From positions 1-64,000 of the forward strand of contig CANMFO010000001.1 of NCBI GenBank assembly GCA_947497245.1: a stretch of DNA of 64,000 nt, read 5' to 3'. Made by a program: the position numbers and the translations under genes. The stretch is from an uncultured Flavobacteriaceae bacterium (GTDB taxonomy: Bacteria > Bacteroidota > Bacteroidia > Flavobacteriales > Flavobacteriaceae). Position 1 is the stretch's first letter. Each line of letters begins with the position of its first letter. This document shows positions 1 through 64,000 of the stretch, in pieces. The notes beneath the pieces were generated by a model. That model was given only the letters and a program-made list of their open reading frames with translations, did not search any database and was not told where the DNA came from.

Positions 1-1
1 G

Positions 2-901
2 AACGACTTTTTCCGGCCGGGCCCCGGGGAGGATGCGATGCGCTACGGGTTCATTGCCCTGGGCGTGCTTATGGTGGCGGTCTTTGGCCGGTACGTCAGG
101 ACGTTGGGCCGCCCGATCCTTTTGTTCCTCTGTTTCATCATCATGCCGCTTGCGACCACGGAGCTGGGGACGGATTCCTGGATCCAGAGCATAATGCAGG
201 GCATTGCGGACGACAAGGGCTTCGATGCGGGATGGGTACTGGTGTACACCTCGCTGATCATGCTGGTGCTGCGTCTCTTTGCGGGGACGGTCCTGCACCG
301 GCTGTCCCCCTTGATGCTGTTGTCGATCAGCAGTGCACTGGCCATATTGGGCCTTTACGGGCTGTCTTTCGCCACGGGCTGGTACATCTTTCTGGCGGCG
401 ACGCTCTACGGTCTCGGGAAGACATTTTTCTGGCCCACGACCCTTGGGGTGGTGGCGGAGCAGACCCCCCGCGGGGGGGCACTTACCCTGAACGCGGTGA
501 GCGGCATCGGCATGCTCACGGTGGGGATGCTGGGGGCCCCTATCATCGGGGCCTTCCAGTCGGGCTCACAGATCGACCAGGTGCTGGCCTCGGGGGAACT
601 GGCGCGGACGGCCCCCGCCTCGCTGCTTTCCGGGGGGAAGGTTTCCCTGCCCCTGGAGGAGGGGACGTTGTACTCGATAATCGACTACCGGACGATCGAC
701 GAACAGGGGCTGGAGCGGGCACTTTCGGAGTCCCCGGACGCGGAGGGGCTGGCGTCCCTTGTGGGGGATCTCAGGGCCCTGGGCACCCAGCGCGCACTGG
801 CCAAGGTGACCGTCTTCCCGGCCATCATGCTGCTGTGCTATTTGGCCCTGATGCTCCACTTCCGGCGCAAGGGCGGCTACAGGCCCGTGGAACTGGAATA
901 G
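2..901 (+). CDS. MFS transporter, C-terminal part (5' end outside window)
   Basis: The reading frame is open from base 2, through the first ATG at 38, to the TAG at 899-901, so the gene begins outside the window. The visible part has about six hydrophobic segments separated by short basic loops. One long hydrophilic insert, roughly residues 180-260 counted from the ATG, lies before the last membrane segment, and the protein ends in a basic cytoplasmic tail. The pattern fits the C-terminal half of a major facilitator superfamily carrier; the substrate cannot be told. The DNA is clearly richer in G and C than everything that follows, with runs of G and C at third positions, so it may have a different origin or belong to a different neighbourhood. 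Confidence 0.6.
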   Translation, partial: NDFFRPGPGEDAMRYGFIALGVLMVAVFGRYVRTLGRPILLFLCFIIMPLATTELGTDSWIQSIMQGIADDKGFDAGWVLVYTSLIMLVLRLFAGTVLHRLSPLMLLSISSALAILGLYGLSFATGWYIFLAATLYGLGKTFFWPTTLGVVAEQTPRGGALTLNAVSGIGMLTVGMLGAPIIGAFQSGSQIDQVLASGELARTAPASLLSGGKVSLPLEEGTLYSIIDYRTIDEQGLERALSESPDAEGLASLVGDLRALGTQRALAKVTVFPAIMLLCYLALMLHFRRKGGYRPVELE

Positions 902-1530
902 GGGGCGATCGAAATCCTTTTTGTCCACTGTCCGGACCACATAAACCCAACATCATATAAAAAACCAACGCCTTGGCCAATCTGCCAACGCCTGCCCCCA
1001 TGGTGCTTACCATTAAGAAGGGCAACAAGTGCCGTTTTAACCAAGTACTATTACGAAAATGTTATTTCCGCAGCATAGCCTCCAACCTATGTGCTACACT
1101 ATGGCATAATTGGATCGGATTTATTATAAATTTACTGACCATGCATGCTCGATGAATTCCCAAAGATTTTAGAGAAACCATTTAAACCGAACCCAAGGGG
1201 AGGGACAATTGACGGGAAACCAAGATTACCATCCTGCTGTGTATACGTTCTTGTAATAATGGAGCAAAATGAACCCAATCTTGGAAGCGGGGCATGTTGT
1301 TTCCGATCGGATGGTTCGATTATGGTCCCATCAAATCCGCCTGGCAACCATTACATCCCCTAAGGAGAACCGATAGGTAAGATTTCTACGATACAATTTG
1401 GGTAGTACCGGTCGCCCCGATGCAAATAGCAGGCATCAGAAACAGTTTGACCGCGTAGTCAATGCCCCAAGCTGAAAGATATTTAACAAAAAATATGACA
1501 TAGTATTAAAAAAGTTACTTATATTAGAAT
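902..1530. other. Non-coding stretch with no recognisable gene
   Basis: About 630 bases between the GC-rich transporter and the AT-rich promoter of the first PLP enzyme. Short open frames on both strands (for example 973-1155 and 1145-1363) show no recognisable domain, signal peptide or convincing start region. No clear terminator, inverted repeat or transposase remnant was seen. The base composition changes sharply here, so this could mark a junction between segments of different origin. Confidence 0.5.
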
Positions 1531-1563
1531 TATTATAATATAATTAAAACATAATTATCTTTA
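1531..1563 (+). promoter_or_regulatory. Candidate promoter of the first PLP enzyme, phnA-type architecture
   Basis: The 16-mer at 1531-1546 matches the element in front of phnA (28503-28518) at 12 of 16 positions. It is followed by exactly 9 bases and then TATCTTTA (1556-1563), which resembles the Bacteroidota -7 element TAnnTTTG. The phnA promoter and the truncated phnA promoter have the same 9-base spacing. The region is extremely AT-rich, so part of the similarity could be chance. The start codon is 50 bases downstream. Confidence 0.45.
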
Positions 1564-1613
1564 GAAAATGATTTTTAACCCAATTCACCTCTAGGTTTTA
1601 TCGAGATACAATT

Positions 1614-2957
1614 ATGGAACAGGAAATTTTAAGAACCGAAGGAGATGTGAACCTTTCCGAGGAACGGGTAAAATGGCAGGAAAACAATATCTTAAATTCG
1701 GAAACACAAAGATTATTGGAAGAAGATTCCCGTTTGTTCCTTCATCAATCCATGTCGACTCCATGCCTGGATGTCCTACAAAGCTGCAACGGGGCATCCA
1801 TTGAAAATATCGAAGGCAAGGAATACCTCGACTTTCATGGCAACAATGTCCATCAGATTGGATTTGCCAATTCCCTTGTTGTCGACCAGATCAGGAAACA
1901 ACTGGAAGAGCTCTCTTTTTGTACAAGGCGGTTTACCAATAAAAAGGCGATTGCCTTTGCTGGTAAATTAACTTCCTTGCTACCGAATGAACTAAGTAGG
2001 GTGTTGTTTGCCCCTGGGGGGACTTCGGTAATCAGCATTGCTTTAAAACTTGCCCGTGTGGTCACCGGGAAGCACAAGGTCGTTTCGTATTGGGATTCCT
2101 TTCACGGGGCGTCGCTCGATGCGATCAGCGCGGGTGGCGAAGCGGTATTTCGACAGCATATGGGACCTATGATGCCCGGAACCATACGTATTCCGCCCCC
2201 CATGCAGACTGGTGGCTTTTTTGAAGATGAAATGAAATCCGCCGATTACCTGGAATATGTTATTGAAAAAGAAGGTGAAATTGGCGCATTTATAGCGGAA
2301 ACGGTGAGGAATACGGATGTTCAAATTCCTTCCAAAAAATATTGGAAGCGAATCAGGGAAATATGCACGCAGCACAATGTGCTGCTCATTCTGGATGAAA
2401 TACCCATTGCCTTGGGTCGCACTGGAAAAATGTTCGCCTTTGAGAATTTTGATATAGAACCCGACATTCTTTGCTTGGGGAAAGGTTTGGGAGGGGGTAT
2501 TATCCCCTTTGCCGCCATGGTCTGTAGGGAGCAATTCAATATGGCGCAGGACATTTCCCTAGGGCATTTTACACATGAGAAAAGTCCGGTAGGCTGTGCC
2601 GCCGCACATGCGGTAATCGATTTTATCGAAAACGAGGGCATATTGGCAAAAGTAAAGGATGATGCGGAATGGATGGAAAAAGAACTTATGGCCCTTAAGC
2701 AAGCCAATCCGATAATCGGCCACATCAGGGGAATGGGGCTCTTATGGGGTGTGGAATTGCGGAGTCCGACAACAGGGAGGCCCGCTACCCTGGAGGCTGA
2801 AAAAATAATGTACCATTGTCTTCAGCATGGGCTTAGTTTTAAAGTGTCACAGGGAAACGTCTTGCAACTGTCCCCGGCACTGACCATTAAAAGAACGGAA
2901 CTGGAAAAGGCTATCGAAATTTTGAAGAGCGCATTCCGTTCATTGATAAACAACTAA
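1614..2957 (+). CDS. Class III PLP-dependent enzyme, candidate PbfA-type aminophosphonate ammonia-lyase or transaminase
   Basis: A 447-residue cytoplasmic protein of the class III aminotransferase fold. Visible features are the phosphate-binding APGGTS (133-138), the cofactor aspartate in DEIPIALGRTG (D261) and the Schiff-base lysine in LGKGLGG (K290). Some class III proteins linked to phosphonate genes are (R)-1-hydroxy-2-aminoethylphosphonate ammonia-lyases (PbfA) rather than transaminases. The IAETVRNT and DEIPIAL segments depart from the usual IAEPI and DEI..GFG pattern, which is compatible with that. It is paralogous to the enzyme at 14454, sharing FLHQ..STP, HGN.VH and GHFTHEK. The phnA-like promoter upstream and nearby phosphonate genes support the assignment, but the substrate is inferred. 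The next gene, a sigma factor, follows after 25 bases. Confidence 0.65.
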   Translation: MEQEILRTEGDVNLSEERVKWQENNILNSETQRLLEEDSRLFLHQSMSTPCLDVLQSCNGASIENIEGKEYLDFHGNNVHQIGFANSLVVDQIRKQLEELSFCTRRFTNKKAIAFAGKLTSLLPNELSRVLFAPGGTSVISIALKLARVVTGKHKVVSYWDSFHGASLDAISAGGEAVFRQHMGPMMPGTIRIPPPMQTGGFFEDEMKSADYLEYVIEKEGEIGAFIAETVRNTDVQIPSKKYWKRIREICTQHNVLLILDEIPIALGRTGKMFAFENFDIEPDILCLGKGLGGGIIPFAAMVCREQFNMAQDISLGHFTHEKSPVGCAAAHAVIDFIENEGILAKVKDDAEWMEKELMALKQANPIIGHIRGMGLLWGVELRSPTTGRPATLEAEKIMYHCLQHGLSFKVSQGNVLQLSPALTIKRTELEKAIEILKSAFRSLINN

Positions 2958-2982
2958 TTTTAGTGACCTAAGCTATCGTTAC

Positions 2983-3567
2983 TTGAAAAATAGTAGTGCG
3001 AATATCGACCCTGTTTGCTTTGTTTCCCTTTTGGAAAAAGGGGAGACTGTTGCCTTTGAGGCATTGTTCAAGCTGTATTATGATAAACTCACCCATATCG
3101 CCAAAGGCTACTTGGTGTGTCATGAAGATGCCGAAGGCGTAGTCCAGAACGTCTTCCTGAAATTATGGGAGAACAGGTCGCGGTTAAAGAAAATAACCAA
3201 TATGAACAGTTATCTCTATACCATGACCAAGAATGCGTGCTTGGATCAATTGAAGCATGAAAAGGTAAAGATAAATTATTTGCATAACCGTTATCACAAG
3301 AAATTGGCCATTCAGCGTCAATTCCTAAAGGATGAGACCGCCTCCTTACTTCTGAAAAATGAATTGGAACAGGTCATTGTCAAAACTTTGGAACTGCTGC
3401 CCGAAAAATGCAAAAAAGTTTTTGCCAAAAGCAGGGTGGAAGGTCTCAAACACAAAGAAATTGCGGAAGAACTCGGGATTTCTAAAAAAACCGTGGACAA
3501 CCATATTTCATATGCCCTCAAGCATATGAGGTTTCATTTGAGAAACTTTACCACGCTCTTCCTATAA
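2983..3567 (+). CDS. ECF sigma factor, FecI-like (Bacteroidota SusCD-associated)
   Basis: A protein of about 194 residues with a sigma-70 region 2 (FEALFKLYYDKL, then DAEGVVQNVFLKLWE, about residues 25-65) and a region 4 helix-turn-helix (LPEKCKKVF, HKEIAEELGISKKTV, about 135-180). Such factors partner with FecR-type anti-sigma proteins and are activated through an STN-bearing SusC receptor, which matches the genes that follow. TTG at 2983 is the likely start because no ATG is nearby. The same frame stays open upstream into the PLP gene, so the exact start is uncertain. Only 25 bases separate it from the PLP gene, which suggests co-transcription. Confidence 0.85.
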   Translation: MKNSSANIDPVCFVSLLEKGETVAFEALFKLYYDKLTHIAKGYLVCHEDAEGVVQNVFLKLWENRSRLKKITNMNSYLYTMTKNACLDQLKHEKVKINYLHNRYHKKLAIQRQFLKDETASLLLKNELEQVIVKTLELLPEKCKKVFAKSRVEGLKHKEIAEELGISKKTVDNHISYALKHMRFHLRNFTTLFL

Positions 3568-4102
3568 CTTTATTTTTCATCGGACTAGGTATTCTGTCTT
3601 TTGGAATCGTTTACTATTATAAGAGATCGGGTTACTCTAAAAAAAACTGTTCGGCAGATTCGAACAGTGCCCCAATCGAAAGGACACAAAATCAAGTACG
3701 GTATGCCTATGCCCAATAGGGCGTTGCTATCGGTTTCCTTGGATAGTTCATAAAGTAGGTTAGTTTGAGTTAGTTTTTTGAGTTAGTTGTGGAAGAGGGT
3801 GTTTTTTACCGAAAAAGCACTCTCTTTTTTTTCCTCTTTTCCATACCGGTTATATAATGTTCATTTAACCCTAGGATAATACGCCTAGATCAATTTAAAA
3901 GTAGATTGCGGCCTAATTGGCACAACCTAAAATGCCCCTTCCGGTGTTCTGGATGTATCATTGGGTTCCCTTGGGGCCTCGATGGTTCTTGCCGCACGGG
4001 ACCCAATTGAATAAAATGAGCAGTCCCTGTTTGTGTAATTTATTGTGCCTTCAATTAGGTATGAATCCATTTTGAATCGTCTAGCAATATATAACCGATA
4101 TA
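3568..4102. other. Intergenic region between sigma and FecR, contains a terminator
   Basis: About 535 bases. The first part holds an open frame ending near 3718 that encodes one hydrophobic segment (LFFIGLGILSFGIVYYYK) and a polar tail, but it has no usable start codon, so it is not called as a gene. A strong terminator lies at 3793-3832. The remaining 270 bases presumably carry the promoter and leader of fecR; I could not fix a promoter confidently. Confidence 0.5.
3793..3832 (+). terminator. Rho-independent terminator downstream of the sigma gene
   Basis: A stem formed by AGAGGGTGTTTTT (3794-3806) and AAAAAGCACTCTCT (3812-3825, allowing two G-U pairs) around a short ACCG-containing loop, followed by a T-run. 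It would end the PLP enzyme-sigma transcript about 225 bases after the sigma stop codon and separate it from fecR. Confidence 0.75.
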
Positions 4103-5248
4103 ATGCAAGAACCAGAAATTATAAAATATCTTAATGGAACGGCAAGTTCCAGAGAAGAAAAAGAGATAGAAGATTGGATTGTTTCCTCCGATCAAAACGC
4201 GAAAAAATTCAACCTTTTAAAAGCGCGGCATATTGCTTCCACGTTCCCGGAGACCTCCAATGGTATTCAGATGGACAAAGCCCATTCTACATTTTCCGAT
4301 GCCTTGAAGACGGCTTCCGACATGAAGTGTCGAAGATTGAGCATCTTAAGGTTTGCCGCTATTTTGGCCATGGCTTTGGGAATGGGGTATTTCTACACAG
4401 GCGATTCCTTCGTCAAGGAGCCCGAGCCCATTGTTCCAGATGATGCCATTACGCTACAATTGGAAAATGGGGATATCCAGATTATTTCCGAAGGAAGTAA
4501 GGCCAAGGTCATGGATTCGGAAGGAAACCTCGTGGGCGCGCAGAACGGAACCCAGTTGGTCTACAAAAATAACGAGTCCGCTGTTGGGGAATCCGTTCTC
4601 AATAAACTTACCGTTCCCTATGGAAAGCGGTTTGATGTGGTTCTATCGGACGGGACGCATATATTTCTCAACGCCGGAACATCCCTTACCTATCCCATAA
4701 AATTTATCAAAGGGAAAGAAAGGCAGGTTTTTCTAAAAGGTGAGGCGTTCTTTGATGTTGCAAAAGATACGGACCATCCTTTTTTGGTGCAGGTAGAAGA
4801 TCTCAACGTAAGGGTTTTGGGCACACGGTTCAATATATCCTCCTATCCCGAGGACATCTTGGTAAATACCACCTTGGTGGAAGGGTCGGTAAGCATTTAT
4901 GCAAAGGAAGATCCCTACGATGCCTCAACATCCTCCTTGTTGGAACCGGGATATAAAGCGGAGTGGAATAAAAAGGACAAGAATATTTCCATCGAGGAGA
5001 CCGATGTGGCGCTTCACACGGCATGGGTAAGGGGCAAAGTCGTTTTCAGACACCTCCCATTCAAGAGCATTGTCAAAAAATTGGAGAGACATTACGATGT
5101 GGCCATAACCAACCACAACAAGGTATTGGACGACGAATTCTTCACCGCCAGTTTTGATGTGGAGACCATCGAACAGGTATTTGAAGTGTTCAAGATGAAC
5201 TATGGCATAGACTACAAAATTATAAATAATGAAGTAATTATTAACTGA
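4103..5248 (+). CDS. FecR-family anti-sigma factor/transducer
   Basis: A 381-residue single-pass inner-membrane protein. A cytoplasmic N-terminal sigma-binding part (1-85) is followed by one membrane segment (about 86-104, RFAAILAMALGMGYF), the periplasmic FecR domain (LTVPYGKRFDVVLSDGT, FLKGEAFFDVAKD, about 175-290) and a C-terminal STN-like DUF4974 domain (about 310-381). It should hold the sigma factor encoded at 2983 inactive until the SusC receptor next door signals that substrate is bound. An independent transcript is likely because of the terminator upstream. Confidence 0.9.
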   Translation: MQEPEIIKYLNGTASSREEKEIEDWIVSSDQNAKKFNLLKARHIASTFPETSNGIQMDKAHSTFSDALKTASDMKCRRLSILRFAAILAMALGMGYFYTGDSFVKEPEPIVPDDAITLQLENGDIQIISEGSKAKVMDSEGNLVGAQNGTQLVYKNNESAVGESVLNKLTVPYGKRFDVVLSDGTHIFLNAGTSLTYPIKFIKGKERQVFLKGEAFFDVAKDTDHPFLVQVEDLNVRVLGTRFNISSYPEDILVNTTLVEGSVSIYAKEDPYDASTSSLLEPGYKAEWNKKDKNISIEETDVALHTAWVRGKVVFRHLPFKSIVKKLERHYDVAITNHNKVLDDEFFTASFDVETIEQVFEVFKMNYGIDYKIINNEVIIN

Positions 5249-5354
5249 TCAAAAACAAACTGCTTATGACATAACGATTTAGTGCGCTTTAGCCCAATCA
5301 CAATAATTTCGACCCGTATCGGATCAATGCGAAAAGATACTCGAAAGAAAGGAT

Positions 5355-5389
5355 AAAAAAATCGGAAAATGCGCGAACATTTCCCGATT
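5355..5389 (-). terminator. Hairpin plus T-run antisense to the susC leader
   Basis: AATCGGAAAATG (5360-5371) and CATTTCCCGATT (5378-5389) pair over 12 positions with one mismatch around a 6-base loop. On the minus strand the stem is followed by seven T residues (the A-run at 5355-5361 on the plus strand). Read that way it is a rho-independent terminator for a transcript antisense to the 5' end of susC. On the sense strand it is a leader hairpin 44 bases before the susC ATG. The second susC (26089) has an equivalent structure. Confidence 0.55.
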
Positions 5390-5433
5390 AAGGTGTGATT
5401 AAATTAATTAACCACGTAATACACAACAAAAAT

Positions 5434-8400
5434 ATGAAAAAACTAACTAGGCTGGGGGAACTCATCCCTTTTCGGCCGAAATTCGACTTGAAAATGAGGC
5501 TTACTACTTTTTTATTGATAGTATCCCTATTTCAACTCCATGCCAACGACACCTATGGTCAAAAGACCAAGATCACGTTGAATCTGGAAAACGTACGTCT
5601 CGAAAACGTTTTGGACAAAATTGAAACACTCACCGAGTTCAAGTTCATGTACAATGACAAGGAGGTGGATTACCAAAAAATCGTCTCGGTCAATGCAAAT
5701 AGGGAGCGTGTTTCCGCTGTATTGGAGAAACTGTTCACAAATACCGATATCGTATTTGAGGTATTGGAAAAACAAATCGTGTTAAAACCAGGGACACCCC
5801 TTCCATTGGAAGAAATACCAGAGGAGGCGACCGTTTCGATCGCGGACCAACAGTTCGAGATAAACGGTATCGTTTTGGATAAAGATGGCCAACCCTTGCC
5901 CGGGGCCAACGTGCTTGAAAAGGGTACGTCCAATGGAATACAGTCCGATTTTGATGGTCGTTTCTCCCTGACACTTGCCGATGGAAATGCAACATTGGTA
6001 ATCTCCTACATAGGCTTTACAACAAGGGAGGTTGCCGTGAACGGACAGACCGATATAAGCATAACTTTGGAGGAGAGCGCCACAGGGCTAAGCGAGGTCG
6101 TAGTTACCGCGCTGGGGATCAAAAAAGAGAAAAAACGACTGGGCTACGCGGTGCAGGAGGTGAAGAACGAAAATTTGGTGACCGCTAGGGAAACCAATGT
6201 TACCAACTCATTGGCAGGACGGGCGGCCGGGGTCCAGATCACCGGCGGCGGTTCCGGGGTGGGATCCACCTCTTTGATCACCATTCGGGGCGAAGGCTCC
6301 CTGATCCCTGGAAATAATTCACCACTTTTTGTGGTCGATGGTATTCCCATCAGTAACCGGACGGTCAGTAACCGTTCCGAGGGCAATTTGGAAACGGATT
6401 ACGGAAACGGGGCACAGGATATCAACCCGGATGACGTGGAGTCCATTTCTATCTTGAAGGGACCCAATGCCACGGCACTATATGGGTCAAGGGGATTGAA
6501 CGGAGTCGTTTTGGTCACAACGAAATCGGGGCAGGGCTCAAAGGGCCTGGGCATCAGCTTCACGCAAAACCTTACGTTTGAAAATGCGCTGCGCATACCG
6601 AGGTACCAAAACCAGTACGGCCAGGGTGCGGGCGGTGAATTCTCGCTTTTGGACGGCTTTGGGGGCGGTACAAACGACAATATCGATGAAAGCTGGGGAC
6701 CGCCCTTGGATGGTCGTTTGATCAATCAGCACGATAGTCCCACCTCAAGTGGGTTCAGGGCGGCCGATTTTGCCTTGCGCCCCCGCAATGCCGACGGGAC
6801 CTTTGCGGATGAGATCATAGCCACTCCATGGTTGCCCCATCCCGATAATATTGAAAACTTCTTCGAAACGGGTGTTACCAGTACGACCAACCTTTCATTG
6901 ACAGGGGGGAACGAGTCGGGCAATTTCAGACTGTCGCTGACAAATTTGGACAGTGACGGCATCTTACCCAATATGGACTACAAGCGAAAGACCTATGCGC
7001 TCAGCGGTGCCTATAACTTAAAGCCCTGGCTCAAAGTATCTTCTTCCATCAATTATATCAACAGTGGCAGTAACAACCGGCCCAACAATTCCTATGGTAC
7101 CGAAAATATCATGTACCTGTGGGTTTGGTTCGGTCGCCAAATCGATATGAATTCGTTGCGCAATTATTGGCAGCCGGGACTTGAGGGCCGTCAGCAGTTC
7201 AACTACAACTACAACTGGCACGACAACCCCTTCTTTACATTGAACGAGAACACCAACGGTTTCAATAAGGATAGAATTTTTGGCAATGCGCGGGTGGACA
7301 TCGATGTGACCAAGAACCTGGCGCTGATGCTCAGAACGGGTATCGATTATTTTGGCGAGCTGAGAACCGGTCGAAGGGCGTACAGTACGCAACGTTTTGC
7401 GCGCGGCCAGTACCGGGAGGATGATATTTTCTTCAAGGAGCGGAATACAGATTTTCTCTTGCAGTACAACAAAGATGTCAATGACGACTTCAATGTAGGC
7501 CTTTCTTTTGGCGGAAACATCCGCGAAGAGGAAAATCGTTTCAAGCGTATAAGCGCCAATTCACTTTCCATACCGGGCATCTATAATTTCGCCAATGCCG
7601 CGGAGCCTTTGTCGAAGACACAGTTCAACGACAAACGAAAGATCAATTCGTTGTACGCCTTCGCAAACCTCTCCTATAAAAACTACCTTTTCTTGGATGT
7701 TACGGGAAGAAACGATTGGTCGAGCACATTACCGGTGGACAACAATTCGTATTTCTACCCATCAGTGGGGGTAAGTGCGATCATATCGGACATGCTCACC
7801 ATGCCGGAACCGATCACTTTCTTTAAACTGCGCGGCGGTTGGGCGCGGGTGGGCAATGATACCGATCCGTATGCACTGCGGAACACCTTCTCGTTCAACG
7901 AACCCTTCGGCAATTTTCAAAGGGTGAGCGCTTCGCAGGTTTTGCGCAACGAAGAGCTTTTGCCCGAGGAGGCGAACTCCCTCGAAATCGGTGCCGATCT
8001 CCGTTTGTTCAACAATCGATTGGGTCTGGACGTTTCTTGGTATGATTCCACTACCAAAAACCAAATTTTAACCTTGCCCGTGACCAATACTTCAGGGTTC
8101 AGCTCAAGAATTATCAATGCTGGGGAAATACAGAACACAGGTGTGGAGGTCGTGTTGAACGCAACACCGGTCCAAACCGAGGATTTTAGCTGGACCACCA
8201 CCGCGAACTTCACCCGTGCAAGGGGAACGGTAAAATCTTTGACCGAAGGTCTGGATACCTATGAAATGTCGAACAACTACCTTAGCGTACAGGCCAAGGT
8301 GGGCGGTAGAATGGGCGACGTATACGGAACGGGATTGGTAACCGTTGACGACCCCAACAGCCAATTCTTTGGTCAGGTAGTGCACAACGAAGACGGGTTT

Positions 8401-8976
8401 TCCCTGCGCGATCCCAATCTGAAGCTATTGGGCAACTACAATCCAGACTTTACCCTGGGACTGCAAAACACCTTTTCGTATAAAGGGTTCAATCTGGGCG
8501 TACTTTTCGATTGGCGGCAAGGCGGGGTGATAATGTCCAGGACCGTGTTGATCGGTGGAACTTCGGGATTGATGGATTTTACCGCGATAGGCCGTGAAGA
8601 AGGAATCATCTCGGAAGGTGTGATTCAAAATGCAGATGGTACGTACCGTCCCAACGACATACGTCTCAGCGGCCGGGACTATTACTGGTGGCGCTATAAC
8701 CGTGGTAATGAGGAAATCGGAATGTTCGATGCTTCCTTTGTAAAACTGCGTGAAGTGAAATTGGGGTACGACATACCCAGAAAACTGCTTCAAAACACGT
8801 TCATCCAATCGATGAGCTTATCGCTGGTCGGCAGAAACTTGGCGTTGTGGACCGAGAATCCCCATTTCGACCCGGAGACCATTTCCTTTAATGGAGGTAC
8901 CATCGTACCCGGCGTTGAAGATATGGCCCTGCCCAGCTCGAGAAGCTACGGCTTCAACTTAAACATAACCTTTTAA
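5434..8976 (+). CDS. SusC/RagA TonB-dependent outer-membrane receptor with STN signalling domain
   Basis: A protein of about 1180 residues. Order: signal peptide (about 1-40), STN domain for signalling to FecR (about 45-115), carboxypeptidase-regulatory-like barrel domain (EINGIVLDKDGQPLPGA, about 140-215), plug with the SusC motif SEVVVTALGI and a TonB-dependent plug core (about 220-360), and a long beta-barrel ending in an aromatic C-terminal strand (GFNLNITF). ATG at 5434 is preferred over the upstream GTG at 5395 because it places a positively charged n-region before the signal peptide. With the SusD gene 12 bases downstream it forms the importer of the first module. The ligand is unknown; phosphonate-decorated oligosaccharide is an inference from context. 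Confidence 0.95.
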   Translation: MKKLTRLGELIPFRPKFDLKMRLTTFLLIVSLFQLHANDTYGQKTKITLNLENVRLENVLDKIETLTEFKFMYNDKEVDYQKIVSVNANRERVSAVLEKLFTNTDIVFEVLEKQIVLKPGTPLPLEEIPEEATVSIADQQFEINGIVLDKDGQPLPGANVLEKGTSNGIQSDFDGRFSLTLADGNATLVISYIGFTTREVAVNGQTDISITLEESATGLSEVVVTALGIKKEKKRLGYAVQEVKNENLVTARETNVTNSLAGRAAGVQITGGGSGVGSTSLITIRGEGSLIPGNNSPLFVVDGIPISNRTVSNRSEGNLETDYGNGAQDINPDDVESISILKGPNATALYGSRGLNGVVLVTTKSGQGSKGLGISFTQNLTFENALRIPRYQNQYGQGAGGEFSLLDGFGGGTNDNIDESWGPPLDGRLINQHDSPTSSGFRAADFALRPRNADGTFADEIIATPWLPHPDNIENFFETGVTSTTNLSLTGGNESGNFRLSLTNLDSDGILPNMDYKRKTYALSGAYNLKPWLKVSSSINYINSGSNNRPNNSYGTENIMYLWVWFGRQIDMNSLRNYWQPGLEGRQQFNYNYNWHDNPFFTLNENTNGFNKDRIFGNARVDIDVTKNLALMLRTGIDYFGELRTGRRAYSTQRFARGQYREDDIFFKERNTDFLLQYNKDVNDDFNVGLSFGGNIREEENRFKRISANSLSIPGIYNFANAAEPLSKTQFNDKRKINSLYAFANLSYKNYLFLDVTGRNDWSSTLPVDNNSYFYPSVGVSAIISDMLTMPEPITFFKLRGGWARVGNDTDPYALRNTFSFNEPFGNFQRVSASQVLRNEELLPEEANSLEIGADLRLFNNRLGLDVSWYDSTTKNQILTLPVTNTSGFSSRIINAGEIQNTGVEVVLNATPVQTEDFSWTTTANFTRARGTVKSLTEGLDTYEMSNNYLSVQAKVGGRMGDVYGTGLVTVDDPNSQFFGQVVHNEDGFSLRDPNLKLLGNYNPDFTLGLQNTFSYKGFNLGVLFDWRQGGVIMSRTVLIGGTSGLMDFTAIGREEGIISEGVIQNADGTYRPNDIRLSGRDYYWWRYNRGNEEIGMFDASFVKLREVKLGYDIPRKLLQNTFIQSMSLSLVGRNLALWTENPHFDPETISFNGGTIVPGVEDMALPSSRSYGFNLNITF

Positions 8977-8988
8977 ATTGGTAGAAAA

Positions 8989-10431
8989 ATGAAAAAAGAT
9001 AGCATATTAACACTCATCGCTATGTTCTTTGCTTTTGCAAGTTGTACGAACGACTTTGAAGAGACCAATTCCAATCCGAACCAACCCGAAACGGTAAGTG
9101 CCGATCTGTTGTTGGCAACGGTCATTTCCACGATAGCCAACGAAGCCGCGACCACAGGTTGGAACAATGGCAACATTGTTTCACAGTTGACCGCTAAAAT
9201 CAACTTTACCGGTTTCGATCGCTACGAATGGGGCTCGCAATCTGGATTATGGAATACCTATTACGGTATTTTACCCGAAATTGAGCTGATCTTGGAGGAC
9301 GCGACTTCTGAAGAGTCCAGAAATACCTCATACGAAGGTATGGCCCTGGTCATGCGTTCGTATGTATACGCCAATCTTACAGACAACTGGAGCGATGTTC
9401 CGTTTTCGGAGGCCATTGGCGCCAAAAATGATAATTTTACCCCGGCCTATGATACCCAGGAAGCTATTTACGCGGGAATCTTGGCCGATTTGAGGACCGC
9501 TGAGACCTTATTGCAACAAAATCAGGTCGTTTTAGGGGGCGATATTCTCTACGATGGCGATATTGGAAAATGGATCCAATTCGCCAATTCGTTGCGATTG
9601 CGCTATTTGATGCGGACCTCGAACAGAAACGACGTTGGTGCCGAAATACAGTCCATTTTGGATTCGGGAAATTACATCGCGGCCAATGGCGACAATGCCC
9701 TCATGGTGTATCCCGCCACTACCCAAATCGATTCATGGCCCGTCAGCAATAGCCGGATCGGTAGTTTTGACGAGCATCGCATGAGCCAGACCAGTGAGGG
9801 GGTTCTCAAGCAGTTCAATGACGACCGTTTGCAGAAATGGTTCCAACCTACCGACAATCCGGATGATGACCCGACACTTTTCGCCGGTATGGCCAATGGC
9901 CTGAGCGAAGACAACGCGTCGAATTTCAACGGTGGGGCCAACAACGTTTCCCGTATCAACCAACCCTTTTTCTACGATTCGCCCAATTCGGTAAAGGCCG
10001 CCATCATCCAAGCCGCCGAAGTGCATTTCATCCTGGCCGAAGCGGCACAGCGCGGTATGATCACGGCCGATGCGGAAAACCTGTACAACGAAGGCGTACG
10101 TTTATCCTTTGAATATTGGGAGGTTGAGCAGGATGTTCCAACGTATTTGGCACAAGCAGGGGTTGCCTTCGACAACCAATTGGAAACCATCTTGACGCAA
10201 AAATGGCTGGCTTCGTTTTTAGTGGGATTGGAAGGCTGGTACGATTTTAGAAGAACGGGCTTCCCATCGGTAATAGTGCCCGGTCCCGATAATGTAAACA
10301 ACGACATGGTGCCCGTTCGCTTTTTGTATCCCGATTCGGAACAGACCTTGAACGGTGATAACTATAAAGCCGCAGTTTCAAGGATAGGAGCGGATGATAT
10401 CAACGCCAAAGGATGGTGGGATGCGGATTAA
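8989..10431 (+). CDS. SusD/RagB-family surface lipoprotein
   Basis: A 480-residue lipoprotein with signal peptide and lipobox (FASC, cysteine near residue 19) and a SusD-like fold of the SusD-like_2 type (EAIYAGILADLRTAE, VHFILAEAAQRG, FLVGLEGWYDFRRTG). It would cap the SusC channel and present ligand. It starts 12 bases after susC. Its last codons overlap the start of the alkaline-phosphatase-superfamily lipoprotein by 11 bases, which suggests translational coupling and ties that hydrolase to the uptake system. Confidence 0.93.
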   Translation: MKKDSILTLIAMFFAFASCTNDFEETNSNPNQPETVSADLLLATVISTIANEAATTGWNNGNIVSQLTAKINFTGFDRYEWGSQSGLWNTYYGILPEIELILEDATSEESRNTSYEGMALVMRSYVYANLTDNWSDVPFSEAIGAKNDNFTPAYDTQEAIYAGILADLRTAETLLQQNQVVLGGDILYDGDIGKWIQFANSLRLRYLMRTSNRNDVGAEIQSILDSGNYIAANGDNALMVYPATTQIDSWPVSNSRIGSFDEHRMSQTSEGVLKQFNDDRLQKWFQPTDNPDDDPTLFAGMANGLSEDNASNFNGGANNVSRINQPFFYDSPNSVKAAIIQAAEVHFILAEAAQRGMITADAENLYNEGVRLSFEYWEVEQDVPTYLAQAGVAFDNQLETILTQKWLASFLVGLEGWYDFRRTGFPSVIVPGPDNVNNDMVPVRFLYPDSEQTLNGDNYKAAVSRIGADDINAKGWWDAD

Positions 10432-11380
10432 AAGCATATCGCGCCCTTTGAACATACTTTTGACCATAGGGATACTATCCCTATGGTCTTGTGTTGAGAA
10501 GACGACCGAACAATCACAAAAGGCACGGCATGTGGTGGTAATCGGATTTGATGGGTTGAGTCCGGACGGACTAAGAAATGCGGACACTCCCCATTTTGAT
10601 CGCTTAATGGCTGAAGGGGCCTATACACTGAATGCCAGGGCCGTATTGCCCTCAAGTTCAAGTACCAATTGGGCGTCCATGATCATGGGAGCTGGCCCCG
10701 AGCAGCATGGGATAACCTCGAACAGCTGGGAAAAGAGCAATTTTGTGTTGCCGACGGTGGCCGAGAGCGAGGATTTTTTGTTTCCCACGATATTCCATTT
10801 GGTAGAGACCCAAATGGAGAACCCTGAGGTAGGGGCCATTTACCACTGGAAGGGATTTGGGCGGTTGTTTGAAAAAAGTGCGGTGGACTACGATGTCAAT
10901 CCCGATACCGAAGAGGAAACCGCAAGATTGGCGGTCGCATACATCAAAAGTAAAAAGCCCGATCTTACCTTTGTCCATTTCGACCATGTAGACCATGAGG
11001 GCCATGAATTTGGCCATGGCACCCCGGAGTATTATAGATCGGTAGAAAAAGCAGACCGGCTATTGGGAGAGGTAATGGCCGCGATCAAAGATTCGGGTAT
11101 GGCCAATGAAACAGTGGTAGTGGTAAGTGCGGACCACGGTGGTCTGGGCAAGGAACACGGGGGGGAGTCCTTGAAAGAAATGGAAATTCCGTTTATCATT
11201 TGGGGAAAATCTGTCAAAAAGAACCATAAATTGACACATCCTGTTTTTCAATACGACAATGCCGCAACCGTGGCCTTTGCCCTGGGGATCAAAAAACCCC
11301 TGGCTTGGATCGGAAGACCGGTAAAGAACGCCTTTGAAGGTTTTGATGAAACAGATGGTTATCCGACCGTGGAACGGTAA
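10421..11380 (+). CDS. Secreted alkaline-phosphatase-superfamily phosphodiesterase/nucleotide-pyrophosphatase-like lipoprotein
   Basis: About 319 residues when started at the ATG at 10421, which gives a signal peptide ending in LWSC (lipidated C24). The metal site of the superfamily is visible: D44 in GFDG, the nucleophile region PSSSSTN (77-83), HFDHVDHEGHEFGH (187-199) and SADHGG (236-241). The arrangement resembles NPP-type phosphodiesterases, with serines where those enzymes carry the nucleophilic threonine. PhnA, encoded further along, belongs to the same superfamily but lacks a signal peptide. Because the start overlaps the SusD gene, it probably acts on phosphate or phosphonate esters of the imported ligand at the cell surface or in the periplasm. 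Confidence 0.85.
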   Translation: MRIKSISRPLNILLTIGILSLWSCVEKTTEQSQKARHVVVIGFDGLSPDGLRNADTPHFDRLMAEGAYTLNARAVLPSSSSTNWASMIMGAGPEQHGITSNSWEKSNFVLPTVAESEDFLFPTIFHLVETQMENPEVGAIYHWKGFGRLFEKSAVDYDVNPDTEEETARLAVAYIKSKKPDLTFVHFDHVDHEGHEFGHGTPEYYRSVEKADRLLGEVMAAIKDSGMANETVVVVSADHGGLGKEHGGESLKEMEIPFIIWGKSVKKNHKLTHPVFQYDNAATVAFALGIKKPLAWIGRPVKNAFEGFDETDGYPTVER

Positions 11381-11424
11381 AATGAAACCAATTTTGGGGA
11401 CGAGCAACTAAATTTAGGACGAAA

Positions 11425-12708
11425 GTGGTACTGGGCTATATAAGAATGGGAATAAGTGGGCTTTGTTCCGTAATAGGGATGGGTGTCGCCATTTCCCAGC
11501 AGACCGAAAACGAATTCCCACCCTGGGAAGAAGGTGTAATGGAGATCCATCACATCAATACAGGTCGCGGGGATGCGGCTTTTTTCATATTTCCGGATGC
11601 CACCACACTTTTGGTGGACGCCGGAGATATGTCCGAAACGCACCCAAGGACGCTTTCGGCCAGAAATGCCGTTCAAAGACCCAACGGTTCTAAATCGCCC
11701 CCGGAATGGATCGTGGATTACGTGCATCAGTTTTTTCCCAAGGGCGGAGCCAAGTATTTGGACTATGCCATGATCACCCACTACCATGATGACCATTTCG
11801 GGGAAATGGATGCGGGCCGAAAAACAGCGGAGCAGGGACCATACTCCCTTACAGGTATTACCGAAGTGGGAAATCTTTTACCCATAAAAACCCTTTTGGA
11901 CAGGGGAAGTGATTATCCCATTGATCTGAAGGATGGCCCAATTCAAAAAGAACTGGCCCAAGATGATGAGTACAGTATGGTAACCACGCTGAAGAACTAT
12001 TGGAAGTTTATAGATCATCAGGGCCGGAACAACGGATTGGTACACGAGACCTTGGAGGCAGGGGCACGCGATCAGATCAAATTACAAAGGGCCCCGGAAA
12101 GGTATCCCAGTTTTCGCGTTCAAAATATCGCCGTGAACGGCAGGATCTGGACAGGGGAAGGGAATGCCACTTATAATCTTTTTTCCAAGGGAGATTACCC
12201 CGGGGAAAACCCCCTTAGTACCTGTATCAAAATATCATATGGTAACTTTGACTATTTCACAGGCGGGGATATCAGTGGCATCGACGCATTTGGTGGTACC
12301 GATCCCCATGCTGTGGAATCCCATATCGCCCCCGTTGTGGGAGCCGTGGATGTTGCCACCCTAAATCACCATGGAAATCGCGACTCCCAAAATGTGCCCT
12401 ACGTAAGAACGGTACGGCCAAGGGTTTGGATCCAACAGAATTGGTCATCGGACCATCCCGGGGAGGAGGTACTGAGAAGAATCACCTCTACGGCTCTGTA
12501 TCCCGGGGAAAGGGACATCTTCTCAACAGTCATGTTACAGGCCAATAAAGATGTAATAGGCAACAGATTGGGTACCTATAAAAGCCAACAAGGCCATATC
12601 GTGGTCCGTATTTACAATGGCGGTGCCGAGTACGGGATATATGTGCTTAACGACAGATCGGAAAAGAGGGAAGTATTGGGCAAATACGGTCCTTATACCT
12701 CTCGATGA
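11425..12708 (+). CDS. Secreted metallo-beta-lactamase-fold hydrolase (ComEC C-domain-like)
   Basis: About 427 residues with an N-terminal signal-like segment and an MBL fold: MEIHHINTGRGDAAFF, then the zinc motif HYHDDH (near residues 118-123), and a later DVATLNHHGNRDS segment. MBL proteins of this ComEC-like type hydrolyse phosphodiesters or related esters. GTG at 11425 is chosen because it gives a basic n-region; ATG at 11446 is the alternative. It lies 44 bases after the phosphodiesterase gene and 29 before the next phosphatase, in one probable operon. Confidence 0.75.
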   Translation: MVLGYIRMGISGLCSVIGMGVAISQQTENEFPPWEEGVMEIHHINTGRGDAAFFIFPDATTLLVDAGDMSETHPRTLSARNAVQRPNGSKSPPEWIVDYVHQFFPKGGAKYLDYAMITHYHDDHFGEMDAGRKTAEQGPYSLTGITEVGNLLPIKTLLDRGSDYPIDLKDGPIQKELAQDDEYSMVTTLKNYWKFIDHQGRNNGLVHETLEAGARDQIKLQRAPERYPSFRVQNIAVNGRIWTGEGNATYNLFSKGDYPGENPLSTCIKISYGNFDYFTGGDISGIDAFGGTDPHAVESHIAPVVGAVDVATLNHHGNRDSQNVPYVRTVRPRVWIQQNWSSDHPGEEVLRRITSTALYPGERDIFSTVMLQANKDVIGNRLGTYKSQQGHIVVRIYNGGAEYGIYVLNDRSEKREVLGKYGPYTSR

Positions 12709-12737
12709 ACAAGACCAAACCAAAACCAGAATAACAA

Positions 12738-14330
12738 ATGAAAATGTGCAGAACACTATTGCTTTTGATGTCGATGATATCCTTTTGGGGAGTTGCCCAA
12801 AAAAAGGATGTGACCCTGTTGGTCCAACCCTATTTGCAAGACGCTTCGCCCCATTCCATCAAAATACTTTGGGAGACTTCGGTAGGGGAAGAAAGTGTGG
12901 TAGAGTGGGGCCTTAGCCCGAAACTGGGAAAGAAGAAAGAGGGAATCTCCTATGATGTAAATTTCAGTGAATCCAGAATCCACGAGGTGAAAATCGATGG
13001 CCTAAAGCGGTTTACGGAATATTATTATCGCGTTAGGACGGGCAATATGGCTTCGGACATCTTTCAATTTAAGACCCCCCCGTTTGCCAGTGATAACGAA
13101 TCCTTTAAAATTGTCGCGATGAGCGATATGCAATATGACCATAACCATCCGGACAAGTTTTCCGAGATTGTAAATGACGGCGTATTGGCCTATTTGGAAA
13201 AGGAATATAAAGGCAACCTGCCCAACAATCTAGCCATGGTCTTGATTCCTGGAGATCTAGTGGAAAACGGGGCCAAATATTTTCAGTGGAAAGAACATTT
13301 CTTCAATCCGGCCGAAAAATTATTTGCCCATGTCCCCGTGTATCCGGTTTTGGGGAACCATGAGAGAAACTCGGTTTTCTATTTCAAATATTTCAGCCTA
13401 CCGGAGAATGGAACACCGGCATATGCGGAACATTGGTGGTACAAGGATTATGGAAATACAAGGATAATCGGATTGAATTCCAATGATGGCTACAAGGATA
13501 GCAGGGATCAAAAAAACTGGTTGGAAACCCTTTTAGGGGAAACGGCCAAGGAAGATAAGATCGATTTTGTGTTTGCACAATTGCACCATCCGCACAAATC
13601 GGAGCTATGGATTCCCGGCGAACGGGATTTTACGGGGGAAGTGGTAAAAGAGCTGGAAAAATTTACCACGGAAACAGGAAAACCCAGCATCCATTTTTTT
13701 GGTCATACCCACGGGTACTCCAGGGGGCAGTCCAAAGACCATAAACATTTATGGATAAATGTGGCCTCGGCAGGCGGTGCCATTGACAATTGGGGCGAAT
13801 TTGAAGGCAGGGACTATGAGGAATTCAGTGTCACCCAGGACGAATATGGCTTTGTAATGGTAGAGGTCGATGGAAATAGGGACGATCCCAAGTTTACCAT
13901 AAGAAGAATCAGCAGGGGCAACCAGGATCGGTTCAGGGCCAATGAGCTCAGGGATAGTATTACCATTTGGAAAAAGGAAAGAAAACCAGATGCTCCCAAA
14001 GCACTGGCGCCAAGGGACGAAACCGTGGAGATTACCGGTGCCCTGTTGAGGGCAAATGGGTTCAACAGCACTTTCAAGGGCGCTTTTCACGCCGCTTCGC
14101 ATTGGCAAGTGGCCACCTCCAGCGATTTTTCAAAACCCGTTTTTGATAGTTGGAAGCAATATGAAAATTGGTATTATTTGGAGGATAGGCAAAAGGATGA
14201 TGATCTGACCGACGAAAAAACCAATCGATTAAAACCAAATGCCACTTATTTTTGGAGGGTCAGATATCGAGATCAAAACCTGAATTGGAGCGATTGGTCG
14301 GAAACGGCCACCTTTAACACCAAGGAATGA
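12738..14330 (+). CDS. Secreted purple-acid-phosphatase-like metallophosphoesterase
   Basis: A 530-residue protein with a signal peptide (about 1-20), an N-terminal fibronectin-III-like domain typical of purple acid phosphatases (about 25-115) and a calcineurin-type catalytic domain. The metal-binding motifs are DMQY, GDLVENG, GNHE, HHPH and GHTHG. A C-terminal beta domain (about 440-530) may bind substrate. It would remove phosphate, or cleave phosphoesters, from oligosaccharides or nucleotides in the periplasm. It is the last gene of the first SusCD operon and is convergent with the next gene. Confidence 0.85.
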   Translation: MKMCRTLLLLMSMISFWGVAQKKDVTLLVQPYLQDASPHSIKILWETSVGEESVVEWGLSPKLGKKKEGISYDVNFSESRIHEVKIDGLKRFTEYYYRVRTGNMASDIFQFKTPPFASDNESFKIVAMSDMQYDHNHPDKFSEIVNDGVLAYLEKEYKGNLPNNLAMVLIPGDLVENGAKYFQWKEHFFNPAEKLFAHVPVYPVLGNHERNSVFYFKYFSLPENGTPAYAEHWWYKDYGNTRIIGLNSNDGYKDSRDQKNWLETLLGETAKEDKIDFVFAQLHHPHKSELWIPGERDFTGEVVKELEKFTTETGKPSIHFFGHTHGYSRGQSKDHKHLWINVASAGGAIDNWGEFEGRDYEEFSVTQDEYGFVMVEVDGNRDDPKFTIRRISRGNQDRFRANELRDSITIWKKERKPDAPKALAPRDETVEITGALLRANGFNSTFKGAFHAASHWQVATSSDFSKPVFDSWKQYENWYYLEDRQKDDDLTDEKTNRLKPNATYFWRVRYRDQNLNWSDWSETATFNTKE

Positions 14331-14421
14331 TATAGTGAGCATGGCCACGAACACTTGGTTTAAGCGAACAATGCCCCTGTTGACCGTCTTGGATCGAGCT
14401 GGGGAACACTTGCCCTGAAAT

Positions 14422-14445
14422 CGGTTCCAACCCGCATTGGAGCCG
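14422..14445. terminator. Possible terminator hairpin between convergent operons
   Basis: CGGTTCCAA (14422-14430) pairs with TTGGAGCCG (14437-14445), one G-U pair included, around CCCGCA. A T-rich stretch follows on the plus strand but there is no long T-run. The location between two convergent operons supports the reading. Confidence 0.4.
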
Positions 14446-14453
14446 AATTCATG

Positions 14454-15803
14454 CTATTTAAATTTTTCCAGGGCGTTTTTTAGGGAATCGATGATCCGAT
14501 CACAATCGTCCTTGGTGAGTACCAGCGAAGGCCGCATGGTAATGATGTTTCCCTCTATTATTTTGAAGGCCACACCTTGGTTCATGCAATCGTACATGAT
14601 CTGTTCCGCTTCTTCCACTGCACGTTCCTTGGTATCCCTGTCCTTCACAAGATCGACGCCGATATGGAATCCCTTGCCGGCAATATTTCCGATCAGTGGA
14701 AATTGTTCCTTCAGTGCCATCAATTGGTCCATGATATAGTCGCCCAACAACTCGGCATTTTTGACCAGCCCATGTTCTTCGATGTATTCAATTTCTGCCA
14801 GACCGGCTGCAGAGCAGAGGGGGTTTTTCTCGTGGGTAAAATGACCAATGGATCGATGTTGCAGGACGTTGTATTTCTCTTTGGTAACCATACCGGCAAA
14901 AGGTACGACACCCCCACCCAGGGATTTTCCCAAAACCAAAACATCGGGGGTGACAAAGTGTTCACAAGCGAACATTTTTCCCGTTCTTCCAAAGCCTTCG
15001 ATGATCTCATCGAAGATCAGGAGTATATTGTATTCTTCACAGAGGTCCTGGACTTGTTTCCAGTATTCGAGCGATGGAACGACGGGAGTGGCCGAAATGG
15101 GTTCGGCGATAATGGCGGCAACGTCAGGATTGCGGTGCAGAATGTTTTTGATCTGTCGGAGATACTCCTCATTGATGGCCTCTTTGTCGGTGTACCCCCA
15201 AGGGTTTCGGTAATAATTGGGGAACTCGACATGAAAGGCGCCCGGCACCATCGGTCCTTGTCCCACGGTAAAATGCTCCTCTCCCCCAACACTGGATGCT
15301 TGAAACCCGGTTCCGTGATACGAATCCCAGAACGAAATGGTCTTCCATTTACCGGTCACCTGTTTGGCCAACATTATGGCCATTTCAATCGCCTCGGACC
15401 CTCCGGGACAAAACAATACGCGATCCAGTCCTTCCGGAGTGATCTCCGTCAGCTTTTTTGCAAGTTGTATGGTGGGCAGGTTGGTATATCTTCTAGGGGT
15501 AAAGGCAAGACTCGCATCCAATTGCGCCTTCACCGCTTCCACAACCTTCCGATTGTTGAATCCGGCATTGTGGACCCCATTGCCGTGAAGATCCAGATAC
15601 TTCTTACCGACCATATCAACTATGTAGGCACCTTCTGTTTTGGAAAGGACGTTCATGACGGGAGTGGAAAGGGCCTGGTGCAGAAAGTACTTCGAATCCT
15701 CTTCTATCCAATATCGGGTTTCCCCGTCTAAATTTTGCTGATAGGTTTTTCTGTTTTGGGTGGTATTGTTATCTCCTTGCTCTCTTGATACTGTTTTTTC
15801 CAT
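14454..15803 (-). CDS. Class III PLP-dependent aminotransferase or lyase, second paralogue
   Basis: A 449-residue cytoplasmic enzyme. Visible are CPGGSE (132-137), the cofactor aspartate D265 in DEIIEGFGRTG and the lysine K293 in LGKSLGGG. It shares its N-terminal layout and the RSIGHFTHEKNP motif with the enzyme at 1614 but keeps the standard IAEPI and EGFGRTG signatures, so it may be a true transaminase. A PbfA-like activity on hydroxy-aminoethylphosphonate or an aminophosphonate transaminase activity are both plausible. It begins only 8 bases after the GH92 mannosidase stop codon. A cytoplasmic amine-processing enzyme in such a position suggests the glycan carries an amine-containing group. 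Confidence 0.65.
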   Translation of the reverse strand: MEKTVSREQGDNNTTQNRKTYQQNLDGETRYWIEEDSKYFLHQALSTPVMNVLSKTEGAYIVDMVGKKYLDLHGNGVHNAGFNNRKVVEAVKAQLDASLAFTPRRYTNLPTIQLAKKLTEITPEGLDRVLFCPGGSEAIEMAIMLAKQVTGKWKTISFWDSYHGTGFQASSVGGEEHFTVGQGPMVPGAFHVEFPNYYRNPWGYTDKEAINEEYLRQIKNILHRNPDVAAIIAEPISATPVVPSLEYWKQVQDLCEEYNILLIFDEIIEGFGRTGKMFACEHFVTPDVLVLGKSLGGGVVPFAGMVTKEKYNVLQHRSIGHFTHEKNPLCSAAGLAEIEYIEEHGLVKNAELLGDYIMDQLMALKEQFPLIGNIAGKGFHIGVDLVKDRDTKERAVEEAEQIMYDCMNQGVAFKIIEGNIITMRPSLVLTKDDCDRIIDSLKNALEKFK

Positions 15804-15811
15804 AATTGTAG

Positions 15812-18082
15812 CTACTTTTTAATTGTTTTAAATGCCTTGTAATTGGGCGATTTCCCCATTTCAAACAATAGTTCGTTCCCGTTCATTATTTGGCTGTATG
15901 TGATAAATGGCTCCTCGATCCGCTTCCCGTCCAAGCTTACCGATTGGATGTACATGTTTTTTTGGGACAGGTTTTTTGCCGTTATCTTAAAGTCTTTGGT
16001 TTTTTCATTCTTTCGCAACCGTAGCGTAAGCTCGGGGAACTGGGGCGCCCCGATGGCAAAAACTTCGGTACCCGGAGTCACGGGATAAAATCCCATGACT
16101 CCAAAAACATACCAGGCGGACATTTGCCCGCAATCGTCATTGCCATTGATCCCCAAGGGATGGTTCCTATAGTTTTCCTCCGAAGTATGTTTGCGGATCA
16201 ATTCCTGTGTTTTCCAAGCTTGCCCGCTATAATCGAATAAATAGGCATAATGGTGCCCGGGCTCGTTGTCATGGCGGTAATGATTGCCCTCAAAGTTCTC
16301 GTCCAATTTCTCGGAAAAATTTTCCTTTCCCCCAAAAAGATCAATAGTACCTTGAATATCGTGCATGGCACCGAACAAATAGGTCCATCTCCCCCCCTCG
16401 GTAAAACCTTCCTGTGTATTTTTTGCCCAATCTCCGTTGAACAGGCGCGCGTTCATAAAACCAATTTCCTTGTTGAACAGGTTTTTATAGTTTTTGCTCC
16501 AGTGCATCAGTCGCTGGTAATCCTCTGTTTTTCCCAAATCCTTGGCCATTTGTGCGATGGCAAAGTCATCGATGCCGAATTCAATCGTCCGGGTTACGGA
16601 TTCCCTTGTTTTGTCGGAGGGCACATAGCCCAGGGAATGGTAATAGGTCAATCCACCGCGGGCCTCGTACAAAGTTCCTTCGTCGCGATCGCCCCAATGC
16701 CTTTGGGTATCTCGGTAGGGCGGATGCATGGCATTTTTTCGGACGGCCTCGTACGCCAGATCGATATCGTAATCCCTAAACCCTTTGATGTAGGCATCTG
16801 AAATAATGGCATCGGCGTGGGTCCCGATCATGATGTTGGAATACGTAGGGTTGGGCCATTTGGGCAGCCACCCACCTTCTTGGTACATCTGCAAAAGGGA
16901 CTGTACCATGGGACTTACCCGTTCGGGGTGCGTGAAATGCAAAAGCGGGTGCAGTGCCCTGAAGGTGTCCCAAAGCGAATAGTCATTGTACGATACTCCC
17001 TCATGGATTTTGTCATCAAACGGACTGTAATAGCGGCCGTATTCGGAGAACTCCCTGGGAAATAACATGGTATGGAACAGGGCAGTGTAAAAAATGCTTT
17101 TTTGGTCTTCCGTCGCCCCTTTGATATGGATCCGGCCGAGATTATCCTGCCAGACATCACGGGTGGTCCGTACCACCTGGTCAAAATCCCAATGCGGAAT
17201 TTCGTTCGCCAGATTTTCACGGGCCTGTTCGATACTGATAAAGGAGCTGGCCACCTTCACCTTTACCACCTCTTTTTCTTGGGTCTTAAAGCTGATGTAG
17301 GCCCCCATACGTGCACCCTTTTGCTCCGTTTCCGACACATTGATCTGCGGTTCGTTCCGGAAGGAATTCCAAGTTCCGAAGTCTTCTATTTCGCGGTCGA
17401 TCTGAATAATAAAATACCCTTTGAAGTTGGGCAGTTCAGGTCCTAAATGCGAAGACATGCGCTGTGGGTTGTAGCCCGTTATTTCCCCTTTCTCCGGATC
17501 GATCTGCAGATACCCTTGAAAGGGTTTTTTATTCTCCGTAATGTTTATGCCCTGAATGATCAAATGGGCCTGTTCCGCTTCTGGGTAGGTAAACCTGAAA
17601 AGACCACAGCGCGATGCCGCCGCAATTTCCCCCTTTATTTTCTTTTTTCCGGCATCCATGGTCACCGAATAGTAATGGGGTTTGGAAATTTCGTTTTTGT
17701 GGGAATAGGGTAGGGCCCTTTCCTTTGGCAGCAGCCTAAGTTCCCCTATCTGGGGCATCACCGAAACATTTCCATAATCTCCCATCCATACCGTGGGCTG
17801 GTGCGTTGCCATAAAGCCCAGAACGGAAGTGTCCTCGTAGACATAGGGCATTCGACTTATTTTATTTTCGCTGGTCTGCACCACAAAATTGGTCATGGCA
17901 AATGGGGTTCCCACGCAGGGCATCGTACCGCCCCCATCCAATCCGTCCTTAAATCCGGCCTCTGGCGTGCCGATCAATGGATTGACGTAATCTACCGCTT
18001 TTTTGCTTTGCCCCATGGTGCAAAGAGCCATAAGCCCAAAAACGGTGTAGCATGTTTTGGTGGAGATTTGCTTTAACTTCAT
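15812..18082 (-). CDS. GH92 family alpha-mannosidase
   Basis: A 756-residue secreted protein with a signal peptide (about 1-26) and the two-domain GH92 architecture: an N-terminal beta-sandwich (VNPLIGTPEAG..DGGGTMPCVGTP, about 30-270) and an (alpha/alpha)6 barrel. The catalytic acid motif NEPGHH (E607) and the base motif GNDDCGQMS (D649/D650) are both present. GH92 enzymes are calcium-dependent exo-alpha-mannosidases acting on N-glycans, yeast mannan or mannose phosphodiesters. It lies in a unit with an EEP phosphodiesterase (26 bases upstream) and a PLP enzyme (8 bases downstream), which fits removal of a phospho- or phosphono-substituent followed by mannose release. Confidence 0.95.
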   Translation of the reverse strand: MKLKQISTKTCYTVFGLMALCTMGQSKKAVDYVNPLIGTPEAGFKDGLDGGGTMPCVGTPFAMTNFVVQTSENKISRMPYVYEDTSVLGFMATHQPTVWMGDYGNVSVMPQIGELRLLPKERALPYSHKNEISKPHYYSVTMDAGKKKIKGEIAAASRCGLFRFTYPEAEQAHLIIQGINITENKKPFQGYLQIDPEKGEITGYNPQRMSSHLGPELPNFKGYFIIQIDREIEDFGTWNSFRNEPQINVSETEQKGARMGAYISFKTQEKEVVKVKVASSFISIEQARENLANEIPHWDFDQVVRTTRDVWQDNLGRIHIKGATEDQKSIFYTALFHTMLFPREFSEYGRYYSPFDDKIHEGVSYNDYSLWDTFRALHPLLHFTHPERVSPMVQSLLQMYQEGGWLPKWPNPTYSNIMIGTHADAIISDAYIKGFRDYDIDLAYEAVRKNAMHPPYRDTQRHWGDRDEGTLYEARGGLTYYHSLGYVPSDKTRESVTRTIEFGIDDFAIAQMAKDLGKTEDYQRLMHWSKNYKNLFNKEIGFMNARLFNGDWAKNTQEGFTEGGRWTYLFGAMHDIQGTIDLFGGKENFSEKLDENFEGNHYRHDNEPGHHYAYLFDYSGQAWKTQELIRKHTSEENYRNHPLGINGNDDCGQMSAWYVFGVMGFYPVTPGTEVFAIGAPQFPELTLRLRKNEKTKDFKITAKNLSQKNMYIQSVSLDGKRIEEPFITYSQIMNGNELLFEMGKSPNYKAFKTIKK

Positions 18083-18108
18083 AGGCCCAATAGTTTTAAC
18101 GAATCGAT

Positions 18109-18906
18109 TTATTTCAATTCCAATACCGCCCAGACCGCTTTGTGATCGGACAAGTGCTTTTCCATTTCAAGAATTTGGCCATCAACGGCCTTTACTTTCC
18201 CAGGGTTGTACATGATATGGTCGATCACCCCTTCATCCTGGGAGGGGTCCAATGCGTTCCAAGTAGAGAGATTGGTGACATCCATGCCAAGATCGTTCCA
18301 GCTCGGGATGAGTCCCGCATCCGTGTACAGGGAATAGTCCGAACTTGTGGGATTAAAGTTATAGTCTCCCATGGCAATGCTGATTTCCTCTTTTTGCCTA
18401 TGGCGGAGGTAATCTGCAAAGTCCGCCATCTTGGCGGTGGCTCCCTCGCCAAATGGAAAGTGCAGGGAGTAAATGGCTATTTCACGACCCTTGAGCATAA
18501 GCTTTGCCTTGGTTACGGTATGCAGGGTATCGGTCATTGGAATTTCCTCATAACCATAAAGCGGGACTTTACTGATTATCGACTTGTATTTGTCATCATG
18601 TCCCGCGGTGGAATATCTACCGACCAGCGTATGGGTAAGTCCCATGGTTTTGCCAATTCTGTCGGCCCAATCGCCTCCCGGGGCCTCAGAAAAACATACC
18701 AGATCGAAATGGTATGGTTTTAATGCCCTTCCGATTTCCTCGGCCGTGGCATTCTTGCTGAACTCTACATTGTAGGCAGCTACCTTTAACTGTATTTTTT
18801 CATTCTTTTCATCGGCCGATGTTTTCTTTTGGCCGCATGAAGCGAACAACGCGATGCCAAGTGCAAACAGAAAGGTCCGATTCCAAAATTCTCTTATGAT
18901 GTTCAT
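18109..18906 (-). CDS. EEP-superfamily (endonuclease/exonuclease/phosphatase) lipoprotein
   Basis: A 265-residue lipoprotein (lipobox FASC, cysteine near residue 24). The EEP catalytic landmarks are present: AAYNVEFS, CFSEAPGGDW (acidic metal ligand), HFPFG, GDYNFNP and SDHKA. The fold is shared by DNase I, sphingomyelinases and inositol phosphatases, so the substrate is uncertain, but a membrane-anchored secreted form fits cleavage of phosphodiesters or phosphonoesters. It is the first gene of the EEP-GH92-PLP unit, preceded by a 430-base gap that should hold its promoter. Confidence 0.88.
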   Translation of the reverse strand: MNIIREFWNRTFLFALGIALFASCGQKKTSADEKNEKIQLKVAAYNVEFSKNATAEEIGRALKPYHFDLVCFSEAPGGDWADRIGKTMGLTHTLVGRYSTAGHDDKYKSIISKVPLYGYEEIPMTDTLHTVTKAKLMLKGREIAIYSLHFPFGEGATAKMADFADYLRHRQKEEISIAMGDYNFNPTSSDYSLYTDAGLIPSWNDLGMDVTNLSTWNALDPSQDEGVIDHIMYNPGKVKAVDGQILEMEKHLSDHKAVWAVLELK

Positions 18907-19337
18907 CGACTTTATTTAGTTTTTTTTTGATCCAGATAATCGCCCAAATAGGAATTCGTTCAATAAATTACAACATATCGGCCGCATTCATCGCTTTTGG
19001 GTTCGATGTATTGTGCAAAGGTTTGCAAAAGACGAACTCGATAAAATATTGGTCGTTTATACAGGGATCTTACTTGTTCCGATTTAGAAAATCAATTCAG
19101 GTACAACGGATTTGCAGTACTGGTTTGTTTTGAAAATCCAGGCGCTTTAGGGATAACCGTTTTGAGAATAAGGTCCATGGTCGAGATAGGCTATAAATCA
19201 AACTAAATGCCCTGCATTGCGCAGGGCAATTTAGTCCAATTCAAACAAAGATTAAAAAAACTAACTCAACAAACTAGAAACCTAATTTTTATCGACCGAT
19301 ACGTCCATACCACAATTACTGTACGGCGCTACGGTAT
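18907..19337. other. Intergenic region with promoter for the EEP-GH92-PLP unit and a hairpin
   Basis: About 430 bases on the 3' side of the LamG gene and upstream of the EEP gene, both on the minus strand. It holds the hairpin at 19204-19233. Near the EEP gene the minus strand contains TTGTAATTTATTG and CTATTTGGG, which loosely resemble Bacteroidota -33 and -7 elements. The phnA-type 16-mer is not found here. No open frame looks real. Confidence 0.4.
19204..19233 (-). terminator. Stem-loop downstream of the LamG gene
   Basis: TAAATGCCCTGC (19204-19215) and GCAGGGCAATTTA (19221-19233) form a long stem around ATTGC. It lies about 105 bases after the stop codon of the minus-strand LamG lipoprotein gene and probably ends the second SusCD operon. 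Only a short T-rich tail follows on that strand. Confidence 0.5.
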
Positions 19338-20918
19338 TTACTCACTTAACAAAGTTGTAATTTCACCGGGTGTCAGTGCCTTGTTGTAATACTTCAATTC
19401 ATCCATAAATCCATCCAATTGCTTACGTGTATCACTTCCAGCATTATAACCGCCGGTACCGTCTTCCCACAAATTGAGGGGATAGTCCTTCGTTACATCA
19501 TATACCTGTGATCCGTTAAGAATGGACAGATCGGAGAAGCCGGGATTGGCGGCATTACCGTATTCCGTTCCATCAATATAGATGGACAGTTCCTTGTTTA
19601 CCTGGTCAAAGACGATGGTGACCATATGCCAGGCATCATCGGCCAAGGCAGGTGCCTTGGGATCGCAAGTGGCCGCTCTCCAATCCATCCTGCCTCCTTC
19701 TATCTGTGGAGGAAATACCTTGCCGGCCTCCGCGGCAATATTGACCAACCAACCATGCTCTATGGTATTTGCGGGATCTGTCGGGTCGTACTGATCGGCA
19801 TCATCGATCGCTAGCAGCCAGCCAGGATTGCCTCCGCTGCCCCAGTCACTGTTTCCGATAAGGCAGGGATCTGATGCGATTCCCACAAGTTTTGTCCAAA
19901 AGTTAACACTGAAATCCTGGTTGCCATCGGGCCGCAATAGGTCGTGTTTTGGAAGGGAGGCGTATGAGCCTGGTGAAAAATGGACCACCATGCCTCTTTC
20001 CGCGTCATTGACAAACTCCACATCCGCGGTCGCAGTGGCCCCAAGGGAAGCATCAAATTTGTTTCCACTGATATCCGCCATATTGCCATCAAAAGGTAAA
20101 TGAACGACCAAATCGGTTCCACTACCGGCCGTGGTCGCAAAATTCCATGAGGTGGTATCCTCAATCCCGGGGAAGTTGTTTCCGGCAATATCCTTAATGA
20201 CCCCGGCGGCGATCTGCACATAGAAGGTTCCACCAAAAGCAAGACTGTTGGGCAGGGCTATCGAAAGTGTAGGCCCATCGATGGTCACGGATTCTCCCTC
20301 AACATCGAGAGTGGCAACGGCGGTTCCTCCGGTATCATAAACCACAATTTCCCCGACACCTGCCTTAACATCTTCATTAAAACTCAGTGCGAGCGAAGAT
20401 ACTGGCGCATCGGTAGCGTCATCCGCAGGGGTGAGTTCGGCGATTTCCGGAGCATCCAAATCGCCCGGGTTACCTCCTGAGGTAAAAGTCCACTCTTCGT
20501 TATCGGGCATTCCGAAAAACAGGTTCCCGGCAGTATCCTTGACAATTCCCGCATCGATCACCACCTGGTAATTTCTCCCGGATAGAAAGTCTTGGGGATT
20601 GATCGTCATCACCCTACCTACATTACTGATCTCTACCTGGTCCGAATTTACATCAATAACTTGTGTGGCTTCGGGCAGATCTGTGGTAATGGTGATGTTT
20701 CCTGTCCCCTTTTCAACGATATCATCGAAAGTCAATACCAAATTGCTGCTTAGATCCACACCACCAACGCCTGAAACAGGATTGTAGCTTACAACATAGG
20801 GATTTACAATGTCCCCCACGAACGCATCATCGTCCGAACAGGAAATTAGAAGGGCAAGCACTGCCAGAAAAGAGGCGGCTATATAAAAGTAAAACGTTTT
20901 ATTTATTTTAGTTTTCAT
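19338..20918 (-). CDS. Surface glycan-binding-type lipoprotein with two Ig-like domains and a LamG/concanavalin-type domain
   Basis: A 526-residue lipoprotein (lipobox LLISC). Two SbsA/Big_5-type Ig domains follow (VSYNPVSGVGGVDLSSNLVL..; IAELTPADDATDAPVSSLAL..), each ending in an IKDTAGN or IKDIAGN motif. From about residue 275 a laminin-G-like jelly roll follows (LVVHLPFDGNMADISGN ... LDGFMDELKYYNKALTPGEI). The position directly after susD (32 bases) is that of surface glycan-binding proteins such as SusE, SusF or SGBP-B. It probably helps capture the polymer. Ligand specificity cannot be told. Confidence 0.85.
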   Translation of the reverse strand: MKTKINKTFYFYIAASFLAVLALLISCSDDDAFVGDIVNPYVVSYNPVSGVGGVDLSSNLVLTFDDIVEKGTGNITITTDLPEATQVIDVNSDQVEISNVGRVMTINPQDFLSGRNYQVVIDAGIVKDTAGNLFFGMPDNEEWTFTSGGNPGDLDAPEIAELTPADDATDAPVSSLALSFNEDVKAGVGEIVVYDTGGTAVATLDVEGESVTIDGPTLSIALPNSLAFGGTFYVQIAAGVIKDIAGNNFPGIEDTTSWNFATTAGSGTDLVVHLPFDGNMADISGNKFDASLGATATADVEFVNDAERGMVVHFSPGSYASLPKHDLLRPDGNQDFSVNFWTKLVGIASDPCLIGNSDWGSGGNPGWLLAIDDADQYDPTDPANTIEHGWLVNIAAEAGKVFPPQIEGGRMDWRAATCDPKAPALADDAWHMVTIVFDQVNKELSIYIDGTEYGNAANPGFSDLSILNGSQVYDVTKDYPLNLWEDGTGGYNAGSDTRKQLDGFMDELKYYNKALTPGEITTLLSE

Positions 20919-20950
20919 TGTATCTGTATTAATTTTTTTATTCAGTTTAA

Positions 20951-22480
20951 TTAGTCAACATCCCACCAGACCCGGGTCGAGATTACGTCTCCCTCCCCTC
21001 CGAGCATGTTTACAGCTTCTTGATAGTTATCTGAGTTCACCGTTTGTTCATCCGCAGGATAAACATATCGAACCGGAACGAAACCGATAGAATCGTCGCC
21101 GGCCGTTATGCTCGGGACACCAACTCTTCTCCATTCCGACCATGCCTCAAAACCGACCAAAAACAACGACAGCCATTTTTGGGTATATATCTTGTTCAGT
21201 TTTTCTTCCTGGGTTCCGGCATAGGCCACGGCGTCCTGGCTATAGTAGCTGGGATCCGGTATCATCTGAGCTGCCGAAGGCACCCCAAAATTATCGGGGA
21301 TCCGGCTGGCGTAGTACTCAAACTGATCTCGGATTCCATTCAAATAGTAGGTCGCCGCGTTTCCTGTGGTGATATACCCTTTTTCCCTAGCTTCGGCAAG
21401 TATGAACTGCACCTCGGAATAGGGCATAAAAACGCTCTGTGCCGCGTTGGGGGATACTAGCTCGGTATCGTACTGTCTGGGAGCGAACAACAAACCCATG
21501 AGCGACTGATTTCCAGGACCACCATTAAAACCCGATAAGTCCGAAATTCCGTTGGGCACCCCAAAATACTCAGGAGTCGGGGTGTCGATGGTAGCAGAAG
21601 TGGGCAATGCGAACGCGGCGATACGCGGATCGTCCATTGATTTCAGAATGCCTTCCATATTGAGTGCCAACCTGGTGGAGGATGAGGATGAAAAATCACT
21701 TACATTTCCCGTGTAAGCAGGGTGCTCGTTGGGGGTCTCCTCCAAATATTGGAGGGCTGCCTGGTCCAGGTGCGAAGTGAACAGGGGGTAGGCGGTAGGA
21801 TTACCGACTATTTTTTGCATTTCGGTAGAGGGGTCCTTTCTATCGGACTGCCGCAACAGCATTCTAAGACGAAGTCCGTTTGCAAATTTCCTCCAATTTT
21901 GTACATCGCCGGCATATAGAATATCGGCCTGTACGGCTTCCGTTGTACTGCCCAACAAGCTGTTGGCGGTTTCGAGCTCACCCAGGATTCCTGCATAGAC
22001 CGCTTCCTGTGAATCGTACTTTGGAAAATTGATGTCTTCCCTGGCCCTTCCTGCCTCACTGTATGGGATGGGACCAAAGTTATCGGTTATGTTTTGGAAC
22101 ATCCAGGCCCTGAGGACCAATCCGATGCCCACATAATTTTGCTGCCCCTGCTCCTCGGCAGTGGCGATCATGAAATCGATATCCTTCAAGGTTTCGTAGA
22201 AATCCCATCCGAACCGGCCTACTTCGGCCCTGGTAAAATCGGCAAATGAGCTGACAAAGAAGTTGGATATTTGATCGGAAATGATTGCGCCCCGGTCAAA
22301 GGAGTTGTTCCAGTTTTCGTTTGCCAGGTCCTTGATGATCTCTGCCAGTAAAAGGGATGGATCTTCTATTCTATCGGGCGCATTGGGATTTGTATTGATA
22401 TCCTCAAAATTATCCGTACATGAAATGCCCGTGAGCAGTGCGCTAAATCCTAAAATTAAAAATGTATATACTTTTTTCAT
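20951..22480 (-). CDS. SusD/RagB-family surface lipoprotein
   Basis: A 509-residue lipoprotein (lipobox LTGISC) with the SusD-like_2 pattern (EAVYAGILGELETANSLLG, SEVQFILAEAREKGY, FLVGFEAWSEWRRVG). It is encoded 18 bases after susC and forms the second SusCD pair. It clearly diverges from the SusD at 8989, so the two systems need not bind the same ligand. Confidence 0.94.
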   Translation of the reverse strand: MKKVYTFLILGFSALLTGISCTDNFEDINTNPNAPDRIEDPSLLLAEIIKDLANENWNNSFDRGAIISDQISNFFVSSFADFTRAEVGRFGWDFYETLKDIDFMIATAEEQGQQNYVGIGLVLRAWMFQNITDNFGPIPYSEAGRAREDINFPKYDSQEAVYAGILGELETANSLLGSTTEAVQADILYAGDVQNWRKFANGLRLRMLLRQSDRKDPSTEMQKIVGNPTAYPLFTSHLDQAALQYLEETPNEHPAYTGNVSDFSSSSSTRLALNMEGILKSMDDPRIAAFALPTSATIDTPTPEYFGVPNGISDLSGFNGGPGNQSLMGLLFAPRQYDTELVSPNAAQSVFMPYSEVQFILAEAREKGYITTGNAATYYLNGIRDQFEYYASRIPDNFGVPSAAQMIPDPSYYSQDAVAYAGTQEEKLNKIYTQKWLSLFLVGFEAWSEWRRVGVPSITAGDDSIGFVPVRYVYPADEQTVNSDNYQEAVNMLGGEGDVISTRVWWDVD

Positions 22481-22498
22481 TGTGATATCTTTTTAGTG

Positions 22499-25400
22499 CT
22501 AGAACTTCATGTTTAAGTTGAACCCCACGCTCCTTGTGGAGGGAAGGCTCATGTTCTCAAAGCCTGGTATCAAGCCACCACCACCAGTGGCGGTCGCCAC
22601 TTCCGGGTCGAAGTGCTGGTTGCTGTCGGGGGTCCACAAGAAGAGGTTTCGGCCCACTATGGAGAATTGCATATCCCTTATGACCCCATTGAACCATTCG
22701 TTCGGAAATTTATATCCGACCTTCAGTTCTCGAAGTTTGGCATAAGTGGCATCGAACAATTGGGCCTCGCTGATGTGATCTATGGATTTATGGAATTGCC
22801 GCGCGTCCGTACCGTAAACCCCTTCGCTGAAGGTGCCATCGGTGCTTGTTGAATTGGGTACATAGGTACCATCGGGCAATTGTGCGGCCCCTACCTTGTA
22901 ATAGGGGTCGTCGTACTCTTTTCCGATTTCCCTTGCCGATCTTCCCACCGCGGTCTCTATCAACTGCCCGGCTCCCACGCCCTTGTTGAAAAATCTGGAA
23001 ATAAACTCTCCTCCCCAGTGGACATCTACCAAGGCCGATAGGCTAAAATTCTTATACGAAAAGGTATTGCCCCAACTCCCTTGCCAATCAGGGTTAAAGT
23101 TTCCTAGATGGATCTGTTCCGAAGTTGCCCTGGGCCGCCCGTTATCGAAGATGATGATCTCGCCCTGCATAGGGCCACTTTCCACGCGCTGGTAGCCCGG
23201 ACCCCAAATGGCGCCCATTTTTTCACCGATCCGGGCTTGGATCGATCCGTCCTCACCGGGATCCTGCTGTACAATTGCGGTAATACCATCCGCTAGCTCC
23301 AGTATTTTCCCTTCATTTTGCGAATAGTTGATGAAGGTGCTCCAGGTAAATCCATTTTCGAATTGTATGGGGGTCGCGTTCAGCATTACTTCAAAGCCCT
23401 TGTTTTGGATTTCCCCCGCATTGATCACCCGATCGCGATAGCTTGTTGAAGCTGCCAGGGGAACCTGAATGATCTGATCCTTCGATCGCGTATCATAGTA
23501 AGTCACGTCCAGACCAAGCCGATTGTTGAAGAGCCTGATGTCCGTACCAATTTCATAGGTGGTAACAGTCTCCGGTTTTAAATTGTTGTTCAGCAAGGAG
23601 TTGCCGCTGCTCAACGAAGAATTGGACCCCCATGTTCCCGCGAAGCCAAAAGTATTGTTTAGACTATAGGGATTGGTATCGCTTCCCACTTGTGCCGCTC
23701 CCAATCTTAATTTAGCCAGGGAAACCCATTCGGGCATGGGCAAAAGTTGGTCTACCAACGTACTGAAGGAAACGGAGGGGTAGAAATACGAATTATTCTT
23801 GGCCGGAAGGGTACTGGACCAATCATTCCTTGCCGTTATATCCACAAAAAATGTATTGTCGTAATCAAAATTTGTGAATGCGTACAAGCTATTGACCACC
23901 TTTTCACTGTCGATGGACGCGGTCAGTACATCCGCGGCACTATTGGCAATGGAATAAATTCCCGGAATCAACAATTGGGGGGCTTCCGTAGATCGAAACC
24001 TTTGATTTCGCTTCATATGGTTTCCACCACCGGAAATTACATAATTGAACTTGTCGCCAATTTTGTTTTTATAGCGAAATAGGAAATCAAAATTGTTCTC
24101 CTCAAAATACCTTGTAATTTCCCGATACGACCCAAATTCCCGTCCCACGGTACTCGGAGCCCATTTCATGGGCCTGAAATCGTTGAAAAGGTCCGTGCCC
24201 CCTCTTGCGATAAGGGAGAAATGGTCGGAAAAATCGTAGGTAAGGCTCACATTTCCAAAGACACGGTTCTTATCCTGTGCCCTGGTGTTCTCGAACTGAT
24301 AAAAGAATGGGTTGTTGTGGTTTTCACCATAGTTGTACTGGAACTGTCGCGTACCTTCAAACCCCTCTTGCCAGTAGTCCCTCAGGGCGTCGATGTCCAT
24401 GTTCCGGACGGACCAGTTCATAAAATACATGATGGAGCGCCTACCATATCCTGTTTCAGGGCGGTTGCTGCTTTTTGTGTTGATATAGCTCATGGCAGCA
24501 TTGACCCTGAATTTGTCCGTTAGCTTGTAACTGGACTTGAAGGCAATCGTATTTCGCTTCAGGTCATTGTTCGGAATGGTCCCCGTTTGGTCAAGATTGG
24601 TATAGGAAAGCCTAAAGTTGCCCCTTTCGTTCGACCCCGTCACCGCTATATTGTTGAAAATGGAATACCCGGTGTTGAAAAAGTCCCTAATATTATCGGG
24701 TCGCGATATCCAAGGAGTTGGTATGACCTCACCTCTGTTGGGGTTGGCCACGTCGCCCCCCCGCATTCTTCCCAAGGTTGGGGAATGAAATTGCCTTTCC
24801 AAGGTACCAACATCCAATCTTGGTCCCCAGCTTTCATCATAACCATCTTCGATACCATCGGGATAGATGGACGAACTGGCCCCAAAATTGGATCCTTCAA
24901 AGACTCCGTTCCTGCCCCCTCCAAACTCATTTTGAAATTTCGGAAGCCTTAGAATGGTTTCCATGGTGGTTCCGGAGGTAAACGTGACTCCGAGGCCCTG
25001 ACCGTCCTTTCCGGATTTCGTGGTGATCACAATGGCGCCATTTGCGGCCCTGGACCCGTAAAGTGCCGCAGCTGCAGGTCCTTTTAGAACCGTCATCGAT
25101 TCCACGTCTGCGGGATTGATCTCGGCAGCACTGTTGCCATAGTCTACATTCGTGGCATTGCTCGTCCCATCATTGCCCACAGGAATACCATCCACAATGT
25201 ACAAGGGTTCGTTGCCCCCAAAGTTGAGTGAACTTTCCCCCCTGATGACCACTCGGGATGAGGAACCCACAGCACCGGATGTGGTAATGTTGACACCGGC
25301 GATTTTTCCCGAAAGGGAATTGACAAAATTACTCTCCCGGGCTTCGTTCAAGTCGTCGCCCTGTAGCTCTTGTACGGCATATCCCAGACCTTTCTTTTCC

Positions 25401-26089
25401 CGGGAAATGCCCAGGGCCGTTACCACGACCTCGTCAAGAGCGGCTGCATCTTCCTCGAGTACAACGCTAATGGTGGTGTTTGTGCCAAGGGTGATCTGCT
25501 TCGTTTTCATACCCAGGTACGAAAAGATCAATACATCTCCTTCATTGGCCCCTATGACAAAGTTGCCGTCAAAATCGGTCTGCGTTCCGGAAATGGTCCC
25601 CTGAATTACAATATTTACACCGGGCAGCGGGACGCCGGATCGGTCTGTAACGGTCCCCGAAATTTCGGTTTGTACCTCTTCCCGTTCCAAATGGACGGGA
25701 GGAACGTCAGGGGATTGCAATACCTCTTTTTTAAGGATTATTTGACGACCTTCTATGATATAGAGAATACCTTTTTTCGCCAATATCTGGTCCAATACCC
25801 TATCAATGGTTGCCCGTTTTAGGCTAACATTGCTGGTTTGGACCTTTAAGGTCGGTAAGAGCTCATCGTTATAAGCAAAAATAAACTCACTTTGATTTTC
25901 AATACTTTCAATGATTTGGATTATGGTAGCATCTTTGAATTCAAGATCGAGTTTGGTTTTTTGGGAATACGAATCGGTAAAGGAATAACAGGCCAGAATT
26001 ACCAGGATGAGAGTCGTACATTTCATAAACCGAATGATTTTGTCCCTAACATCCAAGGGACAATGGTACGGATGTTCATTAAATTTCAT
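22499..26089 (-). CDS. SusC/RagA TonB-dependent receptor with STN domain
   Basis: A 1196-residue outer-membrane protein with signal peptide (about 20-43), STN domain (LDLEFKDATIIQIIESIE, about 45-120), carboxypeptidase-regulatory-like domain (ISGTVTDRSGVPLPGVNIV, about 140-220), the SusC signature DEVVVTALGISREKKGLGYA, a plug domain and a beta-barrel ending GFNLNMKF. The STN domain implies regulation through the FecR and sigma proteins encoded just upstream. Two inverted repeats lie in the 90-base leader. It is the receptor of the second module. Confidence 0.95.
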   Translation of the reverse strand: MKFNEHPYHCPLDVRDKIIRFMKCTTLILVILACYSFTDSYSQKTKLDLEFKDATIIQIIESIENQSEFIFAYNDELLPTLKVQTSNVSLKRATIDRVLDQILAKKGILYIIEGRQIILKKEVLQSPDVPPVHLEREEVQTEISGTVTDRSGVPLPGVNIVIQGTISGTQTDFDGNFVIGANEGDVLIFSYLGMKTKQITLGTNTTISVVLEEDAAALDEVVVTALGISREKKGLGYAVQELQGDDLNEARESNFVNSLSGKIAGVNITTSGAVGSSSRVVIRGESSLNFGGNEPLYIVDGIPVGNDGTSNATNVDYGNSAAEINPADVESMTVLKGPAAAALYGSRAANGAIVITTKSGKDGQGLGVTFTSGTTMETILRLPKFQNEFGGGRNGVFEGSNFGASSSIYPDGIEDGYDESWGPRLDVGTLERQFHSPTLGRMRGGDVANPNRGEVIPTPWISRPDNIRDFFNTGYSIFNNIAVTGSNERGNFRLSYTNLDQTGTIPNNDLKRNTIAFKSSYKLTDKFRVNAAMSYINTKSSNRPETGYGRRSIMYFMNWSVRNMDIDALRDYWQEGFEGTRQFQYNYGENHNNPFFYQFENTRAQDKNRVFGNVSLTYDFSDHFSLIARGGTDLFNDFRPMKWAPSTVGREFGSYREITRYFEENNFDFLFRYKNKIGDKFNYVISGGGNHMKRNQRFRSTEAPQLLIPGIYSIANSAADVLTASIDSEKVVNSLYAFTNFDYDNTFFVDITARNDWSSTLPAKNNSYFYPSVSFSTLVDQLLPMPEWVSLAKLRLGAAQVGSDTNPYSLNNTFGFAGTWGSNSSLSSGNSLLNNNLKPETVTTYEIGTDIRLFNNRLGLDVTYYDTRSKDQIIQVPLAASTSYRDRVINAGEIQNKGFEVMLNATPIQFENGFTWSTFINYSQNEGKILELADGITAIVQQDPGEDGSIQARIGEKMGAIWGPGYQRVESGPMQGEIIIFDNGRPRATSEQIHLGNFNPDWQGSWGNTFSYKNFSLSALVDVHWGGEFISRFFNKGVGAGQLIETAVGRSAREIGKEYDDPYYKVGAAQLPDGTYVPNSTSTDGTFSEGVYGTDARQFHKSIDHISEAQLFDATYAKLRELKVGYKFPNEWFNGVIRDMQFSIVGRNLFLWTPDSNQHFDPEVATATGGGGLIPGFENMSLPSTRSVGFNLNMKF

Positions 26090-26119
26090 AAATTGTGTTC
26101 GTTTTAATTAAACAATATG

Positions 26120-26138
26120 CCTGTTAACCATTAACAGG
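26120..26138. repeat. Perfect inverted repeat in the leader of the second susC
   Basis: CCTGTTAA (26120-26127) and TTAACAGG (26131-26138) are perfect inverted copies around CCA, about 31 bases before the susC start. It could be an operator for a dimeric regulator or a leader hairpin. It is separate from the terminator-like hairpin at 26147. Confidence 0.5.
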
Positions 26139-26146
26139 TGCAGTAG

Positions 26147-26181
26147 CCAGGGAATGCTGGAACATTCCCTGGTTTTTTTTT
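26147..26181 (+). terminator. Hairpin plus T-run antisense to the second susC leader
   Basis: CCAGGGAATG (26147-26156) and CATTCCCTGG (26163-26172) form a perfect 10-bp stem around CTGGAA. It is followed on the plus strand by nine T residues (26173-26181), which overlap the stop codon of fecR on the other strand. It is a textbook terminator for plus-strand RNA although no plus-strand gene precedes it, so the likely transcript is antisense to susC. It is 57 bases upstream of the susC ATG, close to the 44 bases found for the other module. Confidence 0.65.
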
Positions 26182-27385
26182 ATTTCATCCCATAGGTTTT
26201 ATCGTTCATTTTATTCAGTTTCAAAGCCGAGACCACAGCAAAATTTGTCAAAGTTTTTTCAACATCATTGGACAGATCCAATTTTCCACTAATACGGATT
26301 TCATTGGCCGTGGTTCCCTCTAGGTTTATTTGGATATTGTAAAAGCGCTCGATTTTTTTGGCTACATGATGCACGGATTGACTTTCAAATTGCAGTATAC
26401 CTTCCATCCAAAGTGTATAGTCGTCTGTATTTACCGATTGTACCCCAATCCCTTTATCCGCTTTGTTCCAGGTAGCCAGTTCCCCTGGTTGCAGTTTGGT
26501 CTTTTTGGAATAAAAAGGGTTGATGGCCTTATTTATGTGCACTTCGCCTTCCGTCAATACGGCGAGTATATGCTGATCGGTGGCATAGGCCGAAACGTTG
26601 AACTTCGTTCCCACTACTTCGATTTCGAGTTCTTTTTCCAGTGTTTTTACGATAAAGGGCTGGTCCTTGTTTGACGCCACCTCGAAGAAGGCTTCCCCAT
26701 CTAGGAACACCTTCCGGTCATTTCCATTAAATTTTTCCGGAAAGACAAATCGGGAACCTGCATTAAGATGCACAACGGAGCCATCCGAAAGGGACACTTT
26801 ACTACGCTTTCCAAAGGGTACGATCAATTGGTTCAAAGCGGTAGCATTTTCTGCAGTTTTTGATGTGGCCAAGGTGTCGTTGTCGTTTACAATGACCTCT
26901 CCCAAACGGGTGTATTTGACCGTTGATTTGGTATTGCTTATACCCAGTTGCTGACCGGAATTAAGAATCAGTTGGGTTTCCGTAAGGGAATCCAGGGAGG
27001 TGGTTGGTAAGGTATCAAAGGAAAATTCCTCCTTAGCGCCCCAGCTACCCCATTCAAGTACAAAATAGCTGCCCAATCCAACAGTGATCGCCAATATCGC
27101 AGCATAGCGCATGAACCTTAGTGGCAATCGACGGACCTTTGTTGGTTTTTGTGGCCGTTCCAAATGGGTCAGGATTTTTTCAAGGATTTCCTTTTTTTCA
27201 ATACCTGTAAGATCGTGATCTTTGGTCTTTAGGGATTGCAGTATATTTTTCAAATGGCAAATTGTCTCCTCTTCCTCGGGATGCTCTACAAGGAAGGACT
27301 CCCAGTACAGGTTGTTTTTGGCTGTTGGGTGGTATATCCAATCTATGAAACGTTGATCGTCTAAATATTTTGAATATTGGCTCAT
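26180..27385 (-). CDS. FecR-family anti-sigma factor/transducer
   Basis: A 401-residue single-pass membrane protein: cytoplasmic part (1-90), membrane segment (about 91-112, RFMRYAAILAITVGLGSYFVL), periplasmic FecR domain (LIVPFGKRSKVSLSDGS, FLDGEAFFEVASNKDQPF, VVGTKFNVSAYA, about 190-300) and C-terminal DUF4974 domain (about 320-401). It pairs with the sigma factor at 27652 and the STN-bearing SusC downstream. It diverges from the first FecR, so cross-talk is possible but not expected. Confidence 0.9.
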   Translation of the reverse strand: MSQYSKYLDDQRFIDWIYHPTAKNNLYWESFLVEHPEEEETICHLKNILQSLKTKDHDLTGIEKKEILEKILTHLERPQKPTKVRRLPLRFMRYAAILAITVGLGSYFVLEWGSWGAKEEFSFDTLPTTSLDSLTETQLILNSGQQLGISNTKSTVKYTRLGEVIVNDNDTLATSKTAENATALNQLIVPFGKRSKVSLSDGSVVHLNAGSRFVFPEKFNGNDRKVFLDGEAFFEVASNKDQPFIVKTLEKELEIEVVGTKFNVSAYATDQHILAVLTEGEVHINKAINPFYSKKTKLQPGELATWNKADKGIGVQSVNTDDYTLWMEGILQFESQSVHHVAKKIERFYNIQINLEGTTANEIRISGKLDLSNDVEKTLTNFAVVSALKLNKMNDKTYGMK

Positions 27386-27651
27386 ACTTCTTTGGTGTTT
27401 AATCTAAAGGGAGGTCCGGGTGGAATTTGTGGACACTTTTTCAAAGGTTTTTTTTCAACCCGCTATCCAAGGCCTATTTTTCCAGGGTAGGGAAAGGGGG
27501 CGGCTCCAAAAAATAATTTGTAAAAAACCGATGGGAAACGTTAGGAATGTTTGGATCAAGATGGACTGAAGGGCACTTTCGAACGGAACAACCGGTCGTC
27601 CAAGTGAAATCTCGCCGGAAGCGGTTGAAGGGCTGTATTTAACCTATGAAT

Positions 27652-28254
27652 TCAACGGAATTGATAAAATAGGAGGATACACTCGGTATTCTTAAAATGT
27701 TCGCATTCCCTTAGTTTTTTTATTGCCCTGTACACTTGTTTGCGAACGGAGTTATGGTCTATGGCGACGATTTCTGAAATTTCGGTATAACTGAACCCCA
27801 TGGTAAACCTCAAATACAGAATTTCCCTTTGCTTAGAGGGTAGCTGTTCCAAAGTCTTATGAATGAGAAGGCTTCTGTTTCTCTCTATTTCGGTAAGGAT
27901 GGTTTTTCTTTCAATACTGTACTCGGTCTGGAACAAATCAACGGTTTGTTCTGACAATTCCCCAAATTTCCGTTCCTTCCTTAACTTTCTAAAAACGGTG
28001 TGTTTCAGTGCTTTGAACAGGTAGAATTTGATATTGGAAGGTTTCGAGAGCCGGTCCCTGTGCTGAAATAGGTCAATAAATACATCTTGGATACTGTCTT
28101 TTACCAAATCGGTGTTTGGGCATATTTTATAGCCATATGAATACAAGGCGTCTACATGCTTGGTGTAAATTGAAGCAAAAGCCGCCTGGTTTCCGTCAAC
28201 AAAATTGGTCCATAAACTATGTTCATTGTTCATGGCCTTTTTTAGCGTATCCAT
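27652..28254 (-). CDS. ECF sigma factor, FecI-like
   Basis: A 200-residue protein with sigma-70 region 2 (AFASIYTKHVDALYSYGYKI, VKDSIQDVFIDLFQHRDRL, about 25-75) and region 4 (LEQLPSKQREILYLRF, YTEISEIVAIDHNSVRKQ, about 135-185). It belongs to the second SusCD module; fecR starts 265 bases further on, and that spacer shows no clear gene. Its start is divergent from phnA, sharing a 312-base regulatory region with it. Confidence 0.88.
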   Translation of the reverse strand: MDTLKKAMNNEHSLWTNFVDGNQAAFASIYTKHVDALYSYGYKICPNTDLVKDSIQDVFIDLFQHRDRLSKPSNIKFYLFKALKHTVFRKLRKERKFGELSEQTVDLFQTEYSIERKTILTEIERNRSLLIHKTLEQLPSKQREILYLRFTMGFSYTEISEIVAIDHNSVRKQVYRAIKKLRECEHFKNTECILLFYQFR

Positions 28255-28566
28255 TGGATGTCAATCTAAGTTAGTTTTTGGCAGTTACAAATTAATCAAT
28301 TTTTGGATTGGTAAATTTTCTGAATGAATTATTAATCATTTGATGATGTTATGGACATTCTCGAGTGCTCCATTTGGTTTATTCTTGCTTCTTCTTGATG
28401 GAAACAAGTATGTGTACCTCGAAACAAGGCCTCGTGTCAAGATAAACATTTATTTACAAATAGTAAAATAGTTATAGCCAAAGTAAATATTTTAAGTTAA
28501 AAAATTATACTATATGTAAAATTATTTTACTTTTGTTATAATTTCACTCAAAAAACAGTGTATTAA
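28255..28566. other. Divergent regulatory region between the sigma gene and phnA
   Basis: An AT-rich stretch of 312 bases carrying the promoter of phnA (28503-28535) near one end and, presumably, the promoter of the minus-strand sigma gene near the other. A further AT-rich element, TAAATATTTTAAGTTA (28484-28499), sits just upstream of the 16-mer. Its reverse complement, with one mismatch, occurs at 44451-44466 in front of another hydrolase operon. No open frame is credible. Confidence 0.5.
28503..28535 (+). promoter_or_regulatory. phnA promoter with the 16-bp phn element
   Basis: AATTATACTATATGTA (28503-28518), then 9 bases, then TACTTTTG (28528-28535), a full match to the Bacteroidota -7 consensus TAnnTTTG. 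The 16-mer covers the place where the -33 element should be, so it may be a regulator site that replaces or overlaps it. The identical 16-mer with the same 9-base spacer precedes the truncated phnA at 49750. The phnA start codon is 31 bases after the -7 element. Confidence 0.7.
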
Positions 28567-29778
28567 ATGAAAATCAACTCAAGAGATTACCCTTTGGTGG
28601 ACGTTCCCATCGTTGGGATATGCATGGACGGGACCTCCTATCCCTATTATGAAAAGGCTGCGGAGGTGATGCCGAACCTGCAACGGTTTATCAGGGAAGG
28701 CGCCTTTGGAATGGTCAAAAGTGCCATCCCCTCTTTCACCAACCCGAACAATATGGCGATCGTTACGGGGGTCCCCCCAAAAGTAAATGGGATCTGCGGC
28801 AACTTCTATTGGGACGCCGAACTGGGCAGGGAGGTGATGATGAACGACCCCAAGTACTTAAAAGTGCCCACCATCCTGTCCAAAAAAAGTCAAAACGGAA
28901 GTAAAGTGGCCGTAGTGACCGCCAAGGACAAGTTACGAAAAATGTTGGCCCACGATCTCAATGGTATCTGTTTTTCTGCCGAGTTCGCCGACCGGGCCAC
29001 TTTGTCGGAAAATGGCATCGAAAATGTCGAGGGGGATTTAATGGGCAAGGAAAGGCCCGGCATCTACGACCCCTACATATCGGTGTACTGTATAGAGGCC
29101 GGCGCGAAACTGTTGCAGAGGGAACACTTTGACATCATGTACCTGACCACCACGGATTTTGTACAGCACAAATACGCCCCGGGCTCTCCCGAGGCCAACG
29201 ACTTTCTCTCCAAGATCGACCATTGGCTGGGCGAACTGGACAAGCTGGGGGCCATCATAGGGGTCACCGCCGACCATGGCATGCAGGCCAAGACCAATAC
29301 CGACGGCACGCCCAAGGTACAGTTCATAGAGCAGTTGTTGGGCGTCCAAAAGATAAAGACAAGGGTGATACTGCCCATTACGGACCCTTATGTGGTGCAC
29401 CATGGCGCACTGGGAGGGTACGGTACCGTATATCTGGACGACAGCTCCCAATTGGAAGCGGCCAAAACGTATTTGTTGGGCCTGGACGGCATTGAAAAGG
29501 TACTGACCAACGCGGAGGCCGTGGCGCAGTTCGAACTTCCCGGGGACAGGATCGGGGACCTCGTGGTATTGTCAGATGCCTCGACAACGATCGGGAGGAC
29601 CCCGGACTGGCACGACCTGGACAAGGTCAAAGAGGGTTTACGTTCGCACGGGGGGGAACACTCACAGGATGTCCCCATGATATTCAATAGGAAATTGGAC
29701 GCCGAACATGCCGCTAGATTGGCGACGGGGACCTGTAGGAACTTTGATCTGTTCCATTTCTTGAGCAATGGATTTTAA
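28567..29778 (+). CDS. phnA: Phosphonoacetate hydrolase
   Basis: A 403-residue cytoplasmic member of the alkaline phosphatase superfamily that hydrolyses phosphonoacetate to acetate and phosphate. D21 in GICMDG and the nucleophile T58 in PSFTNPNN match the family, as do the remaining metal ligands in TTDFVQHKY, TADHGM and HGGEHS. Length and the NMAIVTGVPP motif fit PhnA. It is the first gene of phnA-phnY-phnW (20 and 18 bases between genes) and is preceded by a strong candidate promoter. Two copies of GGAGGTGATG, 168 bases apart inside the gene (28662-28671 and 28830-28839), match the deletion end points of the truncated copy at 49499-49750. Confidence 0.93.
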   Translation: MKINSRDYPLVDVPIVGICMDGTSYPYYEKAAEVMPNLQRFIREGAFGMVKSAIPSFTNPNNMAIVTGVPPKVNGICGNFYWDAELGREVMMNDPKYLKVPTILSKKSQNGSKVAVVTAKDKLRKMLAHDLNGICFSAEFADRATLSENGIENVEGDLMGKERPGIYDPYISVYCIEAGAKLLQREHFDIMYLTTTDFVQHKYAPGSPEANDFLSKIDHWLGELDKLGAIIGVTADHGMQAKTNTDGTPKVQFIEQLLGVQKIKTRVILPITDPYVVHHGALGGYGTVYLDDSSQLEAAKTYLLGLDGIEKVLTNAEAVAQFELPGDRIGDLVVLSDASTTIGRTPDWHDLDKVKEGLRSHGGEHSQDVPMIFNRKLDAEHAARLATGTCRNFDLFHFLSNGF

Positions 29779-29798
29779 CCACCGACAAATAACTGTAC

Positions 29799-31226
29799 AT
29801 GATTGAATTTGGAAGTATAATCAACGGAAAGCAGGTAAAGGGCGACCAATGGATCGACATTTTCAACCCCTATACCAAGAAAAAGGTGGGAAGGGTCTCA
29901 TCGATAGATACCAAAACCTTGGACAAGGTGCTAAGGGATACCAGGAAAACAACAATTACCCTGACCCGATACGAGCGCTACGACATACTGAACAAGATAG
30001 CGGCCGCCCTTGAGGAAAGGGTCGACGAGGTGAGCCGAATGATCACCGATGAGACCGGGCTCTGCCTGAAGGACACGCGCTATGAGGCCAGCCGTGTATC
30101 CGACGTACTGCGGTTCTCGGCCATGAAGGCCCTGGACGACGATTCGCAGGTATTCCCATGCGATGTCTCCAGGAACGGGAAGCCCAGAAGGATATACACG
30201 ACACGTGTTCCCCTAGGGCTGATCAGCGCGATCACCCCCTTCAACCACCCGATGAACCAAGTGGTGCACAAGATTGCCCCGGCAATAGCCACCAACAATA
30301 CCGTGGTGCTCAAGCCTTCGGAGCGGACACCCCTGTCCGCCTACTATTTCGCACAACTGGCACTGGACTGTGGGTTGCCGCCCAATATGCTGAACGTGGT
30401 GAACGGGACGGATGTCCAGTCCATCGCTGAAATGATGACAGTACACCCCGATATTACCATGGTTTCCTTTACCGGAGGTAGTAAAATCGGAAAGATAATA
30501 GCCTCTAAAGCAGGGTACAAGAAGTTGGTCCTGGAGCTCGGGGGGAGTTCGGCACTGCTCGTTCTGGAGGATGCCGACGTGGACGAGGCCGTTCAGGTGA
30601 CCATGGCGGGAACTTTCAAGAATTCCGCGCAGCGCTGTACCGCCATTCGAAGGATACTGGTCCACGAGGGCCTGGCCGATGTCTATGCCCAAAAATTGGC
30701 CGATAAGGTCAGGGCATTGAGATATGGAGATCCCTACGATGATCAAAACGACATGGGCACCGTGATCACCGAGGAAGCGGCCAAAGAAATGGAGGCCCGC
30801 GTCCAGGATGCCATCGACAATGGCGCCGTATGCCTGGTGGGCCATAAAAGGGATGGGGCACTCTTCGCCCCAACGGTTCTGGACCATGTGCAGAATGCCC
30901 ATGAAGTGGTGGCCAAGGAGACCTTCGGCCCGGTGGCGCCCATTATCCGTTTCAAGACCCTGGACGAGGCCATCGAAATCGCCAACGATACACCCTACGG
31001 ATTATCGGGCGGTGTGGTCAGCAACCATTGGCCGTCCATTCAACGGGTCATCACCGAGCTCGACACGGGTACCGTAAATGTCAATGAGGCCCCAAGTTAC
31101 CGCTTGGAATGGACACCGTTCGGGGGGGTAAAAGATTCTGGTCTTGGCTATAAAGAAGGCGTGATAGAGACCATGAAGGGCTATACCTATGTAAAGACCT
31201 ATTCCCTACCTTGGGATATCGCTTAA
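29799..31226 (+). CDS. phnY: Phosphonoacetaldehyde dehydrogenase
   Basis: A 475-residue NAD(P)-dependent aldehyde dehydrogenase. Visible motifs are the Rossmann-type SFTGGSKIGKIIA, the general-base glutamate in LELGGSSALLV and the nucleophilic cysteine in SAQRCTAIRR, followed by ETFGPVAPIIRF near the C-terminus. Its place between PhnA and PhnW identifies the substrate as phosphonoacetaldehyde, oxidised to phosphonoacetate. Without context it would only be called an aldehyde dehydrogenase. It is 20 bases after phnA and 18 before phnW, so almost surely in one operon. Confidence 0.9.
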   Translation: MIEFGSIINGKQVKGDQWIDIFNPYTKKKVGRVSSIDTKTLDKVLRDTRKTTITLTRYERYDILNKIAAALEERVDEVSRMITDETGLCLKDTRYEASRVSDVLRFSAMKALDDDSQVFPCDVSRNGKPRRIYTTRVPLGLISAITPFNHPMNQVVHKIAPAIATNNTVVLKPSERTPLSAYYFAQLALDCGLPPNMLNVVNGTDVQSIAEMMTVHPDITMVSFTGGSKIGKIIASKAGYKKLVLELGGSSALLVLEDADVDEAVQVTMAGTFKNSAQRCTAIRRILVHEGLADVYAQKLADKVRALRYGDPYDDQNDMGTVITEEAAKEMEARVQDAIDNGAVCLVGHKRDGALFAPTVLDHVQNAHEVVAKETFGPVAPIIRFKTLDEAIEIANDTPYGLSGGVVSNHWPSIQRVITELDTGTVNVNEAPSYRLEWTPFGGVKDSGLGYKEGVIETMKGYTYVKTYSLPWDIA

Positions 31227-31244
31227 CTTAATCAAAACACCAAA

Positions 31245-32351
31245 ATGGAGATTAAAAGAAATGTACTGTTGAACCCAGGACCCGCCACGACCACGGACTC
31301 CGTGAAATTGGCACAGGTCGTACCGGACATTTGCCCAAGGGAAAAGGAGTTCGGAGACCTGATGGGGTACTGTGCGACAGAGATCACAAAATTCGTCGGC
31401 GACCCCACGCAATACGCAACCGTCTTTTTCGGGGGTTCTGGTACGGCCACCGTGGAGGCCATACTGAGCTCAGTGGTCCCGCAGGACGGGAAGATATTGG
31501 TCATAGACAACGGGGCCTATGGCAGGAGGATGTGCCAGATCACCGACATCCATAAAATAGACACCTTGATATTTGAATCCTCATCGATAGGGCCCATAGA
31601 CCTTGACGCCCTGGAGCGGATCATGGCCGATGAAGAGGGATTGACGCATTTGGCAATGGTGCACCACGAGACCACCACGGGACTGCTCAACGACATCGCC
31701 GCCGTGGGGAAGCTCTGCCACAAGTACGGCATTGGCTTCATTGTGGACTCTATGAGCGGGTTCGCCGCTATCCCCATAGATATGGCGGCGATGAACATCG
31801 ATTATTTGGCGGCGAGTTCCAACAAGAATATCCAGGGCATGGCCGGAATCGGTTTCGCCATTTGTGACAAGACCGCTTTGGAGGAAACCAGGGAAATTGC
31901 CCCCCGTACCTTATACTTGAACCTTTATGCGCAGTACGCATATTTTGAAAAAACCCACCAGACTCGGTTTACCCCGCCTGTACAGACCTTTTATGCCCTG
32001 AAACAGGCCATTTTGGAGACGAAGGAGGAAGGTATTGGGAAGCGCTATGAACGATATGGCCAATCTTGGGAAACACTGTTACGCGGATTGGATGGCCTGG
32101 GACTAAAGTATTTGATCGATAAGGAACACCATTCAAAGATCATTACGGCGATTCTGGAACCCGATACCGAGAATTATGATTTTAATGAAATGCATGATTT
32201 CTTTTTTGAAAAAGGATTTACCATTTACCCGGGCAAAGTAAGCAATTATGGTACTTTTCGGATTTCCAACATTGGACAGATCGATAAAAGGGATATTGAG
32301 GCTTTCTTGAGGGTACTGGAAGCCTATTTGATAAAAATAGACTATAGGTAA
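31245..32351 (+). CDS. phnW: 2-aminoethylphosphonate:pyruvate aminotransferase
   Basis: A 368-residue class V PLP aminotransferase. The start RNVLLNPGPATTTDSVK, the motif VPDICPREKEF, the SGTATVEA cofactor region and the Schiff-base lysine in SSNKNIQGM match PhnW. It converts 2-aminoethylphosphonate and pyruvate to phosphonoacetaldehyde and alanine, supplying PhnY. Together the three genes encode the complete PhnW-PhnY-PhnA route to acetate and phosphate. No phosphonatase (PhnX) gene is present in the window. Confidence 0.94.
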   Translation: MEIKRNVLLNPGPATTTDSVKLAQVVPDICPREKEFGDLMGYCATEITKFVGDPTQYATVFFGGSGTATVEAILSSVVPQDGKILVIDNGAYGRRMCQITDIHKIDTLIFESSSIGPIDLDALERIMADEEGLTHLAMVHHETTTGLLNDIAAVGKLCHKYGIGFIVDSMSGFAAIPIDMAAMNIDYLAASSNKNIQGMAGIGFAICDKTALEETREIAPRTLYLNLYAQYAYFEKTHQTRFTPPVQTFYALKQAILETKEEGIGKRYERYGQSWETLLRGLDGLGLKYLIDKEHHSKIITAILEPDTENYDFNEMHDFFFEKGFTIYPGKVSNYGTFRISNIGQIDKRDIEAFLRVLEAYLIKIDYR

Positions 32352-32395
32352 ATACGCTTCGGGACAAAAACAAAAAGATTGTAATCTTATATCGG

Positions 32396-33673
32396 ATGGC
32401 ATTGACAAAAGAGCAACAGTACTGGAGAAAGAGAATCTTTGTTCTCACCTGGCTCGCTTATGCCGGTTTCTATTTTGGGAGAAAGAACCTATCGGTCACT
32501 TGGAGTTCCATGGAAGCGGATCTTGGTCTGGACAATTCGGACTATGCCACTATTATCTTCATCTATAGTTTAATTTATACTATTGGCCAATTTCTAAATG
32601 GGTATCTTTCAGATCGATTTGGCCCGCGAAAGGTGGTAAGTATAGGCCTGTTTTTGGCCGCGTTCGCAAACTTCTTTTTGGGAATGACATTTTCCACGGG
32701 CATACTGGTTTTCCTGATAGCGCTGAACGGATATGGGCAATCGACCGGCTGGAGCGGTTTGGTAAAAAATATGACCCCTTGGTATAGAAGCAACGAAAGG
32801 GGAATAGTAATGTCTTGGTGGTCCACATGTTATGTCACCGGAGGATTCCTGGCCACGGTTTTTGCGACCTATGCGGCGTTCGATATGGATTTCCTTTCAG
32901 AAATGGGATGGAAAAGAGGATTTTTTCTCCCTTCGATAATCCTTCTTGCCATTGCCTTCTTTTATCTTTTGTTTACCAGAAACAACCCCAAGGAAATAGG
33001 CCTTCCCGTAATAATTGAGGACAAGTATGAACTGGATGCCGATGGCAAATCGGAAAACCTAAAAATACTACGGCTGTTGTTAAAAAATACAGCACTTTGG
33101 ATTTATTCCAGTTGTTATATGATCCTCAAAATGATGCGCTATGCCTTTTTGTTCTGGCTGCCCATTTACCTCGAAAAATCATTGGACTATGGCGTGAGCG
33201 ATGCCGGTTATATTTCATCGGTCTACGAGTTGATAGGGTTCTTTGGCGTTATACTTGCCGGTTATGCCTCGGACAAACTTTTTAATTCAAGACGCTTTAG
33301 CACAATATCCATCATGATGATCGGATTGGCCTTGGTTTGCTTAATACACCCCTATTTGGTTTCCATTGGAAAAATGGGTACCGTAATAAGTATCGCTTTG
33401 ATCGGTATGGCGACCTACGGTCCCGATTCGCTTATTTGTACGGCCGGCTCCATGGACGTGGGCGGCAAGAAGGGAACGGGCATGGCCGCCGGAATCATTA
33501 ATGGTATGGGATCCATAGGGCAAATGTTTTCGGGCTTCATCGTGGTTGCCATCAATGAAAAATTTGGTTGGGACAGCCTTTTTGATTTCTTCGTGATCAT
33601 GTCGTTATTGGGAGGAGGTCTTGCTGCATTAAAATGGAAATTTAAAAGCCCGGAAAAACAATTCAGCGCCTAA
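32396..33673 (+). CDS. MFS transporter of the organophosphate:phosphate antiporter type, probable phosphonate carrier
   Basis: A 425-residue inner-membrane protein with about 12 hydrophobic segments. The N-terminal RKRIFVLTWLAYAGFYFGRK, the motif GYLSDRFGPRKVV after segment 2 and the central hydrophilic loop resemble GlpT/UhpC-type carriers, which exchange organophosphates for phosphate. It follows phnW by 44 bases. No PhnSTUV or other ABC phosphonate transporter gene is present, so this protein is the best candidate to bring aminophosphonates or phosphonoacetate into the cytoplasm. The substrate is inferred. Confidence 0.8.
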   Translation: MALTKEQQYWRKRIFVLTWLAYAGFYFGRKNLSVTWSSMEADLGLDNSDYATIIFIYSLIYTIGQFLNGYLSDRFGPRKVVSIGLFLAAFANFFLGMTFSTGILVFLIALNGYGQSTGWSGLVKNMTPWYRSNERGIVMSWWSTCYVTGGFLATVFATYAAFDMDFLSEMGWKRGFFLPSIILLAIAFFYLLFTRNNPKEIGLPVIIEDKYELDADGKSENLKILRLLLKNTALWIYSSCYMILKMMRYAFLFWLPIYLEKSLDYGVSDAGYISSVYELIGFFGVILAGYASDKLFNSRRFSTISIMMIGLALVCLIHPYLVSIGKMGTVISIALIGMATYGPDSLICTAGSMDVGGKKGTGMAAGIINGMGSIGQMFSGFIVVAINEKFGWDSLFDFFVIMSLLGGGLAALKWKFKSPEKQFSA

Positions 33674-34029
33674 TTTCGTTTAGGCAGGGTACAGGGCCAT
33701 TACGGGTATTATGATTCCTGGAACAGGACGATGAACCTTTTGGATGAACGGGCGATACTTCAAATGAAAAATAGACTTGGCGACTTTTTTCGTCGTCGTT
33801 TCCGGATGTGCTTAGCCCCCTTTTCGAAAGGCTGAACAAATGTGCTGCCGGCCGTACCACTTTCACCATACAGAAAAGGAGAACACAATATTTACAATTA
33901 TTATGTATTTTCATGGATTGTTTAGGTGGGCGTGGACTTTCAATGTGGGGCATTTCTTGGGAATACCGGTATTCCATAAATCGTTTGCAGGAGAACTTTT
34001 GGCGATCTGCAAATTCTAAAACCTATCAT
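33674..34029. other. Intergenic region upstream of the first XRE-cupin regulator
   Basis: About 355 bases. The regulator frame stays open to 33808, but the upstream part shows no resemblance to its paralogue and is taken as leader. AATTATTATGTA (33896-33907) weakly recalls the phnA 16-mer but lacks the 9-base spacing to a -7 element. The region probably carries a separate promoter for the regulator. Confidence 0.35.
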
Positions 34030-34590
34030 ATGGATAACATTCTGGTGAATATTGGCAGACAGTTAAAATCCGCAAGACAGAAAAGGGATTTGACTTTGCA
34101 ACAAGTTGCCAAAAGGACAGGGGTAAGCGCAGGCTTGATATCTAAAATCGAGAACCTGAGAACCACGCCCTCTTTACCGGTGCTCCTAAAGATCATGCAA
34201 ACATTGAGCATCGACCTCTCCGAGTTGGAACTATCGTCCAATATGGGCGGGGGAGACTACATATTGGTCAAGGACGGGGAAGGCACCATGGAACTTAGGG
34301 AGGACTCAAAAAGCTTGGAATATACGCATCTGCTTTCCAGCAATACCTCGGATAACAGTATAAGGGTGTACCTGGTAAATGTTTTGGGGAAGTCGTATCG
34401 GAAACCCATTTCGACGAATGCCAGCGAATTGGTTTTTGTACTCAGCGGAAAACTTACGTATCTCATACGGAAGGAGGATGTTCATTTGGAAAAGGGAGAT
34501 CTGTTGTTTTTTGATGGAACGGTTCCACATGGGCTGTCGAACGAATTTGATGAGCCCGCCGTTTTACTGAAAATTTATTTGCTGAACTAA
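34030..34590 (+). CDS. XRE-family regulator with C-terminal cupin domain (copy 1)
   Basis: A 186-residue one-component regulator. The helix-turn-helix (residues about 6-62, RDLTLQQVAKRTGVSAGLIS) is followed by a cupin fold (about 110-180; ELVFVLSGKLTYLI, LEKGDLLFFDGTVPHGLS) that probably binds the effector. ATG at 34030 is chosen because the paralogue at 45220 begins with the equivalent sequence (MDDILVNIG versus MDNILVNIG). Given its location after phnAYW and the carrier, it is the likely regulator of the phosphonate genes, perhaps sensing an aminophosphonate or phosphonoacetaldehyde. Operator binding is inferred. Confidence 0.9.
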   Translation: MDNILVNIGRQLKSARQKRDLTLQQVAKRTGVSAGLISKIENLRTTPSLPVLLKIMQTLSIDLSELELSSNMGGGDYILVKDGEGTMELREDSKSLEYTHLLSSNTSDNSIRVYLVNVLGKSYRKPISTNASELVFVLSGKLTYLIRKEDVHLEKGDLLFFDGTVPHGLSNEFDEPAVLLKIYLLN

Positions 34591-34781
34591 GTCAGCGGAA
34601 GGGCGGTTTCGTTTGAACCGGTCCTACCCGTCGAATTTTGATGCCTGTGGAGGTGGTCCTGGGGATGCGACCTTGGCGGTAAGGAGGCGCGGCCATACAA
34701 CGGAAAAATATAAAATCAGTCCGATCCATGCTAGGGAAAAGTCGGGTTGGCTGTTTATATTTGGCTTAAATTTTAAGGACC

Positions 34782-35981
34782 GTGTTCAGACGGCATATTT
34801 CATCCAGGAACGAACCGACATATAGGATTCTTTATATGTTGAGCTTTGCCCACTTCATCAACGATGCCCTGCAATCCGTGATCCCGGCCGTTTATCCGTT
34901 GCTCAAGAGCAACTATGCCCTGACCTTCACCCAAGTGGGACTGATCGCGCTCAGTTATCAGTTGACGGCCTCCTTGTTCCAACCTTTGGTGGGGAGCGTT
35001 TCGGACAGAAAACCAAGACCGATGGCCATGGTGGGCGGTGCGCTGTGTTCTTTGACAGGCATCGTTGCCTTGTCGGGAGCAGCAAGTTTTTTATGGATTT
35101 TAGTTTCGGTAGCCCTGATAGGCCTGGGTTCGTCCATATTTCATCCCGAATCATCGAGGGTGGCGAACATGGCTTCTGGGGGCCAACGGGGACTCGCGCA
35201 GTCGATCTTTCAAATCGGAGGGAACGCCGGCAGCGCATTGGGGCCCCTGTTGGTGGCCCTGATCGTTATCCCATATGGGCAACGCGATATCATGTGGTTT
35301 GCCATGGGGGCCCTAATGGGCATCATGGTTTTATACAAGGTCGCCGACTGGTACCGCGGACAGCTGTCCAAAAAAATGGGTAGCCAACCTTCGCAACTGT
35401 CCACTTCCGGACCAGCGGTCTCCAAAGGGCATATCAAGCTTTCCATTACGGTGTTGATCGTACTTATCTTCTCCAAATATTTCTATATGGCGTGCATGAC
35501 CAACTATTTCACCTTTTATCTTATCGAAAAATTTCAGGTATCGATCCAGCAGTCCCAATTGTACCTCTTTGCCTTTCTGGGAGCCGTAGCGGTCGGGACC
35601 TATTTTGGAGGGCCTTTGGGAGATAGGTTTGGAAGGAAAAAGATTATTTGGACCTCCATTTTTGGAGCAGCTCCCTTTGCTTTGGTATTGCCCCATGTCG
35701 GTTTATTTTGGGTTTTGGTACTGTCGATGTGCATCGGTGTCATTATGGCCTCGGCCTTTTCGGCCATTTTAGTGTTTGCCCAGGAATTATTGCCGAACCG
35801 GATTGGCCTGGTTTCAGGTCTGTTTTTTGGCTTGGCTTTTGGATTGGGAGGGCTTGGATCCGCCCTATTGGGCAACTTGGCCGACCGTACCAGTATAGCC
35901 TACATCTTTGAACTTTGTGCTTTTTTGCCCCTTTTGGGCATCGTGGCCGGAATGCTTCCCAATATTCGCCAAGCTGACTAG
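34782..35981 (+). CDS. MFS transporter of the fosmidomycin-resistance (Fsr) type
   Basis: A 399-residue inner-membrane protein with about 12 hydrophobic segments. The start region FAHFINDALQSVIPAVYPLL, the motif QPLVGSVSDRKPRP and the GLGSSIFHPESSR segment are typical of Fsr-like carriers. Fsr exports fosmidomycin, itself a phosphonate, so its place 190 bases after the phosphonate regulator suggests transport of a phosphonate or phosphonate by-product. Direction of transport is not known. Confidence 0.82.
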   Translation: MFRRHISSRNEPTYRILYMLSFAHFINDALQSVIPAVYPLLKSNYALTFTQVGLIALSYQLTASLFQPLVGSVSDRKPRPMAMVGGALCSLTGIVALSGAASFLWILVSVALIGLGSSIFHPESSRVANMASGGQRGLAQSIFQIGGNAGSALGPLLVALIVIPYGQRDIMWFAMGALMGIMVLYKVADWYRGQLSKKMGSQPSQLSTSGPAVSKGHIKLSITVLIVLIFSKYFYMACMTNYFTFYLIEKFQVSIQQSQLYLFAFLGAVAVGTYFGGPLGDRFGRKKIIWTSIFGAAPFALVLPHVGLFWVLVLSMCIGVIMASAFSAILVFAQELLPNRIGLVSGLFFGLAFGLGGLGSALLGNLADRTSIAYIFELCAFLPLLGIVAGMLPNIRQAD

Positions 35982-36254
35982 CACTTTGGAACCGCCTGCA
36001 ATTTTGGAAACTTGCAACACGGTCAGCGCCGGACCATTCGTTCGGCCGCGATCGAAGCCTTCATCACCGAAATATCCGTTCCACCGTACTCCCTCCCCAG
36101 TATATAGGTGCGCCATAATTTAACAGTTGAGTGATTAAACCCTGGATGGTGATTGGAGTCCAATCCGTACGACGGTCAACTAAACCCCAAGCTGAGGTAT
36201 GGTATAGCACTACTTTTTATTATTTACATATGTTTAACTTAAATTTCATCTTTT

Positions 36255-37118
36255 ATGAAAAAGAACAGATTTTTAGCGGGAATAATGGTAGCCGCCTTGG
36301 CTTTCGTCTCATGTGAAAATGGGGGTGCTGAAGATGCGGATCTCGAGCAGAACCCTACGGGGATGGTCAACTCCGTTTCCTTGGAAGCCTCAGTGGAAGG
36401 CGTGGAAAGTACTTTGGACGAATATGCCTTCTACGGGGGCAATTACCTGAATTTTGGGGGAATCTCCAGTCGAGGTTTTCACGATAGGGCCGGTTTCTTT
36501 TCGAATTGTGCCGAATTGATGGCCGAAACGGTAGATGAAACGACCACCATCACCATCACATTCCCGGAAGATTGCGAAGACCGGCGCGGAAACCTGGTTT
36601 CCGGAACGATCACCATTGTATACTCCCAAACCGATACCAATAAGAGCCGCTCGGCCACCTTCACGGATTTTTCAGTGAACGGGTATTTGGTGAACGGCAC
36701 GAGGACATATAGTTATTCCGCAGCAAATGCAAACGGAAACCCGGAGATTGCCGGAACCGTGGACCTAAGTATCGAGACCGAGGAAGGGACCATTGCCAAA
36801 TCGGGTTCCAGGCTGATTGAAATCACGGCCGGTGGGGACACTGACACCTACACGGACGACGAAAAGACCATTACAGGTTCGCGTGTTTTTACGGATGCCG
36901 AGGGAAACCGCTTTTCTGTTGAAATCACGGAGCCCTTGGTGAAACCGGCTGGTTGCCATTACATCGCCACGGGCATCAAGCAGTATACCGAAAACGATGC
37001 GATCGCTGTCCTGGACTATGGTGATGGCAACTGTGACTCGGTCGCCGAGTTGACCGCGGCAGATGGAACGATAACGGAAATTGAACTAAGAAGAGGCAGA
37101 AGAGGCTTTTACCGCTAG
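36255..37118 (+). CDS. Hypothetical secreted lipoprotein
   Basis: A 287-residue protein with a clear lipoprotein signal (lipobox AFVSC, cysteine near residue 20), an acidic linker, then repeated beta-strand-like segments rich in Thr, Ser and Glu (about 90-275). Two cysteine pairs (near NCAEL and DCEDR, and near GCHYIA and NCDSV) could form disulfides. I do not recognise a family beyond the many Flavobacteriaceae lipoproteins of this kind. It seems monocistronic, with an AT-rich upstream region and a terminator hairpin 24 bases after the stop codon. Confidence 0.75.
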   Translation: MKKNRFLAGIMVAALAFVSCENGGAEDADLEQNPTGMVNSVSLEASVEGVESTLDEYAFYGGNYLNFGGISSRGFHDRAGFFSNCAELMAETVDETTTITITFPEDCEDRRGNLVSGTITIVYSQTDTNKSRSATFTDFSVNGYLVNGTRTYSYSAANANGNPEIAGTVDLSIETEEGTIAKSGSRLIEITAGGDTDTYTDDEKTITGSRVFTDAEGNRFSVEITEPLVKPAGCHYIATGIKQYTENDAIAVLDYGDGNCDSVAELTAADGTITEIELRRGRRGFYR

Positions 37119-37142
37119 GTATTGGTTTGGTAGTTGATTGAA

Positions 37143-37175
37143 AAAGGCCCTGGGATCAGCTATCCTGGGGCCTTT
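37143..37175 (+). terminator. Terminator-like hairpin after the lipoprotein gene
   Basis: AAAGGCCCTGGGAT (37143-37156) and ATCCTGGGGCCTTT (37162-37175) pair over 14 positions with two G-U pairs around CAGCT. The T-run is short, so the structure may act as a bidirectional or RNA-stabilising hairpin. Confidence 0.6.
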
Positions 37176-37339
37176 GATATTGCCCTGCAATTCTTTGTAG
37201 TCCCCGGTCGGGGATATTGCAATGCAAAATGCTTGCAGGCCGGGCATTGGGACCGTGGTTTCATTTTGTATCAATTTGGGCCTCCGTTCCCGCATCCACA
37301 TCAGGGCTTTTTACACAAATTATGTATCTTGTTCCCAAG

Positions 37340-38209
37340 ATGACGAATGTTTTTGCACATATAAGGGATTGTAGTTTGTTTAGAAAATTCACTATTGACG
37401 AGCTTTTGTTCGTTGAGTTCAAATGTCTTGTTGAGGAAATCCGTTTTGGTATGTGGTCCGATGCCAATTATTTTGTTTTTGTGACCAATGGTAAAAAGAT
37501 GTGGAAAACACATCGAAACACGTATACGGTAAAGGCAGGAGACGCCCTGTTTGTGAAAAAAGGGGCCAATATTGCCCACCAATTTCACAGTGAGGATTAT
37601 TGTGCGTTGATGATATTTATGCCCGATGAATTCATTAAAAAGTTCATGTTAAAATTTAGCGATACACTGTCCTTTAAAAAAGATATGGAACACATGGAGT
37701 CCGATGGCGTGTTACGTGTGGAGATGGATGATTTTTTATTGTCTTATATGAGATCGTTGGAAGTGTATTTTGAGGCACACGAAAGTCCAAATACAAATGT
37801 TATCCGATTCAAGTTTGAAGAATTGCTGCTTAATATCTTCACTACAGATAAACACCGGGACATAGCATCCTATTTATACGGTTTACAGGCTTCGAACAGC
37901 GTGCAACTGAAACAGATTATGATGGACAATTACCCATATAATTTAAAGTTGGAGGAGTACGCCGCCCTAGCGAACATGAGCCTGAGCACATTTAAAAGAA
38001 GTTTTAAATCGGTGTTCAACGAAAGCCCGGGACGTTGGATTTCAAATAAAAAAATTACCTTGGCAACCCAATTTCTTAAAACTACGGATAAAACGGTCAA
38101 TGAAATTGCCTACGATTGTGGTTTTGAAGACCCCTCCCATTTTATAAAGGTCTTTAAAAGATATGAAAACGTAACTCCCCTTTCTTATCGAAACGCAATG
38201 GCCATATAA
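37340..38209 (+). CDS. AraC-family transcriptional regulator
   Basis: About 289 residues from the ATG at 37340; ATG at 37322 is also possible. An N-terminal cupin-like sensing domain (GMWSDANYFVFVTNGKK ... VKAGDALFVKKGANIAHQF) is followed by two helix-turn-helix units (about 190-285; LKLEEYAALANMSLSTFKRS, VNEIAYDCGFEDPSHFIKVFK). It is transcribed towards two broken genes, a nitronate monooxygenase and an OsmC protein, and probably once controlled them. Confidence 0.88.
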   Translation: MTNVFAHIRDCSLFRKFTIDELLFVEFKCLVEEIRFGMWSDANYFVFVTNGKKMWKTHRNTYTVKAGDALFVKKGANIAHQFHSEDYCALMIFMPDEFIKKFMLKFSDTLSFKKDMEHMESDGVLRVEMDDFLLSYMRSLEVYFEAHESPNTNVIRFKFEELLLNIFTTDKHRDIASYLYGLQASNSVQLKQIMMDNYPYNLKLEEYAALANMSLSTFKRSFKSVFNESPGRWISNKKITLATQFLKTTDKTVNEIAYDCGFEDPSHFIKVFKRYENVTPLSYRNAMAI

Positions 38210-38411
38210 TGTCCAATACAGTTGCAAGATAGCACCCTTCCAGAAAGTCAATGTTCCAGTTTTGTCCAATGGTTTACTTTTTCCGTGGACCGATTATACG
38301 ATTTATAGAACCTGTGGTACCATCTAGACAGGCCTATACCCCATACTTTTGCGACCTAACTGTTCAACTAAATTGATTGAAAAACAAGCAATCACTAAAC
38401 ATTCTGGTCCC

Positions 38412-39535
38412 ATGGATTCAAAAAACTTTTCAAGACGTAACTTTATTCAAAAAGGAGCATTGGCTGGCATTGCGACCACTACTATGGTCGGCAATGGTTT
38501 TAGTCGATCAAACGATATAGCGATATCGGATAAAGGGAAACGGGATAATCATGATTATCCTTCTTCCGCCACCAGGAAACTTACAGATCTCCTAAATATA
38601 AGATACCCTATTGTTCAAGCACCAACAGGTGGCGTTGTAAATAGTTCGTTCACAGCTGCGGTAGCCAATAACGGTGGATTGGGAGAACTGCCTTTGAGTT
38701 GGTCCGAACCGGATTACGCAGAGAAACAAATTGCGGCCGTAAAGGAAAAAACGAACAAATCGTTTTTTGCAAATTTCGTATTGAATTTTGAGCCAAAGGC
38801 GTTTGATACCGCTATTAAAAAAGGCGTTCCCATAATACAATTTTCCTGGGGAATGCCAACTAAGGATATGGTCGCAAAAATGAAGGCCGCCAAAGTAATT
38901 TTGGGCATTCAGGTGACCAGTGGGGCCAGTGCAAAAGTGGCCTTGGGCCTCGGAGCGGATTATTTGGTGTGCCAAGGTACTGAAGCTGGGGCCATGTACA
39001 TGCGTCCCGGCCGTTGGCGGAAGCCCTGGAGCGGGTATTGAAGGTAGCGGAAGATGTGCCGGTGGTTGCCTCTGGAGGCATAGCGACAGGGTATAAAATG
39101 CGCGAGTATGTCGAAATGGGAGCCGCGGGTGTGGTTATGGGTTCGAGATTTGTCGCTACGAAAGAGAGTCGAGCACATGCTATGTATAAAGAATCAATGA
39201 TAAGGTCAAGCGCAAAAGATACCGTCCTTACAACCTGTATGAACAAGGGGTTTGAAAACACAACACATCGCATTTTACGCAACTCAACCTTTGAAATGTG
39301 GGAATCAGCTGGTTGTCCAGCTATTGGAAATAGGCCTGGAGAAATGGATACCATTGTAAAATATGGCGAAGATACCGATGTGGAACGCTATAGTATCAAT
39401 TCACCGGGTGCGTTTTATACCGGTGATATAGAAGCAATGGCACACTATGCGGGAAAAAGTGTCAATGATATACATGATATTCCAACGGTAGCTGAACTAA
39501 TGGAGCGGGTTTGGAAAGAATTTCTTGATAAATAA
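38412..39535 (+). pseudogene. Nitronate monooxygenase family gene broken by a -1 frameshift
   Basis: The first part (38412 to about 38990) has a Tat-like leader (SRRNFIQKGALAG) and the nitronate monooxygenase/2-nitropropane dioxygenase TIM-barrel start, LLNIRYPIVQAPTGGV, reaching DYLVCQGTEAG. At the G-run 38988-38991 one base appears to be missing: reading with one extra G continues as GHVHASRPLAEALERVLK, and the rest of the family (VPVVASGGIATG, GAAGVVMGSRF) follows in the other frame to 39535. As written the protein would end at 39041. The frameshift is in a homopolymer, so a sequencing error cannot be excluded. The FMN-binding residues are otherwise present. Confidence 0.8.
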
Positions 39536-40116
39536 TGAACTTAAAAAACAAAAAGATGCACAATAGGAGTACAACGGTGAATGGTTTTGATATGGAGACC
39601 ATGGAAAACATGGTAAAAGCTATATAGGGCAGTCCCAAAATTGCAGAATTCAAGTTTAGGACAACGAACAAATGGGAATCTGGCCCTCGGAACAAAAGTC
39701 AGATACAGGGATTTTACGGGGCATGTCAGGACGATACCACAAGAACGGTACCTTTTGAATGCAGCACCGATATGCCCAGCATTTTAAACGGTACGGATAT
39801 GGCTCCCAGTCCGCCCGAGTTTTTGCTCCATACGTTGGCCAGCTGCATCACAACGTCTATGATGTTGTTGGCCTCGGCAAATGGTATTGAAGTAGATGAC
39901 GTTACCATACGGGTTGAAGGCGATTTAAATTTGAATGGATTTCTCGGTTTGGATGCCTGTATCCTAGAAGAATATGAACAAATAAAAGTGTCCATTGATT
40001 TAGAAGGCAATCTAACTGAAGCTGAAAAGAGGGAACTATTGAAGTTTGCCAAAAAATCGCCCATATATAACACCATATTAAACCCGGGAGCGATCAATAT
40101 TGCATTACACCCCTAA
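39535..40116 (+). pseudogene. OsmC-family protein gene interrupted by an in-frame TAG
   Basis: ATG at 39535 overlaps the stop codon of the preceding gene (TAATG). The frame reads TVNGFDMETMENMVKAI, then TAG at 39625-39627, then continues without a break through an OsmC domain (PEFLLHTLASCITTSMM with the peroxidatic-type cysteine, then SPIYNTIL) to 40116. Full-length homologues would read straight through. Either the gene is dead or translation restarts, for example at 39772. OsmC proteins reduce organic hydroperoxides. It shares its apparent operon and its decay with the nitronate monooxygenase. Confidence 0.75.
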
Positions 40117-40203
40117 CAAAAGTGGGGTATCCGCAATCAAATGATGAAGCACGATCGATCGATCTACCACATCCTGTGCTATTATGTATTTCTGTTGGTA
40201 TCG

Positions 40204-41274
40204 CTATGGGACATAGTGAAACGATTCTCCCCAAGCGAGCAACAGATAGGGTGCCGGCGACCCTTTTAGCCGGGTATAGGTCAACCAATTGGACTCCCGG
40301 TGGTCGATGGTATGCGCCATTTCATTTTCATGACCGGTAATGACCATTGCGGGTTTAAAACCTTTGACCATGCGCTGAATGTCGGGCGTCCAGCAGTTGG
40401 GAAAAAGTACGTCCACCCGGTTTTGGGTACCGGCCGTATCGATCCAGTCCCAATCTTCCACCGGGCCCGACTGATCCCCGGTCTGGACAAAGGACATGCC
40501 CTCGGGTGTAAATACAAGAGGTACATTGTTTTCAATATCTTTGCCCTGATGACCGGGATAATTGATTACCGTTAATTCCTGTGCCCCTTGCTGTACCTTT
40601 AATTTTTGCTTTGTATGTGCCTCCCGTTTTAGGTGGGTGATGGTCTTGTGTATCGGCAGGTCGCTCCAAACTTCCGGAGGGGCTACCACGGGTTTCTTAT
40701 GGTCCAAGAAGGTCTGGGCCACTCCAATATCGGCATGGTCGCCATGCCTATGACTGATGAATAGCACATCGCATTGTTCGACGATCTGCTCCATCAAGGG
40801 ACCTGACAGGGAAAAACCTTCGGCGTTCGAAAAACGATCGGAATCAGAAAAATAGGAAGCCTGGACAATATCGAATCCAATGGTAACACTGGCGGTGCGG
40901 ATGACAAACCCATGATTGTAAAGTTTCCAAATTCGGGCACCCTGTTTTACTTTGGTCCGTTGCATTTCTCCAAGGGATTTCGTGATCCGTTCTTCCAAAA
41001 ATTCTTGGACAGCAGGTTTTTGAGGTGCATTTTCCTCATGCAATACGCCATCGAGCATCAGCATGGCCATTTTGCGTTCGAGGGGTTCTTCAAGTGTCGG
41101 CGGGTACTTCTCAAGGGCCTTGTTGACCAGCCCCAAAGCGACTTTGTCCTGTTGATTGATAAAACCGTCGATATCTCCCCACCAGTCCAGTTTTTCCCCA
41201 TCCACTGTCTGGGCAGTCAGGGTATGCAGCATGGCGGATAAGATACCGATGCATAGGAGGCTTGCTTTTTTCAT
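40204..41274 (-). CDS. Secreted metallo-beta-lactamase-fold hydrolase (UlaG-like)
   Basis: A 356-residue protein with a signal peptide (about 1-21, ending LTAQ), a helical N-terminal region (about 25-110) and an MBL domain with HRHGDHAD (zinc ligands, near 171-178), NYPGHQG and VITGHENEM. UlaG-like MBL enzymes hydrolyse lactones and cyclic or other phosphoesters. It is the last gene of a minus-strand run of four phosphoesterase-type genes, 35 bases after an EEP gene. Confidence 0.78.
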   Translation of the reverse strand: MKKASLLCIGILSAMLHTLTAQTVDGEKLDWWGDIDGFINQQDKVALGLVNKALEKYPPTLEEPLERKMAMLMLDGVLHEENAPQKPAVQEFLEERITKSLGEMQRTKVKQGARIWKLYNHGFVIRTASVTIGFDIVQASYFSDSDRFSNAEGFSLSGPLMEQIVEQCDVLFISHRHGDHADIGVAQTFLDHKKPVVAPPEVWSDLPIHKTITHLKREAHTKQKLKVQQGAQELTVINYPGHQGKDIENNVPLVFTPEGMSFVQTGDQSGPVEDWDWIDTAGTQNRVDVLFPNCWTPDIQRMVKGFKPAMVITGHENEMAHTIDHRESNWLTYTRLKGSPAPYLLLAWGESFHYVP

Positions 41275-41309
41275 ATTAGATCCATTTTAAGGTTGTTATG
41301 TATTTCTTC

Positions 41310-42221
41310 TTACCATTTGAATTCAGCGATTACGGGGTAGTGGTCGGACAGATGGTAGGTAGGTTCTTTATTTTGTACGCGTGCATAGGTGCAGTGCTTG
41401 CCCAGGAAGGGTGAAGCCATAATATAGTCGATCCTGGTAGCATTGGCGGGCCTTTCTTTGTTCGTGTCTTTTTCGAACACTTGGGTGGGGCAGCTGAGGC
41501 GTTCCTCGAAAGTCGTGGTATGTTTTTGAACCACATCTATCAGGGGAAAACCAAGAAAAGTGCCTAAAACGCCATATTCCAATTGTCCCATGAGCAGGTT
41601 GCGCACATGCGCGTTTTCTTTTTCGGATTCGCGTTTGGTTGTCAACAGTTCCGCATTGTCCTTATAGAATTGCGCATCGAATGGGGAAACTGCGTTGAAA
41701 TCGCCCAACACGATGATTTTGTCCTGTTGTTCCTTTATATCCGCCAATTTTGATAGGACAATCTGGGCTTCTTCCTGCCGTTTTCGATAGCTGAAGGGAG
41801 AAAAATGAACCACTATGAAATCAATGCCCCAGGTGGTACAATGCAGTGCTCCATGATGCATGTTCTCCAGAATACGCTCTTTTACCTCTATGGGTTTATT
41901 GGAAGTAAGGCCCACGGGGTAGCCCGATGTCTTTACTATTTCGGCGTAGGAATGTCCCCACTCCCGGGCATCTTCCAAAAGTGCTTCCTTGGTATAGCCG
42001 TTTAACTCCTGTAAGGCCACCACATCGGGTTTTTGCGAGTTGATCCAAGCGATGGCGTTCTGTTTGCGCTCCCCTGCCTTTCCCCATTCGAAACCGTTCC
42101 AGATATTGTAGGAGATAACCCTAAGGGCTACCGACCCCCTATCTGTTTTTTCTTGGGCAGAAAGGGTCCCGACCATGAAGAACAGCACTATAAGCACCAA
42201 TACTCTTTTCGGGTCTGTCAT
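41310..42221 (-). CDS. Secreted EEP-superfamily phosphodiesterase-like protein
   Basis: About 303 residues when started at the ATG at 42221, which yields a signal peptide (VLIVLFFMVGTLSAQ). The EEP landmarks are VISYNIWNG, ALQELNG (acidic metal ligand), VVHFSPF, LGDFNAVSPFD and LSDHYP. The tail follows the pattern of small secreted sphingomyelinase or nuclease-like enzymes. The substrate is unknown. It is one of three EEP proteins encoded at or near the phosphonate operons, with a fourth at 53401. Confidence 0.87.
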   Translation of the reverse strand: MTDPKRVLVLIVLFFMVGTLSAQEKTDRGSVALRVISYNIWNGFEWGKAGERKQNAIAWINSQKPDVVALQELNGYTKEALLEDAREWGHSYAEIVKTSGYPVGLTSNKPIEVKERILENMHHGALHCTTWGIDFIVVHFSPFSYRKRQEEAQIVLSKLADIKEQQDKIIVLGDFNAVSPFDAQFYKDNAELLTTKRESEKENAHVRNLLMGQLEYGVLGTFLGFPLIDVVQKHTTTFEERLSCPTQVFEKDTNKERPANATRIDYIMASPFLGKHCTYARVQNKEPTYHLSDHYPVIAEFKW

Positions 42222-42369
42222 TATAAGTAATCTACTTTTTTTAGGGTTTGGGCCATGGTGGTCGGAGTGCGGTCCGCTGCAGCGTTCCCTTGGATATGAA
42301 TATTTTGGATCTTCCATCTTTTTTCTTAAAAATTGAACAAGCACAGGGCAAAATCGAGAGGATTACATT

Positions 42370-43356
42370 TCATGGTTTGTCCATTTGGGTGCTGAAATTC
42401 AGCGTTCTTTCCGTTATGGTCGGATGCATGCCATCGGCATCGGGAACGCCAATTTCACGTGGCGTGGGTGCAATAAATTGTGTTGTGGCACCTTCTATGT
42501 GGAGTTTGCCCTCATCCGCATCAAGGGAGAGAACGGTATAGAGCGGGTTCCGATAGGGACAGGTATATCGAACGGAGGGATAAGCAGTTTCTATATGGGG
42601 TGCAAAGCGTTGTGTCTCAAATTTCCCACCGACCCATTTGTAGGACATGCTGTTGATCTGGATGTAGGGAATGCCATTGATTTCCTTTACATAATCGGTA
42701 TGGTGGTGTCCGCTTAAACAGGCAACGACCTTTGATCGTCCACCCTTTCGCCCGGCCCCTTCCAATATCGCCCTTATTTCTTCCTTATTGGCCACTCCGG
42801 AATCGGCCTCCAAACTTTGGTGGACAAAAACTATTGTCGGTTTGTTGGCCTTGCGCAGATCATCGGTCAGCCATTCGCGCTGTGCTGTTCCAATATAGCG
42901 GTCATAGCCACTCCAAGGTGCCGGATTTTGATCATTTCCATCCAATACGATGAAATGGAAGCTTCCCTGGTCAAAGGAATAATAGCGTTTTTTCATTTGC
43001 CACCAGTCCATGGTCTGCTCCCTGGTGAACCCCAGGTCACGCATATCGTGATTTCCCAGCACATGGTAGCTGGGGCCTTCAAATTCGTTCCATATATCGA
43101 GAAAGGGTTGATTTTGTTTGCGCGGAAGGGCGAAATCCCCCATTTGTATAATAAAATTGGGATTTCTTTCCTTCATGTCATCCATAAAAAATCGCAACCT
43201 TGCGTATCCATCATGGATAATATCCTGATGTACATCGGCAACAATGCCTATTTGCAATTTCCCGCCCATTTTGAGGCCGTATCCCGATATGGGGAAGGGC
43301 AGGGACAGTATCAATCCCGCTTTCACGGATTTTCGTATAAAACTTCTTCTTTCCAT
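42370..43356 (-). CDS. Calcineurin-type metallophosphoesterase with Tat-like signal
   Basis: About 328 residues starting at a Met followed by ERRSFIRKS, a twin-arginine-like signal. The metallophosphoesterase motifs are all present: GIVADVHQD, MGDFALP, GNHDMRD, VFVHQSL and SGHHHTDY. It probably hydrolyses phosphomonoesters or phosphodiesters in the periplasm. The adjacent EEP genes (34 and 148 bases away) suggest they act on the same material. Confidence 0.87.
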   Translation of the reverse strand: MERRSFIRKSVKAGLILSLPFPISGYGLKMGGKLQIGIVADVHQDIIHDGYARLRFFMDDMKERNPNFIIQMGDFALPRKQNQPFLDIWNEFEGPSYHVLGNHDMRDLGFTREQTMDWWQMKKRYYSFDQGSFHFIVLDGNDQNPAPWSGYDRYIGTAQREWLTDDLRKANKPTIVFVHQSLEADSGVANKEEIRAILEGAGRKGGRSKVVACLSGHHHTDYVKEINGIPYIQINSMSYKWVGGKFETQRFAPHIETAYPSVRYTCPYRNPLYTVLSLDADEGKLHIEGATTQFIAPTPREIGVPDADGMHPTITERTLNFSTQMDKP

Positions 43357-43438
43357 CATATTCTTAATAGGTTCTTTTTTGTTCCCGTTCGGCAAGACGT
43401 CCATTTTTGCAACAAGGCTTACCTGTGTCGAATGCCTG

Positions 43439-44260
43439 CTATTCGGGCAGCAGTTCGAGCACGCTCAATACCGGTCGGTGGTCGGAGGCCAGGGATTCGT
43501 CGATTACTCGTGTTTCAGATACCTTCCATCTGTTTGCCGGCCTGAAAAGGACATAATCGATTTTTGCCCGTGGGTTTTTGGAAGGTGCAGTGGGGACGTT
43601 TTCCAAAAACGATTTTTTCCAGTTCCCATAAAGCAGTTGCATTGTGGGGCTATTGGGAAGGGCATTCAGATCGCCCGCCAATATTGTTGGGGTACCATCG
43701 TCATCCTGCGCAAAGAGGGCATTGAGCATTTTGGCCTGTTCCAACCTGTCCCTATTTTCCTTTCCATAGTCCAAATGTGTTGAAACAAAACGCAGAGTAT
43801 CTCCGGACTGTAGTGGAATCAATGCTTCCAGGGCACCTCTTGGTTCCCTATCCTCCGAACCTGGCAGTTTGTGGTTTTGAACTTTCCAAATCGGATTCCG
43901 AGACAATATTCCAGTGCCAAAATAACCTCCATCAAACGACATGGACTTTCCGAACAATGGGATCAATCCCGTCCTGAGGCCCAATTCCACGCAAATGTTC
44001 ATTTTTTTCGCCCGTTCCGTATGGACATCCACTTCCTGTAAGGCCACAAAATCCGGTTTGACGGAATGGATCACACTGGCTATGTGGTCGAGATCGAAAT
44101 CTCCCTTCATGGTTTCACCGTGGTATATATTAAAGGTCAATACCCGAACAGTTCGAAGCGTATCTACTTTGGATTGTGCCCTAACAAGGTTATTGGGGGC
44201 GACCATCAGCAGGAACAACAGAAAGGGGGCAAGCTTACGGGATTTTGTTCTAAGCATCAT
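43439..44260 (-). CDS. Secreted EEP-superfamily phosphodiesterase-like protein
   Basis: About 273 residues from the ATG at 44260 (or 44257) with a signal peptide ending NNLVRAQ. The EEP landmarks are VLTFNIYHGE, ALQEVDVHT, VSTHLDYG, AGDLNALPNS and ASDHRP. The start codon overlaps the stop of a 46-codon open frame (ATGA), which argues for translational coupling. It heads the phosphoesterase run EEP-MPE-EEP-MBL. Confidence 0.88.
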   Translation of the reverse strand: MMLRTKSRKLAPFLLFLLMVAPNNLVRAQSKVDTLRTVRVLTFNIYHGETMKGDFDLDHIASVIHSVKPDFVALQEVDVHTERAKKMNICVELGLRTGLIPLFGKSMSFDGGYFGTGILSRNPIWKVQNHKLPGSEDREPRGALEALIPLQSGDTLRFVSTHLDYGKENRDRLEQAKMLNALFAQDDDGTPTILAGDLNALPNSPTMQLLYGNWKKSFLENVPTAPSKNPRAKIDYVLFRPANRWKVSETRVIDESLASDHRPVLSVLELLPE

Positions 44261-44397
44261 GGTATTGCAATGGGGACGATTACCTGGGTCCCGTCCCATT
44301 TAAAAATAAGCTGCGCCTTCCGACCTTCTGCCTTTGGATCCATTGTGAACTGTTCCGGCTTGCTGCCAAGATCTTTTGGCCGGGCTGTGGTTTCCAT
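44257..44397 (-). CDS. Small ORF translationally coupled to the EEP gene
   Basis: A 46-codon frame from the ATG at 44397 to the TGA at 44257-44259. The TGA shares bases with the ATG of the EEP gene (ATGA overlap). The product starts METTARPKD and ends with the beta-strand-like AQLIFKWDGTQVIVPIAIP. No signal peptide or membrane segment is visible and I recognise no family. The overlap and absence of waste between frames favour a real translated ORF, either a small protein or a leader controlling the hydrolase operon. Confidence 0.45.
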   Translation of the reverse strand: METTARPKDLGSKPEQFTMDPKAEGRKAQLIFKWDGTQVIVPIAIP

Positions 44398-44441
44398 CGT
44401 TCAGTCTTTTTACACCTATAGAATAGCTACAATGTCAAAAA

Positions 44442-44466
44442 AATTTACTATAAGTTAAAATATTTA
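44442..44466. promoter_or_regulatory. Possible regulator site similar to the phnA upstream region
   Basis: AATTTACTATAAGTTA (44442-44457) shares the core TACTATAWGT with the phnA 16-mer, allowing a one-base shift. TAAGTTAAAATATTTA (44451-44466) is, with one mismatch, the reverse complement of 28484-28499 upstream of phnA. It lies 45 bases upstream of the small ORF and EEP operon. There is no matching -7 element at the 9-base spacing, so it is weaker evidence than the sites at 28503 and 49796. Confidence 0.3.
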
Positions 44467-44662
44467 ACAGATTTTTGGGAGATTCCCGCTGCGGACAGCA
44501 CTGGAATGTCCGGTGAAGAGCTCGAGGGGCACTCCCATCGTCGGAAATAGCGTTGCAAACGGAACGCCCGCTGTGCAAAGCAGGTTGCTGGAAGAAATCG
44601 GGGCATATCGCGTGATCCGATTATTTTGCCACGGCCCATGGTGTCGTCCGAAAATGTACACC

Positions 44663-45220
44663 CTAATTCAACAGGTAGATTTTCAACAAAACGGCCGGTT
44701 CGTCAAATTCGTTTGATAGGCCATGTGGAACCGTACCGTCAAAAAACAGTAGATCTCCCTTTTCCAAATCAATGTGCTCTTTTCGAATAAGGTACGCAAG
44801 CCTTCCACTTAGGACAAAGACCAGTTCGTTGGCATTGGTGGAGATCGGTTTTCGATACGATTTGCCCGCCACATTTATCAAATACACCCGAATGCTGTTA
44901 TCCGATGTATTGCTCGAGAGCAAGTGGGTGTATTCCAAATTTTTCGAATCTTCCCTGACTTCTTTGGTTCCCTCCCCATCCTTTACAAGAATATAGTCGC
45001 CCTTGATATTGGAGGTTAGGTCCAATTCGGCCAGATCAATGCTCAAAGTTTGCATGATCTTTAACAAAACGGGCAGGGAGGGAGTGGTTCTTAAGTTTTC
45101 GATCTTTGAGATCAGCCCGGCACTCACCCCCGTTCTTTTGGCGACCTGCTGCAAGGTTAAATCCCGTTTTTGTCTAGCCAACTTTAGCTGCTTGCCAATG
45201 TTTACCAAAATATCATCCAT
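44663..45220 (-). CDS. XRE-family regulator with C-terminal cupin domain (copy 2)
   Basis: A 185-residue paralogue of the regulator at 34030. The helix-turn-helix is nearly identical (QLKLARQKRDLTLQQVAKR, then GVSAGLISKIENLRTTP), and so is the cupin end (YLIRKEHIDLEKGDLLFF), with most differences near DLTSNIKGD. Because the recognition helix seems unchanged, both copies should bind the same operator. It lies 193 bases after the NPCBM gene and upstream of the phosphoesterase run, so it may coordinate the second half of the phosphonate locus. Confidence 0.9.
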   Translation of the reverse strand: MDDILVNIGKQLKLARQKRDLTLQQVAKRTGVSAGLISKIENLRTTPSLPVLLKIMQTLSIDLAELDLTSNIKGDYILVKDGEGTKEVREDSKNLEYTHLLSSNTSDNSIRVYLINVAGKSYRKPISTNANELVFVLSGRLAYLIRKEHIDLEKGDLLFFDGTVPHGLSNEFDEPAVLLKIYLLN

Positions 45221-45247
45221 GCTTGAAGTTTTAAATTCTAGATCGAC

Positions 45248-45283
45248 AGCTATAGCAGCTGAAATGAATATATAAAGCTATAG
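45248..45283. repeat. Paired AGCTATAG direct repeats upstream of the second XRE-cupin gene
   Basis: AGCTATAG occurs at 45248-45255 and again at 45276-45283, 28 bases apart; each contains the palindrome CTATAG. On the minus strand TAGCTTTA between them resembles a -7 element. The site lies 28-63 bases from the regulator start codon, a sensible place for autoregulation. Confidence 0.35.
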
Positions 45284-45413
45284 ATCACGGTTAAAAGTTG
45301 TGAAAGTACGCAAAAATGTAAATTTAAGTATGCTTTTCAGGTACAACAAGAATGCCAATGGCGATCAAGGCCACCAAAAAAGTACCGCATCGTTTTCCTC
45401 CCTTTGGTCTGAT

Positions 45414-48194
45414 CTATTCAACGACCAACCAAGTATAACCATTGGCAGGAATGGTCACCTCCATGTTTATATGGTAGTCCCTTGTTAATTTATATGTCGT
45501 ACTTTTTGCCCCCTTTTCCCTTACGCTTGCCTCGAAGGTCAGCCCGGTATAGTACAAAGGCAGCCGTACATTTCGTTTTATCTTGGAATCGGTAGGATTG
45601 AAAAGCATGACCAGTCCTTTTTCCTTTAGGTAAGGGTTCACATGCATAAACCCGTCCCAGTCCTTGCCCGAAGGGCGCCGTAAATGAATGATGTCACTAT
45701 TGAGGATGTTCCGATATTTTTTGTACCAATCGATGACCTTTTTGACCACGGCCTTGGTCTTGGGCGTATCGTACAATCGAGGTCCGCGGTAACAAGCTTG
45801 TACCCCCGACCCATAGTTTTGCATCATGTGGTTTTCATAATCCACCAAATGATCGTTCAGCGGCTCCAAAGTAGCCGCGGCCCCGCCACCGTGATATTCC
45901 GTCAAAGGCACAAATGTCCAGCACATACTGGGTATGCTATTCCAAAGTCCGTCATAAATATTGGCCCGCCCCAATATCAATTGTCGGTCCCTGGGCAGGG
46001 ACCAATTGACCTCTCGATAGCCTATGCCCGTCTTGTTGGTACCGGAGTTCAGATAAAAATCGGGCACGTTCATGTAAATACCTTCGGAACGCATCCATTT
46101 GTACAGGCCCTGTATCTGGGCGTACTGCTTCCACTGGGAATCTTCCAGCCCATTGTGGTGCGCGTGCGTCGTAGAGGCGCAGACGTTGCCCGGATAGGAA
46201 CCATCGTTTTCGAAAACCTGCATTCCCGTTTTTGCGAAGAATTTTTTGATCTTCCTGAAATAGCCATGGCCCCATTCGCTGCTCAGGCAAGGCGAAGAAC
46301 CAAAAATCATTCCCCCACGTTTGCCGGTCTTTGGATTGATGACATCGACCTCATCACTGATCCAACGGCTCGACAGCAGGGAATATCCACCCAATTCCAC
46401 CCCCTTGCTATTGGCGTAATCCACCAAATCCTTAAATTTTTGATAATAGGCTTCTTCCTCATTTTCCATGTCCAATCCGCTGCCGAAGCTCAGAATGATC
46501 ATTTCATATCCCACTTCAGCGCATTGATCGACCGCTGTTTTTATTTTTTTTGGATCGATGGAAGTCAAATGCAAGAAAATTGGGTTCTCGGTGGTCCATG
46601 GTGAAATGGTGCGGTACATTTTTCTCAAAAACAATCCTTTTCGCTCCTTATCGTGACTGTCAAAAGGAGTTTCCCAGACCCTAAAGGTGGCGAAGGATCC
46701 CCCTGAAGGAATTCCGGTATCGGGCCCTATGGGCGGTCTTACCTCCAAAATACAGGGCAATTGCAGGGGATAATTGGTCTGTGAGGTATAACGGGGATCC
46801 GTTTCCCAAAAGGTGGTCTTGTCCGAAGTCTTTTGCTGCATGGCACCAAAAGCATAATCTGTCTCAACATGTATGTTCGGCTTCTCCCAATGTTCGGGAA
46901 TGTCCACCAAGTTTTCTCCCTCGACCATCGCCAATGTTTCCAATTTAAAACGGTTCAGGTGAATGGGCAGTCCACCGGCATTGGTGACTTCGATCCACTT
47001 GCCCAAGGTGGGGATATGGTCATAGAGCTCATAGTGCACCTTGACATATACATCGTCTTTTTTTAGCGTAAAAATAATTTCCTTGCCCGTGGGCATGTCT
47101 TTGTTCGATGTCCATCGAACGCGTTTCCAGTCCAATCTGTCTTTGATATCCTTGACCTCAAAATCCTCGACTAAAAAGGCATTTGGGGCTGCAGCCAGCT
47201 GATCCACCCATTTCATGAGGGTATAGGCATATTCGGGTTGTTTGCCCAAGCCTCCGATGCCATATCTTTTTCCATCAATGGTCAAGGTCCCTTCATTGGA
47301 AACGGCGCGCAAAAGGCTTTCCCCTTCCATTTGATTGATATAATCGATGGTAGCCAAATTGGGCAGTACTCGGAATACCCTTGCTATCAATCCGTTGGAC
47401 AGAACGATATCCGCATTGCTTTCCGTTCCATAGACATGGGCCTTGGCCTTGGTATTGTCGATCAGCCAATCGTAGTCCGTTTGCTGTAGCGGCAAAGTGG
47501 TTTTGGGAAGCCTACTGATTTTTGACCGTAATTTTTCACTGATATCGGAGGGAAGACTGGGAGCTTCGCCAATATATTCCTGGCCGACCGTAATGGGTGG
47601 AATTTCAAAGTACCGTATGGTAGGGTCTATCCAAACAGCTTGATCGCCGCTGGCCCCATCCCCGGCGTCTTCAACGACCAATTCCAAAACCCCCTTGATT
47701 ACCTTGATTTTTACTTCCTTGGCTTTATCGCCGCCATGTACCATACCGCTATTGTACACTTCTTCCCCATTATTGCGTATTTTAAAAACAACACTGCCCT
47801 TGCCCACCTTGCCGTTTTCGTCCCCGATGCCCAAAAATTGCTTTTGTGTTTTAGTGATGTTGTAAAATCGTTTGGTACCATCGGTGAGTGGTATGGATCG
47901 TACATTTTTTGTTCCGTAATCGATCTTGGAATCATTGACGCCTATCTTGGCGGTAAAAATATCGTCATGGAAGAGCTTGATCCGAATATTGGAAGTGGCA
48001 TGCACTCCAATACCTTCCTTAAAAATTTTCCCGGCAATGGAAAGTTGTTCTCCTGATACGGATTTGTTCCTGACCGGGGCGCCATAGGTCTGCTCTGCCA
48101 ATGAAATGTCCAGATCGGCCACCTTAATGCTGGATTGGGCATTCCCGGCCACCGCACTAAAAAATGCTAAGGACAGAAGTATTATTTTCTTCAT
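45414..48194 (-). CDS. Secreted NPCBM-domain protein with alpha-galactosidase-like barrel
   Basis: About 926 residues from the ATG at 48194, which gives a clean signal peptide (MKKIILLSLAFFSAVAGNAQ). An NPCBM carbohydrate-binding domain follows (about 25-195; EGIGVHATSNIRIKL, then IGVND, and GAVW-like QAVWIDPTIRYF). A middle beta-rich region leads to a GH36/GH27-like TIM barrel (about 535-800). D664 in the VFENDGSYPG motif sits where a retaining nucleophile could lie. It is a candidate glycosidase for the phosphonate-bearing glycan. Family assignment below the clan level is uncertain. It starts 88 bases after the FAD gene. Confidence 0.75.
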   Translation of the reverse strand: MKKIILLSLAFFSAVAGNAQSSIKVADLDISLAEQTYGAPVRNKSVSGEQLSIAGKIFKEGIGVHATSNIRIKLFHDDIFTAKIGVNDSKIDYGTKNVRSIPLTDGTKRFYNITKTQKQFLGIGDENGKVGKGSVVFKIRNNGEEVYNSGMVHGGDKAKEVKIKVIKGVLELVVEDAGDGASGDQAVWIDPTIRYFEIPPITVGQEYIGEAPSLPSDISEKLRSKISRLPKTTLPLQQTDYDWLIDNTKAKAHVYGTESNADIVLSNGLIARVFRVLPNLATIDYINQMEGESLLRAVSNEGTLTIDGKRYGIGGLGKQPEYAYTLMKWVDQLAAAPNAFLVEDFEVKDIKDRLDWKRVRWTSNKDMPTGKEIIFTLKKDDVYVKVHYELYDHIPTLGKWIEVTNAGGLPIHLNRFKLETLAMVEGENLVDIPEHWEKPNIHVETDYAFGAMQQKTSDKTTFWETDPRYTSQTNYPLQLPCILEVRPPIGPDTGIPSGGSFATFRVWETPFDSHDKERKGLFLRKMYRTISPWTTENPIFLHLTSIDPKKIKTAVDQCAEVGYEMIILSFGSGLDMENEEEAYYQKFKDLVDYANSKGVELGGYSLLSSRWISDEVDVINPKTGKRGGMIFGSSPCLSSEWGHGYFRKIKKFFAKTGMQVFENDGSYPGNVCASTTHAHHNGLEDSQWKQYAQIQGLYKWMRSEGIYMNVPDFYLNSGTNKTGIGYREVNWSLPRDRQLILGRANIYDGLWNSIPSMCWTFVPLTEYHGGGAAATLEPLNDHLVDYENHMMQNYGSGVQACYRGPRLYDTPKTKAVVKKVIDWYKKYRNILNSDIIHLRRPSGKDWDGFMHVNPYLKEKGLVMLFNPTDSKIKRNVRLPLYYTGLTFEASVREKGAKSTTYKLTRDYHINMEVTIPANGYTWLVVE

Positions 48195-48282
48195 AACTGA
48201 ATACTTTGTGGGCTTGCGCACTCGATTTTTGAGGTCGTCAATAGCACTGAACAGCGCGGATTTTTGTCTAAGGTACCGCATT

Positions 48283-49518
48283 TTATCCACTTACCTTTTT
48301 CGATCTGGCCGCTGCACATTTGTTCAACCATTCCTTGGAAAACGGGTCTATTTCACCGAATCGGGTTATTTTAAATTTGGAATAGTCGAACGGGCTGGTT
48401 CTTCCGGCCGCCATTTCCGCTATGCCCAGGCCCACACCGCCCGCCACCGAAATACCCGCTCCGCAACATCCCGAGGCTATCAAAAAGCCCTCAAGGCCAG
48501 GGATGTCGCCCAAAACCAGCTGCGAGTCCGGGGTATACCCCGAAAAGCCCGCTATATGGTATTTAATTCCAATATCGTAGAACGCCGGAAAAAAGCGAGC
48601 CAATCTTTCGCCGTTTTCAACAAGATCATCCATGCCCCCATCGGCACTAAAAACAAAATCCGTAAGGTCTTTCGGAACGTCTTTGGGCGACGCTACCAGG
48701 GAACCGCCCTCGCGAATTCCGAACAATAGGCTTCCCCCTTCGGGACGGGCGTAGGCCTGCGCATCGGGCAATAGGACCATAGGTGAATCCATTGGAAATA
48801 TATCTGCCTTTTCGGTAATCCAATATTGGCTCCTTACCGGGGCCATCGGGATACCCACTCCGATCTCTCCTGCCAGTATGGGAGCCCAAACACCCGCGGC
48901 ATCCACAACCGTATTTGTATGGATATCCCCTTCTGAGGTATGTATCCCTTTTATGGCCCTTCCTTCCCAAATGAGGCCCAAAGCTTCCACGCCCTGCCGT
49001 ATTTGAGCTCCTCGTTTTCTGGCGCAACGGGCAAAAAAGGAGCCCAGCATATAGGGGTCACAATACCCTTCATCGGGTACAAATGCAATTTTTAGGGCTT
49101 CGTCCACTTTTAGCCAGGGAGCTTTTTTTTGCGCTTCTTCCTTGGATATGTAATAGGCCTCTTGGTCGTATTCCTTGGCAATGGCCATTAAGGCCTCCAA
49201 GTCTTTTACTTTGGCCTCGCTGGCTGCAAAGTGCATCATACCGGAATACTTGAAATCCAGATTTTCTCCCAGATCGGCCTCCATTTCCTTGGCGACCCTA
49301 AAGGTCTCCACGGTCAGGGGGATATAGGAACGCTTGGACCGCAGCATGGTCATTAAGGCAGCGGCCCGACTGGTGGCGGCATTGTTCAGTGCATTTCGTT
49401 CTAGGAGTACTACTTTCTTATCAGGATTGTTCCGGATATAGTAATATGCGATGGCGCAGCCAAATATTCCACCCCCAACAATGGCCAAATCCGCATTTTC
49501 AACTGAAGTAGCGTCCAT
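48283..49518 (-). CDS. FAD-dependent amino-compound oxidoreductase (DAO family), candidate PbfD-like enzyme
   Basis: About 411 residues from the ATG at 49518. The dinucleotide-binding motif LAIVGGGIFGCAIAYYY is near the N-terminus, followed by LLERNALNNAATSRAA and, at the C-terminus, SGYTPDSQLVLGDIPG and ASGCCGAGISVAGG, typical of sarcosine/dimethylglycine-oxidase-like flavoproteins. Related FAD enzymes next to phosphonate genes (PbfD) oxidise N-methyl-aminoethylphosphonate or aminoethylphosphonate to phosphonoacetaldehyde. The gene is driven by a phnA-type promoter through the truncated phnA, with which it overlaps by 20 bases. The frame is also open upstream to a GTG at 49572, so the exact start is uncertain. 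Confidence 0.72.
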   Translation of the reverse strand: MDATSVENADLAIVGGGIFGCAIAYYYIRNNPDKKVVLLERNALNNAATSRAAALMTMLRSKRSYIPLTVETFRVAKEMEADLGENLDFKYSGMMHFAASEAKVKDLEALMAIAKEYDQEAYYISKEEAQKKAPWLKVDEALKIAFVPDEGYCDPYMLGSFFARCARKRGAQIRQGVEALGLIWEGRAIKGIHTSEGDIHTNTVVDAAGVWAPILAGEIGVGIPMAPVRSQYWITEKADIFPMDSPMVLLPDAQAYARPEGGSLLFGIREGGSLVASPKDVPKDLTDFVFSADGGMDDLVENGERLARFFPAFYDIGIKYHIAGFSGYTPDSQLVLGDIPGLEGFLIASGCCGAGISVAGGVGLGIAEMAAGRTSPFDYSKFKITRFGEIDPFSKEWLNKCAAARSKKVSG

Positions 49519-49750
49519 CTCCGTTTTTTTTGCGTTCGAAACACCATGACTTTGCACTGGGGCGGTCACCACGGCCCCTTTTGCCCCTGTTTTGACTTTC
49601 TCCAGGTAGGATAATGGGCACTTTTAAGTATTTGGGGTCGTCCATCATCACCTCCGCAGCCTTTTCGTAATAGCGATAGGGGATTCCGTCCATACCTATT
49701 CCCGAGATCGGCCGGCCAACCTCGGGGTAATCTCTAGAGTTGATTTTCAT
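49499..49750 (-). pseudogene. phnA: Truncated phnA copy (internal deletion plus frameshift)
   Basis: It starts MKINSRDYP like phnA. It matches PhnA residues 1-34, then jumps to residues 90-110 (MMNDPKYLKVP.IL..SQN), then loses the phnA frame by one extra base and stops at 49499. The missing piece is exactly 56 codons, equal to the distance between two GGAGGTGATG repeats in intact phnA; one such copy remains here at 49646-49655. The nucleophile segment is gone, so no hydrolase activity is possible. The remaining 83-codon frame overlaps the FAD gene and may serve as a translated leader. Confidence 0.85.
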
Positions 49751-49778
49751 ACGTAACAATGAAATCTTTATTTTTGCA

Positions 49779-49811
49779 TTAAAGTATAAAAAATATACAT
49801 ATAGTATAATT
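49779..49811 (-). promoter_or_regulatory. phnA-type promoter in front of truncated phnA and the FAD gene
   Basis: On the minus strand AATTATACTATATGTA (49811 down to 49796) is identical at all 16 positions to the phnA element. It is followed by 9 bases and TACTTTAA (49786-49779), 28 bases before the truncated phnA ATG. The sequences between and beyond these elements differ from those at phnA, so the conserved blocks have been kept selectively. Confidence 0.7.
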
Positions 49812-49860
49812 ATTCTTGTAAGAAAAACGAGCTCTTTATTTTTTGTTTCTGGGTCGCCGC

Positions 49861-50082
49861 ATGAAAAAGGAAACTGTGTCGGGCAGGATCAATACTATTT
49901 CAAAAAAAAGTTTCATGATACTCACGGTAAATGACCAACTTCAAACGGACTCAGGGATGCGAATCGGAACATATATCATGGAATCCCCGTGTTTGTTGAA
50001 GGTGTGCCATATTGATGTGGGGCCGGATTTCATCGTGCACCCGCTTCCCAAAGGAAAGGTACGCCGCAATCATCCTATTTGA
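49861..50082 (+). CDS. Possible small ORF of unknown function
   Basis: A 73-codon frame beginning MKKETVSGRINTISKKSF lies between the truncated phnA promoter and the winged-helix regulator, slightly overlapping the latter on the opposite strand. It has no signal peptide, no membrane segment and no family I recognise. It may be chance; the only support is the sizeable start-to-stop frame in a region otherwise empty of genes. Confidence 0.2.
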   Translation: MKKETVSGRINTISKKSFMILTVNDQLQTDSGMRIGTYIMESPCLLKVCHIDVGPDFIVHPLPKGKVRRNHPI

Positions 50083-50954
50083 AGTTTATAGCCCCTGCCA
50101 TGAATATTGACAAGTTTGACGTTGGGGTCCTTTTCGAGTTTTTTTCTAAGTTTCGAGATATACATATCAAGGCTCCTACCGACGATCACTCCTTCATTTT
50201 CCCATACCTCTTTCTGTATGGTCTCCCTGGCTATGGTTTGATTGGGGGCTTTTGCAAAAATGTTCAAAATCCTGGATTCCTTAGGGGTAAGTTCTGTTTT
50301 TTCCCCATCGATCAGAAGGTATTGCTCCCCATGGGAAAATAGGTATCTCCCTATTTTGGGGGTGGTGTCGTGAAAGGCGGGAAGCCCTTTCCAGATCGCT
50401 CCGCTCCCGGTCTTCCGTTTATGATAGCTACTAATGGCTAAGAACAGAATGGTAAGGCCCAATATCGAAATGCCGGGAAGCGCATATTTTTTTTGCAATA
50501 GCGTATCCGATCTTTGAAACTTTAAATTGATGGAATAGAAATTCTCAGGAGGAATTCTTCCTCTGCACGGGACAATATCGTTTTGCTCCGTACCCAAAAT
50601 CGCATATCCGAATATGACCTCATCGTTGGAACTTTCGGTGACATTGACTACATAGTCCGGGGGAAGTCCATGTTTGGAGATTATCTGGCGGATAATCTGT
50701 ACCAAAGAGTCAGGTTGAAAACTGAACTTGCTCTCAAATTGTATTTTGTATTCGTTTTTTTTGAGTTGTTCCACCGGCAGGACCCTCGAAGTCGAATCTC
50801 CCGAATGAAGCAATATCTCATGGCCGATCTTTCTGATGACCACAAGCTCTTTGTTCTGTTCAAAATCCTTCCCGTTGTTTCCAGCAATTTGGAACACGGC
50901 AAGAAAAACAAGCAGTGACAAACCAACAAAACCAAACCAATGATTAAGGTGCAT
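50070..50954 (-). CDS. Membrane-anchored winged-helix regulator (ToxR-like, OmpR/PhoB-type DNA-binding domain)
   Basis: A 294-residue protein with one hydrophobic segment at 6-24, a periplasmic region (25-157), a second membrane segment at 158-176 and a cytoplasmic winged-helix domain at about 199-294 (GEKTELTPKESRILNIF, VGRSLDMYISKLRKKL, NIHGRGYKL). There is no receiver domain, so it is a one-component transmembrane sensor-regulator. Three TTTACAA repeats with an exact 11-base period lie just upstream of its start codon, as expected for OmpR-family binding, and could control both it and the divergent protease. Confidence 0.85.
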   Translation of the reverse strand: MHLNHWFGFVGLSLLVFLAVFQIAGNNGKDFEQNKELVVIRKIGHEILLHSGDSTSRVLPVEQLKKNEYKIQFESKFSFQPDSLVQIIRQIISKHGLPPDYVVNVTESSNDEVIFGYAILGTEQNDIVPCRGRIPPENFYSINLKFQRSDTLLQKKYALPGISILGLTILFLAISSYHKRKTGSGAIWKGLPAFHDTTPKIGRYLFSHGEQYLLIDGEKTELTPKESRILNIFAKAPNQTIARETIQKEVWENEGVIVGRSLDMYISKLRKKLEKDPNVKLVNIHGRGYKLQIG

Positions 50955-50991
50955 GTGTAAAATTAAACCATTCTGTTTGTAAAGACTTTCA

Positions 50992-51020
50992 TTTACAAGA
51001 AATTTACAATGTTTTTACAA
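50992..51020. promoter_or_regulatory. Three TTTACAA direct repeats with 11-base period (candidate operator)
   Basis: TTTACAA is found at 50992-50998, 51003-51009 and 51014-51020. The 11-base spacing places each repeat on the same face of the helix, the arrangement used by PhoB/OmpR-type winged-helix proteins. It lies between the divergent winged-helix regulator and the protease gene. Confidence 0.6.
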
Positions 51021-51108
51021 CCTTCTTAGGCCGATTTGGCCCGATGCGTGCCTAAATTTAACCATGCCATATATCAACGATCGATCTAATGGAACAATAA
51101 TCATTAAG

Positions 51109-52251
51109 ATGCGCGAGCTTCAGTTGCTTTTTTTTCTTTTGCCCCTAATCGGTCTTGCTCAGAACAGAGAAGATTGGATCGACAGGCCCATTGGGGAATG
51201 GCCCCAAATTGCATTGGTAAACCATGTGCAATATAAAAATGGGGATCAATATATTGATCCCTCCTTTACTTATGCCGGAACTGGATTCTTGATCGATACC
51301 GGGAAAGATACCCTGGCAGCCACGGCCAAGCATGTTTTGTGGATTGCCAAAAACACCAGCTCCGAAACGGTACAGATCAACAAGGAACTGGAGCGATGGG
51401 TCATGACACCCAAGACGAATACAAGGGATTCCGTGGTAGTGGACAGGCTCATGAACGAGGATGGCAATGAAATATTGGAAGGTCCACGTTCCACAATTAC
51501 AGAGAGGGACTGGATTGTTTTTACCGTCAAAGCGGCCTCTGCGAACCTCCATCCCCTAAAACCGCGCTATACCGCTTTGGAACCGGATGAGAAAGTATAT
51601 ATTCCCACTTGCGCATATGCCGACAGTGCCTGTAGTGTATACCAGGGAAAACTTCTTAGAAAAGAGGGAATGGACCTACTGATCGAACTAAACATGAACA
51701 AAAATCTGGGCGGTTCAAGCGGTTCCCCGGTGATTGATGCAAACGGCCACTTGATCGGTATTTTATCGTCGGGTACCCAAGACCAGGTTACGGGAAAGAA
51801 CGTCAAAGTTGCCGTTTCAACGGAATACCTGTACCGTGTATTATATAAAAAGGTAGGGTATAACACACCCAAGGAAGACTACGGGGAACTGATTTTGAAA
51901 ACGGTTCTGGAACAGGGTTTGGAAAAAGCCATCAAGCAATTTGTTGATTTGAAAAATGACCCCCAAAACTACTACAGATATAACCTTAGAAGTTCCAATA
52001 AGAACGGTTTGCGCGAAACGGGGAAAAAATTGATGGAAGCGAACCGCATACCGGAAGCTATCGGAATATTGGAACTCAATGCGAAAATGAACAGTAGTTT
52101 TTATGGCGATTTCAATCTATTGGCAAAAGCGCACCTTATGGACGGTAACAAACAAAAGGCCATGGAATACTATCACCTATCGATGGAGAGGTACAATAAT
52201 GAAAACAACATGGCATTTAAGGAAATGGCCAAATTGCTTGGAAAAAACTGA
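51109..52251 (+). CDS. Secreted trypsin-like serine protease with TPR-like C-terminus
   Basis: About 380 residues from the ATG at 51109, which gives a signal peptide (LLFFLLPLIGLAQ). The chymotrypsin-fold triad is visible in TAKHVLW (His), ERDWIVF (Asp) and GGSSGSPV (Ser). The C-terminal 120 residues are helical and TPR-like (PEAIGILELNAKM, KQKAMEYYHLSME). It is divergent from the membrane winged-helix regulator and shares the TTTACAA operator region, so it may be that regulator's target. Confidence 0.8.
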   Translation: MRELQLLFFLLPLIGLAQNREDWIDRPIGEWPQIALVNHVQYKNGDQYIDPSFTYAGTGFLIDTGKDTLAATAKHVLWIAKNTSSETVQINKELERWVMTPKTNTRDSVVVDRLMNEDGNEILEGPRSTITERDWIVFTVKAASANLHPLKPRYTALEPDEKVYIPTCAYADSACSVYQGKLLRKEGMDLLIELNMNKNLGGSSGSPVIDANGHLIGILSSGTQDQVTGKNVKVAVSTEYLYRVLYKKVGYNTPKEDYGELILKTVLEQGLEKAIKQFVDLKNDPQNYYRYNLRSSNKNGLRETGKKLMEANRIPEAIGILELNAKMNSSFYGDFNLLAKAHLMDGNKQKAMEYYHLSMERYNNENNMAFKEMAKLLGKN

Positions 52252-52368
52252 TTTGCAATCAGTCCCTTCCCAACCCCGGGCCATCAGCAGATGGTACCTT
52301 TCAGGGTACCGTTTTCCAATAGGGGAACAAACGGCGGAATGGTTTGGGACCATAAAAACAAAAGAACA

Positions 52369-53184
52369 ATGAAATATAAAATTTTGATCATTGCCTGTTT
52401 GCTCCTTGGCCCTTCCCGTGGGCAGGACAACCGTGCGGCCCATACCGACTGGGTATTCGTTGAGGGAGGAACTTTTGAACAAGGAAAAAACCAGTTTATC
52501 GTTACCCCAGGGGGTGATTCGATCTTTGGCATGACCAGTCCCCATCGTATGGTGGAAATCAGTGATTTCTATATCAGCAGATACGAAATTACGGTGGGCC
52601 AATTTAAAGTGTTCTGTGAGCGTACCGGTAGAAAAATGCCCGCTCCCCCGGCAGAATCGGCCCATGGGAAAAAGGGGATTTATAAGTGGGAGGATGATAA
52701 GCCCATGTTGTCCACTTGGGACGAAGCCAGCGCGTACGCAAAATGGGCTGGGGGCAGACTGCCGACCGAAGCGGAATGGGAATATGCGGCGAAAGGGGGA
52801 CAAAAGAGCAGGGGCTACAAATATAGCGGGAGCGACGACCCCACCGAGATAGGCTGGGTGGGGGAGAACTCCGATAGCATTTTTCATTCTGTGGGGCAGC
52901 TAAGGCCCAATGAACTTGAACTGTTCGATATGACCGGAAATGTCACCGAGTGGGTGTCCGATTGGTACCACCCAGAAAAAGACAGTTTGGTTAGCCATAT
53001 CGACCCCCAGGGCCCACCGGACGGTGAACAAAAGATCTCCAAGGGAATCAGTTGGTTTTATGATGGATATGGAGAAGATGGCAAACCTCTGGAATACGGA
53101 ATACATATGCCCGAAGTGCGGTACCAATCTCCGATAAGCACGCGGAACGATGGATTCGGTTTTCGAATCGCCAAGGACCGGTAA
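52369..53184 (+). CDS. Secreted SUMF1/formylglycine-generating-enzyme-like protein
   Basis: About 271 residues from the ATG at 52369 with a signal peptide (LIIACLLLGPSRG). The FGE-sulfatase fold is clear: WVFVEGGTFEQG, YEITVGQFKVFCE, RLPTEAEWEYAAKGG, MTGNVTEWVSDWY and a final FGFRIAKDR. The paired active-site cysteines of true formylglycine-generating enzymes are not visible, and no sulfatase gene is in the window, so it is more likely a structural or binding member of the family. Confidence 0.85.
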   Translation: MKYKILIIACLLLGPSRGQDNRAAHTDWVFVEGGTFEQGKNQFIVTPGGDSIFGMTSPHRMVEISDFYISRYEITVGQFKVFCERTGRKMPAPPAESAHGKKGIYKWEDDKPMLSTWDEASAYAKWAGGRLPTEAEWEYAAKGGQKSRGYKYSGSDDPTEIGWVGENSDSIFHSVGQLRPNELELFDMTGNVTEWVSDWYHPEKDSLVSHIDPQGPPDGEQKISKGISWFYDGYGEDGKPLEYGIHMPEVRYQSPISTRNDGFGFRIAKDR

Positions 53185-53400
53185 GGCGCGAGGTACGAAG
53201 AAGAAGCGTTGTTCCGGACGATCCGATCGCGAACTCCTTGGAGGCTGTACTGTCCGGCAAGGACCATGTGCTAGTTCGCACGTAAAAAACTGTTGTCCGC
53301 AAAGGAATAGCAACTTCACGGGGGAAGTGGGCAGGTCGTCCCTTGGTTCAAGTGAACGGGACAACATGTTCCGCAACGGGGATCCAACTTGTTGACGAGT

Positions 53401-54291
53401 TTAATCTTCCAACTCCAATACCGATAAAATCGCTCTATGGTCCGAATTGAAAAAACCGTCGGGAGGATCGTCCTGAACAATTTTGGAGTACTTTGTTTTC
53501 ACTTTGGCACCCTTGTAATAAATAAAATCGATCCGATCGGAAATAATGGAATCCGAAAGAAATCCCCAGGTTCCGTCCAGGGTTTTTGTAGGATCGGGAT
53601 TGGCTTCCCTAAACGAGTCCGTATACCCCCTATTTTCCATTAATTTGCTTACGGGCCACTCCACCGTTTTGCCATAATGGGATGCCTTGGTGCTTTCCCC
53701 CCAATCAAAATGCGATCCCGAATTAAAATCCCCTCCCAAAACCACGGGCATGTTCAAACGTTTCTCCAAACTGTCGACACGGTTCATGATGGCGGTGATT
53801 TCATTCAAGCGTGTTGTTCCTTCGGCGGCTATCAAGGAATCGGGGGATAACTTTTTAATGTCCTCAAAGTAATCCGGGAGATAGTGTAACCATAGGTTTA
53901 CGCACAACACTTTTTTACCTTTCACATCGATTACCGCTCCATGGGCGTTAAACGGTTTATAGATTGCAAGGGTATCCAGTATCGGGTATCTGCTATGGAT
54001 GGATAAGTTGGAGCTTCCCCTCCATGAAAAAGGGTACCCCGCTTCCTTGGCAATGTCCATACCACAGCAATAGGTTTCCTGCATGAACAGAATATCGGGT
54101 TCTTCTTGTTTCAATACTTTTAATACGTTTGCCGTATTTGCACTGTCTTTCTCAAAATTGCTGGATCGCTTCCCATGGAGACCGCCATGCCAAATGTTCC
54201 AGGTCATGACCTTTACCGTTTCGGTTTTTTGGATAGAACAACCTGTACATTGGAGTATTGCCAGTATAAAAAGCATCTTGTTCAGTTTCAT
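53401..54291 (-). CDS. EEP-superfamily lipoprotein
   Basis: A 296-residue lipoprotein (lipobox CTGC). The EEP landmarks are VMTWNIWHGG, FMQETYCCG, VNLWLHY, LGGDFNSGSHFDW and NSDHRA. The longer insert between the first two motifs is closer to the extracellular nuclease/phosphodiesterase type. It is the fourth EEP enzyme in the window. It is convergent with the SUMF1-like gene and 25 bases from the nucleotidyltransferase-like gene. Confidence 0.87.
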   Translation of the reverse strand: MKLNKMLFILAILQCTGCSIQKTETVKVMTWNIWHGGLHGKRSSNFEKDSANTANVLKVLKQEEPDILFMQETYCCGMDIAKEAGYPFSWRGSSNLSIHSRYPILDTLAIYKPFNAHGAVIDVKGKKVLCVNLWLHYLPDYFEDIKKLSPDSLIAAEGTTRLNEITAIMNRVDSLEKRLNMPVVLGGDFNSGSHFDWGESTKASHYGKTVEWPVSKLMENRGYTDSFREANPDPTKTLDGTWGFLSDSIISDRIDFIYYKGAKVKTKYSKIVQDDPPDGFFNSDHRAILSVLELED

Positions 54292-54316
54292 ATGGTATTT
54301 GTTTTACAACGGTTTC

Positions 54317-55102
54317 CTATTCCTTTCTTTTTTCAATCTGCCCAAAATACTCCATCACTTTTTCTTCTGTTGTGCGCTGTAGTTCTATCCGATTGCCGAA
54401 AAGTGATTTTCTCAAGTCTCTATATAGGGCCACCGCATTTCGCAAGCTTTCCAGGAGCGACCGTCTTTCGTATTTTGGAATGGTTCCCCTGAGCGCTACC
54501 TGGTCTTTTTCCCCAAGTTCGGTTTCCACTTTTCTCACCGCACGGGGAAGGTTCCCGTTCTTGATGTGCAACAACGGGCCCAATACGACCATCCTCAGAA
54601 ACCCAAAAAAATCGAAAGCCTCGAAATATTCGCCACGGCCAATTTTAAGTAGGGCATAGTGAACCCAAATCCAGAAACGGTCTTCGATCCACTGATAATC
54701 AGGGAAAGGGAACGCATACGTGGAAGTACTGAAAATCTTCTCAAGTTGTCCCTCCTTGTCGAGTAATATTGCGGGGGTCTCCACGCGGGGCACCAATTCG
54801 TCAAGGGTTAAGAATTTTATGTCCACATGAAGAAGGGGCTGGTCGTAAAGGCAAATCAAAACTCGGGGCTCCCCCACATGCTCGCCGGTAAAGCCAGACA
54901 ACAAATCTCCCAGTAAGCCGGCCATTTCGAGCATTTTATCCGTATCGCCGGCGATTTTGTCCCTTGTTACCAAAATGAGGTCAAGGTCCGAAAATTCGTC
55001 CATCTCCTTTGTCAACCAAGAACCGCCGACCGCCAGTCCGATGACATTCTTATCTGGTTTTAGTTTGTTCTTCGCATTTAGTGCAAACTCTATCTGTATC
55101 AC
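54317..55102 (-). CDS. Nucleotidyltransferase-fold protein
   Basis: A 261-residue cytoplasmic protein. The N-terminal GGSWLTKEMDEFSDLDLIL carries the nucleotidyltransferase GGS and DxD motifs, a third acidic residue is likely in HVDIKF, and the C-terminal half is helical. The family includes aminoglycoside adenylyltransferase-like and uncharacterised stand-alone proteins. The substrate is unknown. It lies upstream of the EEP lipoprotein in a probable two-gene unit. Confidence 0.7.
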   Translation of the reverse strand: MIQIEFALNAKNKLKPDKNVIGLAVGGSWLTKEMDEFSDLDLILVTRDKIAGDTDKMLEMAGLLGDLLSGFTGEHVGEPRVLICLYDQPLLHVDIKFLTLDELVPRVETPAILLDKEGQLEKIFSTSTYAFPFPDYQWIEDRFWIWVHYALLKIGRGEYFEAFDFFGFLRMVVLGPLLHIKNGNLPRAVRKVETELGEKDQVALRGTIPKYERRSLLESLRNAVALYRDLRKSLFGNRIELQRTTEEKVMEYFGQIEKRKE

Positions 55103-55396
55103 GTCCTACCGTATTCGCTTTGGGTTGTCCAAGGTCTCGGCCGCGGTTTCCTCTTGGGACTTGGCATGATAACTCGGGTCAGGAAATTTAATTGATTTAA
55201 AGTTAAGGTTTTTCAGAAGAATAGTTCTATGAAAGGCAACATGGTCGGTTGATCTGGTTTCCTTTTGTCAAAGGTGCCCTAGGCGAGGGGCAAGAGTCAA
55301 TTTCAAGAACCGGCCTCTACCTTCGTGGATCGAAGTTTCCCGGCCGATGATGTCCGCTGGCCCCCAAAACCTTCTTTTCCATGGCCTTTCTCCTTG

Positions 55397-56551
55397 CTAG
55401 TTTATACCGAGATACTGCATTACGGCCCCATCGCCCTGTAGGAGGTTGTCCGGTCTCGGATTGTTTTTATCGAAAACTTTCAATTCCCCGGCAGGCAAGA
55501 TCTTGACAAAATCCTCTTGATACCCCGAATCATTGAAAGGGGGGTCCTTCAAGCCCAGGTGATGTCCGAAGAAGTTATAGGCTGCCGCCCTTTTCGAGTA
55601 GCCGTAATCGTGCCGCTCCAAGGGCAAGTGCACGTTTTCCACCTTGTGCTCGGCGTCGTAGAGCGCATACACCTTTTGTACATAGGGATATTCGATACGC
55701 GGGGTGTTTCTTGTCCAATCGTCACCGTTGGAGACCAGTAGGAGCGGTCTGGGCGCGGAAAGCGCGGCGATTTCCACGTTATTGGTTTGGTGGGCATTGC
55801 TTTTGTGAACGGGCATGCCGCTTTCACAGACACACCCACCGAAAAAATGCGCGGAAACCTGGACCACCGGAGCCGCTACTTTGATGCGGTCATCTATGGC
55901 CGTGAGCATGAAGGTCTGCGTTCCGCCTCCGGAAGCACCTGTAATGCCCACACGTTCCGGGTCGACATCGGGTCTGGACAGCAGGTAATCCAATACCCGC
56001 ATGCTGTTCCATGTCTGTAACAACAAGGCGATGGGCATCTTGTGGTTCACTTGGGTGCTTTCTCCATAGCCCACCATATCGTAGGCGAACACGATAGCCC
56101 CCATTTTGGCCAGGACCGCACTGCGCAGCTGCACGTAATGGGTGAAACGCTTATCCTTTAAATGTCCATGTGGACTGAGCACCGCCGCGTATTTATCCCT
56201 TTCTTCCATGGGCCGATACAAGTTTCCTGTAACATAAAAGCCAGGAAAACTTTCAATGGCAATGTTCTCAACGCTGTATCCATCCATTACCTGTTTGTTC
56301 CGTATGATCACATTCAGATCCTCCTGGATTTCCGGCATTTTGTCAAGTTGCATTCCCTCAACGATCCCCTTTTTTATGGTATTTGCCCTTTCCTCCCATG
56401 AGGCCAGGTCGTTCCATTCGGAAGCGAATTTCTTCATCATAAGGTTCGCCTCATCCTCGGTCCAGTGATGGCCAGTGCACAACATGGCATCTTGGCCAAA
56501 GGAAGTGGTGATCGAAACCATGGTTAGCACTATGCAAATTAGAATTTTCAC
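55397..56551 (-). CDS. Secreted alpha/beta-hydrolase, acetyl-xylan-esterase-like
   Basis: About 384 residues from a GTG at 56551, which places a signal peptide (LICIVLTMVSITTSFGQ) at the N-terminus. The nucleophile elbow GITGASGGGTQ, an oxyanion region VLSPHGHLKD and the late histidine in LERHDYGYSKR fit a serine esterase similar to CE7/acetylxylan-esterase-type hydrolases. It may deacylate a polysaccharide. About 290 bases without genes lie beyond its stop codon; no clear link to the neighbours is seen. Confidence 0.75.
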   Translation of the reverse strand: MKILICIVLTMVSITTSFGQDAMLCTGHHWTEDEANLMMKKFASEWNDLASWEERANTIKKGIVEGMQLDKMPEIQEDLNVIIRNKQVMDGYSVENIAIESFPGFYVTGNLYRPMEERDKYAAVLSPHGHLKDKRFTHYVQLRSAVLAKMGAIVFAYDMVGYGESTQVNHKMPIALLLQTWNSMRVLDYLLSRPDVDPERVGITGASGGGTQTFMLTAIDDRIKVAAPVVQVSAHFFGGCVCESGMPVHKSNAHQTNNVEIAALSAPRPLLLVSNGDDWTRNTPRIEYPYVQKVYALYDAEHKVENVHLPLERHDYGYSKRAAAYNFFGHHLGLKDPPFNDSGYQEDFVKILPAGELKVFDKNNPRPDNLLQGDGAVMQYLGIN

Positions 56552-56790
56552 GATATGTTGTTTTGGTTGAAGAAGCCAAGGTGCGGCCCTTGTCCAAAAT
56601 ATAGGTAAAAAATCAAAAAAAACCATGGTCATTGAGGTTTCTTTGCCAAATGGTACAAATGGACTTCAAATAAAATAGGGTTCGGAACCCCCATTTGGCC
56701 GGGAGATTGAATTTGGTTTTAAAGAGATCCGAGTGGTAAGCGTTTTTTGAAGCCCTAGGAAAGGTAATAAAATTGGAAAGGAAACGTTTA

Positions 56791-56813
56791 GTAGGTTAAA
56801 ACCTACTTTTTTG
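56791..56813 (+). terminator. Hairpin and T-run immediately before the CAP gene
   Basis: AGTAGGTT (56791-56798) and AACCTACT (56801-56808) pair around a very short loop (effectively TTAAAA), followed by a T-run to 56813. The CAP gene starts at 56820, so the structure sits in its leader and could act as an attenuator or mask the ribosome-binding site. No plus-strand gene lies upstream that it could serve as a normal terminator. Confidence 0.45.
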
Positions 56814-56819
56814 CTGAAA

Positions 56820-57455
56820 ATGAAAAAACGTTTCAAACAATTCCGTTTGGTTGGGTCAATTGCCCTGTTATGCTTTGTTGTGCTGCCATGGTCTTGCTCC
56901 AAATCAGAAGAAGACCCCCATGGTCCCATGATCGATTTGGGCCTGGACGATGCCGAAGTGGAGGACCGTTTGACCACCTCCCTGGTCGGACAGTCTCCGG
57001 ATGGGGAGGGAAACCCGGAGGGTTTATGTGGTGAGGGCCAAATGCAGCTGATGTCCGACGATCCCTTTTGTGGGTATGTGGATGTCGGGCAATACGGTGT
57101 GAATCAGATCAATGAATACCGCGCAAAGCATGGGTTGCCCCCATATGTACGGGCGATCGAGTACGAATTGTGCGCTGCTCGGGAGGCCAGGCTGGCTGTG
57201 GAAAATGGCGCATTCCATTGGAGCGATGGTTGCGGTTGGAAATCCCAGGGAGCTGCAGGTGGAGGTCGGGGAGGGGACGATTCCGAGGGTACGGTCGAAA
57301 AATCGATTTGGTGGGTTCCCAAACTCTTTTACCAAGAAGGCCCTGAGGGGGGGCATTATCAGGCCATGATGGAGGAGCGGAGCCGGCGAGTGGCCGTGGG
57401 CTATTTCGCTATCGATCGCGACCACCATGGAGTTGTCGTGAACTACTACGACTAA
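56820..57455 (+). CDS. CAP/SCP-domain lipoprotein
   Basis: About 211 residues from the ATG at 56820 with a lipoprotein signal (lipobox PWSC). A short acidic linker leads to a CAP/PR-1-type domain (INEYRAKHGLPPYVRA, ELCAAREARLAVE, HYQAMM, VAVGYFAIDRDHHG). Such secreted domains are of unclear enzymatic activity and have been linked to sterol or lipid binding and cell-wall roles. It is preceded by a hairpin with a T-run in its leader. Confidence 0.7.
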   Translation: MKKRFKQFRLVGSIALLCFVVLPWSCSKSEEDPHGPMIDLGLDDAEVEDRLTTSLVGQSPDGEGNPEGLCGEGQMQLMSDDPFCGYVDVGQYGVNQINEYRAKHGLPPYVRAIEYELCAAREARLAVENGAFHWSDGCGWKSQGAAGGGRGGDDSEGTVEKSIWWVPKLFYQEGPEGGHYQAMMEERSRRVAVGYFAIDRDHHGVVVNYYD

Positions 57456-57889
57456 TTTTCCCTGACCTTTGGTTTGGTACGTACATGGAGCAGGAAAGAA
57501 TGCCCTGTTCTTTGGGATGGTTTTGTGTTTCCTATCTGTAATGCCATCCATCATTCGCCTCTACGGGTTTCTACCCAAAACGTCGGGTTGACTTTGTGCC
57601 GCAGTCCTAAATCTTTTGACTTGCCGTCCGGAAACTGCAGGGGTTTTCTATCCAGTGGGTTCCCATATCCGTGTTTCAAACCCAATCTGGACAGCTGTTC
57701 GCCTGGGATTTCGCAAGGGAGCTTGGAGGTGTGGAAAGCTATTTATGTACTTCGATTGGAGTAATTTTGAAATTTCGACCAATAAAAGTTAAATTGGTAG
57801 TGGTCGCCATGCATTTTAATGGGGCTGTGCAAAACAATATACCAGGGTTAAAGGACCAATGGTATTTGCAGGAATTTAAACCAGTTATC
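57456..57889. other. Intergenic region upstream of the dehydratase
   Basis: About 430 bases. The dehydratase frame is open from 57671 but the sequence before 57890 does not resemble the family. TAATTTTG (57762-57769) matches the -7 consensus and could be a promoter 120 bases before the start codon; a clear -33 element is missing. Confidence 0.35.
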
Positions 57890-59416
57890 ATGGCAAACGG
57901 CGGGCTGAAAAAAATAATCACAGGTGCAGATTACATCGAATCCCTTAAAGGTAGAGGGTTGACAATATACCTTTTTGGCGAGCAAGTGGCCGAACCTACG
58001 GATCACCCCATCATAAGACCATCCATAAATGCCTTGGCCAAAACCTATGACCTTGCTGTTGACCATCCTGAACTGGCATCGGTCGTTTCTCCTTTTACCG
58101 GCGAACGGGTAAGCCGGTTTTTGCACATATGTCTGAATGCCGGGGATCTGGTGAAGCAAAACAAAATGCAACGCAAGTTGGGCCAGCTTACGGGCACCTG
58201 CTTTCAACGCTGTGTGGGCATGGATGCTTTTAACGCACTGTACTCGGTAACCTATGAGATGGACGGGGAATTGGGAACTACCTACCATTCTCGAATGCAG
58301 GATTTCCTAAAGACCATGCATACCTATAACTTGGTTGTGGGAGGTGCCATGACCGACGTAAAGGGAGATAGAAGCTTGGCGCCCCACGAGCAGGACGATA
58401 GGGATATGTTCGTCCATGTCTCCAAAAGAACATCGGACGGGGTTTATATCACGGGCGCGAAAGCGCATCAAACGGGCTGTATCAATTCCCATTATATGCT
58501 GGTCATGCCGACCATGCGCCTAGGGGAAAAGGATAGCGATTATGCCGTTGTCGGGGCCGTACCGGTAGCGGCCAAGGGGATAACCTATATTTATGGAAGA
58601 CAATCGTGCGATACCAGGAGCGAAGAGGGTACCATTGATGTGGGAAATGCACAATACGGAGGCCAGGAAGCAATGGTGATTTTTGAAGATGTGTTCATCC
58701 CGAACGAATATGTTTTTATGGACGGTGAATACGCTTACGCCGCCATGCTGGTGGAACGTTTTACGAATTACCACCGGCGCAGTTATGTCTGCAAGACCGG
58801 GGTTGGCGATGTGCTGATAGGTGCCGCGGCCGCCATAGCCGAGATGAACGGCTTGACCAAGGCATCGCATATAAAGGACAAATTGATAGAAATGACGCAT
58901 TTGAACGAAACCATATACGGAACCGGGATAGCCGCTTCCTACCAAGGGTATCAAACCGAATCGGGCAATTATATACCGGACGACATGTTGGCCAATGTTT
59001 GCAAACACCATGTGACCAAACTACCTTTTGAAGCCAGCAGAATAGCACAAGATTTGGCGGGCGGACTGGTATCGACCCTTCCTTCGGAGAAAGATTTGAA
59101 CCATCCCATCATCGGAAAACTTTTGACAAAGTACCTAAGGGGAAAGGCCGGCCTGAAAACGGAAGATCGGATTCGCACCTTGCGGTTGATCGAAAATATG
59201 ACCATGGGGAGAAATGCGGTGGGCTATTTGACGGAAAGTATGCATGGCGCCGGCTCTCCCCAGGCACAGCGGGTCCAAATTGGTAGAATGATGCAGTTGG
59301 AATACAAAAAACGACTGGCAAGCGTCATTTCTGGAATCGATTTGGAAGAAAACGGGAACGGGCTAGTGGAAGAACTGGGAAGTTACTTTGAACGCGTATT
59401 TGAAATACGGGAATAA
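57890..59416 (+). CDS. 4-hydroxybutyryl-CoA dehydratase/4-hydroxyphenylacetate 3-hydroxylase-family flavoprotein
   Basis: About 508 residues from the ATG at 57890. C104 and C108 (TGTCFQRC), H295 and C301 (YHRRSYVC) correspond to the ligands of the [4Fe-4S] cluster in AbfD, which dehydrates 4-hydroxybutyryl-CoA by a ketyl radical and also isomerises vinylacetyl-CoA. HpaB-type hydroxylases lack these cysteines, so the dehydratase branch is favoured. The His-to-Cys spacing appears one residue shorter than in the clostridial enzyme. FAD-binding segments include RSYVCKTGVGDVLIGAAAA. No CoA-transferase or 4-hydroxybutyrate gene is adjacent, so the pathway is not clear. Confidence 0.8.
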   Translation: MANGGLKKIITGADYIESLKGRGLTIYLFGEQVAEPTDHPIIRPSINALAKTYDLAVDHPELASVVSPFTGERVSRFLHICLNAGDLVKQNKMQRKLGQLTGTCFQRCVGMDAFNALYSVTYEMDGELGTTYHSRMQDFLKTMHTYNLVVGGAMTDVKGDRSLAPHEQDDRDMFVHVSKRTSDGVYITGAKAHQTGCINSHYMLVMPTMRLGEKDSDYAVVGAVPVAAKGITYIYGRQSCDTRSEEGTIDVGNAQYGGQEAMVIFEDVFIPNEYVFMDGEYAYAAMLVERFTNYHRRSYVCKTGVGDVLIGAAAAIAEMNGLTKASHIKDKLIEMTHLNETIYGTGIAASYQGYQTESGNYIPDDMLANVCKHHVTKLPFEASRIAQDLAGGLVSTLPSEKDLNHPIIGKLLTKYLRGKAGLKTEDRIRTLRLIENMTMGRNAVGYLTESMHGAGSPQAQRVQIGRMMQLEYKKRLASVISGIDLEENGNGLVEELGSYFERVFEIRE

Positions 59417-59438
59417 GACCCGATTCTTTCTGGGGAAA

Positions 59439-59467
59439 TGGACACTTCCTTTTTTGAGAAGTGTCCA
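59439..59467. terminator. Hairpin after the dehydratase gene
   Basis: TGGACACTTC (59439-59448) and GAAGTGTCCA (59458-59467) form a perfect 10-bp stem with a T-rich loop (CTTTTTTGA). There is no T-run after the stem, so it may be a weak or factor-assisted terminator for the dehydratase gene. Confidence 0.45.
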
Positions 59468-59549
59468 ATGAACCGTTTGAAGCGGGTTAGGGAACTGAAG
59501 CAAAGGTCCTTATAGGTTTAAAAGCGTCGAGGCACCAGCTTTCCACGAC

Positions 59550-60020
59550 TCACTGTTTGATAAGTTGCCCCCTTATTTCTCCAGCTGGATATTCGATACT
59601 ATGGATGTTCAAATAATACAGGTTCGAGTTTAGCTCCCTTTCCTGGGCTGCGTCCAGCGCATCGCTCGTTTCCCTTATAGGGGATTTAAGTTCCGAAAAA
59701 CCCAAAACAATATCTCCGTTTTCCCCTATAGCGCCCCTATGTACGTGACCGCTGATCGCTTCAACCCCGTTGTAATTTACCGTAATGGTAAATTTTTTCG
59801 ACACAGTATTAAAAATAAGCGTTGCACTTCCCTCTGCTTTTGACGCATTGGGCGGAACGGCACTTTTACCATCCAGAACGGCTTCAAAAGTAAGCTCCGC
59901 ATCGGAAGGGGTTTCCGTTGGATCTGGAGTCGTCGGTGCAGGGGAGGTACTGTCGGAACTGCAGGAAGCTATTCCCAAATACAACGATAAGACCGCTAAA
60001 GACCGGAGTACTTGTTTCAT
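59550..60020 (-). CDS. CHRD-domain lipoprotein
   Basis: About 156 residues from the ATG at 60020. A lipoprotein signal (lipobox GIASC) and a Pro/Thr-rich linker precede a CHRD domain (FEAVLDGKSAVPPNASKAEGSAT, about 40-156, with VEAISGHVHRGAIGENGD and a final PAGEIRGQL). CHRD domains occur in chordin and in many bacterial secreted proteins; the function in bacteria is unknown. It appears monocistronic. Confidence 0.8.
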   Translation of the reverse strand: MKQVLRSLAVLSLYLGIASCSSDSTSPAPTTPDPTETPSDAELTFEAVLDGKSAVPPNASKAEGSATLIFNTVSKKFTITVNYNGVEAISGHVHRGAIGENGDIVLGFSELKSPIRETSDALDAAQERELNSNLYYLNIHSIEYPAGEIRGQLIKQ

Positions 60021-60463
60021 GTGGATTAAGGTAAGGCTTGCCGGAAACGTCCGTTTGCCCATGTACCAACAAGGGCAATCGAACTGGTAAAGCTACCGTC
60101 AATTTACGTTTTTTTGGCGGGAAAGCATTGCGATATGCGAACAAGTAATGTGCTCGATAAAACATGACCCTATTGTTCAATTTGGCCCGGGAACAAATGA
60201 AACTATCGAAAGCGGCGGTTTCGGTTTTCCATGTACGGCGAAAGGTGGTTCAGGGTTCGGCAAATCTAGTTTGAAAAACTCCCCCGGGTTTCGCAGCTAA
60301 TGACTTAGTGGAAAAACTCAAATGGCTGAAAAATTGGTGGTCACGAATCACTAGGCGGCCACCGGGCCTGGGATGATTTCCATCAAACACGGGACACTTC
60401 CAATTTGGTCTTGGTTGCACATCTAGGACTTTAAATGTAAATTTAACACTAAACGTACACAGG
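60021..60463. other. Intergenic region between CHRD gene and flavoprotein
   Basis: About 440 bases between divergent genes, presumably carrying both promoters. I see no convincing open frame, repeat or terminator. Confidence 0.4.
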
Positions 60464-61918
60464 ATGGGCAAAATCAAGCGACGGGAATTCATAGCCAATA
60501 CCATAAAGGCCGGGGTCGGCGCTTCGCTGGCGAGCATACCCCAAGCATCGGCGCAAGAGACTGCCACCGTTGAAATGAGGACATCGGAAGCACCCAAAAA
60601 GGTCATCGTCGGTGGTGGTGGGATCGCAGGGCTCTGCTGCGCTTATGAACTGATGAAAATGGGACATGATGTTACCGTGCTCGAAGCATCTGGTAGACAC
60701 GGGGGACATGTCTATACCGCCAGGGACGAGCTTTCCGATGGGCTCTACGGGGATTATGGACAAGAACATATAACCAAACCTGGATACGACATGTATTGGG
60801 CCTACATTAAGGAACTCGGACTGACCGCGCTTCCCTATCCCAGAAGAAAAAATATCCTAAGACGAATCAACGGGACGTTCTATTCGGAGGAAATGTTGAG
60901 GGACCCCGCAATATTAAAAGATTTTGGCTTCAACGCCCGGGAAACGGATTTTTTGTCCGCAAATCCTTGGGGGGAACTTAAATCGCTTTTTATTGCGCCC
61001 TATTTGGATAAATTCTCCGATGAATACCAGCCTTTCGGTGTAGGTTATGATGAAATGGACCATATTCCACTGGTTGAAATTTATAAAAGGGAAGGGGCAT
61101 CGCCAACCGCCTTGTCCTTTTTGGGAGGAAAGAATACATCGGCCCTTTTTGGACTGTGGTACTCCGCCATTTTGAAACTGCGGGGCGTGCCTGAATTCCC
61201 CACGGAAATCTTTCGTTTGAAAGGGGGCAACCAAATGCTCCCCGATGCCTTTGCAAAAAAATTGGGTCCTAGAGTATGGCTGAACCGCCCTATCACTGCC
61301 ATCGAGCATGGGGAAAAGGGCGTAAAAATCACTTATTTCGAAAATAGGGAACCCAAGATGGTGGAAGCCGATCATTTTGTGAACTGCATCCCGCCGCCCG
61401 CATTCAAAAAGATTCCAATAAACCCTTCCTTACCCCCTGAGAAGCAATACGCGATCGACAACGTGGCCTATGATTCGTACCAGCGCTTTGTATTTCAGGC
61501 AAGTTCCAAGTTTTGGCTCGAAGATGGCCTCAGCATCAATATGTTCTTGGACCATCCCGATCTGTGGGATGTGTGGCATTCCGCCGATGAGGTCGATACG
61601 CACCGGGTGGTTGTACTGGGAACAGGATCTGGCGGTATTTCCCCCCAAAGGGCCCTGGCCGCGTTCCGAGAGGTATATCCAGGTAAAAAGGACACCATTG
61701 AACAGGCCATTGGCAGGGATTGGACCAAGCAGGCCTTTGCCTCGACCTGTGAACGACTTCCCTTCCCTATCGGGGAGCTCAAGAAATTCTGGCCCCATCT
61801 CATAACCCCCCACGGTCGCATTCACTTCGCAGGGGCCTATGCGGACAACCTTAACTGGGGAACTGAAGCGGCCACTCGCTCGGCAAACCGTGTGGCCAAA
61901 GCAATTGATAAGGCCTAA
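60464..61918 (+). CDS. Tat-exported FAD-dependent amine-oxidase-like flavoprotein
   Basis: A 484-residue protein starting with a twin-arginine signal (MGKIKRREFIANT). The FAD-binding VIVGGGGIAGLCCAYEL (about 47-63) and the late HFAGAYADNLNWGTEAATRS motif are typical of flavin amine oxidase/protoporphyrinogen-oxidase-like enzymes. The substrate is unknown. The gene ends 7 bases before a cytochrome c gene, which suggests a periplasmic dehydrogenase passing electrons to that cytochrome. Confidence 0.78.
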   Translation: MGKIKRREFIANTIKAGVGASLASIPQASAQETATVEMRTSEAPKKVIVGGGGIAGLCCAYELMKMGHDVTVLEASGRHGGHVYTARDELSDGLYGDYGQEHITKPGYDMYWAYIKELGLTALPYPRRKNILRRINGTFYSEEMLRDPAILKDFGFNARETDFLSANPWGELKSLFIAPYLDKFSDEYQPFGVGYDEMDHIPLVEIYKREGASPTALSFLGGKNTSALFGLWYSAILKLRGVPEFPTEIFRLKGGNQMLPDAFAKKLGPRVWLNRPITAIEHGEKGVKITYFENREPKMVEADHFVNCIPPPAFKKIPINPSLPPEKQYAIDNVAYDSYQRFVFQASSKFWLEDGLSINMFLDHPDLWDVWHSADEVDTHRVVVLGTGSGGISPQRALAAFREVYPGKKDTIEQAIGRDWTKQAFASTCERLPFPIGELKKFWPHLITPHGRIHFAGAYADNLNWGTEAATRSANRVAKAIDKA

Positions 61919-61925
61919 TCGTGGT

Positions 61926-62645
61926 ATGGGAAACAAGCCTTTAATCTCAATAGCCCTATGCCTTTTGGTTTTGGGAACGTCCTCATGGTTCGGGCAAGGG
62001 AACACAGCGCCAAGAATAGAAATCCTGCGTCCCCTGGAAAATACCAAACTTCGGTGGAATGCCTCGATTCCATATGCAATAGAGATTGTGGACAGGGAGG
62101 ACGGAAATTCGGAATACGGTGAAATTCCGGCAAACGAAGTTATTTTGGCTGTAAAATACCTCCCCGATTCTGCCAAAGTGGGCAGCTACTTGGTCCACCA
62201 TGCCAAGGACAACAGCGACGTCCTTTCCTGGATGGGTCGATCCAACTGTTTTAGCTGTCATACCGCCAAGGACAAATTGATCGGGCCGTCGTTTGAACAG
62301 ATTGCCCATAAATATGGACAAAAAAGGGGTGCGATCGAAGATCTCGCACAGAAAATTATCCATGGAAGTACGGGCACCTGGGGCGATCAAATCATGCCGG
62401 CACAGCCCGATTTGGATATGGCCCGGGTCGAGGAAGTGGTGACCTGGATCTTGGACAAAAGTGCCATTCCCGATTTCGACTACTTTTCAGGTACACAAGG
62501 TGTTTTCAAAACCACCAAAAACCAAAAGGAGGCAAGTGGGAAGGCCGTTTATGTACTAAGTGCGCAGTACATGGACCACGGCATAAACGGAACTTTTCGT
62601 GATGCAAAAAGAACCGTGGAATCTATGGTATTGGCTTCCGAATAG
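61926..62645 (+). CDS. Periplasmic cytochrome c
   Basis: A 239-residue protein with a signal peptide (LISIALCLLVLGTSSWFGQ), a beta-rich N-terminal region and a class I cytochrome c with the haem motif CFSCH (C108, C111, H112). The axial methionine is likely in QIMPAQ (M157). It starts 7 bases after the flavoprotein gene and is its probable electron acceptor. The next gene is on the opposite strand. Confidence 0.85.
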   Translation: MGNKPLISIALCLLVLGTSSWFGQGNTAPRIEILRPLENTKLRWNASIPYAIEIVDREDGNSEYGEIPANEVILAVKYLPDSAKVGSYLVHHAKDNSDVLSWMGRSNCFSCHTAKDKLIGPSFEQIAHKYGQKRGAIEDLAQKIIHGSTGTWGDQIMPAQPDLDMARVEEVVTWILDKSAIPDFDYFSGTQGVFKTTKNQKEASGKAVYVLSAQYMDHGINGTFRDAKRTVESMVLASE

Positions 62646-62652
62646 CAGAACC

Positions 62653-64000
62653 TTATTCCTTCATATTCAGGATGTACTCGGCTACGGCCATTTTGGCATC
62701 GTCGGCCAAATAGTCTTGCGGTGGCATTTCCGGATAGTCCTCGCGAAGGTTCTTGGGATTGTTTATGTAATCTACGATACCTTGGGGGTTGCCGTTATGG
62801 ATGGCCTGCAAGATTTCGGTCGGTGGGCCGATCAAGCGGTTGCCAAAAGCATGGCAGCCCGCACATACCCCATAGTATGTGAGTTCGCCCAGTTCTTCCT
62901 TGGACACGGACCTTGGAGGCACCGGAGCGTCCATGGTAAAAGTGGTGATATCCCTGGTATCGGTTATTTGGGCCGGACCATAATGGTCCAAACCAAAGGT
63001 CCGGTATCGGTTCTTGTCCCGAATGGTGCTCCCCGTACCACCACCGTAGGCGAAGATGTCGGGTCCCTTGGTATCCATTTGTGTGAGCATGATGGCTTTC
63101 AGTTCTCCGGTAGGGTCATTCCCATTTTCGTACATAATGTTGTCCAGTATGATCACACGGTCGGGGTTGGGTTCCGAATTCGGATCTTTGGCCGAAGGTG
63201 CTCCGGTGGGCAGGTCAACAATGGTAATTCCCGAATTGTTGTTCCCCGTGATGATATTGTTCTCTATGATAACGTCGTCCGCTGCCATTATCAAAATACC
63301 GGTTCCCGGGGGAATGCCCGCGACCGTGGAGCCCGGGGCTCCGAAATTCTCATGATTGTTGTTGACCACAAAATTGTTCCTTAAAATAACGTCGAAAGTG
63401 GTTTTTATGGGGAGGCCGGGGGTTACGAAGGCCAAGAGCCCGCCCGTATTGTCGTGGGCGTAATTGTTTTCGACCAAACAATGCCTTGAATTTTCAATTT
63501 CGATGCCCGCGACGCTATCGAACACCTCGTTGTGCAACACATCGACATTATCGCACATGCCCACATAAATGGCCGCATCCGCGATTACGGACAGCACATT
63601 GTGCTCGATAAGTCCATTTTTGCCGTACTGCGGAAAGATGCCGTAGACCCCGGTATCGATGATCCAATTATTTCGGATGACGAAATTGTTTCCGGCCTGG
63701 CCCATCACTCCATTTCCCTTGTAATTGACGATCTTGAAGTTTTCGATCAGGATCCCATTGCCCGAATAGAGAAAAGCATCGTTGATCTCTTTTTTTCCAT
63801 CCAGGGTGGGCCAATCCCCATTGATTACCACTCCTTGAAGGCTGATATTGTCTTTGTCCACATAAACGTTTTCAGAATAGGTGCCCGGAAATACCCGGAT
63901 TAGATCTCCGGGCTTTGCCTCGTTGACCGCCGCTTGAATGGATCCCCCTTTTTTGACTTCGATGATTTTTCCATCAAAGGCCTGATTTTGTGCCAGCCTG
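62653..64000 (-). CDS. Parallel beta-helix protein with C-terminal cytochrome c domain (5' end outside window)
   Basis: The frame is open to the window end and continues outside it. The visible 449 codons form a right-handed beta-helix of repeated turns (NFVIRNNWIIDTGVYGIF, LIEHNVLS, LVENNYAHDN, IIENNIITGNN) starting with the typical SIQAAVNEAKPGDLI, then a linker and a C-terminal class I cytochrome c (CAGCH, axial methionine near YPEMPPQD). The combination suggests a secreted electron-accepting domain attached to a polysaccharide- or surface-binding helix. It is convergent with the cytochrome c gene 7 bases away. Confidence 0.85.
   Translation of the reverse strand, partial: RLAQNQAFDGKIIEVKKGGSIQAAVNEAKPGDLIRVFPGTYSENVYVDKDNISLQGVVINGDWPTLDGKKEINDAFLYSGNGILIENFKIVNYKGNGVMGQAGNNFVIRNNWIIDTGVYGIFPQYGKNGLIEHNVLSVIADAAIYVGMCDNVDVLHNEVFDSVAGIEIENSRHCLVENNYAHDNTGGLLAFVTPGLPIKTTFDVILRNNFVVNNNHENFGAPGSTVAGIPPGTGILIMAADDVIIENNIITGNNNSGITIVDLPTGAPSAKDPNSEPNPDRVIILDNIMYENGNDPTGELKAIMLTQMDTKGPDIFAYGGGTGSTIRDKNRYRTFGLDHYGPAQITDTRDITTFTMDAPVPPRSVSKEELGELTYYGVCAGCHAFGNRLIGPPTEILQAIHNGNPQGIVDYINNPKNLREDYPEMPPQDYLADDAKMAVAEYILNMKE

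Follow-up and report, generated by a model that had tools for sequence, protein, structure and literature searches.

Two SusC/SusD modules with aminophosphonate catabolic genes in an uncultured Flavobacteriaceae bacterium: a probable uptake and breakdown system for aminoethyl-phosphonate compounds

In nature, aminophosphonates hold a great deal of phosphorus, and much of this pool is bound in lipids and glycans. The first 64,000 nucleotides of contig CANMFO010000001.1 of an uncultured Flavobacteriaceae bacterium (hereafter, the window) contain genes for the breakdown of these compounds together with two outer-membrane import modules of the SusC/SusD (SusCD) type usually associated with sugar polymers, which raises the question of what the modules import and whether they belong with the pathway at all. 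A sequence-only reading of this DNA had proposed that they take up a phosphonate-decorated glycan or lipid-derived oligomer, from which surface enzymes release aminophosphonates.

Three adjacent genes on the plus strand (28567-32351, separated by gaps of 20 and 18 bases) encode all three enzymes of the hydrolytic 2-aminoethylphosphonate (AEP) pathway. PhnA (28567..29778), the phosphonoacetate hydrolase that cleaves the C-P bond, matches TIGR02335 with 468.9 bits (cut-off 407.55) and PDB entry 1ei6 at 1.2e-120; PhnY (29799..31226), phosphonoacetaldehyde dehydrogenase, falls just short of the TIGR03250 cut-off (632.3 vs 635.65 bits); and PhnW (31245..32351), 2-aminoethylphosphonate aminotransferase, exceeds that of TIGR03301 (406.8 bits, cut-off 360.8) but not that of a second model, TIGR02326 (349 vs 400.8). 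Directly after phnW lies the gene of a GlpT-like MFS transporter (32396..33673, plus strand; TIGR00881 227.4 bits, below cut-off), a candidate AepP-like inner-membrane aminophosphonate permease with copies (74-79%) in all six Arenibacter phn loci. DUF5690 was considered as a relative of this transporter, a kinship that is without support, since hhalign gave a probability of 1.2% from shallow alignments; by a simple count, four DUF5690 members have 10-12 hydrophobic segments.

Profile searches located the trio, a DAO-family FAD enzyme and two XRE-cupin regulators where the sequence-only reading had placed them. The FAD enzyme (48283..49572, minus strand; PF01266 3.4e-55), a candidate N-methyl-AEP/AEP oxidoreductase with 77-81% copies in five of six Arenibacter phn loci, falls short of every curated NCBIfam model listed for it (N-methyl-L-tryptophan oxidase is the best with 94 bits; TIGR03364 gives 43 and TIGR03329 29). 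Published FAD enzymes of this kind form three subgroups, PbfB, PbfC and PbfD. The first regulator (33808..34590, plus strand) contains HTH_3 and Cupin_2 domains, its true start codon probably being further in, and the second (44663..45220, minus strand) has 74-77% copies in three of six Arenibacter phn loci. Two class III PLP enzymes noticed in the same reading were confirmed and have a more specific identity, PbfA, both being over the NF049939 cut-off of 525 bits: PbfA1 (1614..2957, plus strand; 688.9 bits, and slightly more, 696.5, on the broader model NF004755), with an 88% identical copy beside FecI1 in a genome of a different genus (G760), and PbfA2 (14454..15803, minus strand; 660.9 bits). 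They are the only proteins exceeding that cut-off in a genome-wide profile search, and the match to this curated model predicts that both are R-HAEP (R-1-hydroxy-AEP) ammonia-lyases.

The two claimed sets of FecI, FecR, STN-containing SusC and SusD are present, both SusDs belonging to the SusD-like_2 family, and the susC-susD tandems (5395-10431 and 20951-26089) are arranged as in polysaccharide utilisation loci. Module 1, on the plus strand, is composed of the ECF sigma factor FecI1 (2983..3567; Pfam sigma-70 r2/r4), the anti-sigma factor FecR1 (4103..5248; Pfam FecR, FecR_C), SusC1 (5395..8976; STN by Pfam; TIGR04056 689.5 bits) and the lipoprotein SusD1 (8989..10431; SusD-like_2 2e-92; lipobox). 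Three genes lie directly 3' of SusD1, encoding NPP, a type I phosphodiesterase family lipoprotein (10394..11380; PF01663 2.1e-35) without the C-terminal CHB_HEX_C/PA14 region present in relatives; an MBL-fold-like exported protein (11425..12708) with no Pfam match, which is related in the PDB solely to the phosphorylcholine esterase of pneumococcus (Pce/CbpE; profile match 3.2e-7); and PAP, an exported purple-acid-phosphatase/metallophosphoesterase (12738..14330; Pfam). This is the composition, SusCD plus phosphomono- or diesterase genes, by which a Flavobacterium PUS is recognised.

Module 2, on the minus strand, comprises FecI2 (27652..28254; Pfam sigma-70), divergent from phnA, FecR2 (26180..27385; Pfam FecR), SusC2 (22499..26089; STN by Pfam; copy next to phnA in G760), SusD2 (20951..22480; SusD-like_2 1.7e-91; 93.5% copy in G760) and a Big_5 + LamG (ConA-like) lipoprotein (19338..20918; Pfam; 75% copy after SusD2 in G760), likely a surface binding protein judging from its Cys followed by SDDD. 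The gene run continues downstream on the same strand with EEP1, an endonuclease/exonuclease/phosphatase-fold lipoprotein (18109..18906; PF03372 3e-10; lipobox), GH92, of the exo-alpha-mannosidase family (15812..18082; Pfam 3.2e-166), and PbfA2. Each module has its adjoining pbfA, with pbfA1 25 bases before FecI1 and pbfA2 8 bases after GH92. A terminator-like hairpin between LamG and EEP1-GH92-PbfA2 means that PbfA2 may be on a separate transcript from SusCD2, such matches being no commoner than chance, as were all counts in a promoter/terminator scan of 18001-29000. Inverted repeats upstream of the operons gave nothing consistent as a common regulator site, and Rfam and tRNA scans of the whole window returned no match.

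Further minus-strand genes encode an exported protein with a weak MBL-fold match (40204..41274; PF12706 9.2e-5, below cut-off), EEP2 (41310..42344; PF03372 1e-15), an EEP-fold protein with a 41% relative beside PDEb in locus L134, a calcineurin-like metallophosphoesterase (42370..43404; PF00149 5.1e-14; 64% relative in a Fulvivirga phn locus, L016), EEP3, also of the EEP fold (43439..44299; PF03372 9.9e-27; no match in the PDB), and an NPCBM protein (45414..48290; PF08305 8.2e-27), whose gene overlaps that of the FAD enzyme by 8 bases. The GH92 and the many exported phosphoesterase-fold proteins described earlier are, then, in the window, as is the NPCBM protein, in which NPCBM is the sole domain recognised and whose single-sequence AlphaFold model has a mean pLDDT of 32.1. 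Surface export was scanned with a crude home-made pattern (lipobox plus acidic stretch) that misses SusD2; by this pattern, 22 of the 39 distinct NPP sequences carry a lipobox, compared with 1 of 16 MBL, 0 of 24 PAP and 1 of 17 PDEb, and an SDDD-like stretch, of the kind seen in the LamG protein (C-SDDD), is absent from the 14 NPP sequences inspected.

Whether these genes are neighbours by accident was addressed by surveying other genomes. PbfA is uncommon (15 of 395 genomes in a sample of the phylum, and 28 of 397 in the window's family, Flavobacteriaceae). Of the 30 PbfA loci in the family, 25 have SusC at a distance of no more than 10 kb, vs 4 of 35 control windows; the Fisher test of this comparison overstates the evidence, since it ignores the relatedness of the genomes. 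Near PbfA in the same 30 loci are NPP (25), PAP (23), XRE-cupin (20), PhnX-like (20), MBL (17) and PDEb (16) genes, each found in 0/35 control windows, and 13 loci from 11 genera share the gene order SusC-SusD-NPP-MBL-PbfA-PAP. G760 has both SusCD modules (SusC2 being 93% identical) and phnAYW inside ~41 kb, in much the same arrangement as the window, with GH92 beside PbfA1 too. A PhnX-like enzyme is present in 20 of the 28 PbfA genomes of the family and PhnA in 7, none having both and one having neither; in 6 of those 7, SusC and PhnA are no more than 8 kb apart. Three family genomes (G628, G713 and G554) have PbfA loci with neither SusC nor any other locus gene within 10 kb. Outside the family, 13 PbfA loci (12 phylum-sample genomes) gave no full-length SusC1/SusC2-like match within 10 kb, some of them having other TonB-receptor-like genes nearby, and no SusC occurs in the stretch examined around the PhnA genes of Fulvivirga and of two Chitinophaga-labelled loci. 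The co-occurrence foreseen by the sequence-only reading thus holds inside the family; outside it, none of the loci sampled yielded a SusC beside PbfA.

GH92, NPCBM and LamG proteins are typical of glycan loci, and their presence in the window would fit two ordinary mannan or N-glycan utilisation loci adjoining a phosphonate operon by accident. The recurrence of SusC near PbfA, the layout of G760 and the scarcity of GH92, which is near PbfA in 2 of 30 family loci (the window being one of the two), lead us to reject this chance neighbourhood, which we regard as very improbable. The link between SusCD and phosphonate genes is not chance: the modules belong with the pathway, as had been claimed. 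This conserved co-location, the gene identities and the complementary distribution of the PhnX-like and PhnA enzymes, both of which cleave the C-P bond, form the established part of our explanation.

In a tree of chosen SusC sequences, SusC1 groups with SusCs of PbfA operons, although most rows of this tree were picked from the vicinity of PbfA or PhnA, so that exclusivity to PbfA cannot be read from it. SusC1 relatives without PbfA alongside occur in G449 (85%), G713 (contig C11, 65%) and G456 (64%), those of G449 and G456 beside other phosphonate-type genes; a 52% group adjoins ethanolamine genes, and a ~45% group has no phosphorus genes nearby among those queried. Ethanolamine-permease-like (348 and 356 bits, cut-off 381.75) and glutamine-synthetase-like proteins lie beside SusCD in G760 and G479; the same pair was recognised by Pfam in G676 and by size and order only in G713. 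Moreover, an alkaline-phosphatase protein of 600 residues is encoded in 10 of 28 non-window PbfA loci; the one member scanned has a GDPD_2 domain, and PUSII PhoA1 of Flavobacterium is described with the same extra domain (pf13653; PMC8115612). Both observations would suit SusCDs that serve chiefly for ordinary phosphoethanolamine- or glycerol-type C-O-P phosphodiesters as a phosphate source, as in Flavobacterium PUS, the phosphonate enzymes being an add-on for C-P analogues entering the same way. We consider this unlikely, given that a PhnX-like or PhnA enzyme is encoded in 27 of the 28 PbfA genomes and that ethanolamine genes are absent among the window genes scanned.

Glycosidases bear on the nature of the cargo. 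Of the 28 non-window PbfA loci, 7 have a GH1 no more than 10 kb from PbfA (7/30 overall) and one, L134, has a GH5, which includes a GH5_C domain and adjoins relatives of EEP2 and PDEb. These counts, which exclude 74 single-locus ORFs, overturn the statement that no glycosidase recurs, although phosphoester enzymes still recur far more. The GH1 and GH5 genes, the 8 bases between GH92 and PbfA2, and GH92 beside PbfA1 in G760 are consistent with a strictly polymeric cargo, in which an aminophosphonate decorates a glycan or glycolipid (AEP attached to mannose or GlcNAc in glycans of invertebrates or protists, glycolipids of molluscs, or the phosphonoglycan of Acanthamoeba) and the sugars are removed by glycosidases; AEP-bearing glycans (PMC6994554, PMC5745450) and R-HAEP from an amoeba polysaccharide (PMC8154272) are on record. 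This special case of our preferred explanation, whose probability overlaps with it, seems rather doubtful, since no recognised glycosidase family reaches beyond 7 of the 30 loci, vs 25 for NPP, and very few sources of R-HAEP-bearing glycans are known. The glycan polymer and the enzymes acting at the cell surface, both proposed at the outset, are hypothetical. The far greater recurrence of phosphoester hydrolases and the ethanolamine genes beside SusC1 relatives indicate that the cargo likely consists of lipids or glycans esterified with aminoethyl-phosphonate or -phosphate.

We conclude that the locus is probably a SusCD-based system for the uptake and breakdown of aminoethyl-phosphonate compounds, for which we infer the transport, cargo, enzyme order and cell location as follows. 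Each FecI/FecR pair would induce its own SusC/SusD pair, which would carry aminophosphonate-bearing molecules (esters, lipid head groups among them, or oligosaccharides with such decoration) through the outer membrane. Enzymes of the NPP, MBL, PAP and EEP types, either outer-membrane-associated or periplasmic, would cut the P-O ester, and the GlpT-like permease would carry the free aminophosphonates into the cytoplasm. There, PhnW (from AEP), PbfA1 and PbfA2 (from R-1-hydroxy-AEP) and, probably, the DAO enzyme (from N-methyl-AEP or AEP) would form phosphonoacetaldehyde, to be converted by PhnY and PhnA into acetate and phosphate.

PusCD, a SusCD type that handles organic phosphorus, has already been published, and the window's phosphonate locus differs as a variant. 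In Flavobacterium, PusCD is induced by low phosphate, one clause places these loci with phosphonate-degrading enzymes, and, as in the window, SusCD-like pairs lie beside phosphomono- and diesterases, not CAZymes (PMC8115612). Compared by described gene content, the window is distinguished by a full PhnWYA with two PbfA and two FecI/FecR modules and, with its relatives, by the conserved NPP-MBL-PbfA-PAP core and by PhnX-like and PhnA as alternatives. A SusC/D pair of Maribacter forsetii (P177_RS04595/04600), assigned to laminarin uptake by its authors, resembles by description the relatives found here in its neighbours (alkaline phosphatase, FAD-dependent oxidoreductase, phosphonatase-like hydrolase), from which the account of this pair draws no phosphonate-uptake conclusion (PMC11345257). 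With these precedents (PMC8115612, PMC11345257), the statement that no SusCD locus of this kind had been described was too strong. The phnWAY-pbfA and phnWX-pbfA clusters have the same cytoplasmic enzymes, with several inputs leading to phosphonoacetaldehyde, and their descriptions mention phosphonate transporters but no SusCD (PMC8154272, PMC12366243); unlike them, the window appears from its genes to unite outer-membrane import and exported esterases in the unit. The MFS transporter is, by description, of the same organophosphate antiporter kind as AepP, a GlpT-like 2AEP permease beside phnWAY or phnWX (in one Bacteroidetes species, among others), which, like AepXVW and AepSTU, takes up the free compound; "TonB" and "outer membrane" are absent from the main text of that report (PMC8316502). 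Polysaccharide SusCD loci share the SusC (STN)/SusD/FecI/FecR/surface lipoprotein/GH92 architecture, whereas the recurrent exported enzymes here have phosphoesterase folds and the pathway products are phosphate and acetate.

Similar clusters in other genera suggest a little-noticed way to feed on phosphonate-bearing molecules, and a conserved passage through the outer membrane, equipped with dedicated esterases, would account for the access of these bacteria to bound phosphonates. The locus also yields candidate phosphonate-ester hydrolases (NPP and the Pce-like MBL protein). More tentatively, the family may possess a widespread SusCD class devoted to zwitterionic aminoethyl-phosphonate or -phosphate decorations of foreign lipids and glycans, in which SusCD would import the decorated molecule, NPP and Pce-like esterases would remove the head group, and PbfA, PhnW and FAD enzymes with PhnX-like or PhnA would mineralise it. 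If so, plain-polysaccharide assignments such as that of laminarin in Maribacter would be wrong; annotation of SusC/D by neighbourhood becomes testable, and some pairs at present annotated as glycan importers may instead serve to acquire phosphorus.

The window covers C1:1-64000 of a 5.25-Mb genome of 34 contigs, and all the genes named in the sequence-only reading were found in it, between 1614 and 49572. In a scan with curated models, PhnA and PhnW scored over their cut-offs and PhnY about 3 bits under its own, and a PDB search matched PhnA to the solved structure of a phosphonoacetate hydrolase, 1ei6 (1.2e-120). Module 1 (+ strand) has the order PbfA1-FecI1-FecR1-SusC1-SusD1-NPP (type I phosphodiesterase family)-MBL (an MBL-fold-like exported protein)-PAP (purple acid phosphatase/metallophosphoesterase), with spacers of 25 (PbfA1/FecI1), 12 (SusC1/SusD1), 44 (NPP/MBL) and 29 bases (MBL/PAP) and an NPP open frame that overlaps SusD1. 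Module 2 (- strand) is composed of FecI2-FecR2-SusC2-SusD2-LamG lipoprotein-EEP1 (endonuclease/exonuclease/phosphatase fold)-GH92-PbfA2, with spacers of 431 (LamG/EEP1), 26 (EEP1/GH92) and 8 bases (GH92/PbfA2). The run phnA-phnY-phnW-MFS (a GlpT-like transporter), then an XRE-cupin regulator, adjoins module 2 and is divergent from FecI2, and 40204-49572 encodes EEP, metallophosphoesterase and weak MBL-fold proteins, a second XRE-cupin regulator, and an NPCBM protein whose gene overlaps by 8 bases that of DAO, an FAD enzyme. One pbfA gene (R-HAEP lyase family) therefore adjoins each SusCD module, a point absent from the first reading.

The reading frame of a nitronate-monooxygenase-like gene (38349-39535, + strand) is broken into two that overlap, 38349-39041 and 39014-39535, through either a frameshift or an assembly error. 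To the right of the locus, 51064-53184 and 53401-54291 encode trypsin-like, FGE-sulfatase-type and fourth EEP-fold proteins, and, because this EEP protein is 40% identical to the one ending the phn run of a relative's locus (L126), the window locus may reach about 54300; an HpaB-type 4-hydroxyphenylacetate 3-hydroxylase gene (57671-59416, + strand) is apparently unrelated. Locus L152, elsewhere in the same genome (G000:C5:174576-183657), combines a further NPP gene (53% identical) with FecI, FecR, SusC and then a 618-residue gene at the SusD position. Its SusC is similar to SusCs near PbfA in two relatives (G519 and G578), and L152 is possibly a third organic-phosphorus SusCD locus of this genome.

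PbfA scored over the cut-off in 28 of the 397 sampled genomes of the same family. Thirty PbfA loci from 28 genomes (27 family loci, with 20 kb round each, G182 and the two window loci) were compared with 35 control windows drawn from these genomes: 20 lay a fixed 100 kb away from PbfA, and the other 15 were chosen by hand elsewhere on the same contigs. A SusC match, required to span 400 or more aligned residues and to score 100 bits or more, lay within 10 kb of PbfA in 25 of the 30 loci (23/28 without the window) versus 4 of the 35 controls (Fisher p 3e-9, counting related genomes as independent). The loci without such a SusC are L137 (SusD end piece only), L140, L146, L147 and L150, the last with SusD within the limit and SusC just beyond it; L151 was counted through another SusC, that of its own operon being just beyond the limit. 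Under a second rule set, SusD was found within the same distance in 25/30 loci versus 1/35 controls, and NPP (25/30), MBL (17/30), PAP (23/30), PDEb (16/30), XRE-cupin (20/30) and PhnX-like genes (20/30) were each found in 0/35 controls. The order SusC-SusD-NPP-MBL-PbfA-PAP is common to 13 loci of 11 genera (G182, L125, L127, L129-L134, L138, L139, L141 and L142; the NPP frame is split in L133), and in G182 these proteins are 61, 49, 66, 66, 61 and 68% identical, respectively, to module 1. This conservation within the family gives good support to a link between SusCD and phosphonate genes.

The HAD gene of the relatives codes for a PhnX-like hydrolase: against a TIGR03351 cut-off of 218.9, two proteins from the family score 229.1 and 232.6 bits and one from outside it 203.5. 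In G182 the HAD gene has as its neighbour an FAD gene that reaches 405.8 bits with TIGR03364 (cut-off 285.1). Among the 28 PbfA genomes, PhnX-like is over the cut-off in 20, PhnA in 7, both in none and neither in one (G519); for independent genomes such a zero overlap would have a probability of roughly 7 in a million, but these genomes are related. The non-overlapping distribution is good evidence for a role of PbfA in phosphonate breakdown in this family. In G628, G713 and G554 the 10 kb on either side of PbfA contain neither SusC nor any further gene of the locus, and their PhnA, 24-46 kb from PbfA, adjoins a FecI-FecR-SusC-SusD set; SusC lies within 8 kb of PhnA in six of the seven PhnA genomes, the exception being G601. 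SusCD is also beside PhnA in four of six named Arenibacter loci, and in none of one Fulvivirga and two Chitinophaga-labelled loci over the sequenced stretch examined. DUF5690 (PF18943), a polytopic membrane protein encoded beside PbfA/PhnX-like genes (L104:11046-12338 and seven other lineages), may carry aminophosphonates across the inner membrane in loci that lack the GlpT-like MFS.

Both SusCD modules and phnAYW recur inside about 41 kb in another genus (G760), in the order MFS, XRE-cupin, PhnW, PhnY, PhnA and, divergently, FecI2, FecR2, SusC2, SusD2 and LamG (88, 84, 93, 94 and 75% identical to the window). Facing module 2 are PDEb, PAP (82%), MBL (75%), NPP (73%), SusD (39%), SusC1 (56%), FecR1 (73%), FecI1 (88%) and PbfA1 (88%), with GH92 (42%). 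PbfA2 is absent from this locus; G525 has a PbfA2 relative (84%) beside FecI, FecR, SusC2 (67%), SusD2 (62%) and LamG (59%). Among ten genomes searched of the window's own genus, PhnA is over the cut-off in the window's genome only. A PF02826 dehydrogenase within the G760 locus (L179:8363-9361) is a candidate HAEP racemase, since this is also the Pfam family of the racemase PbfF.

Across the phylum, PbfA was over the cut-off in 15 and PhnA in 8 of 395 sampled genomes. No full-length SusC1/SusC2-like match was found within 10 kb of PbfA at 13 loci in 12 other genomes of this sample. The co-occurrence of SusCD and phn genes, which the sequence-only reading proposed to survey as a check, holds in the family and is weaker outside it. 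Some of these loci have TonB-receptor-like genes nearby, and in G126 SusCD adjoins its separate PhnA locus. NPP, PhnW, PhnY/PhnA, XRE-cupin and other genes are recurrent there, and 11 of the 15 phylum genomes (of 395) with NPP relatives (E 1e-45 or better) have PbfA over the cut-off. In three distant Bacteroidota, NPP relatives with two tandem catalytic domains per chain (L089:15280-17790, L092:6886-9351 and L098:15338-17794) adjoin PbfA and PhnA.

SusC1 relatives were surveyed in 18 regions among more than 150 matches listed, of which the closest without an adjoining PbfA are in G449 (85%), G713:C11 (65%) and G456 (64%). SusC-SusD-PDEb of G449 adjoins XRE-cupin, PhnX-like, FAD and DUF5690 relatives, the neighbours in G456 are NPP, PDEb, DUF5690 and a DAO relative, and G713:C11 has PDEb only. 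Ethanolamine-permease-like and glutamine-synthetase-like genes occur in a 52% group (G479, by NCBIfam, and G676, by Pfam), likewise in G760 and probably in G713 (size and order only), and seven regions with relatives at about 45% contained no phosphorus genes among the queries used. By these neighbourhoods, the SusC1 type is associated with aminoethyl-phospho(no) compounds at large, which counts against a strictly phosphonate reading of it. Ethanolamine-permease-like, glutamine-synthetase-like and aldehyde dehydrogenase genes beside SusC1-type SusCD (L179:8363-15874 in G760, L217 and L218; in G760 also glutamine-amidotransferase and iron alcohol dehydrogenase genes) look like a gamma-glutamyl ethanolamine route.

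An alignment of eight NPP members has D53, S89, N92, D200, H204, D247, H248 and H255 invariant, which on our reading would be metal and nucleophile positions; the window NPP lacks the CHB_HEX_C and PA14 domains that are present in longer members (two scanned). The sole PDB match of the MBL protein (3.2e-7, seven-sequence profile) is the pneumococcal phosphorylcholine esterase, an enzyme that takes a zwitterionic head group off a polymer; this weak similarity would fit an esterase for aminoethyl-phosphonate decorations. The sequence-only reading had placed such enzymes at the cell surface. By a crude sequence pattern, a lipobox is present in 22 of 39 distinct NPP sequences, MBL, PAP and PDEb being mostly without one, and an SDDD-like stretch after the cysteine, which the LamG lipoprotein has, was found in none of 14 NPP sequences inspected, so ester cleavage may be periplasmic, after import, rather than at the surface. 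Ten of the 28 non-window loci encode a 600-residue alkaline-phosphatase protein near PbfA; the single member scanned carries a GDPD_2 domain, as described for PhoA1 of PUSII (PMC8115612).

Of the 30 loci, two have GH92 within 10 kb of PbfA, one of them in the window. At the same range, GH1 recurs in 7 of the 28 loci from outside the window (two scanned), together with glycosyltransferase-like and metallophosphoesterase genes. In G649 (L134:4030-6515), a GH5 with a GH5_C domain, a domain known from endoglycoceramidases, adjoins relatives of EEP2 and PDEb, PAP and PbfA, so this locus may target phosphono-glycolipids. A scan of the 30 loci that excluded 74 single-locus ORFs found no glycosidase as a fixed part; a sugar backbone is thus possible in some loci, and a lipid head group, a decorated glycan or both are candidate cargoes. 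AEP and N-methyl-AEP are described both on glycolipids and in the glycans of invertebrates and protists, where they are attached to mannose or GlcNAc (PMC6994554, PMC5745450), and R-HAEP was first isolated from an Acanthamoeba polysaccharide (PMC8154272).

The biochemistry of PbfA, PhnWYA and the FAD enzymes is established (PMC8154272, PMC12366243, PMC10590968); the steps that would lead from import through to phosphate are inferred here. PusCD is a published SusCD for organic phosphorus (PMC8115612), in whose main text 'phosphonate' occurs twice, in a chromatography step and in one clause on co-located phosphonate-degrading enzymes, and, judged by the present loci, our guess is that the Maribacter forsetii SusC/D pair reported in PMC11345257 may be an organic-phosphorus importer. 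Among the listings and passages surveyed in an open-licence subset of PubMed Central, which leaves aside subscription journals and preprints, no paper describing the SusCD-PbfA core as such was found. The locus is a variant within an already known class, the SusCD loci for organic phosphorus.
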